This document shows positions 1-32,438 of a stretch of 32,438 nt of DNA, one piece after another. A program made the translations under genes and the position numbers. The stretch lies in the NCBI GenBank assembly GCA_017444615.1, contig JAFSWF010000064.1, positions 1 to 32,438 of the forward strand, given 5' to 3'. The DNA comes from Paludibacteraceae bacterium. Lineage in GTDB: Bacteria; Bacteroidota; Bacteroidia; Bacteroidales; Paludibacteraceae. The notes under the pieces are model-generated. The model had not been told where the DNA came from and made no database searches. It saw only the letters and a program-made list of their open reading frames with translations. Within the stretch, counting starts at the first letter, position 1; each line of letters begins with the position of its first letter.

Positions 1-4
1 CGTG

Positions 5-36
5 CAAAGTTACAAAAAAAAAATGACATGTGCAAA
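5..36 (-). promoter_or_regulatory. Leftward Bacteroidota promoter at window edge
   Basis: On the minus strand a TTTG box (36-33) is followed after exactly 20 bases by TAACTTTG (12-5), the Bacteroidota sigma-ABfr type promoter (-33 TTTG, -7 TANNTTTG). It points out of the window, so its gene is not visible. Spacing and both boxes match the other promoters found in this window. Confidence 0.6.
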
Positions 37-57
37 TAAAAAATAATGAACAAAAAG

Positions 58-82
58 TATATATATACTACGTATATATATA
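58..82. repeat. Perfect AT-only hairpin
   Basis: TATATATATAC (58-68) and GTATATATATA (72-82) are perfect inverted repeats of 11 bp around a 3-base loop. It lies just upstream of the leftward promoter. It could be a cruciform-prone or regulator-binding site; no function is shown by the sequence. Confidence 0.55.
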
Positions 83-114
83 GAAAATGTGACGAAATTG
101 CACAAAAAGGGCGT

Positions 115-158
115 TTATCCTATGGGTATCCTATGGTTATCCTATGGGTATCCTATGG
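115..158. repeat. Tandem repeat, 22-bp unit made of two 11-bp halves
   Basis: Two exact copies of a 22-bp unit, each made of near-identical halves (TTATCCTATGGG then TATCCTATGG). It lies in the gene-free left end and is one of many short-period tandem repeats in this window. Iteron-like in form, but two units are too few to claim an origin. Confidence 0.6.
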
Positions 159-244
159 TAAGGGTTCGTGTCGGTCTCGTGATTTGGCGGTGACGGAGTG
201 TGGAAGGTAGGCAAAAGAGAAGGTAGGAAAAAAAAGAAGGTTGG

Positions 245-273
245 CAAAAAAAGAAGGTTGTCTCCCGACAACC
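245..273 (-). terminator. Rho-independent terminator (minus strand)
   Basis: On the minus strand GGTTGTC, loop GGGA, GACAACC forms a 7-bp stem, followed by TTC and a run of seven T. It closes the short transcript started by the promoter at 322-353. It is about 240 bases beyond the usp stop, so it could also catch read-through from that operon. Confidence 0.7.
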
Positions 274-316
274 CAACCTTTTCATTTAACCTTAAAATCT
301 AATACCATGAAAAACA
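245..316 (-). ncRNA. Putative ~70-nt small RNA or leader-peptide transcript
   Basis: The region between a good promoter (322-353) and a good terminator (245-273), both on the minus strand, defines a transcript of about 70 nt. It contains one tiny open frame, ATG at 308 to TGA at 282, reading MVLDFKVK, ending just before the terminator stem. The transcript could be a stand-alone small RNA, or a leader peptide followed by an attenuator for a gene to the left. The 40-base promoter block is 36/40 identical to the block in front of the tRNA-Glu gene, which supports a real transcription unit. The start point is inferred, not seen. A longer 61-codon frame over 292-477 is not supported because the promoter lies inside it. 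Confidence 0.45.
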
Positions 317-321
317 CGGTG

Positions 322-353
322 CAAAAGTACTGCTTTTTGACGATATGACCAAA
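322..353 (-). promoter_or_regulatory. Promoter of the small transcript
   Basis: Minus strand: TTTG (353-350), 20-base spacer, TACTTTTG (329-322). Both boxes and the spacing match the Bacteroidota consensus. The surrounding 40 bases (321-360) match 5221-5260, the promoter of tRNA-Glu, at 36 positions. Confidence 0.65.
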
Positions 354-450
354 TATTTTGACGAAAAAGTGTCAAAAAACTAATTTTTGCAAAATTCAGT
401 TGACAAAAAGACGCGGATTTATTCGCGGGAAGACAAAAAGACAGGCTTAG

Positions 451-508
451 TGGAGGGGGGAGATAGGTATAGGTCATGGGGGTAGAGAGATATAGGTCGT
501 GGAGGGAT
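451..508. repeat. Imperfect ~23-bp tandem repeat downstream of usp
   Basis: About two and a half diverged copies of a purine-rich unit containing TATAGGTCRTGG, starting a few bases past the usp stop codon. No gene or terminator is visible in it. Confidence 0.4.
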
Positions 509-513
509 GGGTT

Positions 514-1176
514 TTAGTCGCAGAGAGAGAATAAGTCTTCGCGGGGATTGACTAAGAGGACCGGAACGGGTGATTTGCGGATGGCGTGTCTTTCGGGTGG
601 TCCGAAAAGGATGTCATCCAGTCCGTAATCGCGGCTGGCGGTGAGGATGAGTAGGTCGTGTTGAAAATCTCGTTGGCGTTCGGCGGCTTCGCGTATCAGT
701 CCAAACGAGTCCTTGCGGGCTAAGACTATTTCGTAGGTAATAGGACCGGCTGCGCCTGTAAGACCGGCTTCGCCTGTAGGACCGCTTTGCTGTAAGACCG
801 TCCTTTGGACTGTAAGATCTTTTATAAGGCGTTCGTTGATTTTTTCTATGTGGGTGACGATTCGTTGGACGTTTTGGCGGGCGTGGGAACCGTAATCGTT
901 GGCTTGGAGGAGGATGATATGTGCGCCGGTTTTGCGGGCAAGATAGGTGCAAATCTCCGCTTTGTAGGTTTCTTCTTCCAACATAGAGACCGGCACTAAT
1001 AAGCGTCGTAGGGGTTGGACGTTCATGGTAGGCGTGACGAAGACATAAGGTCGTCTCTCTTCGCGACAAGCATCTAACTGCCGCTGTATGAGGCGGCGGT
1101 TATTGTCACAGGTGATTACCCTTATATCACCATTGTTTTCCAAAGGAAAACCATGTACCATTTGTTCATTTACCAT
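514..1176 (-). CDS. Universal stress protein-like (UspA family), with collagen-like insert
   Basis: Protein of about 215-220 aa. A typical Usp first strand is visible (RLLVPVSM, residues ~58-65), then a helix and the strand AHIILLQAND, and near the C-terminus DLLILTAS and SPVPVLLVNP, the usual Usp ending. The ATP-binding G-2x-G-9x-G signature is not clear, so nucleotide binding is uncertain. Residues ~131-145 are five Gly-X-Y triplets (GPT GEA GLT GAA GPI) coded by a DNA repeat (741-817), which looks like an insertion in a loop. It is third in the mutS-mltG-usp run. The start is uncertain because ATGs at 1176 and 1161 both lie inside a 7-bp tandem repeat that spans the gap to mltG. Family call is by fold pattern only. 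Confidence 0.65.
   Translation of the reverse strand: MVNEQMVHGFPLENNGDIRVITCDNNRRLIQRQLDACREERRPYVFVTPTMNVQPLRRLLVPVSMLEEETYKAEICTYLARKTGAHIILLQANDYGSHARQNVQRIVTHIEKINERLIKDLTVQRTVLQQSGPTGEAGLTGAAGPITYEIVLARKDSFGLIREAAERQRDFQHDLLILTASRDYGLDDILFGPPERHAIRKSPVPVLLVNPREDLFSLCD
741..817. repeat. In-gene array of four mini-hairpins (16-20 bp units)
   Basis: Read on the minus strand, each unit is CYTACA, a short stem-loop, then GGT (only GG after the first stem-loop). The stem-loops are GTCC-AAA-GGAC, GC-AAA-GC, GGC-GAA-GCC and GGC-GCA-GCC: the stem sequence changes between units but pairing is kept. The array is in frame within the usp-like gene and encodes Gly-X-Y triplets. Confidence 0.7.
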
Positions 1177-1237
1177 TTACCATGTACCATTTGTTCATTT
1201 ACCATTTACCATTTACCATTTACCATTTGTTCATTTA
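1151..1237. repeat. Heptamer tandem repeat spanning mltG stop and usp start
   Basis: About 12 units of a 7-bp motif, TAAATGG on the minus strand, with variants TAAATGA, ACAAATGG and TACATGG. The mltG stop codon (TGA in AAATGA) is in the first unit and the candidate usp start codons are in the last ones. Because 7 is not a multiple of 3, ATG and stop triplets occur in all three frames, so copy-number change would alter the spacing and possibly the frame of the usp start. Confidence 0.85.
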
Positions 1238-2283
1238 GACCGACTGAGGGTGTCCATGGTGTGATGATACTGAGCGGCGGCGGAAGCGTGTCCGTTGAAG
1301 GACGAGGAGAAAATGTGCGTTCCGTCGAGTTTGGGACTTGCGCACATGTAGAGGTAGTTAGTGGATGGTGAGTTGAGTACAAAATCCATCGTTTCGGGCA
1401 GCGGGCAACGAATAGGTCCGGGAGGTAATCCTCTGTTTTTGTAGGTGTTATACGGCGAATCGACGGCTAAGTGGCGATAGAGCACACGCTTTAGTTTGAA
1501 ATCGCCTACGGCGTATTTGACGGTAGGACACGCTTGCAGCGGCATGCCTTTGCGAAGACGGTTGATGTAAAGGCTGGCGATAGTAGGCATATCGCTTTTG
1601 CGGTATGTTTCACCTTCTACAATAGAGGCTAAGATAGCGACTTCAATGGGTGTTAAGCCTATGGAATCGGCTTTGTGGCGACGGGTGTCATTCCAGAAGA
1701 TTTTATACTCCCGCTCCATGCGATGGAAGAGAGCATCGGGTTTGATATTCCATAGCACTTCGTAGGTATTGGGGATGAAGAGGCACCGGCTGGTTTCCTT
1801 ATCCATTCCGAATTGCGCCATGTATTCGTTGCTATCCAGTAACTGGAAGAGGGTCTCCGTGTCCATCATGAGGTTATTGGTCACTTTTTCCGCCAGTTCG
1901 TGGGACGTGCGGGCGGAGTTGTTCCACGTGATTTTGACCGGCGTCTGATGGCCGTATTTGAGACGGTTAATTAGCTCTTTATCACCCATTTGCGCCGGAA
2001 AAGTATAGTGTCCGGGTTCGGGGTAATTGAAGAGGTACATGCGTGAGTGGAGTCGGAAATTGACGTCTGACCCGACCTCGTAATCCTCTTGTATCAGGGC
2101 CATGACCGAATCGGTGGTGGCACCCGGGTAGATGTTATAACTATGCTCCTTATCGTCCTTTGCGCGGAAGTTACTGACCTGCAAACGATAGTACTGCTCC
2201 ATGGCCACTGAAAGCCCCAGAAAGAGGAATCCAAAGACCATCGCAATGATGACGCGAACAATATATCTTTTTTTGAAACGCAT
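1231..2283 (-). CDS. mltG: Endolytic murein transglycosylase MltG (YceG-like)
   Basis: Inner-membrane enzyme that cuts nascent peptidoglycan strands and sets glycan length. The 350-aa protein has one N-terminal membrane helix (residues ~8-27, VRVIIAMVFGFLFLGLSVAM) and then a periplasmic part. The catalytic region ASIVEGETYRKSDMP carries the general acid Glu at 223, matching the E. coli IVEKET motif. INRLRKGMPLQACPTVKYA and YNTYKNRGLPPGPI are the standard family signatures. Length is normal. The gene starts 10 bases after the mutS stop and is surely cotranscribed with it. Its stop codon lies in the first unit of a heptamer repeat. Confidence 0.93.
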   Translation of the reverse strand: MRFKKRYIVRVIIAMVFGFLFLGLSVAMEQYYRLQVSNFRAKDDKEHSYNIYPGATTDSVMALIQEDYEVGSDVNFRLHSRMYLFNYPEPGHYTFPAQMGDKELINRLKYGHQTPVKITWNNSARTSHELAEKVTNNLMMDTETLFQLLDSNEYMAQFGMDKETSRCLFIPNTYEVLWNIKPDALFHRMEREYKIFWNDTRRHKADSIGLTPIEVAILASIVEGETYRKSDMPTIASLYINRLRKGMPLQACPTVKYAVGDFKLKRVLYRHLAVDSPYNTYKNRGLPPGPIRCPLPETMDFVLNSPSTNYLYMCASPKLDGTHIFSSSFNGHASAAAQYHHTMDTLSRSK

Positions 2284-2293
2284 AGATGAATCG

Positions 2294-4924
2294 TTATTTA
2301 TTGGCTCCGACGAGTTTTTTTATTTCTGACAGTTTATTGAGCGCCTCGAGTGGCGTTAAGTTGTTGATATCCAGCGACTGCACTTCGTCTCGGATCTGCT
2401 CCAAGACGGGGTCGTCCAATTGGAAGAAGCTCAGTTGCATGCCGTCTCGCATCTCTCCTAAGTGCGCTTTGGCGTTGGCTTTGGCGTTGGTGGAGGCTGC
2501 GCCTTCCAACTCCGCTAAGATTTTATTGGCGCGTTCGATGATAGAAGCGGGCATGCCTGCCAGTTTAGCCACATGAATACCGAAGCTGTGTTCCGAGCCT
2601 CCGCGCACCAGTTTGCGCAGGAAAATGACCTTGCCGTTCACCTCTTTGACGGAGACGTTGTAATTGCGAATACGGTCGAAAGTTTTCTCCATTTCGTTCA
2701 GTTCGTGGTAGTGGGTGGCAAAGAGCGTTTTGGCATGGCCGCGATTCTCGTGGATATATTCGACGATGGCCCACGCGATAGAGATGCCGTCGTAGGTGGA
2801 AGTGCCTCGTCCGAGTTCGTCAAAGAGCACTAAGCTGCGTTCGCTGAGGTTATTCAAGATAGAGGCGGCTTCGTTCATCTCCACCATGAAGGTTGATTCG
2901 CCGAGAGAGATGTTATCGCTGGCACCGACGCGGGTGAAGATCTTATCCACGACGCCGATGGAAGCGCTTTCTGCGGGTACGAACGAACCCATTTGCGCGA
3001 GTAGCACAATGAGCGCTGTTTGACGCAGTAAGGCAGACTTTCCTGCCATGTTAGGACCGGTGATGATGATGATCTGTTGGCCGTTGTTGTCTAAGAGCAC
3101 ATCGTTGGCTATATATTGCTCACCTATAGGCAGTTGCTGTTCGATAACAGGGTGTCTGCCTTGCCGAATATCGATGACAAGACTGTCGTTGATATCCGGG
3201 CACACGTACTTATATTCCGCGGCAATGGTGGCGAAGGAGAGGAGGCAGTCGAGTTGCGCGAGCACGCGGGCGTTGAGTTGGAGTTGGGGTACCCATTCGG
3301 TGATGGCTAATATCAACTCCTGATAGAGCCGGTTTTCGATGATCTGAATGCGTTCTTCTGCGGTGGTGATTTTTTGCTCGTAGGTCTTGAGTTCCTCGGT
3401 GATGTACCGCTCCGCATTGACCAGCGTCTGTTTGCGGATCCACTCCGGAGGCACTTGGTCTTTGTAGGTGTTGCGGACCTCGAGGTAATAGCCGAAGACG
3501 TTATTATAGCCTATTTTGAGGCTGCTGATGCCGGTTCGTTCTATCTCGCGTTGCTGGATCTGCAGCAGGTAATCCTTGCCGTCCGACTGAATGGCACGCA
3601 GTTCATCCAGTTCGGTATCCACTCCTCGTGCGATGATGTTGGGTCGTCCTTGTACCACAGGCGGGTCAGGCACTATCTCCCGCTCAATGCGGCTTCGCAT
3701 CGATGAGCAGGCATCCAGTTGATCGCCGAGGAGGCCTAGATAGGCGTTGGCATTGGCTTTGGTATTGGCTTCTTCGCATAGGCGTTTAATAGGAGCTATA
3801 ACTCGCAGAGCTACACCGAGTTGAACCATTTCGCGCGGACCGATACGACCTGTGGAGATCTTGCCCACAATGCGCTCTAAGTCTCCCACTTGTTGCAGGG
3901 CTTCGCTCAGGTTCTCTCGGGCTTCGGGATAGCGGAAAAAATGCTCCACGACCGTTTGTCGATTGCGGATGGGGCGCACTTCTTTTAGCGGGAAAGAGAG
4001 CCAGCGGTGCAACATGCGCCCGCCCATAGGCGTGAGCGTGCGATCAATTATATCATAGAGCGTGCGGCTCTCTTCCGTCTGTCCGCCGATTAGCTCTAAG
4101 TTGCGAATGGTGAAGCGGTCCAACCATACGTATTTATCTTCCTCAATGCGGCTAAGGTGCTGAATATGACCGGTTTGCAGATGTTGTGTCATGTCGAGGT
4201 ATAAGATGATACCTCCTGCAGCCGTCACACCGGCTGGCATCGGTTCGAGTCCAAATCCCTTGAGCGAACTGACGCCCCATAGTTTCTGCAATCGTTCGCG
4301 CGCCGTCGATTCGACCAGCATCCAGTCTTCGAGTTCGAACGTAAAATACTTGTTTCCGAACAGGTTCTCCATCTCCGTTTTGCGGCCGCGTAGTAGTAAC
4401 ACTTCTTTGGGCGCAAAATTAGTCAGTAACTTGTCGATGTAATCGCTGTCGCCTTGTCCCGCCAAGAACTCACCGGTGGAGATATCTAAAAATGCGACGC
4501 CTATTTGGTGTTTTTCGAAATGCAGACACGCCACCCAGTTGTTCTCTTTCTGCGTGAGTGTGGTGTCCGAATAACTGACACCCGGAGTGACCAATTCCGT
4601 CACGCCGCGTTTGACCAGTTTCTTGGTTAGTTTGGGGTCCTCTAACTGGTCACAGATAGCTACGCGCAGCCCTGCACGTACCAACTTAGGCAGGTAGGTG
4701 TCCAAGGCATGGAAGGGGAAGCCCGCCATTTCTACGGCCTGCGCGGCGGCACTACCGCCGTTGGAGCGGTGGGTGAGGGTGATATTCAGTATCTTGCTTG
4801 CGCGAACCGCGTCCTCTGCGTATGTCTCGTAGAAGTCTCCGCATCGAAACAACAGCATCGCATCGGGATACTGTGTTTTGATGTCGCGAAACTGCTTCAT
4901 CATCGGTGTTAATTCGTTTGCCAT
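2294..4924 (-). CDS. mutS: DNA mismatch repair protein MutS
   Basis: Recognises mispaired bases and, with ATP, recruits MutL. The 876-aa protein has the mismatch-reading Phe-X-Glu near the N-terminus (GDFYE, F31 and E33), Walker A GPNMAGKS (residues ~623-630), and Walker B with signature [16 protein letters not shown]. The ATG at 4924 ([12 protein letters not shown]) is chosen over a TTG at 4936 because it fits the usual MutS start; the promoter just upstream allows either. Two low-complexity inserts made of Asn/Ala/Lys are visible, [13 protein letters not shown] (~385-397) and [13 protein letters not shown] (~808-821), both coded by GCCAAN hexamers. All catalytic motifs are intact, so the protein should work. 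First gene of the mutS-mltG-usp operon. Confidence 0.97.
2463..2500. repeat. GCCAAN hexamer repeat inside mutS (C-terminal)
   Basis: On the minus strand this reads as GCCAAM hexamers coding TNAKANAKA, between the ATPase core and the C-terminal segment of MutS. Nearly the same hexamers occur at 3739-3772 and in thiL at 20369-20396. Confidence 0.65.
3739..3772. repeat. GCCAAN hexamer repeat inside mutS (core domain)
   Basis: Second hexamer block in mutS, coding ANTKANANA in a loop of the central lever/core region. In frame and without effect on flanking conserved sequence. Confidence 0.6.
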
Positions 4925-4946
4925 CAGCTCATACAATTTTGCGGTG

Positions 4947-4978
4947 CAAAATTACAAAAAATTATCGACATACGCAAG
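4947..4978 (-). promoter_or_regulatory. mutS operon promoter
   Basis: Minus strand CTTG (4978-4975), 20-base spacer, TAATTTTG (4954-4947). The transcription start should fall near 4940, giving a leader of about 15 bases to the chosen mutS ATG. Confidence 0.75.
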
Positions 4979-5040
4979 GGTAAAGTGTGTTTTTTGAGGA
5001 AAAAGCAGAAAATACGGATAGTAGGGATTCTGTATAACAC

Positions 5041-5067
5041 AAAAAAGAGCCCGTTAAAGGCTCTTTT
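5041..5067 (-). terminator. Terminator of tRNA-Glu
   Basis: Minus strand AAAAGAGCC, 7-base loop, GGCTCTTTT, then two more T: a 9-bp stem with a T tail, starting 4 bases past the tRNA 3' end. Confidence 0.85.
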
Positions 5068-5070
5068 GAG

Positions 5071-5143
5071 TAGTGCTACCCGGACTCGAACCGGGGTTTA
5101 CGGCGTGAGAGGCCGTTGTCCTAGGCCACTAGACGATAGCACC
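5071..5143 (-). tRNA. tRNA-Glu (anticodon CTC)
   Basis: A 73-base cloverleaf on the minus strand. Acceptor GGTGCTA pairs with TAGCACT (G1 with T72 is a wobble pair); D arm region GTCTAGTGGCCTAGGAC; anticodon stem ACGGC/GCCGT with loop CTCTCAC, so the anticodon is CTC and it reads GAG; T arm CCCGG TTCGAGT CCGGG; discriminator A. The 3' CCA is not encoded. It has its own promoter about 80 bases upstream and its own terminator. A hairpin CCCCG/CGGGG (5153-5167) lies in the 5' leader and may help processing. Confidence 0.95.
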
Positions 5144-5221
5144 CGGAAGTGTCCCCGTCAATCGGGGAAACTGGCCTCCGCCGGAAGGGGCATTATAGTG
5201 CTCTTCGGACGAAAGCGACTG

Positions 5222-5253
5222 CAAAGGTACTGCTTTTTTTTGATATGACCAAA
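5222..5253 (-). promoter_or_regulatory. tRNA-Glu promoter
   Basis: Minus strand TTTG (5253-5250), 20-base spacer, TACCTTTG (5229-5222). The expected leader to the tRNA 5' end is about 70 bases. The 40-base block is nearly the same as that at 321-360. Confidence 0.75.
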
Positions 5254-5297
5254 TATTTTGGCAAAAAAATGCATTTTTAGGTCATTTTTTTATCAAA

Positions 5298-6938
5298 TCA
5301 CTTGTATAAGAAGCGTTTGATAGAGCGTTTTGGCGTTTTTTCGAAGGGTTTGTCTTGTACCTCGATGTCCGCCACTTTGCTGTAGGACGGAATGAGATTA
5401 TTGAGTTTGGCGAGGTTAGCGCGCATCAGTTGTTGGATCTCTTCGAAACTCATGCGGCGTGTCAGGGTCTCATCGGGGAAGACCAACGCTACTAATTTTC
5501 CTTCGCGTTCCACGATGAGCGATTCGCCGACAGCTTCCTGGTTGTTGAGCTTGTCTTCTATCTCCTCGGGGTAGATGTTCTGTCCCGAAGCGCCCAAGAA
5601 CATCGTTTTGCAGCGACCTTTGATGTAGATATTCTTCTTTTTGTCTAATCGTCCCAGATCGCCTGTACGCATCCAACCGTCTTCGGTGAAAGCGGCTTTG
5701 GTGGCTTCTTCGTTCTTGTAATAACCCACCATCACATTCTCACCTTTTACCAGAATCTCTCCGATGCCGGCGTCGTTGGGCTGGTCAATCTTGACATCCA
5801 TGTTCATCACCGGCACACCGCCTGTTCGCGCCTTGAAATACTTAGGCGGATTACCACCGATAAGCGGTCCGCATTCCGTCATACCATAGCCGATGGAAAG
5901 CGGGAAATGAATGTCCATCAGACATTTCTCTACGATAGGGTTCATGGCCGCACCGCCGCAGATGAAATACCGCAACTTGCCGCCGAATGCGTTCCTCAAT
6001 CCGCTTTTTACCTTGGCTTTGAGGATGTTGCCGATGAGCGGCGTGTGCCAGAAAGCCCGAATCATCTGCTTGCTGAGCATCGGGTCAAGGTTCTTCTTGT
6101 AGATTTTCTCAATTACAAGTGGCACAGTCACAACGAGATAGGGTTGCACATCCTTGAGCGCCTTGAGCAGAATAGAGGGCGTGGGCGATTTGGTCAGGAA
6201 ATAAATATGTGTACCGGAACTGAGGGGGTAGAGTAACTCGCACACTTGTCCGAACATATGTGCCAGTGGTAGCATGGACACCAAGCGTTGCCCCGGGTCC
6301 ACGGGTAACATTTTCATGCCTACCTCCACATTATTGCTGATTGAGCGGCCGGTTAGCATGACCCCTTTGGGCGAGCCGGTGGAACCGGAGGTGTAGTTGA
6401 TGAGGCACAGGTCGTTGGGGTTGGCGGCAAAATGCACATCTTCGGGTTGTACCCCGTGCGGGAAACGTGCTTTGAATGCTGCTTCTAACTCTTCCGGGTC
6501 GGGTTCATGCACTTTCTTGGCGGTGTAGAGCGAACGAAAATCCTCCAACGAAATGGCCATTTTTAGGGCTTTTGGCATGGTCTGGTGTTGCAGTTCTTTC
6601 CATACATACGGTCCTACGAACAACAACTCCGAATCGGAGTGCTCCAACAGATGCGCGATATCCTCTGCCGTAAAATCCTGCAGAATAGACACGCACACGC
6701 CTTCGTACGAAGCAATCGCCAAGTACGCCACCGCCCAATTGGCGCAGTTACGACCTGCCAAGGCAATCTTATCGCCCCGTTTGATTCCCAGCGCCTCAAA
6801 GAGCACGTGCAATCGCAGCATCTGCGTAGCTAACTGACCAAAGGTGTACTCGTGATTCTCATTGTAATCGGTCAATGCAGGGTCATCCCACTGCATGGTC
6901 ATGACGTCTGTCAGGTATTGTAAATAGTGTCTTTGCAT
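5298..6938 (-). CDS. Long-chain fatty acid-CoA ligase (AMP-binding), copy 1
   Basis: Activates a carboxylic acid, probably a long-chain fatty acid, to acyl-AMP and then acyl-CoA. The 546-aa protein shows the adenylate-forming motifs in order: P-loop YTSGSTGSPKGVML (residues ~186-199), YGMTECGPLIG, TGDLGRLDKKKNIYIKGR with the hinge Asp/Arg, GQNIYPEEIED, and the C-terminal catalytic Lys in EKTPKRSIKRFLYK. The ATG at 6938 is chosen over the GTG at 6947 because it aligns with the start of the neighbouring paralogue (MATKHYLSYL versus MQRHYLQYL). It has its own promoter. The substrate cannot be read from sequence; an acyl-ACP synthetase role is possible. Confidence 0.88.
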   Translation of the reverse strand: MQRHYLQYLTDVMTMQWDDPALTDYNENHEYTFGQLATQMLRLHVLFEALGIKRGDKIALAGRNCANWAVAYLAIASYEGVCVSILQDFTAEDIAHLLEHSDSELLFVGPYVWKELQHQTMPKALKMAISLEDFRSLYTAKKVHEPDPEELEAAFKARFPHGVQPEDVHFAANPNDLCLINYTSGSTGSPKGVMLTGRSISNNVEVGMKMLPVDPGQRLVSMLPLAHMFGQVCELLYPLSSGTHIYFLTKSPTPSILLKALKDVQPYLVVTVPLVIEKIYKKNLDPMLSKQMIRAFWHTPLIGNILKAKVKSGLRNAFGGKLRYFICGGAAMNPIVEKCLMDIHFPLSIGYGMTECGPLIGGNPPKYFKARTGGVPVMNMDVKIDQPNDAGIGEILVKGENVMVGYYKNEEATKAAFTEDGWMRTGDLGRLDKKKNIYIKGRCKTMFLGASGQNIYPEEIEDKLNNQEAVGESLIVEREGKLVALVFPDETLTRRMSFEEIQQLMRANLAKLNNLIPSYSKVADIEVQDKPFEKTPKRSIKRFLYK

Positions 6939-6960
6939 ACGTTCCACAAATTTTGCGTTG

Positions 6961-6992
6961 CAAAATTACTACTTTTTTTTGAATTGTGCAAA
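6961..6992 (-). promoter_or_regulatory. Promoter of ligase copy 1
   Basis: Minus strand TTTG (6992-6989), 20-base spacer, TAATTTTG (6968-6961), leaving a leader of roughly 17 bases to the ATG. Confidence 0.75.
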
Positions 6993-7026
6993 TTTTTTGC
7001 CAATAAAAAATTAAAAATGCTGCATA

Positions 7027-7060
7027 TACAAAACGAGCGCGTGGTTTCACAATCACGCGC
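7027..7060 (-). terminator. Terminator of ligase copy 2
   Basis: Minus strand GCGCGTG, 10-base loop, CACGCGC, then TCGTTTTG. A second hairpin GTTTCTC/GAGAAAC (7068-7087) lies just before it. Together they separate the two ligase genes, which therefore seem to be independent transcripts. Confidence 0.6.
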
Positions 7061-7149
7061 AGGCTTTGTTTCTCAATAAAGAGAAACACATCTACTTACT
7101 CACTTATTTACAGAACACTGTAATTCTTGAAAAACCACAGTGTGGGGTG

Positions 7150-8799
7150 TTACTTGTACAAGTAACGTTTGATAGAACGCTTCGGAGTTTTTTCAAACTC
7201 TTGCGCTACTAATTCTACGGCGCTGATTTGGCTGTACTGCGGCAGGTCACGGTTAACGGCAACGCGGTTCTCTTCCATCTGCTGCGTCAGGGTCTTGGTG
7301 CCAAGCAGTTTCTTGCCATCTGCGGTGGTGTCCGGGTAAACGAGTGCCACTAGTTTATGGTCGCGATCCACTACCACGCACTCTACTACGCACGGCATGG
7401 AGTTCAGTTTATCCTCCAGTTCTTCGGGGTAGATGTTTTGTCCCGAAGGACCAAGGATCATGTTCTTCGAACGGCCGTGGATGTAGATGTTGCCGGCTTT
7501 GTCGAGCACGCCCAGGTCGCCGGTACGCATCCAACCATCTTCGGTGAAGACAGCCTTGGTGGCTTCCTCGTTCTTGTAGTAACCCTTCATGACGTTGATA
7601 CCCTTCACTTGGATCTCGCCATCTTTCTTGGTCGGGTCTTCGGAATCGATGCGCACGCGGCATTGCGGCAGCTCTTTTCCGCAACTATGGAAGGCATAAT
7701 CCCACCAGTCTTCGTAGCTAATGAGCGGTCCGCATTCCGTCATACCATAGCCGACGCAGTACTGGAACTTGATGTCATGGAGCACTTGCTCTACTTCGCC
7801 ATTGAGCGCTGCACCACCGATGATCAAATAACGGAGTTGGCCTCCGAAGGTCTTGTCCAGGCCTTCTTTCACTTTGCCACGAATGATATTCTTGAGAAGC
7901 GGTGTCTTCCACATGATTTTCGCCGCAGGGCTGCTGATCTTCGGCAGAACACCTTTCTTGATGATTTTCTCCACTACCAGAGGCACAGTGAGGATCATGA
8001 ACGGTTTAACCTGCGCGAAGGCTTTCATCAGCACGCTCGGCGTAGGAGCTTGGGTCAGGAAATAGACTTGTGCTCCTTCGCACACCTGATACAGGAACTC
8101 GAACATCAGACCGAACATATGTGCGATAGGCAGCATCGACAACACGGTATCTCCGGGTTTGTGCGGAATACGCGTGTGTGCGAACTCTACGTTACCGCTC
8201 AGGCTCAGATGCGTTAACATCACACCCTTCGGATTACCGGTTGAACCGGAGGTGTAATTGATGATGGCCAGGTCATCAAAATTGTCCGTCGGATAGTTCA
8301 CATCTGACAATTGTACACCATTGGGGTAGGCTTTCTTGAAAGCTGCCTCGGCGCCTTCGTATTTCTTACGGAAAGCATCGGAAGCATCTACGATCGTCAT
8401 GTCGTCCATGAAGATAGTAGCCTTGAGACCCTTCATCTGGGTGGTGTCAATTTTCTTCTTTACGTTCGGTCCTACATACAACAGCACTGCTTCAGAGTGG
8501 TCCACTAAACTGTGGATGCCTTCTGCGGTGAAATCAGGTAGGATACTTACTACTACGGCGCCGTAACTCTCAATGGCGAGGAACAACAGTCCCCAATTGG
8601 CGCAGTTACGACCTGCCAGGGCAATCTTATCTCCGGGCTTGATACCCGTCTCTTTCCACGTGATATGCAGTTTGGCGATTGCCGATGCCAACTCAGCGTA
8701 CGTGTATTTGTTTTCTCCATCGAGGTCGGTCATTGCCAAACCGTCCCAGTTGGAATGCATCGTTTCTTGAAGGTACGATAAATAATGTTTTGTAGCCAT
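7150..8799 (-). CDS. Long-chain fatty acid-CoA ligase (AMP-binding), copy 2
   Basis: A 549-aa paralogue of the gene just downstream, with the same motif order: YTSGSTGNPKGVMLTH, YGMTECGPLIS, TGDLGVLDKAGNIYIHGR, GQNIYPEELED, and the catalytic Lys near the end in EKTPKRSIKRYLYK. The two copies agree in nearly every motif and in their last residues but differ in many loops, so the duplication is old and both look functional. It lies downstream of a TetR gene and has its own promoter, close to an inverted repeat that might be the TetR operator. Likely role: acyl-CoA formation from free fatty acids, for example those released by the patatin-like lipase two genes upstream. Confidence 0.88.
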   Translation of the reverse strand: MATKHYLSYLQETMHSNWDGLAMTDLDGENKYTYAELASAIAKLHITWKETGIKPGDKIALAGRNCANWGLLFLAIESYGAVVVSILPDFTAEGIHSLVDHSEAVLLYVGPNVKKKIDTTQMKGLKATIFMDDMTIVDASDAFRKKYEGAEAAFKKAYPNGVQLSDVNYPTDNFDDLAIINYTSGSTGNPKGVMLTHLSLSGNVEFAHTRIPHKPGDTVLSMLPIAHMFGLMFEFLYQVCEGAQVYFLTQAPTPSVLMKAFAQVKPFMILTVPLVVEKIIKKGVLPKISSPAAKIMWKTPLLKNIIRGKVKEGLDKTFGGQLRYLIIGGAALNGEVEQVLHDIKFQYCVGYGMTECGPLISYEDWWDYAFHSCGKELPQCRVRIDSEDPTKKDGEIQVKGINVMKGYYKNEEATKAVFTEDGWMRTGDLGVLDKAGNIYIHGRSKNMILGPSGQNIYPEELEDKLNSMPCVVECVVVDRDHKLVALVYPDTTADGKKLLGTKTLTQQMEENRVAVNRDLPQYSQISAVELVAQEFEKTPKRSIKRYLYK

Positions 8800-8835
8800 A
8801 AAGCTATTTGCAGTTTTGCGATTTTAACGTTTCTA

Positions 8836-8907
8836 CGAATGAACGATTCAACGGCTTTCCGTCAAATCTGCTGCAAAGATAATACTTATTTTTTGAATTA
8901 TCGTTCG
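8836..8907 (-). promoter_or_regulatory. Ligase copy 2 promoter with possible TetR operator
   Basis: Minus strand TATCTTTG (8881-8874) is a good -7 box, but no TTG lies 20 bases upstream, so the promoter may need help or be regulated. GAACGATTCAA (8841-8851) and a related inverted copy TTGAATTATCGTTC (8893-8906) flank the -7 box. Such a pair could be a regulator site, and the TetR gene ends just upstream. The operator is an inference. Confidence 0.4.
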
Positions 8908-8931
8908 AAAATGCAAAAAATTATGCATTTT
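8908..8931 (-). terminator. Weak hairpin across tetR stop codon
   Basis: AAAATGCA and TGCATTTT form an 8-bp, low-GC stem around the TAA of the TetR gene. It could end the pepT-gcvT-lipase-tetR transcript, but it has no long T run. Confidence 0.35.
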
Positions 8932-9514
8932 TGAGTATTTTATGAAATTCGCGATATGATTTTTCCAATAATGAAAAGTCCATCTGCGTTCTTCCTAGTC
9001 CGGAATCGTAACTGTTTTTGATATGCGCGAACATCAAAGCAACCTGTTCTCGGTCGATGTCTCGGCGGATAAATCCTGCCCGTTGGTCGTTATAAAGCGC
9101 CTTGCGCCATAACTCCACTTCTTTCAACGCTAACCGCTGTGCCTGGCGGTGCAGCGAAGGGAACAGACTGTAGGCGGTGAACATCAAGTTATTCACGTTA
9201 CTGGTGTTGATGGATTTATTATCGAAGGTCATCAGCGCTTCTTTCAAGCTGTTGAGATACGCCATCATGGCATCGATCATCCGCTCAATCGTCACATCAT
9301 CGCTCACAGCAGAAAGGGCGCGTTGCTTAGGAATCAAGAAATACCGCTCCATGCAGGTTTGGAAAAGGGCATCTTGGTCGGGGAAATAGTAATAGAGTGT
9401 GCCTCTGCCCATATCCAGCGCTATTTGCAGATCCGATATGCTTACGTTCTGATACCCCCGCAGCGCGTACAGCTCCATCGCCTTCCGAATAATATATTCC
9501 TTACGATCTTTCAT
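8921..9514 (-). CDS. TetR/AcrR-family transcriptional regulator
   Basis: A 197-aa regulator. The N-terminal helix-turn-helix is clear: IIRKAMELYALRGYQNVSIS, then DLQIALDMGRGTLYYYFPDQ (residues ~26-45), which is the TetR signature with the YYYF recognition end. The C-terminal ligand domain is not similar to anything I can name. The start codon overlaps the lipase stop by 14 bases, so the two are translated together. Next to two acyl-CoA ligases and a lipase, the likely ligand is a fatty acid or acyl-CoA, as in FadR-type TetR proteins; this is inference. Confidence 0.88.
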   Translation of the reverse strand: MKDRKEYIIRKAMELYALRGYQNVSISDLQIALDMGRGTLYYYFPDQDALFQTCMERYFLIPKQRALSAVSDDVTIERMIDAMMAYLNSLKEALMTFDNKSINTSNVNNLMFTAYSLFPSLHRQAQRLALKEVELWRKALYNDQRAGFIRRDIDREQVALMFAHIKNSYDSGLGRTQMDFSLLEKSYREFHKILKNA

Positions 9515-10430
9515 GTTCCTCCAGCGCAGCTGTCATGATCGCTTTGCCTTGCGCGATAATCTCCTCCGCTTTGTCAAAATCAAAGGTGTTGTAGGCATAC
9601 TGTCGCATCACTGCGTGCACATCCGGTGGCGTCAACTGAAGTGCCATCAAAGTGTTTTGCTGGATTTGCATATCGCTCATTCTATCCAGAATGCCGAAGA
9701 AATTGACTTTTCGTCCCAAATCTGCGGCACGCTCATTGCGCACCCTATCCACCCGATTTGCTAATTGCTGCAACTGGTTTTCAAGCGATTTAGGCACAGG
9801 AATACCGCGCTCTGTTAAGTTCGCCACGGTTCCTTCAACATCAATCGGTTCGGGTGCAGGGTCCACCGGCATACTGTCCTTACCGCTGATATCCATGGCT
9901 ACGAGAATATCGCCTTCCGTGCGCTCGATGGTATGCAGCGGTAGCGGGTTCAAGATGCCACCGTCAATCAGCAGGCGATTCTCTATTTGAACAGGTTGGA
10001 AGAACAACGGAATACTGATGGATGCCCGTACAGCTTCGAACAGACTGCCGCTGCGGAACACCACTTCTTCGGTATTCATCATATCCGATGCCACGATGGT
10101 GCAGGGGATGTTCAAGTCCTCAATCGGTCGGTCGGGTACCACTTTCTCCAACTCCTTGATGATTCGCTCGCCTTTTACTAAACTGTTACCGCTCAGCAAG
10201 TTAATGTCCATCATTCGGAGGATGAGTTGCTTATCCACTCGCAGAAACCATTCCTTGGCTTCTTGCAACTGGCCCGCAGCGTACATACCTGCGATGATCG
10301 AACCCATCGAACAACCGGCTATACTGCTGATCGTATAACCGCGTTCTTCGAGTGCCTCGATGGCACCGATATGCGCAAGTCCTCGCGCACCCCCCGAACC
10401 CAAAACTAATGCAACTTTCTTACTTTCCAC
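9501..10430 (-). CDS. Patatin-like phospholipase (RssA type)
   Basis: Predicted lipid acyl hydrolase using a Ser-Asp dyad. The ~309-aa protein opens with the oxyanion motif VLGSGGARGLAHIGAIEALE, followed by the nucleophile motif GCSMG and the Asp motif DGGILNPLP; all are intact. The open frame continues far upstream, antisense to gcvT, but the family begins close to KKVALVLGSGG, so the GTG at 10430 is the best start; no good ATG exists nearby. The short gap to gcvT is filled with a CTCAACT-type repeat, which is why the start is hard to place. It probably supplies free fatty acids to the ligases. Confidence 0.85.
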   Translation of the reverse strand: MESKKVALVLGSGGARGLAHIGAIEALEERGYTISSIAGCSMGSIIAGMYAAGQLQEAKEWFLRVDKQLILRMMDINLLSGNSLVKGERIIKELEKVVPDRPIEDLNIPCTIVASDMMNTEEVVFRSGSLFEAVRASISIPLFFQPVQIENRLLIDGGILNPLPLHTIERTEGDILVAMDISGKDSMPVDPAPEPIDVEGTVANLTERGIPVPKSLENQLQQLANRVDRVRNERAADLGRKVNFFGILDRMSDMQIQQNTLMALQLTPPDVHAVMRQYAYNTFDFDKAEEIIAQGKAIMTAALEEHERS

Positions 10431-10440
10431 TAGACGACTT

Positions 10441-10476
10441 CTCTCAACTCTCAACTCTAAACTCTCAACTCTAAAC
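10441..10476. repeat. Heptamer repeat at the gcvT stop codon
   Basis: Five units of AACTCTM (7 bp). On the minus strand the gcvT stop TAG lies in the first unit (GTTTAGAGTTGAGAG). Confidence 0.75.
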
Positions 10477-11571
10477 GATCCTTGCCGGCTGTAACTTCTC
10501 GCGTATGCGTATATATATAAGGTTACCCTTCTTCGTCTGCTCACTCTGCACGTACCCCATACCGATACCTGTTTTGGTGTTGGGCAGCATAATACCGGAG
10601 GTGACATGACCGATGGTGTTGCCGGCCTCATCGCATATCTCATAGCCGTTTCGCGGAATAGCGCGTTCGAGGCATTCAAAATGTACCAATTTGCGGCGTA
10701 CGCCTTCTGCTTTCTGTTGTTTGAGGAAATCGCGGTCGATAAAATCTTTCGCATCCAACTTGGTAATCCAACCCAAACCGGCCTCCAATGGTGACGTCGT
10801 ATCGTCGATATCGTGTCCGTAGAGGCAATACCATTTCTCCAAACGCAGACTGTCACGTGCACCGAGTCCGATAGGCGCCAAACCAAAGGGCTTGCCAACC
10901 TCAAACAGCGCATTCCAGATCTCTATACCGCGTTCAGCAGGGAAATAGAGTTCAAAGCCTCCGGCACCTGTATAACCCGTGTTACTCAGAATAACCCCCG
11001 GCACACCGGCAAAACTCCACTCGCGGAACGCATAGTAATCAATCGACTTCAAGTCCGCGTCGGTCAACAGTTGCAGCAACTCCGTCGCTTTTGGACCTTG
11101 CACAGCCAACTGACCATACCGCGTTGAGGCATTCTCCAGTTTGAGATCACCCCAGTCGCTCCGCATGGAAGGTTCGCCTCCGGATGCTATCCGGTTCACC
11201 CACGCCCAGTCTTTGTCGATGTTACCGGCATTGACGACCATCAGGTATTTGGTGGTGGAGTATTTGTAGATAATCAGGTCATCGACGATTCCGCCTTTAC
11301 CGTTCGGCATGCAAGTGTACTGAGCCTTGCCGGCTGCGATGGTGGACAAGTCATTCGTGGTAATGTACTGCAGAAAATCCAAGGCTTTCTCGCCTTTCAC
11401 CCAAAACTCGCCCATATGGCTCACGTCGAACACACCTACGCCTTCGCGAACGATCATATGTTCCTGATTGATGCCTGTCGGGTATTGAATAGGCATATTA
11501 AAACCGGCAAACTCTGCCATTTTTGCGCCAAGCGCAATGTGAATATCCGTAAACGGAGTGGTTTTTAACAT
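10471..11571 (-). CDS. gcvT: Glycine cleavage system aminomethyltransferase (T protein)
   Basis: Transfers the aminomethyl group from lipoyl-H protein to tetrahydrofolate, releasing ammonia. The 366-aa length is typical. Visible family motifs: [42 protein letters not shown] with the folate-contacting region, and [11 protein letters not shown]. The gene follows pepT by about 60 bases and is not with gcvH or gcvP in this window. Start [11 protein letters not shown] is the usual family start. Confidence 0.95.
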
Positions 11572-11586
11572 AGTGATATCCTTTTT

Positions 11587-11645
11587 GTCGGTATCCCGTG
11601 ATTCCGAGATCCCGGTATTCCGAATAATTCTTAATTCTTAATTGC
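11587..11645. repeat. Heptamer and octamer repeats at the pepT stop codon
   Basis: On the minus strand the pepT end AATTAA is continued as AATTAAGAATTAAGAATTA (7-bp units), followed by an alternating 8-bp series, CGGAATAC, CGGGATCT, CGGAATCA, CGGGATAC. It fills almost all of the pepT-gcvT gap. Confidence 0.75.
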
Positions 11646-12881
11646 CTTCTTAACAATTTCCAGCACGACCTCGCAGGCTTTTTCCAGACTCGGTATCGGC
11701 AAATACTCAAACCGGCTATGGAAATTCTCGCCGCCGGCGAAGATATTGGGACACGGCAGACCTTCGAAACTCAGTCTCGCACCGTCTGTTCCGCCGCGAA
11801 TAGGTTTCACTTTTGGGGTTACACCAACGGCCGTCATCGCCTCTTTGGCAAGGTCCACTACATGCATCACCGGCTCAATTTTCTCCCGCATGTTGTAGTA
11901 CTGGTCACGCATTTCTATCTCTGCCGTGCCTTCGCCGTACTCACGGTTGACCTTACGAACCAAATGCTCTAATTCGCGTTTACGGCTCTCAAAACGCGCA
12001 CGGTCATGGTCGCGGATGATGTAACTGAGTGTCGTCTCTTCCACTGTGCCGTTCATGCCGATTAAGTGGTAGAAACCTTCGTACTCCTGCGTGTGTTCCG
12101 GTGTCTCCCAGCGCGGTAACATAACGGCTAACTGGTACGCAATGCGCATGGAGTTTTGCATCTTATGGTACGCTGAACCCGGGTGCACATTCACACCGTG
12201 CACATGGATCTTACATGCCGCGGCGTTGAAGTTCTCAAACTCCAACTCACCTATCGCGCCACCGTCCATCGTATACGCCCAGTCGGCTCCGAAGGCCTGC
12301 ACGTCAAAATGGTCGGCGCCTTGACCGATTTCCTCATCCGGTGTAAAGCCCACACGCACTTTGCCATGCTTGATCTCGGGGTGTTGAACCAGGTACTCCA
12401 TCGCCGTTACTATCTCTGCTATACCCGCTTTGTCATCGGCGCCCAGCAAGGTCTTACCGTTCGTCACGATAATATCCTGCCCCACATAATTCAGCAACTC
12501 AGGGTATTTATCCGAACTAAGCACTATATTCTCCTCTTCATTGAGCACAATTTCGACCTTTGTACCTTGTTCGTCGTCACTTTGTACATGTACTATCCGT
12601 GCTTTAATGTTCTTTCCGCTCGCATCCGGTGCCGTGTCCATATGCGCAATAAAACCCACTACGGGCTGATGACTGACTTCTGAAGGCTGATTACTCTCCA
12701 GCGTTGCCATCACATAGCCGTTGCGGTCAAGCGTCACTTCGCTCAAACCGATTTGCTTTAGTTCCTCTGCCAAGTACCGCGCAAACTCCATCTGCCCGGG
12801 CGTCGAAGGCGTCATGTTCGTGTTCTCGTCACTCGTCGTGTGAAAAGACACATATTTCAAAAACCGATCTACAATATTCAT
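11631..12881 (-). CDS. pepT: Peptidase T (tripeptide aminopeptidase)
   Basis: Di-zinc M20 peptidase that removes the N-terminal residue from tripeptides in the cytoplasm. The 416-aa protein shows the metal motifs in order: [39 protein letters not shown] with the catalytic Glu, YTMDGG, and [11 protein letters not shown] plus [11 protein letters not shown] near the end. Residues ~63-71 (NQPSEVSHQ) are coded by a short CTGATGAC-type repeat and look like a loop insert. No clear promoter is seen upstream; the gap is filled by repeats. Confidence 0.95.
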
Positions 12882-12884
12882 CTT

Positions 12885-12983
12885 ATTATTTACGATTTTA
12901 TGATTTACGATTTTACGATTTTACGATTTATTGACGATTGAGTTTTATTTACGATTTATTTTTTTATTGACGATTTATAGCGG
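12885..12983. repeat. TTTACGA-type repeats upstream of pepT
   Basis: Seven- and eight-bp units (ATTTACG, ATTTTACG) right in front of the pepT start codon, then two longer spaced copies of TTGACGATT. No other feature is visible in this gap. Confidence 0.7.
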
Positions 12984-13002
12984 ACAATAGAACAATTTTA
13001 TT

Positions 13003-13050
13003 CAATGGAACAATCAATCGTCTAATTGTCAATCGTCCAATCGTCAATTA
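13003..13050. repeat. GACGATTG-type repeats at the lipoprotein stop codon
   Basis: On the minus strand, directly after the TAA of the lipoprotein gene, units TTGACGAT, TGGACGAT, TGACAAT, TAGACGAT follow each other (7-8 bp). Confidence 0.7.
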
Positions 13051-13632
13051 TTTCAGCGCGCCTAACAATGCACTGATAGCGCTTGCATACTGCGCCGTCT
13101 TATCCGCAGCGTTCTGTGCCTGCGTGGTTGCACTCTGTACTTTTTCGGTGGCGTTCTGTACGGTCTCGCTGTTCTTGACCATGTCCACAAGGCTTGTGGT
13201 GACGGTCTGAACGTTGTTCTGCGTTACCAAACCCAACGACGAAGCAATCAAACCCGTTCCGAATTGTTTCAGATAATCGGTGTCTTTATAATTAGTCTTC
13301 AGGCCTTCGCAGTTAGCTACCAGTTGCATGGTGTTCATCAAGTTCTGAATGTTTTTGTAGTCGTACTTACCATCGGCTTTGTACTGGTTGTACAAACTCA
13401 GCAACGCGTTACCTGCTCCCTGACCATTCGTATAAGCGGTAGTCTGCGTATCGGTGCTACTCTGCGTCGCTTGATTCGTCTGCGTCGTCTGCGCTTGCGT
13501 TACCTGCGTTGATTGCGTCGTCTCACTCGCTTGCGAACTACTACTGCTGTTACTGGTACTACTGTTTCCTTTCATCATTCCGCAACTGACCATCATCAGA
13601 CCACTCACGGCTAATACAAAAATCTTTTTCAT
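13048..13632 (-). CDS. Small lipoprotein of unknown function
   Basis: A 194-aa protein with a lipoprotein signal: MKKIFVLAVSGLMMVSCG, with the lipidated Cys at 17. Next comes a Ser/Thr/Gln-rich low-complexity linker (residues ~23-68), then a compact helical domain (GNALLSLYNQYKADGKYDYK, TGLIASSLGLVTQNN) that looks conserved. A final amphipathic helix is rich in Ala, Thr and Gln. The gene starts 11 bases after the dehydrogenase stop, so they share a promoter. I do not recognise a function. Confidence 0.8.
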   Translation of the reverse strand: MKKIFVLAVSGLMMVSCGMMKGNSSTSNSSSSSQASETTQSTQVTQAQTTQTNQATQSSTDTQTTAYTNGQGAGNALLSLYNQYKADGKYDYKNIQNLMNTMQLVANCEGLKTNYKDTDYLKQFGTGLIASSLGLVTQNNVQTVTTSLVDMVKNSETVQNATEKVQSATTQAQNAADKTAQYASAISALLGALK

Positions 13633-13643
13633 CGTATAATAAT

Positions 13644-14627
13644 TTAAACTACAACATCCATTTTCTCAAAATCCTTTTGGACGAAAGCGATGATATTATC
13701 GCACACATTCTCGCACATAGCGATTCGCCCTTCCCACGTTCCTGTTCCTGTATGCGGACTGAGTACCACATTCGGCAAATGCAATAGTGCCTCGCTTATC
13801 TGCGGTTCGAACTCATACACATCTAGTGCCGCTCCGGCGATGATTCCGCTCTGCAACGCTTCCACCAACGCCTCTTCATCTACGTGCGCGCCGCGCGCGG
13901 TGTTAATAAGGTATGCACTACGTTTCATCATCCCCAACTCCGGCTTACCGATGAGATGATGCACCTCCGGCGTGTAGGGCAAGTTCAAACTCACAAAATC
14001 GCTATCTTGCAGCAAGGTCTGAAAATCTACATACTCCGCTTGCCGAATAACATCCTCTCTCCACTTTTCACTCTCCACTTCTCTCATCTCTCCACTCTCC
14101 ACTCTCAACTTCTTCCTGTTATGATAAATAATCTTCATCCCACTGGCGATAGCTCGTCGCGCCAACGCCTGACCAATTCGTCCCATGCCTACTATGCCCA
14201 AGGTCTTGCCATACAACGAATGACTTAAGTTCCGCATTACCCCAAATCCCTCAAACGAACTGATGGCTGAATGCTGACTTCTGACGGCTCTATCCAACTC
14301 ACTCACGCGCCGCGCGACATCGATCATCAGCGCAAAAGCTAACTCTGCCGTAGGTTCCACCACTGGCTGAGGCGTGTTCGTCACACGGATACCACGTTCG
14401 CGACAAGCCTCTAAGTCGATGTTGTTGTATCCTGCCCCAAAATTAGCAATCAATCGCAACTGAGGCATTGCCTCAATCAGTTCCCGTCCCACACGATAAT
14501 CGAACGTACTTACCAGAATCTCCGCCTCGGAGAATTCACCAATCTCCAATCTCAAATCTCCAATGCCTTTTGAAAAAAGGCGCCGAAATCCTTCTTCCGG
14601 TAATATGGTCGTAAATGCTACTTTCAC
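13644..14627 (-). CDS. D-isomer specific 2-hydroxyacid dehydrogenase
   Basis: NAD(P)-dependent reductase of 2-oxo acids (family of D-lactate, glycerate and phosphoglycerate dehydrogenases). The ~327-aa protein has the GxGxxG loop GIVGMGRIGQALARRA, the catalytic Arg in INTARGAHVDEEAL, the Glu region DVYEFEPQISEALL and the catalytic His in LSPHTGTGTWEGR. GTG at 14627 (KVAFTTILPEEGF) is chosen because the family starts there and the -7 promoter box lies 12 bases upstream, so the upstream frame is not transcribed. The messenger would have almost no leader. Residues ~180-197 (RVESGEMREVESEKWRE) and the GDLRLEIGE segment near residue 25 are coded by ~7-bp repeats and look inserted. The substrate is not determinable. 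Confidence 0.88.
   Translation of the reverse strand: MKVAFTTILPEEGFRRLFSKGIGDLRLEIGEFSEAEILVSTFDYRVGRELIEAMPQLRLIANFGAGYNNIDLEACRERGIRVTNTPQPVVEPTAELAFALMIDVARRVSELDRAVRSQHSAISSFEGFGVMRNLSHSLYGKTLGIVGMGRIGQALARRAIASGMKIIYHNRKKLRVESGEMREVESEKWREDVIRQAEYVDFQTLLQDSDFVSLNLPYTPEVHHLIGKPELGMMKRSAYLINTARGAHVDEEALVEALQSGIIAGAALDVYEFEPQISEALLHLPNVVLSPHTGTGTWEGRIAMCENVCDNIIAFVQKDFEKMDVVV
14063..14109. repeat. ACTCTCC-type heptamers inside the dehydrogenase gene
   Basis: Irregular 7-8 bp units (CTCTCCA, CTCTCAT) coding VESGEMREVESEKW just after the cofactor-binding beta strand (IIYHNRKK). The related block AATCTCC at 14538-14562 lies near the gene start. Confidence 0.6.
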
Positions 14628-14638
14628 CTTTGCGACTG

Positions 14639-14670
14639 CAAAGGTACAACAAATATTTGAATTATGCAAG
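14639..14670 (-). promoter_or_regulatory. Promoter of dehydrogenase-lipoprotein operon
   Basis: Minus strand CTTG (14670-14667), 20-base spacer, TACCTTTG (14646-14639). The expected start point is only about 5 bases before the GTG start codon, so translation may be near leaderless. Confidence 0.7.
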
Positions 14671-14784
14671 TATTTGTTCGAAAAAAATTAAGTTTACTTG
14701 AATTTTAATAGGACACTAATGTTACACTAAATTGCAAACTATACTTGACAAAATGAAGTTTTTGAAAGATTTTGCTGACATTTT

Positions 14785-14816
14785 GTTGCACAAATCGAAA
14801 AAATGTTGTAACTTTG
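14785..14816 (+). promoter_or_regulatory. Promoter of secreted protein 1
   Basis: GTTG (14785-14788), 20-base spacer, TAACTTTG (14809-14816). The leader to the start codon is about 100 bases and AT-rich. It is divergent from the dehydrogenase promoter; no further feature is seen in this gap. Confidence 0.75.
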
Positions 14817-14926
14817 CAACCGTTTTTATTCTTTTTGAAGAAATAAGACATTTCGGGAACGAAAATACGTGTTGAATAAGAAATATACAACATTAATTGA
14901 CATTATTAACTAAATTTATTTAAGGT

Positions 14927-17215
14927 ATGAAAAATTTTTCCAAAATTAATCGCGCCCTTGCGGCAGGGAAAAGATTTTTATCTTTGTTCTGCGCTCTCTC
15001 GATCATCTTTAGCGTCAGCGCAGCTCCGCAATTATCCCAGCGAGTAGTTAGCTCTCAGAAAATCGAGGTAAAACAATCTCCTCGTTTGGAAAAGGTTGCA
15101 CAAGTTGCAAAGACTGCAAATCGTGCTCCTAAAGCTAAGACTGCTGAAGGTTTGGAGTCCGGAACGTTCTACACTGTAGGTGGAACTTTCTATGCAGGAA
15201 CATCAAGTGGATGGGTAGATGCTACCTCTGACATGTCGTCCATTGAGGTGACGGTAAATGGAGATAGCGTGTTTATCGCTGGCTTGGCGTATTGGTTCAA
15301 GGAAGGTGCTCTCGCTGGCACTATCGATGGCAATACGCTCACTTTCCCGTGCCAACTTATTGGAACAGATCAGTATGGTGATGAGTTCCTTATTGGTTCT
15401 AATGACGCATCAACAGTAACTGACATTGTGTTTACATGGGATCAAGAGGCTCAGACGCTGACCGCAAGCACGGCATTGATTATTGAAAGCGGCGCTATTG
15501 ATGCTATTTCTGCTTATTGTTATTGGTCTAATGCTGTATTTAGTACAACGGAGCCGGAAGCTCCTGAATTAGTTGTTCTTCCGGAAGGTGCTACCGTGGT
15601 TGAGTACACCATGGACTTCGTGGATGGGAGTGGTAACGCCAGCGCTAAATCTGTGAATGTAGCAGTGGTGGAGAATGAGGTGTTCTTCCAAGGAATGAGT
15701 AACTACCTCCCCGAAGCTTGGGTAGTAGGAACAAAGGAAGGTAACGCTGTTACGTTTGCTGCAAATCAGTATGTAGGCGACTACCAAGTAGGGTCTTCTT
15801 ATTTCTTCTATAATGGAGAGACCGTATTTACTTATGATGAAGAGGCTGATACATATTCTGCATCTGGTCAAGTATGTGGTGTCTTGGCGAACCAGTACTA
15901 TGATGGTAATTATGATGACCCTGTACTGAGCAAAGCAAAAGAAATTGACCTTGACAACCCGACAGAGGTAGCTATTGTTGAAGTACTAAGCTGCAAGTAT
16001 GATGCAAGCTATGGAGACGTTATTTATAAATTAGCTAATGCAACTAGCGACACCATCTTCCAGTTCGATATCTATCTTGAAGAAGGTCAAACAGATGTTG
16101 AGTTAGGTCAAACCTACACATTTGAGAATATGGAGACGAGTGCAACGTACTCGTTTGTACAAGCCGACGAATCTAAACTGGGATTCAAGGCCGCTTCGTT
16201 CGTAAAGACGGCTATCGGCGAAACTGATTCAATTCGTATTGAGGCTACTGTGGTAGACGGTGCCAATAATGTATACCATTTTGCGTTTGCAGGAGTTATT
16301 GAGGTGCCGACACCGGTAGTTGTGCCGGAAGATCTTGAGACTGCAGCTTACTTGTTCAAAGGCACAGATACTTATTTCAACGAAGAGGAAAAGAAGTTTA
16401 TCCAAGTTGGCTTTGATGCGGATACCGTTTATCTGCAAGGTTTGAGTTCCTATGTTCCTGAAGCTTGGATAAAAGGTGTAATTGCAACTGATGGTACAGT
16501 AACTCTTGCTCCTTGCTATTTAGGTGTATATAGCTCGTTGTTTGGCAGTACTGAACTCTCTTTCGCAGGAGGTGAGTTGCTTTACGATGCAGAAGCAAAC
16601 AAATTCACGGCTGATGAGTTAACTACCGTGGATGAGGATGGCTCTGAATGGGACGAATATGCTGATATTACCATTACTCTCTTCGTAGAGGTAGCTGCAA
16701 CACCCGCAGATCCTGAGTTTACCAGCTTTGCCTTCGCAGATACTAATTATCCCAATGTGAAATTCAATATTCCTTTGGAGGGAACCGAAGGCGAAGATTT
16801 GAATCCTGAAAAATTGAGCTATATCTTCTTTGTTGAGAAAGAGGGTGAAGTTGAAGAATTGGTTCTCACCACCGATCTCTACACCGAATTGGAAGAGGAT
16901 TTGACTGAGATTCCATACACCTTCACTGATAATTGGGATATTTATAGTTATGTACTCTATCTGAATCAAAGTGAAGAAGAAGTACGTAGCTGGGATAAAC
17001 TGGGCTTGCAGTCCATCTATCGTGGCCTTGACGAAGAGCATAAATCCAACATCGTTTGGTTCGATGTGAAGGCTTACTGGGAAGAGGTTGATGGCGAGCA
17101 AGGCATTGAGAACATTGTTCTTACCGAGAAAGTACAGAAAGTAGTGGTTGACGGTGCCGTTTACGTAATCCGTGACAACAAACTCTACAACATCCTTGGT
17201 ACACAAGTTCGTTAA
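14927..17215 (+). CDS. Secreted beta-repeat surface protein 1
   Basis: A 762-aa exported protein. A long signal peptide (residues ~1-33, hydrophobic SLFCALSIIFSVSAA) is followed by a basic, disordered stretch to ~75. Three copies of a ~115-aa beta module follow (around 77-200, 225-345 and 475-600), each with a core like VFFQGMSNYLPEAWVVGT, then TFxxxxYxG and a TYDEEADT-type strand. Between copies 2 and 3 is a different module (FQFDIYLEEG, GQTYTFENM, AASFVKT, IRIEATVVDG) that recurs several times in the next gene. The C-terminus (VVVDGAVYVIRDNKLYNILG then TQVR) resembles tails seen on Bacteroidales exported proteins and may be a sorting or anchoring signal. Highly acidic. Ligand and function are unknown. 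Confidence 0.8.
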   Translation: MKNFSKINRALAAGKRFLSLFCALSIIFSVSAAPQLSQRVVSSQKIEVKQSPRLEKVAQVAKTANRAPKAKTAEGLESGTFYTVGGTFYAGTSSGWVDATSDMSSIEVTVNGDSVFIAGLAYWFKEGALAGTIDGNTLTFPCQLIGTDQYGDEFLIGSNDASTVTDIVFTWDQEAQTLTASTALIIESGAIDAISAYCYWSNAVFSTTEPEAPELVVLPEGATVVEYTMDFVDGSGNASAKSVNVAVVENEVFFQGMSNYLPEAWVVGTKEGNAVTFAANQYVGDYQVGSSYFFYNGETVFTYDEEADTYSASGQVCGVLANQYYDGNYDDPVLSKAKEIDLDNPTEVAIVEVLSCKYDASYGDVIYKLANATSDTIFQFDIYLEEGQTDVELGQTYTFENMETSATYSFVQADESKLGFKAASFVKTAIGETDSIRIEATVVDGANNVYHFAFAGVIEVPTPVVVPEDLETAAYLFKGTDTYFNEEEKKFIQVGFDADTVYLQGLSSYVPEAWIKGVIATDGTVTLAPCYLGVYSSLFGSTELSFAGGELLYDAEANKFTADELTTVDEDGSEWDEYADITITLFVEVAATPADPEFTSFAFADTNYPNVKFNIPLEGTEGEDLNPEKLSYIFFVEKEGEVEELVLTTDLYTELEEDLTEIPYTFTDNWDIYSYVLYLNQSEEEVRSWDKLGLQSIYRGLDEEHKSNIVWFDVKAYWEEVDGEQGIENIVLTEKVQKVVVDGAVYVIRDNKLYNILGTQVR

Positions 17216-17216
17216 A

Positions 17217-17252
17217 CTAAATGCACAATGCACAATGAACAATGAACAAGGC
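17217..17252. repeat. AATGMAC heptamers after secreted protein 1
   Basis: Two units AATGCAC and two units AATGAAC, starting 5 bases after the TAA stop. A further short series AATTGTT (17333-17355) lies before the terminator. Confidence 0.75.
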
Positions 17253-17359
17253 GTCCTAGCGGGTTTGGTGTAACGTTTAGTATCTGTACGGACTCTATTT
17301 GTTGGAGCCAAACCTACTACAAACCCTTTGTAAATTGTTAATTGTTAATTGATAATTGG

Positions 17360-17386
17360 AAAAAAGCGCACAAAATGCGCTTTTTT
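17360..17386 (+). terminator. Terminator of secreted protein 1
   Basis: AAAAAAGCGCA, loop CAAAA, TGCGCTTTTTT: an 11-bp stem with six T at the end. It sits directly against the next promoter. Confidence 0.85.
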
Positions 17387-17418
17387 CTTGCATATGTGCG
17401 TTTTTTTTTGTATCTTTG
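17387..17418 (+). promoter_or_regulatory. Promoter of secreted protein 2 and the downstream run
   Basis: CTTG (17387-17390), 20-base spacer, TATCTTTG (17411-17418), giving a leader of about 20-25 bases. No other clear promoter or terminator is visible before 26409, so this one may drive thiL and the glycan genes too. Confidence 0.75.
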
Positions 17419-17448
17419 CACGCAATTTATTTGTTTAATGCAATGATT

Positions 17449-20235
17449 ATGAAAAAAATTACTTCCCTTTTCATGGCGTTAGCGCTGGTAATCGGCCTAA
17501 ACGCGCAGTCTGTACAATCGCTGAAGAACGTACAAAGTAATCAACAACGCTTTGAGCAACGCTTAGCGCAAGCGAAGACTAATCGCGAGCGGATCGAGTT
17601 GCGTAAAGCGTATAAATCCTATCTCGCTTCACGCGTCAATCAATGGCCTGCAGCTACCAGCAAAGCAGCCAAAGTGCGCAAAGAGGCGCAAGAACTCACT
17701 ATCGATCACGTCACTTCTACTCTCTCTGTAGAAGACGGCTCGATCTTCTACGGTCTCCATCTGGAAGAGTTCGCTCCGGCTTTCTATTTCGACATCCCCG
17801 TAGCCGAAGGCAAACACGATATCGAGTTAGGGCACACTTACACCCTCGAAGAGATGAACGCTTCTTCTTGTTATTGGGATGATGAGGAATGGGATTCTCA
17901 CTACTATACAGCGGCTACCTTTACCAAAACGAAAGGCGAGAACTACGATGTGCATATCGTAGCTACCATCACCGATGAGAAAGGTAACGAGTGGAGCCTT
18001 CAATACGACGAAGCGCCGCTTATCCCGACCGGAGAACATATCGATGTAAACATCGCTCGCGCGATTGACACGCAGGAATATATAGAGCAAGATGGTACAT
18101 GGATGCTTCGCGCCAGCGACAATCAATTTGGCGTACAACTGATGTATTATAGCCAAGACGCTACTTCGCCTGCCGGCATGTTCAGCGACGATAACATCTC
18201 TTGGAACGAGACTCTTATCAATGTGGCAACCGGTGAATTGGATGACTGGGACGAGCCGGTTGTTGAGACCTATTTTGCGAAGGATGGTACTATCTCGGTT
18301 ACTAAAAATGCAGAAGGTCGTATCGACGTGACAGCATCGCTTCTGTTCTCGGACGGAAACGTCTATGACATCACCCTCTTCTTCGAATTGCCGAAGAAAG
18401 AAAACGAAGCTACTCTTACTGCCGCTAACCTCAATGTAGATACATGGGGCTTGGACTCGTGGGGCGAAGTGGCGCTCTATGCAGAAGATGAGAACGGTGT
18501 GTATATCGGTCTGAGCCTCTATCCGGAAGATAGGGAAGAGTACCTCGTTTCCTATGAACTCAATCCGGATACCCGCAGTTCTGGTTATATCTCCTATGAC
18601 CAAAATCAATATAACATCTACACCGGAACGGTCAATCTCGCCTACGAAGAGGCGAGCGAGCAATATGTGCTCACGGGTAAAGTGCTCGCATGGGATAATA
18701 CCGAATACACTCTCAACCTGCGTTCGCCCCTGCCTGTTATCACTCCGGATACCTTCGAAACAGAAGACTTGATTTTGGATATCTATGATGGCGCATGGCA
18801 GATCGCAGGCTTCGATGAAGCTCATGAGCGTTTCTTGTCTATCGGTGTCTATAGCGAGAATGTAGCAGGTACTTACACCGAGGCAGACCTCGAGCCGCAA
18901 GTAACGTATCTGGCTTCCCAAGAGGCAGGATATGTGCTGAAGACTGCTGATTTGACCGTTGCTTATGCAGACGGCATCGCTACCGTCACAGGTACGCTGC
19001 TGCTTGTCAATCAATCGGATGAATATGATTTGAAAGAACTGACGGTGAACGTGAAGGGTCATCCGTACGTACCCGGTAAGTACACGGAGACAATCGGCTT
19101 GTACGCCCGCGGTTATAACGAGGGCGACGGCTCCGCAGACATCTATTACTCCTTGCTCACACCGGATAGTACCAAACTGTTCCAATTCGATTTCCCTGTA
19201 GATCGCTGGACAGCTGATATCGAGTCCGATAAGGTCTATACGCTGGACGAAATGGTTCCTGATTATAATATCATTGTAAACTACGACGAGAATGCTGAGT
19301 TGACATTCACGGAAGCTACTTTCCGCAAGAGTTTGCTGCCCGGTGACTCCATCGCTATCGAAGCTACTGCCACCGATACGCGCGGCAATGAGTGGACCAT
19401 CAGCTACGCCGGTCCATGTGCAGAGTTCAGCGCACGTTCGTTCGTCAGCCTTGGACAAGCTAATTTATTTACGTATGAAGACGGCACGGGCTTCGAGTAT
19501 GAGATGGTCGATATCGACAACACCTTCAAGTGCGTGCTCAGCTTCAACCTGCCCGGACAAGCCGACGTAGAGGACGATGAGTTCTACACCACCGAGTCGT
19601 TCGACCTTGAGCACGGTAGTTATATCTCCTTAGGTAACGACGAAGAGATCAAAATCGTCAGCGCTACCTTCCAACGCGAGACCGGTGGTGGTGAGACAGA
19701 GATTAACGCCACCATTCGCGACGAACGCGGTTTCATCTATAGCCTCTCGTATTACGATGATGGTTTCCAACCAACAGGTGACACCGTTTATCTTAATTTC
19801 GACCAAGCCCTCGCCGTTCGCTATGAAGCAGAATACCAACAATGGTTCCTCTCCGCAGAGAACGACAGCCTCATTGTTAGTTTCGAACTCAATGGAGATG
19901 AGACCTTAGAAATCGCCGGTGACCAAACAGGAACCGTTTCTCTCTATGGTTCGCGTATTGAGATTCTTGTGGATGCCGAAGAGCAAAACTGGCTGTGGAT
20001 TCAGTTGCGCGAAATAGAAACGCTCTTTGTTTCCGGTGAAGAAGGCAACTATGTGTTAGATGCCACCACACTGGCAGAGAATGGCAATGTATATGTGGTT
20101 CATGTAGAAGCGAACGCAGAAGGTATCGAGGATACCCACGCGGCTATTAAGGCCATCAAACGTCTCGAGAACGGTCAACTCATCATTGAGAAGAACGGCG
20201 TTCGTTTCAATGCACAAGGTGTACAAGTTCGTTAA
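17449..20235 (+). CDS. Secreted beta-repeat surface protein 2
   Basis: A 928-aa exported protein; signal peptide MKKITSLFMALALVIGLNAQ. ATG 17449 is preferred, with 17443 (MIMKK) possible; the longer upstream frame lies before the promoter. After a charged helical stretch (SNQQRFEQRLAQAKTNRERI) come repeated beta modules with the pattern FxFDxP, GxxYTLxEM, ATFxK, IxATxTDxxGNxWxxxY, best seen at residues ~95-190 and ~570-660 and in weaker copies elsewhere; protein 1 has one such module. A second unit (DVNIARA or YLNFDQA, then WxLxAxD) alternates with it. The tail NGQLIIEKNGVRFNAQGVQV plus Arg matches the tail of protein 1. Acidic and probably surface exposed. Function unknown. Confidence 0.8.
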   Translation: MKKITSLFMALALVIGLNAQSVQSLKNVQSNQQRFEQRLAQAKTNRERIELRKAYKSYLASRVNQWPAATSKAAKVRKEAQELTIDHVTSTLSVEDGSIFYGLHLEEFAPAFYFDIPVAEGKHDIELGHTYTLEEMNASSCYWDDEEWDSHYYTAATFTKTKGENYDVHIVATITDEKGNEWSLQYDEAPLIPTGEHIDVNIARAIDTQEYIEQDGTWMLRASDNQFGVQLMYYSQDATSPAGMFSDDNISWNETLINVATGELDDWDEPVVETYFAKDGTISVTKNAEGRIDVTASLLFSDGNVYDITLFFELPKKENEATLTAANLNVDTWGLDSWGEVALYAEDENGVYIGLSLYPEDREEYLVSYELNPDTRSSGYISYDQNQYNIYTGTVNLAYEEASEQYVLTGKVLAWDNTEYTLNLRSPLPVITPDTFETEDLILDIYDGAWQIAGFDEAHERFLSIGVYSENVAGTYTEADLEPQVTYLASQEAGYVLKTADLTVAYADGIATVTGTLLLVNQSDEYDLKELTVNVKGHPYVPGKYTETIGLYARGYNEGDGSADIYYSLLTPDSTKLFQFDFPVDRWTADIESDKVYTLDEMVPDYNIIVNYDENAELTFTEATFRKSLLPGDSIAIEATATDTRGNEWTISYAGPCAEFSARSFVSLGQANLFTYEDGTGFEYEMVDIDNTFKCVLSFNLPGQADVEDDEFYTTESFDLEHGSYISLGNDEEIKIVSATFQRETGGGETEINATIRDERGFIYSLSYYDDGFQPTGDTVYLNFDQALAVRYEAEYQQWFLSAENDSLIVSFELNGDETLEIAGDQTGTVSLYGSRIEILVDAEEQNWLWIQLREIETLFVSGEEGNYVLDATTLAENGNVYVVHVEANAEGIEDTHAAIKAIKRLENGQLIIEKNGVRFNAQGVQVR

Positions 20236-20241
20236 TCTAAT

Positions 20242-21309
20242 ATGGCAAGAACAGAGATTTCTACACTCGGTGAGTTCGGACTCATCCGCCATCTGACCAA
20301 GGACCTCAAAGCGGTACAACCCTCCACTTGTAAGGCCGTTGGTGACGACTGCGCGGTGATGGATTTTACCAACGCCAAGGCCAAAGCCAATGCAGACCAA
20401 CGCGTCCTCATGACCACCGATATGCTGCTGGAAGGCATCCATTTCAACCTCGAATATGTGCCCCTTAAGCACCTCGGTTACAAAGCGGCGGTGGTTAATT
20501 TCTCGGACATCTATGCGATGAACGGTACACCCACACAAATCACCGTCTCTCTTGGCGTAAGCAGTAAGTTCTCCCTCGAGGACATCGAAGCACTCTATTC
20601 AGGTATTCGCCTTGCCTGCGAACGTTACCACGTGGACATCGTAGGTGGTGACACCTGCGCGTCAATGAACGGTCTGACCATCTCCATCACTTGTCTTGGC
20701 GTGGCCAAAGAGAAAGACATCGTCTATCGTAACGGTGCCAAACTGAACGACTTAATCTGCGTCTCCGGCAATCTTGGCACAGCCTATATGGGCTTGCAAC
20801 TGCTCGAACGAGAGCGAATGGTTGCACAATCTTATCCGAATGGCAATGCGCCTGCGGAGGCTCTCCGCTTTGAAGGCAAAGAATACTTGCTCGAACGCCA
20901 ACTCAAACCCGAAGCGCGGAGAGATATCCTCGAAGCGCTGCATAAAGCCGGCGTCAAGCCCACGGCGATGATGGATGTGAGCGATGGCCTCTCCTCCGAA
21001 CTGCTGCATATATGCTCGCAGTCGGGCGTAGGTTGTTGCGTCTATGAGGATAAGCTGCCGATTGATTTTGAGGCAGCCGCTTTGGCGGAAGAGATGAACC
21101 TCAATATCGTCACCTGTGCACTCAATGGCGGTGAGGACTACGAACTGCTCTTTACCTGCTCGCTCGATGACTACGAGAAACTGATTCCCATTGACGACCT
21201 ATACATCATCGGTCATATCACCAAACCGGAATATGGCTGTAACCTCATCGGCCGTAACGGCGAAGAGATTACCCTCAAAGCCCAAGGCTGGAATGCCTTC
21301 CAAGATTGA
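20242..21309 (+). CDS. thiL: Thiamine-monophosphate kinase ThiL
   Basis: Phosphorylates thiamine phosphate to thiamine diphosphate with ATP. The 355-aa protein has all family motifs: GDDCAVM, TTDMLLEGIHF, NFSDIYAMNGTP, VGGDTCAS, MMDVSDGLSSEL and NGGEDYELLF. Starts 6 bases after the secreted protein stop, so it is very likely on the same transcript, an unexpected pairing. Residues ~43-54 (TNAKAKANADQR) are coded by the same GCCAAN-type hexamers as the two inserts in mutS. No thiamine riboswitch is visible upstream. Confidence 0.95.
   Translation: MARTEISTLGEFGLIRHLTKDLKAVQPSTCKAVGDDCAVMDFTNAKAKANADQRVLMTTDMLLEGIHFNLEYVPLKHLGYKAAVVNFSDIYAMNGTPTQITVSLGVSSKFSLEDIEALYSGIRLACERYHVDIVGGDTCASMNGLTISITCLGVAKEKDIVYRNGAKLNDLICVSGNLGTAYMGLQLLERERMVAQSYPNGNAPAEALRFEGKEYLLERQLKPEARRDILEALHKAGVKPTAMMDVSDGLSSELLHICSQSGVGCCVYEDKLPIDFEAAALAEEMNLNIVTCALNGGEDYELLFTCSLDDYEKLIPIDDLYIIGHITKPEYGCNLIGRNGEEITLKAQGWNAFQD
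20369..20396. repeat. GCCAAN hexamers inside thiL
   Basis: Coding repeat CCAACGCCAAGGCCAAAGCC, close in sequence to the minus-strand repeat in mutS at 2463-2500. It sits between two conserved ThiL motifs, GDDCAVM and TTDMLLEG. Confidence 0.6.
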
Positions 21310-22004
21310 AAAACGTCGCAATCATATTAGCAGGAGGGATGGGAAGCAGAGTAGGAGGGAATACTCCCAAACAGCTTCTTCCATTAGCTGACGGACGCTC
21401 GGTGTTAGAACACACCGTCGATGCGTTCGAGCAAGCGCCATGCATCAAAGAGATAGCTATTGTCATGCACCCCGACTGGATGGACGAAGCCAAACGCATC
21501 TGCGAACAGAACAACTGGCAGAAAGTGCTGCAAATCATCCCTGGTGGCAGCGAACGCTGGGAATCTTCCTGGCACGCCATTCAGGCCTATAGCGACTTTT
21601 CTCCTTCCCTTCAGGGGAGGACGGGAGAGGCTTGCTCCCTTTGGTTCCACGATTGCGCACGACCGTTCGTTAGTCAGCGTATCTTGGCAGACATAGCAGC
21701 GGCCTTGGAGAAGCACGACGCAGTGACGGTGGCTGTGCCCGTGACGGATACGCTGTATAGAGTGAATAGTGAAGAGGGAATAGTGAAGAGTATCCCTAAT
21801 CGAGCAGAATTCATGCGTGCGCAGACACCGCAGGCGTTCCGCTTTGAGGTGGTGTTTGAGGCGTATGCGAAAGCGCTCGCAGATGATGAGTTAGCGGCTA
21901 CCGATGACGCCGGTATAGTGCGCAAGTATGCACCTTCGCACAAGATATATATTGTGCAAGGCGAAGAAGCGAACCGCAAAATAACGTATAAGGAGGATCT
22001 ATGA
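21306..22004 (+). CDS. ispD: IspD/TarI-family cytidylyltransferase
   Basis: Transfers CMP from CTP to a sugar-alcohol phosphate. The 232-aa protein has the CTP loop LAGGMGSRVGGNTPKQLLPL, the second motif FHDCARPFV, VPVTDTLYRV, RAQTPQAFRFEV, DDAGIVRKY and the end ITYKEDL. The TTG start overlaps the thiL stop by 4 bases. Most likely it makes CDP-methylerythritol for isoprenoids; a TarI-like CDP-ribitol role is possible, since a second, clearly polyol-type paralogue lies downstream. Residues ~98-111 (SPSLQGRTGEACSL) are coded by a REP-like palindrome inserted before the FHDCARPF motif. Confidence 0.75.
   Translation: MKNVAIILAGGMGSRVGGNTPKQLLPLADGRSVLEHTVDAFEQAPCIKEIAIVMHPDWMDEAKRICEQNNWQKVLQIIPGGSERWESSWHAIQAYSDFSPSLQGRTGEACSLWFHDCARPFVSQRILADIAAALEKHDAVTVAVPVTDTLYRVNSEEGIVKSIPNRAEFMRAQTPQAFRFEVVFEAYAKALADDELAATDDAGIVRKYAPSHKIYIVQGEEANRKITYKEDL
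21601..21633. repeat. REP-like palindrome inside ispD
   Basis: CTCCTTCCCTTCAGGGGAGG followed by ACGGGAGAGGCTT. The core CCTTCCCTT/AGGGGAGG is a near palindrome. Two more copies, in opposite orientations, lie inside kdsD (23881-23958). Confidence 0.65.
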
Positions 22005-23155
22005 AAATCATTCTATTAGGCACGGCATATCCTTATCGAGGAGGTTTGGCGACGTTCAATGAACGGCTCGCACGGCAGTTTGTGTCCGAAGGACACGAGG
22101 TGGAAGTGTGGACGTTCACCCTCCAATACCCCTCTTTCTTGTTCCCCGGCAAGACGCAATACTCGACGGAAGAAGCGCCGAAGGGTTTGGTCATTCGCCG
22201 CGAGCTGAACTCCTGCAATCCCTTCAACTGGCTACGCGTCGGACGGGCAGTTATGAAAGCTGCACCGGAGATGCTTATTTGTTGCTACTGGATGGCGTTC
22301 TTTGCTCCTGCCTACGGACTGATCTCACGCATAACTAAGCGAAACGGCAAAACGAAATGCATAGCCCTCGTGCATAATATGTTGCCGCATGAACCATCCA
22401 TTCTCGATAAACTCTTTGCACCCTATTTTGTGAAGTCCCAGGACGGCTTTGTGGCATTGAGCGAAAGCGTCCTCAAAGATATTGAAAAAATAGAAATCAC
22501 CAATCACCAATCACCAATCACCAATAAGCCGAAGGCTTTCTCTCCGCATCCTATCTATGACCATTACGGTGAGCGAATGACGAAGAAAGAGGCGTGCAAG
22601 GCATTGGGATTGTCGGTTGAGAAGCAGTATATGTTGTTCTTTGGGTTGGTGAGAGCGTATAAGGGTTTAGATCTGCTGCTGGATGCCTTCGACCAGATCA
22701 AAGAGCAGTTGCCGGATTTGCAACTCATCATCGCAGGAGAGTTCTACGAGGATGAAGATAAATACCGCAAGCAGATAGAAGCCAACGGCCTGACTGAGCG
22801 CGTAGTACTGCGCAATGAGTTTATTCCTGACGCTGATTTGAGAAAGTATTTTGGAGTAGCAGATCTGATCGTTCAGCCCTATAAGAGTGCTACGCAAAGC
22901 GGCGTGACACAAGTGGCATTCCATTTCGAGAAACCGATGTTGGTGACGAATGTAGGTGGATTAGGCGAGATCGTGCATGATCATCAAATGGGATATGCCT
23001 GCGAACCGAAGGCGGAGGCTATCGCTGAGGCTATACGCGATTATTTCACGAATAACAGGCAAGAGGCTTATACGGCATATCTGCAAAAAGAGAAAACGCG
23101 ATACGCATGGGATAAGATGACAAAAGCGTTTAGTACGGTGAAAGGTGAAAATTGA
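22001..23155 (+). CDS. Glycosyltransferase, GT4 family (GT-B fold)
   Basis: Transfers a sugar from a nucleotide donor to a growing glycan; cytoplasmic side. The 384-aa protein has the N-terminal Gly-rich loop (GTAYPYRGGLATFNERLAR), the C-terminal domain start FGLVRAYKGLDLLLDAF, LIIAGEFYED, the acidic patch region VADLIVQPYKSATQSGV and NVGGLGEIVHD. ATG overlaps the ispD stop by 4 bases. Residues ~165-175 (EITNHQSPITN) are an in-frame repeat between the two domains, identical to one in kdsD. Position beside kdsD/kdsC suggests an LPS core or O-glycan role; donor and acceptor unknown. Confidence 0.88.
   Translation: MKIILLGTAYPYRGGLATFNERLARQFVSEGHEVEVWTFTLQYPSFLFPGKTQYSTEEAPKGLVIRRELNSCNPFNWLRVGRAVMKAAPEMLICCYWMAFFAPAYGLISRITKRNGKTKCIALVHNMLPHEPSILDKLFAPYFVKSQDGFVALSESVLKDIEKIEITNHQSPITNKPKAFSPHPIYDHYGERMTKKEACKALGLSVEKQYMLFFGLVRAYKGLDLLLDAFDQIKEQLPDLQLIIAGEFYEDEDKYRKQIEANGLTERVVLRNEFIPDADLRKYFGVADLIVQPYKSATQSGVTQVAFHFEKPMLVTNVGGLGEIVHDHQMGYACEPKAEAIAEAIRDYFTNNRQEAYTAYLQKEKTRYAWDKMTKAFSTVKGEN
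22493..22525. repeat. AATCACC heptamers inside the glycosyltransferase
   Basis: 33 bp, four units of the heptamer, coding EITNHQSPITN. The same 33 bases in the same frame occur in kdsD at 24143-24175. Confidence 0.9.
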
Positions 23156-23167
23156 AAGGTGAAAGGT
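23134..23167. repeat. GGTGAAA repeats across the glycosyltransferase stop
   Basis: Units GGTGAAA, GGTGAAA, ATTGAAA, GGTGAAA, GG, with the TGA stop in the third unit. The kdsD start follows directly. Confidence 0.75.
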
Positions 23168-24238
23168 ATGAATTCACAACAAATTATACAACGGGCGAAG
23201 GAGTGTTTGGCGCTCGAGGCTCAGGCAATACAATCCCTTATCCCGCGGCTGGATGAGACCTTCATGCACGCCGTGGAGATGATTCGCGACTGCAAAGGAA
23301 AGATCGTAGTAACCGGAGTGGGCAAAAGCGGACATATCGGTTCGAAGATTGCCGCTACGCTGGCTTCAACTGGCACACCGGCGTTCTTCTTGAACCCGCT
23401 GGATGCGTATCATGGAGACTTGGGAATGCTCTCCTCGCAGGACATAGTGCTGGCGATCTCTTACTCCGGCGCAACAGAAGAACTCGTACGGTTCTTGCCT
23501 ATTATTCAGGCGAAGAAAATTCCTATTATCGGCATGTCGTCCAAGGAAGATTCACCTTTGGCACGTTGCTCGCAGGTTCATCTCAATATCGCAGTGGAGT
23601 CTGAAGCCGACCCGCTCAATCTTGTGCCTACGGCTTCCACCACCGCTACGTTGGCCTTAGGAGATGCGCTGGCGTGCGCTTTGATGGAAGCGAGTCATTT
23701 TCAACCTACCGACTTCGCGCAGTTACACCCGGGAGGAGATTTGGGAAAGAAACTATCCGCCAAAGTGTCAGAGGTGATGTTTACGGAGAACTTACCATTC
23801 CTCACGCCACAGATGCCGATGAGCGAAGCAATAGAAATCGTGACAAAGGGTACGTTAGGGATAGGGATAGTGGTAAAAGAAGCCTCTCCTAAATCCTCCC
23901 CTAAAGGGAAGGACTTGCGCAAACTCCCCTCCCTTCTGGAAGGGGATGGGGGTAGGCTACTTGGTATCATCACCGATGGCGATATTCGGCGTGCAATGCA
24001 ACGGTTAGGCAAAGAATTCTTTGAGGCCCAAGTGGCAGATATTATGTCGCGGAATCCGAAGACGATTAGTAAGGACGCAAAGATTGCTGAGGCTGGCGAG
24101 AAGATGAACCATCACTCCATCCATACACTCATTGTGGTAGAGGAAATCACCAATCACCAATCACCAATCACCAATCCCCGCGTAGTGGGCGTCGTCGACT
24201 CCTTCTCTTGCTTGCCCGGTACACGGTTTTATCATTAA
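23168..24238 (+). CDS. kdsD: D-arabinose 5-phosphate isomerase (KdsD/KpsF)
   Basis: Converts ribulose 5-phosphate to arabinose 5-phosphate, the first step to KDO of LPS. The ~356-aa protein has a SIS domain (GVGKSGHIGSKIAATLASTG, residues ~50-69; NPLDAYHGDLGM; AISYSGATEEL; ESEADPLNLVPTAST) and two CBS domains (~200-356). ATG 23168 is preferred over the in-frame GTG at 23159. CBS 1 carries a ~27-aa insert (EASPKSSPKGKDLRKL, PSLLEGDGGR) coded by an inverted pair of REP-like palindromes, and CBS 2 an 11-aa insert EITNHQSPITN from heptamers. The SIS active site is intact, so catalysis should be kept; CBS regulation may be altered. Confidence 0.93.
   Translation: MNSQQIIQRAKECLALEAQAIQSLIPRLDETFMHAVEMIRDCKGKIVVTGVGKSGHIGSKIAATLASTGTPAFFLNPLDAYHGDLGMLSSQDIVLAISYSGATEELVRFLPIIQAKKIPIIGMSSKEDSPLARCSQVHLNIAVESEADPLNLVPTASTTATLALGDALACALMEASHFQPTDFAQLHPGGDLGKKLSAKVSEVMFTENLPFLTPQMPMSEAIEIVTKGTLGIGIVVKEASPKSSPKGKDLRKLPSLLEGDGGRLLGIITDGDIRRAMQRLGKEFFEAQVADIMSRNPKTISKDAKIAEAGEKMNHHSIHTLIVVEEITNHQSPITNPRVVGVVDSFSCLPGTRFYH
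23881..23958. repeat. Inverted pair of REP-like elements inside kdsD
   Basis: A reverse copy (23881-23916, AGCCTCTCC then CCCCTAAAGGGAAGGACTT) and a forward copy (23921-23958, CTCCCCTCCCTTCTGGAAGG then GGATGGGGGTAGGCT) of the element seen in ispD. Tail-to-tail pairing would give a long hairpin in the kdsD message. In frame, in the first CBS domain. Confidence 0.7.
24143..24175. repeat. AATCACC heptamers inside kdsD
   Basis: Identical to 22493-22525 over 33 bases and in the same frame. It falls in a turn of the second CBS domain, between HTLIVVE and RVVGVVDSF. Confidence 0.9.
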
Positions 24239-24241
24239 TAA

Positions 24242-24262
24242 AGGTTATAGGTTACAGGCTAT
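24242..24262. repeat. AGGTTAY heptamers between kdsD and kdsC
   Basis: Three units, AGGTTAT, AGGTTAC, AGGCTAT, filling the gap; the kdsC ATG starts in the last unit. Confidence 0.6.
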
Positions 24263-24755
24263 GGTGAAGTTATTTTTGACGGATGTAGATGGCTGTCTGA
24301 CGGATGGGGGAATGTACTATACGGCAGAAGGCGATGTGATGAAGCGTTTCTGCGTGTATGACGGTATGGGTATGGTGTGCCTGCAGCAAGCAGGTATCCC
24401 TTGCGGAATACTGACGAGCGAGAATAGCGCAATCGTAAAGGCGCGCGCAGAGAAACTAAAATTGCAATACTTATACCTTGGTGTCGGCAGTAAGGTCAAT
24501 CCGAATTGCCTGACCAAGCTCCAAGCAGCGCAAGAGATCTGCGCCCAACTAGGTATCTCCCTCTCTGAGGTGTGCTTTGTAGGCGATGACATCAACGACC
24601 TCGAACTCCTTTCCTCCGTCGGCTATCCTTGTTGTCCTCCCAATGCCCGTCCCGAGGTGTTGTCTATACAAGGAATTAAGGTTCTCCATACCCCAGGCGG
24701 ACAAGGTGCCATCCGCGAGATTTGCGATGAGATACTTTTGGAAATGGTTCACTAA
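24261..24755 (+). CDS. kdsC: KDO-8-phosphate phosphatase-like HAD hydrolase (KdsC)
   Basis: Small C0-type HAD phosphatase, predicted to remove the phosphate from KDO 8-phosphate. The 164-aa length fits KdsC. HAD motif I is DVDGCLTDGG, motif II is ILTSENS, and motif III/IV is CFVGDDINDLELL; TPGGQGAIREICDEIL is the typical C-terminus. Close relatives act on acylneuraminate 9-phosphate, but the gene directly follows kdsD, so KDO is the better guess. kdsA and kdsB are not in the window. Confidence 0.85.
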   Translation: MVKLFLTDVDGCLTDGGMYYTAEGDVMKRFCVYDGMGMVCLQQAGIPCGILTSENSAIVKARAEKLKLQYLYLGVGSKVNPNCLTKLQAAQEICAQLGISLSEVCFVGDDINDLELLSSVGYPCCPPNARPEVLSIQGIKVLHTPGGQGAIREICDEILLEMVH

Positions 24756-24773
24756 TTAACCGAATGAAACGAA

Positions 24774-26012
24774 ATGAATGAAGAATTAGAAATAGAAAAG
24801 TCACGGATGGTGAAGTCACATGACATACATTTGGATGCGGAGTACGCGGATTGGATTGCTGAGTTGAAACATCGGTATCGTTCTGCGCAAGTAAAAGCTG
24901 CGGTTCGGGTGAACACGGAAAAATTGCGCTATAACTGGGAACTTGGACGTGACTTGGTGCAGAAGAAAGCTGAAGAGCGATGGGGTGCCGGGGTGGTTGA
25001 GCAGGTGAGCCTGGACATGCAGCGGGAGTTCCCAGATGCAGATGGGTTCTCAACGACCAATCTATGGTATATGAAGAAGTGGTATCTGTTTTATAACGAT
25101 GCAGATACAAAACTGCAACGAGCCGTTGCAGAAATTGAAGATGAAAAATTCCAACGACCCGTTGGAGAATTTCAAGGTACTGAAAATGAGCAAGATATAA
25201 AACTCCAACGACCCGTTGGAGAAATTGAAGATGAGAAAATGCACCAACTTGGTCCAGAATTTCCTGCAATCTTTGGTCTCGTTCCATGGGGACAGCATAT
25301 AGAAATTATAACAAGGTGTAATTCTATTGAGGAGGCAATCTATTATGTAGGTCAAACGATAGATCGAGGTTTGAGCAGACCTGCGTTGATTAACTGCATC
25401 AAGGCGAACCTGTATGAGCATCAGGGGAAGATAGTTAATAACTTTGCGGAGCATATGCCGGAACTGCAGAGCAAGTTGGTGCAAGAGGTATTCAAGGAGA
25501 ACTATGACTTTGGCTTTGCGACAGTGAAGCATGAGATCTATGACGAGCATGAGTTGGAAGAGGCATTGAGTAATAGCGTGACAAGTCTGCTGCTGGAGTT
25601 AGGAACAGGATTTGCGTTTATCGGAAGGCAGAAGCAGTTGATCACCGGTGATTCGACGAGTAAGATAGATCTGCTGTTCTACCATATTCGTCTGCGTTGC
25701 TACGTAGTGTGCGAGTTAAAAGCAAAGCCGTTCGAGCCGGAGTTTGCAGGGAAATTGAATTTCTATGTGAATGCAGTGGATGACTTAGTGAAGCATGAGG
25801 ATGATAATCCGACGATTGGTTTGCTGATTTGTTCGGATATGAACAAGGCGAAGGTGCAATGGTCGTTCCGCGGCATCTGTACGCCGATGGGTGTGGCGAC
25901 ATACAATAACGTGCGGATTCAGGAGATGCTACCGACGCAAGAACAGTTGCAGGAACGGATGGAGTTGCTGCAACGTGAGATGCGGACGACCAAACGGTTG
26001 ATGAAAGGATAA
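24774..26012 (+). CDS. YhcG/DUF1016-type PDDEXK nuclease
   Basis: A 412-aa protein of the YhcG family. The N-terminal DUF1016_N domain (~23-110, LRYNWELGRDLVQKKAEERW) leads into a helical part with PWGQHIEIITRC; the C-terminal PDDEXK domain has LLLELGTGFAFIGRQ, Asp299 in SKIDLLFYHIRLRCYVVCEL and Glu314-x-Lys316 in CELK, the expected metal-binding residues. The linker (~113-155) has repeats of LQRPVGEIEDEK coded by palindromic DNA. Family members are often linked to restriction-modification or mobile DNA and predicted to act on DNA; the role is not established. Here it sits alone inside an LPS gene run. Confidence 0.88.
   Translation: MNEELEIEKSRMVKSHDIHLDAEYADWIAELKHRYRSAQVKAAVRVNTEKLRYNWELGRDLVQKKAEERWGAGVVEQVSLDMQREFPDADGFSTTNLWYMKKWYLFYNDADTKLQRAVAEIEDEKFQRPVGEFQGTENEQDIKLQRPVGEIEDEKMHQLGPEFPAIFGLVPWGQHIEIITRCNSIEEAIYYVGQTIDRGLSRPALINCIKANLYEHQGKIVNNFAEHMPELQSKLVQEVFKENYDFGFATVKHEIYDEHELEEALSNSVTSLLLELGTGFAFIGRQKQLITGDSTSKIDLLFYHIRLRCYVVCELKAKPFEPEFAGKLNFYVNAVDDLVKHEDDNPTIGLLICSDMNKAKVQWSFRGICTPMGVATYNNVRIQEMLPTQEQLQERMELLQREMRTTKRLMKG
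25111..25240. repeat. Three palindromes within a direct repeat in the yhcG-like gene
   Basis: CTGCAACGAGCCGTTGCAG (25113-25131), CCAACGACCCGTTGG (25151-25165) and CTCCAACGACCCGTTGGAG (25203-25221) are perfect hairpins with a 3-base loop. The first and third lie in a nearly identical direct repeat of about 37 bp (25111-25147 and 25201-25237), each followed by GAAATTGAAGATGA. The first pair of arms differs from the others by a compensating C/G swap. Confidence 0.85.
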
Positions 26013-26018
26013 TAAATT

Positions 26019-26408
26019 ATGGCAGATGTAGAATTAAGTAACGGAATAGATCATCTTCACGGCAAGTTGGCAAGTAGGGATGACATCTATTATCGCACAC
26101 GAAATGGAAAACAATTCGCGGTGCAGATGGTCAATCCTCGGCAGAAATTCTCTCCCAAAGAGAAAACCCTCCATGCAGGCTTCGGACAAATAGCCAAATT
26201 AACGTCCCGCATCGCCAAAGACCCCGCACTCGCTGCGCCATACATGCCGGACTTCGAAGCGCAGAAAGCCAATGGAGGACAAACGAGTTTATACCAATAT
26301 CTCCTCACCCGCTTCCTCCGCGAAGCAAAGTCCGACCGCGCCGCCAAAATCGCCGAACTCACAAAACTCACAGAACTCACAGCGCACCAAGACGAGTCAA
26401 AGGCATAA
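26019..26408 (+). CDS. Small protein of unknown function
   Basis: A 129-aa cytoplasmic protein starting 6 bases after the nuclease gene, so probably translated with it. The N-terminal part (MADVELSNGIDHLHGKLASR, DDIYYRTRNGKQFAVQMVNP) looks beta-rich; the rest is helical and basic. The C-terminus AELTKLTELTAHQ is coded by 9-bp repeats (AACTCACAR). No signal peptide or membrane segment. I do not recognise the family; it could be an accessory or control protein of the nuclease, or an unrelated passenger. Confidence 0.65.
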   Translation: MADVELSNGIDHLHGKLASRDDIYYRTRNGKQFAVQMVNPRQKFSPKEKTLHAGFGQIAKLTSRIAKDPALAAPYMPDFEAQKANGGQTSLYQYLLTRFLREAKSDRAAKIAELTKLTELTAHQDESKA

Positions 26409-26434
26409 CATAAGCATAACATAAGCATAACATA
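26351..26434. repeat. 9-bp and 11-bp repeats around the stop of the small gene
   Basis: Inside the gene, AACTCACAR units (26356-26383). From the stop codon on, CATAACATAAG (11 bp) about three times, with the TAA stop in the first unit. Confidence 0.75.
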
Positions 26435-26683
26435 AAGCCAAGGTCGCTATACCCACACCGCAAGAAATGTAAATGGTGATTAATATTAATGACGGTTTAC
26501 ATTGTCGCAATGATGGGACAAAAAGGCACAGAGAAACCGGAATACGATTCCGGGGCAATGGAAAAAGAAGAAAAAATGACATGACTAAGTTGACAAAGTT
26601 GACCAACTAAAGTTAGAACTTGGTCAAGATGGTCAAGATGGCCAAGCAAATTTTTAATAGAAGAAGAAAAATAAAGGAAAGAT
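26435..26683 (+). other. Gap with short repeats, no clear promoter
   Basis: Holds AAGTTGAC units near 26587-26605 and GGTCAAGAT units (26622-26645). No TANNTTTG box on the plus strand and no hairpin with a T run was found. Base composition becomes more AT-rich from here on than in the upstream genes. Confidence 0.4.
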
Positions 26684-28060
26684 ATGAGTAAGAATATAGC
26701 GATTATATTAGCCGGAGGAAGTGGAGTGAGGTTTGGTCGGGAAGACGCACCCAAACAATTCCTCAAAGTTGCCGGAAAGAAAGTAATCGAGCACACCATT
26801 GATGTGTTTGAGAATAATGCGCATATAGATGAAATCGCGATAGTTAGTCGCGCAGAGAATGTGCAGGACATAGAACAGATGATCGTTGTGAACCATTATA
26901 GGAAGGTGAAGAAGGTACTTTTAGGTGGTAGAGAACGCTATCATTCCAGTTTGTCGGCAATTAATGCTTACACCGACGATGAAGATAACTTAATTTTCCA
27001 TGATGCGGTTCGTCCTTTGGTTAATGACCGGATCATTAATGATTGTGTTGAGGCACTCTCGAGATATGAAGCGGTAGATGTAGCTATCCCGGTTGCAGAT
27101 ACGATTATACAAGTGGATGATGATGAGTGTATAGAATTTATTCCTCGTCGCGCTGCTTTACGAAGCGGACAAACGCCGCAATGTTTTAAGCGAGGAATAA
27201 TCAACCGAGCATATGAGTTAGCGTTGAACGATCCTCAATTTACGACGACCGATGATTGTGGGGTGGTTCGTAAGTATTTGCCGGAAGTGCCTGTCTTTGT
27301 GGTGAAAGGCGAGGTGTTCAATATGAAAGTGACCTACAAGGAGGACTTATTTTTGATAGACAAACTCTTCCAATTAAAGACGGCGCAAGGCAATCAAGAA
27401 GGATTAACGAAAGATACTCAACAGCAACTAAAGAATAAAGTGCTTGTCGTTTTTGGTGGAAGTTATGGGATTGGGGCAGAGATAGTACGGATGGCAAAAG
27501 AATATCAAGCGAAAGTGTATTCATTTAGTCGTTCTCAGAATGGAGTAGATGTAAGCGATGAGAAACACGTTAGACAGGCCTTGCACGATGTGTATGAAGC
27601 GGAAGGTAAGATTGATTATGTGGTGTGTACGGCAGGATTGCTTGTAAGGGAGTCGCTTTATGCAATGGACTATGTTAAAATCCAACAATCTGTGCATGTG
27701 AATTTGTTGGGTGTTATCAATGTGGCGAAAGAGTCCTTCCCTTATTTGAAAGAAAGTCAAGGTGCATTATTGTGCTACACGAGCAGCAGTTATACGCGCG
27801 GACGAATGATGTATAGTGTGTATTCGGCGACCAAGGCAGCGATTGTGAACTTAGTTCAGGCCCTAGCCGAAGAGTGGAATGCGGATCATGTGCGGATTAA
27901 TTGCATCAATCCTGAGCGTACAAAGACCCCGATGCGCGTCTCTAATTTTGGTAATGAGCCGGAAGATACATTGCTTAAGGCTGAGCAAGTGGCGATAGCT
28001 TCGTTGAATACAATAACGGCAGATTTTACAGGAGAAGTGATAGATGTTAAACGTCATTGA
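26684..28060 (+). CDS. Bifunctional cytidylyltransferase/SDR (CDP-ribitol synthesis type)
   Basis: A 458-aa fusion. Residues 1-230 are an IspD/TarI-type cytidylyltransferase: LAGGSGVRFGREDAPKQFL, FHDAVRPLV, VPVADTIIQV-like AIPVADTI, RSGQTPQCFKRG, ITYKEDL-like VTYKEDL. Residues ~248-458 are a short-chain reductase: VVFGGSYGIG for cofactor binding, catalytic Ser in YTSSSY and YSATK (Tyr-x-x-x-Lys). The same order is known from Haemophilus Bcs1, which reduces ribulose 5-phosphate to ribitol 5-phosphate and couples it to CTP, giving CDP-ribitol. The next gene is a CDP-polyol transferase, which supports this product. Confidence 0.85.
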   Translation: MSKNIAIILAGGSGVRFGREDAPKQFLKVAGKKVIEHTIDVFENNAHIDEIAIVSRAENVQDIEQMIVVNHYRKVKKVLLGGRERYHSSLSAINAYTDDEDNLIFHDAVRPLVNDRIINDCVEALSRYEAVDVAIPVADTIIQVDDDECIEFIPRRAALRSGQTPQCFKRGIINRAYELALNDPQFTTTDDCGVVRKYLPEVPVFVVKGEVFNMKVTYKEDLFLIDKLFQLKTAQGNQEGLTKDTQQQLKNKVLVVFGGSYGIGAEIVRMAKEYQAKVYSFSRSQNGVDVSDEKHVRQALHDVYEAEGKIDYVVCTAGLLVRESLYAMDYVKIQQSVHVNLLGVINVAKESFPYLKESQGALLCYTSSSYTRGRMMYSVYSATKAAIVNLVQALAEEWNADHVRINCINPERTKTPMRVSNFGNEPEDTLLKAEQVAIASLNTITADFTGEVIDVKRH

Positions 28061-29375
28061 GAAGATAAAACAATTTGTTGGTATATCGTTTTTGGATAGT
28101 GTGTATAAAGCATTCACTTTTCGTGATTTCTTTATAGCAACGTTCCCTTCGTGTATGCGTAGGAAGGTACGAAGCGTGCGAAATAAGCAAACTCACAAGA
28201 TGGAGGAATTGCGTAAACAAGAGAAGTGTAGTGTGATTTTTTTCTTGCAGACACCTTCTGTATGGAAATATGATGCATTGTATCACCAATTAGAGGAATC
28301 AGCGATTTTTGAACCCTTGGTGGTTGTTTCTCCTTACAATGTCCATCTTAATTATGACAAAGAAGAATGTTTTCGCGTTATGAAGCAAACAGAGGAGTTT
28401 GCGCGCACACGAGGTTATAACTACGTAGGCACATATGATTGGGAAACGCACAAATGGCGCGATATAAAGAAACTCTACCAGCCGGATATAGTGTTTTTTA
28501 CTAAGCCGTATAAAGATACACTTCCAGCGTACCATATTTATAATTTTTTAGACGCACTGACGCTTTATGTGCCATATGGTATCAATTGTATCAATTTATT
28601 TCATAATACATATGGACTTTCATTTCAGGCATTGTTATGGAAATTCCTGGTAGAAACAGATTTTCAGAAACATTATGCGGAGATTTATGAGAAGAGTCAT
28701 GGGGACAATGTGGAGGTAGTAGGTGCTTTAGCAGAGGAGAAACTGATGCAGGATGACTACGAGGCGAAAGATGTGTGGAAACCACAATCGAAGAAAAAGA
28801 AGCGAATTATATGGGCTCCGCATCACACGGTGGACTATCTGTTTAACTTCTCAAATTTCTTGGAGTATTGTGATGACATGTTGCGATTAGCTGAAAAATA
28901 CAAAGATGATATACAGATAGCATTCAAACCTCATCCTGTGCTCAAGTTTAAGTTGATTAATATCTGGGGGTTGGAGAAAACGGAGGATTATTATGCACGC
29001 TGGGCTAACTTGGGAAACGGGCAGATAGAACAAGGGGATTATATTGATTTGTTTAAGACATCCGATGCGATGATTCATGATTGCGCTTCGTTTACCGTGG
29101 AGTACCTGTATGCAAAGAAGCCGGTTTTATTCCAAATCAAGAACGATAAAGTAAAAGAGGAATTTAACTCATTTGGTGAATTGTGTTTAGATCTCCACTA
29201 TCACGCCTATTCGATAGAGGAAACGGACAAGTTTATTCGTGAGGTGGTAATTGGAGGCAATGATCCAAAGAAAGATGAGCGAGAGCAATTCTATAAACAA
29301 TATTTGTATCCGAAGGATGGAATTATGCCTTCTGAGAAGATATTTGATATTCTTAAAACGACATTAGGGAAATAA
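28044..29375 (+). CDS. CDP-glycerol/ribitol glycerophosphotransferase family protein
   Basis: Predicted to move a polyol phosphate from CDP-polyol (probably CDP-ribitol) onto a glycan. The 443-aa protein has the teichoic-acid transferase pattern: IIWAPHHTVDYL (nucleotide domain start), IAFKPHPVLK, and SDAMIHDCASFTVEYLYAKK followed by PVLFQ, equal to the SDxSS region of TagB/TagF. The N-terminal half (VIFFLQTPSVWKYDALYHQL) resembles the acceptor domain but is not membrane spanning. It overlaps the cytidylyltransferase-SDR gene by 17 bases, a strong link. Such enzymes are best known from Gram-positive walls, but also occur in Gram-negative capsules. Confidence 0.82.
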   Translation: MLNVIEKIKQFVGISFLDSVYKAFTFRDFFIATFPSCMRRKVRSVRNKQTHKMEELRKQEKCSVIFFLQTPSVWKYDALYHQLEESAIFEPLVVVSPYNVHLNYDKEECFRVMKQTEEFARTRGYNYVGTYDWETHKWRDIKKLYQPDIVFFTKPYKDTLPAYHIYNFLDALTLYVPYGINCINLFHNTYGLSFQALLWKFLVETDFQKHYAEIYEKSHGDNVEVVGALAEEKLMQDDYEAKDVWKPQSKKKKRIIWAPHHTVDYLFNFSNFLEYCDDMLRLAEKYKDDIQIAFKPHPVLKFKLINIWGLEKTEDYYARWANLGNGQIEQGDYIDLFKTSDAMIHDCASFTVEYLYAKKPVLFQIKNDKVKEEFNSFGELCLDLHYHAYSIEETDKFIREVVIGGNDPKKDEREQFYKQYLYPKDGIMPSEKIFDILKTTLGK

Positions 29376-31789
29376 TGAATTCTATGAATAAAATTAACTG
29401 GAAACAGATTTGGCAGAAGAGTTGGCCGCATTTGTGTGTCATTTTAATCTTCCATGTATTGCTGTTGGTGTATTTTGCACCGGAAGTGTTTAGTAATAAG
29501 CAGTTACCTCAGGGAGATGTGATCAGTAGTTTGGGATGGGGACAAGATGCAAGAGAGTACCATGAGGCGACGGGAGAGTATTCAGATTGGTCTAATGCTA
29601 TGTTTGGAGGAATGCCCCATAACTATGCTTATTCGGCTCCCTCAAAGAGCATTTTTCATAAAGTACATAAAGTACTGACCTGTTATATTCCGGCTCATAC
29701 CGTGATGCCGATATTGATGTGCTTGTTGGGCTTTTATGTGTTCATGTTAGCCTTTGGATGCAGTCCATGGTTAAGTATGGTGGGAGCTATCGCCTATGCG
29801 TTTGCATCATACAATCTTATTATCATTGATGCGGGACATGTGACCAAGGCGGAGGTTATAGCATCTATTCCTGCCGTCATAGCCGGCGTCAAATTGTGCT
29901 ATGACAGGAAATATGTTTGGGGTGGAATACTTACGTTATTAGCAACCGGTTTGAATGTATATTGGAACCATCAGCAGATTTCCTACTATACTATCATCAT
30001 GTTGTTTGCGTTAGCTGTCGCCTATTTGGTCTTTGCCATCGTCCAAAAGCAAATGAAGAGTTTTTGGTTGACGTCCTTCTTTCTTGTTTTTATTGCATTA
30101 ATAGCTATTCTTCCTGCTGCAGACCGACTTATTCCTTCCATGGATTATTCGAAAGAATCCATGCGTGGAGGGGCAGTGTTGCATGGAGCGGCAGATAGTG
30201 AGGCCGGTAAGTCTGGTTTGAATCGGGATTATGCGTTTATGTGGAGTTACGGTAAGGCAGAAACGATGACACTCTTGATTCCTAATTTCTATGGTGGTAG
30301 TAGCAACTATCCGTTAGGCGAAGACAGCGAGATGTACCGTACCATTAAGAAATATGCGGGCAACTCTCAGGCTAAGCAATTTGTGAAAGCTGCTCCGACT
30401 TATTGGGGCGATCAGCCGTTCACTTCTGGACCTGTTTATGCGGGTGCTATTATCTGTTTCCTGTTTATATTAGGATTAATGGTTGTTCCGCAAAAAGAGC
30501 GTTGGTGGCTATTGGCTGCGGCTGTTATTGGTATTGTGATGTCATGGGGACGTAATTTCCCAGGATTGAATAACTGGCTGTTTGACCATTTGCCATTATA
30601 TAATAAGTTCCGTACGCCCAGTATGTCGCTTGTAATGACTACCACGGCGATGGCGATGATGGCGATGTTGGCGCTAAAAGAGGTGATAGACCGAAAAGTG
30701 GAACTTAAGCATCTGTATATTGCGGGAGGAATAACAGGTGGATTATGCCTGCTCTTTGCTTTATTCCCGGGGATAGCAGGTTCTTTCTCCGGTTCAGTAG
30801 ATGCACAAATGCCCGATTGGTTGACTTCCGCTTTGGTGGCAGATCGTCGGCATATGTTGACAGCCGATGCTTGGCGCTCGTTTGTTTTTGTTGCTTTGGC
30901 TTTTGTGGCATTGTTCTTCTATCTGCGGATGGAGAAGATGAAAAGCGCGTACGTGATTGCTATTATCGGTGTGCTGACGCTTGTTGACTTATGGGCGGTG
31001 GATAAGCATTTCTTGAACGATAGCCATTTTGTACCGAAAAAACAACAATTGATTGTGCCGACGGAGGCAGATAAGCAGATTCTGGCAGACAAAGATCCGG
31101 ATTATCGTGTGCTGAATTTGGCAAGCAATACATTCAATGAGTCACGAACGAGTTACTTCCATAAGTCGGTAGGAGGTTATAGTCCTGCTAAGTTGCGTCG
31201 CTATCAGGATGTTATTGATTATTATCTGTCCGGTCGTTTGAACATGAACGTAATCAATATGCTTAATACACGGTATGTGATTACGCAGCAGGGCGTACAA
31301 TATAACCCATCGGCTTTTGGTAATGCTTGGTTTGTGAAGAATGTGCAGTGGGTAAATACCCCGAATGAGGAGATTGAAGCTATCGGCGATGCGAACTTGC
31401 GTAATGTGGCATATGTAGATACCTGTTGGCGCAATAAGATTAAAGGTGAAATCGCTATGACGCAGCCCGCGAAGATAGAATTGACCAATTATGCGAACCC
31501 GGGTAACTTATTCTATGAGAGCGAAAGTGCAGAAGATGGATTGGCAATCTTCTCAGAGGTGTATTACAAGACGTGGAAAGCCTTCATTGACGGACAAGAA
31601 GTACCTGTATTGCGCGCGAACTATATATTACGCGCGCTTGAGATTCCTGCCGGAAAACATACCATTGAGTTCCGATGCAAGGACGATTTGCTGAAGCAGA
31701 CGCAAATCATTTCTCTCATTGCGTCTTGTGTTATTGTGCTGGTAGTTATGCTCCTGTTGATATTTAGAAAAAAGATTGAAAAGGAATGA
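29375..31789 (+). CDS. YfhO-family polytopic membrane protein
   Basis: An 804-aa protein with about a dozen membrane helices in the first 560 residues (for example LCVILIFHVLLLVYFAP, PILMCLLGFYVFMLAF) and a globular C-terminal part with DYRVLNLASNTFNES and YHKSVGGYSPAKLRRYQD-like SVGGYSPAKLRRYQ, then a last helix IISLIASCVIVLVVMLLLIF. The order is that of YfhO, a GT-C-like family that in Bacillus/Listeria glycosylates lipoteichoic acid. Start overlaps the previous stop (TAATG). Likely job: adding a sugar from a lipid carrier on the outer face of the inner membrane, consistent with the polyol-phosphate genes before it. Confidence 0.82.
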   Translation: MNSMNKINWKQIWQKSWPHLCVILIFHVLLLVYFAPEVFSNKQLPQGDVISSLGWGQDAREYHEATGEYSDWSNAMFGGMPHNYAYSAPSKSIFHKVHKVLTCYIPAHTVMPILMCLLGFYVFMLAFGCSPWLSMVGAIAYAFASYNLIIIDAGHVTKAEVIASIPAVIAGVKLCYDRKYVWGGILTLLATGLNVYWNHQQISYYTIIMLFALAVAYLVFAIVQKQMKSFWLTSFFLVFIALIAILPAADRLIPSMDYSKESMRGGAVLHGAADSEAGKSGLNRDYAFMWSYGKAETMTLLIPNFYGGSSNYPLGEDSEMYRTIKKYAGNSQAKQFVKAAPTYWGDQPFTSGPVYAGAIICFLFILGLMVVPQKERWWLLAAAVIGIVMSWGRNFPGLNNWLFDHLPLYNKFRTPSMSLVMTTTAMAMMAMLALKEVIDRKVELKHLYIAGGITGGLCLLFALFPGIAGSFSGSVDAQMPDWLTSALVADRRHMLTADAWRSFVFVALAFVALFFYLRMEKMKSAYVIAIIGVLTLVDLWAVDKHFLNDSHFVPKKQQLIVPTEADKQILADKDPDYRVLNLASNTFNESRTSYFHKSVGGYSPAKLRRYQDVIDYYLSGRLNMNVINMLNTRYVITQQGVQYNPSAFGNAWFVKNVQWVNTPNEEIEAIGDANLRNVAYVDTCWRNKIKGEIAMTQPAKIELTNYANPGNLFYESESAEDGLAIFSEVYYKTWKAFIDGQEVPVLRANYILRALEIPAGKHTIEFRCKDDLLKQTQIISLIASCVIVLVVMLLLIFRKKIEKE

Positions 31790-32438
31790 ACCTGCTAACG
31801 ATCAATAGTTTCGATTGTTCTGCGCAGGCTTCCGGTGGAGTAAACCAGACAACAGTTGCGCTGACTACCTATTTCACAAAGCATTGTGGAATACATTGCT
31901 TTTTGGGTTTCTTCGAGCCTTTGCCTCCGGGTAAAGAACCTTTGCCTCTTTTTGAAGGACGTATCTGCCTCAATAGGAATTTGGATAGAGAGGCTTTTGC
32001 TCGTTTCCTTACCGGTAACCATATTGATGTTGTCCAAGTGAACTTCCTCAAAAAGCAAAACCTTGTGGTAATGCCGCAGCTATATGAGATGGCGCATCAG
32101 TGTGGCGCTAAACTGATATATGCCTTCCATATGTGTCCCGGCTTTCAGGTTGTGACATACGGCTCTTGGGAAAGAATGCTATATGGATGGAAACATAGCG
32201 ATAGTGCTGTTCCGGAGACCAAGAAATGGCTGATGACGAAGACTCAACCCGTATGGAAACCTTTAGCCAGACGCATCTTGCAAACCAAGTATCGCACACC
32301 ATACGAGTCTTCCGACAGAGTAGTCGTGCTTTCCAAGAATTATTTCGCGCCTTACCTCTATTATGCCGGAATCAAGCATAGCGACAAGATGATAGCGATA
32401 GGAAACTCATTACGGTTTTCTCAATTTGCTACGGAGGA
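31786..32438 (+). CDS. Glycosyltransferase, N-terminal part (cut by window end)
   Basis: Open frame of 217 codons with no stop before the edge. ATG overlaps the yfhO stop (ATGA). MNLLTINSFDCSAQASGGVN is a GT-B type N-terminus with the Gly-rich acceptor loop; HIDVVQVNFLKK, LIYAFHMCPGF and SDRVVVLSKNYFAPYLYYAG (where the nucleotide-binding half usually begins) follow the GT4 plan. The donor-binding half is outside the window, so substrate cannot be guessed. Part of the same operon. Confidence 0.75.
   Translation, partial: MNLLTINSFDCSAQASGGVNQTTVALTTYFTKHCGIHCFLGFFEPLPPGKEPLPLFEGRICLNRNLDREAFARFLTGNHIDVVQVNFLKKQNLVVMPQLYEMAHQCGAKLIYAFHMCPGFQVVTYGSWERMLYGWKHSDSAVPETKKWLMTKTQPVWKPLARRILQTKYRTPYESSDRVVVLSKNYFAPYLYYAGIKHSDKMIAIGNSLRFSQFATE

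Follow-up and report, generated by a model that had tools for sequence, protein, structure and literature searches.

Why do short tandem repeats begin at the stop codons of genes in a bacterial chromosome, and does this placement reflect a function of the repeats? The question was raised by a stretch of 32,438 nucleotides (the window), which forms contig 44 in a draft genome of 1.6 Mb and 72 contigs (estimated completeness, 76%) that is kin to rumen and gut Paludibacteraceae. In a first-pass annotation of the window, eight genes had been described as ending in tandem repeats with periods of 7–11 bp. All eight arrays were readable at the gene ends named, whereas the list obtained with Tandem Repeats Finder (TRF; score 30) contained seven of them and lacked the one at kdsD. 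Pfam supported the assignments of mltG (YceG), gcvT, the M20 peptidase, GT4, kdsD (SIS and CBS), ispD, and others. For the 194-residue "lipoprotein", the sole Pfam match fell below the curated cut-off, and the Pfam search gave no match for the two large ORFs described as secreted. An Rfam search of the window at the gathering threshold found no RNA family at the arrays; FopS sRNA and a tRNA were found elsewhere only.

Among the arrays on the reverse strand, the mltG stop codon (1231–1233) was followed by a TAAATGG array (1150–1233), as read from the TRF list and the sequence, and the gcvT stop codon (10471–10473) lay within a GTTKAGA array (10441–10476), identified from the TRF list and by comparison with relatives. 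In pepT, assigned by Pfam to the M20 peptidase family, a TRF-listed ATTAAGA array (11625–11643) encoded the last residues, IKN, and the stop codon. The stop codon of the lipoprotein-like gene (13048–13050) was followed by a TTGACGAT array with a period of 8/15 (13014–13050; TRF), and the gap upstream of pepT that holds this array contained more TRF arrays, with periods of 8, 15, and 17–19, away from the stop codon (12889–12978). On the forward strand, an AATGCAC/AATGAAC array (17220–17249; TRF) began 4 bp past the stop codon of secreted protein 1 (17213–17215), and a TTGTTAA array (17328–17358; TRF) lay in the gap after the same gene, ahead of the next ORF, with no stop anchor. A GGTGAAA array (23137–23167), read from the sequence and the alignment, encoded the last residues of GT4, VKGEN, and its stop codon. 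Reading of the sequence past the kdsD stop codon (24236–24238) gave three imperfect AGGTTAY units (24242–24264), which ran into the ATG of the next gene (24261). At the end of a conserved small gene, TRF and genome searches identified three units of the 11-bp repeat GCATAACATAA (26403–26435).

Heptad arrays were also located inside genes. AATCACC arrays were found by alignment in the coding sequences of GT4 (22495–22525, forward) and kdsD (24145–24176, forward), each encoding the in-frame loop insertion ITNHQSPITN. A period-14 array, consisting of two heptads, was present in ispD (21759–21790, forward; TRF and Pfam), and two TRF heptad arrays occurred on the reverse strand in the ORF at 13644–14669 (14080–14110, given by TRF as 14053–14110, and 14539–14564). 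The 15 listed arrays with periods of 7, 8, 11, or 14 comprised six at stop codons, including that of the conserved small gene, which our gene caller overlooked, five inside coding sequences, and four elsewhere in gaps. The stop codon lay within or abutted the repeat at mltG, gcvT, pepT, GT4, and the small gene.

To place these arrays in context, we surveyed 592 kb (the window and 40 further stretches) using our own simple gene caller, which truncates some starts and overlooks small genes such as the one at 26019–26408, and an ungapped repeat detector. The numbers of arrays with periods of 7, 8, 9, 11, and 14 were 110, 22, 17, 19, and 14, respectively, with few of other periods. Dinucleotide shuffles, used as the chance baseline, yielded 0.33 period-7 arrays per pass for gaps and zero for genes; the arrays are real and far above chance. 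Nearly all were shorter than 70 bp, and one was 205 bp. The 110 period-7 arrays were divided into 46 noncoding, 24 mixed, and 40 within called coding sequences, the last despite a unit length not divisible by 3. In E. coli ORFs, repeats whose units exceed 3 nt are described as under-represented (PMC4692102). The density of period-7 arrays in this genome was about 186 per Mb. Comparison samples of 72 to 183 kb per genome gave 26 to 103 per Mb for four congeners and 0 to 42 per Mb for six genomes from other families of the order. The proportions of stop codons with an anchored array were 17%, 2 to 7%, and 0 to 2%, respectively.

The repeat units had been described as unrelated in sequence. This was wrong at the genome scale: the 124 period-7/14 arrays fell into 70 cyclic classes, and the number of coincident pairs was 224, whereas heptads drawn from gaps gave a mean of 15 (maximum, 29 in 200 draws). 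The most frequent words were TAATTGA, GGTGATT (AATCACC on the other strand), AAATGGT, CTGACGG, GTTGAGA, TTGAAAA, GGTGAAA, and CTGATGG. A small lexicon of words is reused among arrays genome-wide. Three exact units of AATCACC were found in 3 of 296 genomes (16 matches in the own genome) and those of TAATTGA in 12 of 296 (23 own-genome matches), the own genome being counted in both cases. Among the matches listed, the reversed-word controls fell in six genomes and one genome, respectively. A lexicon common to the phylum was rejected, since AATCACC beyond its own genome was no commoner than its reversed control in the 296 genomes.

The arrays had been treated as one class with periods of 7–11 bp. 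Period 7 was indeed dominant, whereas the 11-bp GCATAACATAA array is a separate dispersed element, apart from the heptads. It occurred at three places in the own genome and, among 41 congeneric genomes searched (own included), elsewhere only in G002 and G004; in all three species, one array followed the orthologous small gene. Period-11 arrays showed no stop preference (1 of 8 at stops; expected, 1.3). By eye, the bases past the small-gene array seemed to hold an 11-bp rhythm.

Gathering at stop codons was next quantified. Arrays with periods of 7, 8, 11, and 14 started at positions −21 to +10 of 70 of 404 stops and 34 of 402 starts. Of the 82 arrays with periods of 7, 8, or 14 located in co-directional gaps, 60 started in this interval of the stop, whereas 39.0 (sd 3.7) were expected when each array was placed randomly within its own gap. 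Thus, the enrichment that the first-pass annotation had proposed to look for was present in 592 kb, whereas only 6 of the 15 listed window arrays were at stops. The anchoring is real yet about 1.5-fold, and this excess is modest because the gaps are short. In gaps of at least 80 bp, 17 arrays were stop-anchored against 7.6 expected with the called starts, and the excess was non-significant with longest-ORF starts (5 vs 3.3; P 0.21); over all gaps with longest-ORF starts, the numbers were 61 and 49.1 (P 0.001). An entire stop codon was contained in 31 arrays, little over chance (24.5 expected; P 0.048). At gcvT loci, which are orthologous and hence not independent, 43 of 66 arrays were stop-anchored (34.8 expected; P 0.0075). 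The four congeners showed no stop anchoring for periods 7/14 (8 of 22; expected, 7.1) and 6 of 8 stop-anchored arrays for period 8 (expected, 2.2).

Coverage profiles were built on few arrays, from gaps with at least 80 bp left outside arrays. Arrays covered 8 to 11% of the first 30 bp past the stop and 2 to 4% of the last 30 bp ahead of the start, compared with 0.3 to 2.4% at distances of more than 40 bp from the stop. A second peak of 6 to 11% was observed at 70 to 120 bp ahead of the start. In net gaps of at least 100 bp, the centres of 6, 3, and 9 period-7/14 arrays lay within 40 bp of the stop, within 40 bp of the start, and between, corresponding to 2.0, 1.0, and 0.5 per kb, respectively.

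The strand on which the arrays carry stop triplets differed with their location. Orientation was counted for period-7/14 arrays as sense-stop-rich versus antisense-stop-rich, and ties, given here in brackets, were excluded from the tests. The counts were 26:3 (4) for arrays overlapping a stop, 11:2 (0) for those beginning 0–10 bp past it, 7:7 (4) for the remaining arrays in co-directional gaps, and 11:28 (5) for arrays inside coding sequences. Stop-anchored arrays differed from other gap arrays (Fisher P 0.006), and the coding arrays were biased in the opposite direction (binomial P 0.009); for arrays just past the stop compared with other gaps, P was 0.10. The 44 coding arrays contained 8.7 antisense stops per 100 bp, compared with 3.7 in random segments of the same genes, and the words are therefore rich in stops on one strand regardless of location. 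A non-triplet repeat is sorted by strand, stop-bearing at gene ends and stop-poor within genes.

Arrays also contributed to proteins. The ITNHQSPITN loops of GT4 and kdsD were missing from the aligned relatives, and the same sequence occurred at a different GT4 position in G003 (L224), the GT4 loop in L216 and L224 being judged from the alignment. At pepT, ends such as KKA or KRVK give way in the window to KKAIKN, read from ATTAAGA units; among the matches listed, array-coded pepT ends were also present in L007, L011, L012, L029, and L030. The GT4 end, VKGEN, was likewise coded by its array, whereas the stop position was unmoved at gcvT and kdsD. These cases indicate that repeat DNA can rewrite C-termini.

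The stability of the arrays was examined at the gcvT stop. We kept 80 relatives with identities of 94% to 71%, whose titles named uncultured Bacteroidales or Paludibacteraceae, with rumen or gut as the usual source. Gene ends were viewed for 44 of the 80 loci. The window and 36 of the fetched loci were used for a tree from which the terminal 30 bp of the gene was omitted. In all 37 loci, the position of the protein end was constant, whereas the sequence between the stop and the following start varied; with labels assigned by eye, the array was absent in 11 loci, and one of 12 words was present in the other 26. On the tree, which had good support on 12 of 34 inner branches, 20 word changes were needed (minimum possible, 12), compared with 24.5 for shuffled labels, and none of 200 shuffles was as low as 20. 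The words are therefore inherited to some extent, and their turnover is fast, not total. GTTKAGA, GTGTAAG, and TAATTGA accounted for 4, 4, and 3 changes, respectively, of which 3, 3, and 2 were forced by well-supported branches. Words differed even in close pairs (L030 and L037; L031 and L036), and the arrays of L019, L020, and L023 differed by one 8-bp unit. Thus, arrays are gained, lost, or replaced at one gene end between close relatives.

Array lengths were compared in 69 cases, drawn from 119 arrays with both flanks anchored in relatives and with sites reused. Period-7/14 arrays in coding sequences differed in length in 12 of 16 comparisons, and all 12 differences, which derive from about two sites, were multiples of 3; at one site, the lengths in L017, L037, and L030 were 40, 61, and 82 bp, a step of 21 bp or three heptads. 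Gap arrays of the same periods differed in 30 of 33 comparisons, with 9 of the 30 differences being multiples of 3. The frame is therefore preserved in genes and free in gaps. Whole-unit steps showed no excess in gaps, where 4 of the 30 non-zero differences were multiples of 7 (about 1 in 7 by chance), and indels within period-7 arrays were at the same chance level (5 of 28). Clean unit steps, of 14 and 21 bp, were found between L030 and L037 at 2 of 10 realigned sites. Many gap length differences look like array replacement, and this blind count gave no support to whole-unit slippage as a full account.

Three explanations had been offered for the arrays: a fail-safe against read-through, a reinitiation buffer, and the trace of slippage or copying at gene ends. 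The third is the best supported, because arrays appear, vanish, and switch word beside the fixed gcvT stop, whereas whole-unit steps were seen in examples only. The notion that the process acts at gene ends alone does not hold, as arrays also occur in coding sequences and mid-gap. On balance, we think it probable that the arrays are a heptameric, partly octameric, STRR-like class of genome-wide distribution and fast turnover, with placement set by what genes tolerate. New units may arise via slipped-strand or short tandem duplication, and some dispersal or convergence would bring the same words to unlinked places; selection would set the sites where arrays survive. In most arrays, stop triplets are more numerous on one of the two strands, and since neither 7 nor 8 is divisible by 3, a few units on the stop strand can close all frames. 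It had been noted earlier that periods of this kind place stops in all frames; this was right, and we think that it is the key to array placement, an argument already made for TAACTGA repeats (MacGregor 2015, PMC4679880). The stop-rich orientation would be best tolerated at or past the end of an ORF, and an array in this orientation reaching the last codons would encode the last few residues and supply the stop. In the stop-poor orientation, an array could be accommodated within an ORF as an inserted loop, with changes in its length preserving the frame.

It is reasonably likely that tolerance of this kind accounts for the strand bias, for the excess of arrays at gene ends, for moved and unmoved stop codons, and for the frame-keeping loops. 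The excess would then be due mainly to where arrays can live, together with short gaps and avoidance of start regions, and the placement would call for no separate function of the arrays. Two counts run counter to this reading: arrays just past the stop were also sense-stop-rich (11:2), a bias that constraint does not call for, and 11 of 39 coding arrays were sense-stop-rich as well. Local slippage, moreover, gives no account of word recurrence at unlinked loci.

A selected translational device, in which all-frame stops catch read-through and embedded ATG triplets aid reinitiation at the next gene, would fit the excess at stops, the strong sense-stop orientation at and just past them, and the location of 90 of 107 gap arrays in co-directional gaps. 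We regard it as unlikely. Co-directional gaps make up 311 of 386 gaps anyway, anchored arrays are far sparser at the stops of the four congeners than here, and identical words occur inside coding sequences. We reject a fail-safe function as the principal explanation, since the array at orthologous gcvT stops is missing (11 of 37) or differs in word between close relatives; the fail-safe and reinitiation roles suggested earlier are thus unsupported. The arrays look like fast-evolving DNA tolerated at gene ends, not a conserved safety device.

It is rather improbable that the arrays are small mobile units that spread by templated synthesis or in the manner of STRRs and decay afterwards. The recurring lexicon, the word swaps at one gcvT stop, and gap length differences not bound to whole units would agree with such units, as would the occurrence of AATCACC arrays, each 31 to 33 bp long, at three sites distributed over two genes and two species, whereas the two-unit version of the AATCACC loop array in kdsD of G002 fits growth in place. 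Copying of each gene's own end, such that the array is a tandem duplicate of the last codon and the stop, had also been suggested. Several gcvT ends reading GTT-TAG were accompanied by GTTTAGA and several reading GTG-TAA by GTGTAAG (by eye), and in 6 of 37 loci an exact copy of the last 6 nt lay downstream, compared with a mean of 1.5 after swapping of ends and gaps. This signal was weak when swaps were confined to loci with the same stop codon (mean, 3.7; P 0.037), and matches with one mismatch were non-significant (P 0.64 and 0.10), all these P values being optimistic for related loci. As the same words also stand at many unlinked places, genes included, own-end copying was rejected as the sole origin and is quite unlikely as the general one. 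Less credible still is a dedicated error-prone copying activity that lays 7-nt units from a limited, drifting lexicon at open chromosome sites; such an activity, templated or transposition-like, would let sister species swap a whole heptad word while the stop codon stayed. An assembly or binning artefact is a negligible prospect: the relatives' loci are drafts, nearly all metagenome-assembled by title, whereas nearly all arrays are probably below read length and similar arrays with consistent flanks recur in many separate assemblies.

Several bacteria are already known to carry heptad repeats. The STRR of cyanobacteria are short tandemly repeated heptamers dispersed over the genome, with the words CCCCAGT, TTGGTCA, and CAACAGT. 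The present arrays resemble them in a broad sense, as 7-bp tandem units far above chance, dispersed, with words recurring at unlinked loci; the words differ, and none of the three classes (STRR1–3) had an array in 592 kb. The TAACTGA repeats of marine Beggiatoaceae, present also in five Bacteroidetes including Paludibacter propionicigenes, are likewise heptameric direct repeats scattered over the genome (MacGregor 2015, PMC4679880). According to that report, the forward repeats close every one of the three frames and hence stand at ORF ends, 13 of them overlapping a stop, and reverse repeats sit inside ORFs. They are a single word found chiefly just upstream of start codons (PMC4679880), whereas many words occur here, arrays were less frequent at starts than at stops (34/402 starts vs 70/404 stops), and TAACTGA gave neither an array of its class nor an exact double unit in 592 kb. 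The GGGNATC heptads of Xanthomonas and Nostoc are abundant and chiefly intergenic, and most of those downstream of ORFs are on the coding strand at no more than 50 bp from the stop, with some overlapping it (Rehm 2015, PMC4692102). They are similar to our arrays in abundance and in closeness to or overlap with stops, and differ in being G-rich and quadruplex-forming with four units preferred (PMC4692102); the GGGAATC and GGGGAYT classes had no array in 592 kb. The four-heptad elements of Geobacter metallireducens also lie between and within genes, as a GC-rich family of 49 related members (PMC2700814), in contrast to the multi-word lexicon here, and their word GGGACCG was not among the present arrays. 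Phase-variation (contingency) repeats switch a gene on or off within a strain by changes in unit number; here, the coding-sequence length differences between relatives all preserved the frame (12 of 12, about two sites). For heptad repeats as a class, no detailed literature existed according to PMC4692102; a word search of PMC4060949 yielded one passage, with nothing on heptads, and a multi-word lexicon with word swapping at one stop was not found in the literature searched. Heptads overlapping stops and strand sorting are already known for single words (MacGregor 2015, Rehm 2015). The present arrays extend this to many words with rapid gain, loss, and swapping at one orthologous stop, all within one genus, and this fast turnover therefore makes the origin of heptads testable by strain comparison.

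At one site, the heptad array is present in one relative and absent from another. The locus L050 carries a TAATTGG array of several units at 1078–1123, whereas a single TAATT occupies that place in L049; by sequence comparison, this is a presence/absence case. Within a called gene of another surveyed stretch (L128:8408–8456), the heptad word was seen by eye to shift stepwise along the array from GGTGAAG to AGCTAAT, which looks as if units had been copied one by one with errors.

Four 11-bp units (TATCCTATGGG) make up a 43-bp block that was found in identical copies on several contigs, namely at 116–158 of the window, L110:49–91, L114:13213–13255, and L118:19370–19412. Blocks resembling it were located at L111:116–158, L121:14189–14214, and L133:1088–1131. 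Several copies have a contig end close by, and the block is perhaps a multi-copy element that breaks assembly.

The CBS region of kdsD has a further insertion of approximately 20 residues (23856–23905) compared to most relatives aligned, and short repeats accompany this insertion. The ispD gene at 21306–22004 is the second ispD of the window, beside a single ORF (26684–28060) in which an IspD-like domain and a short-chain dehydrogenase domain are fused.

The 17-bp repeat at 203–258 overlaps an Rfam match (244–317, minus strand) to the FopS sRNA family of Bacteroidetes.
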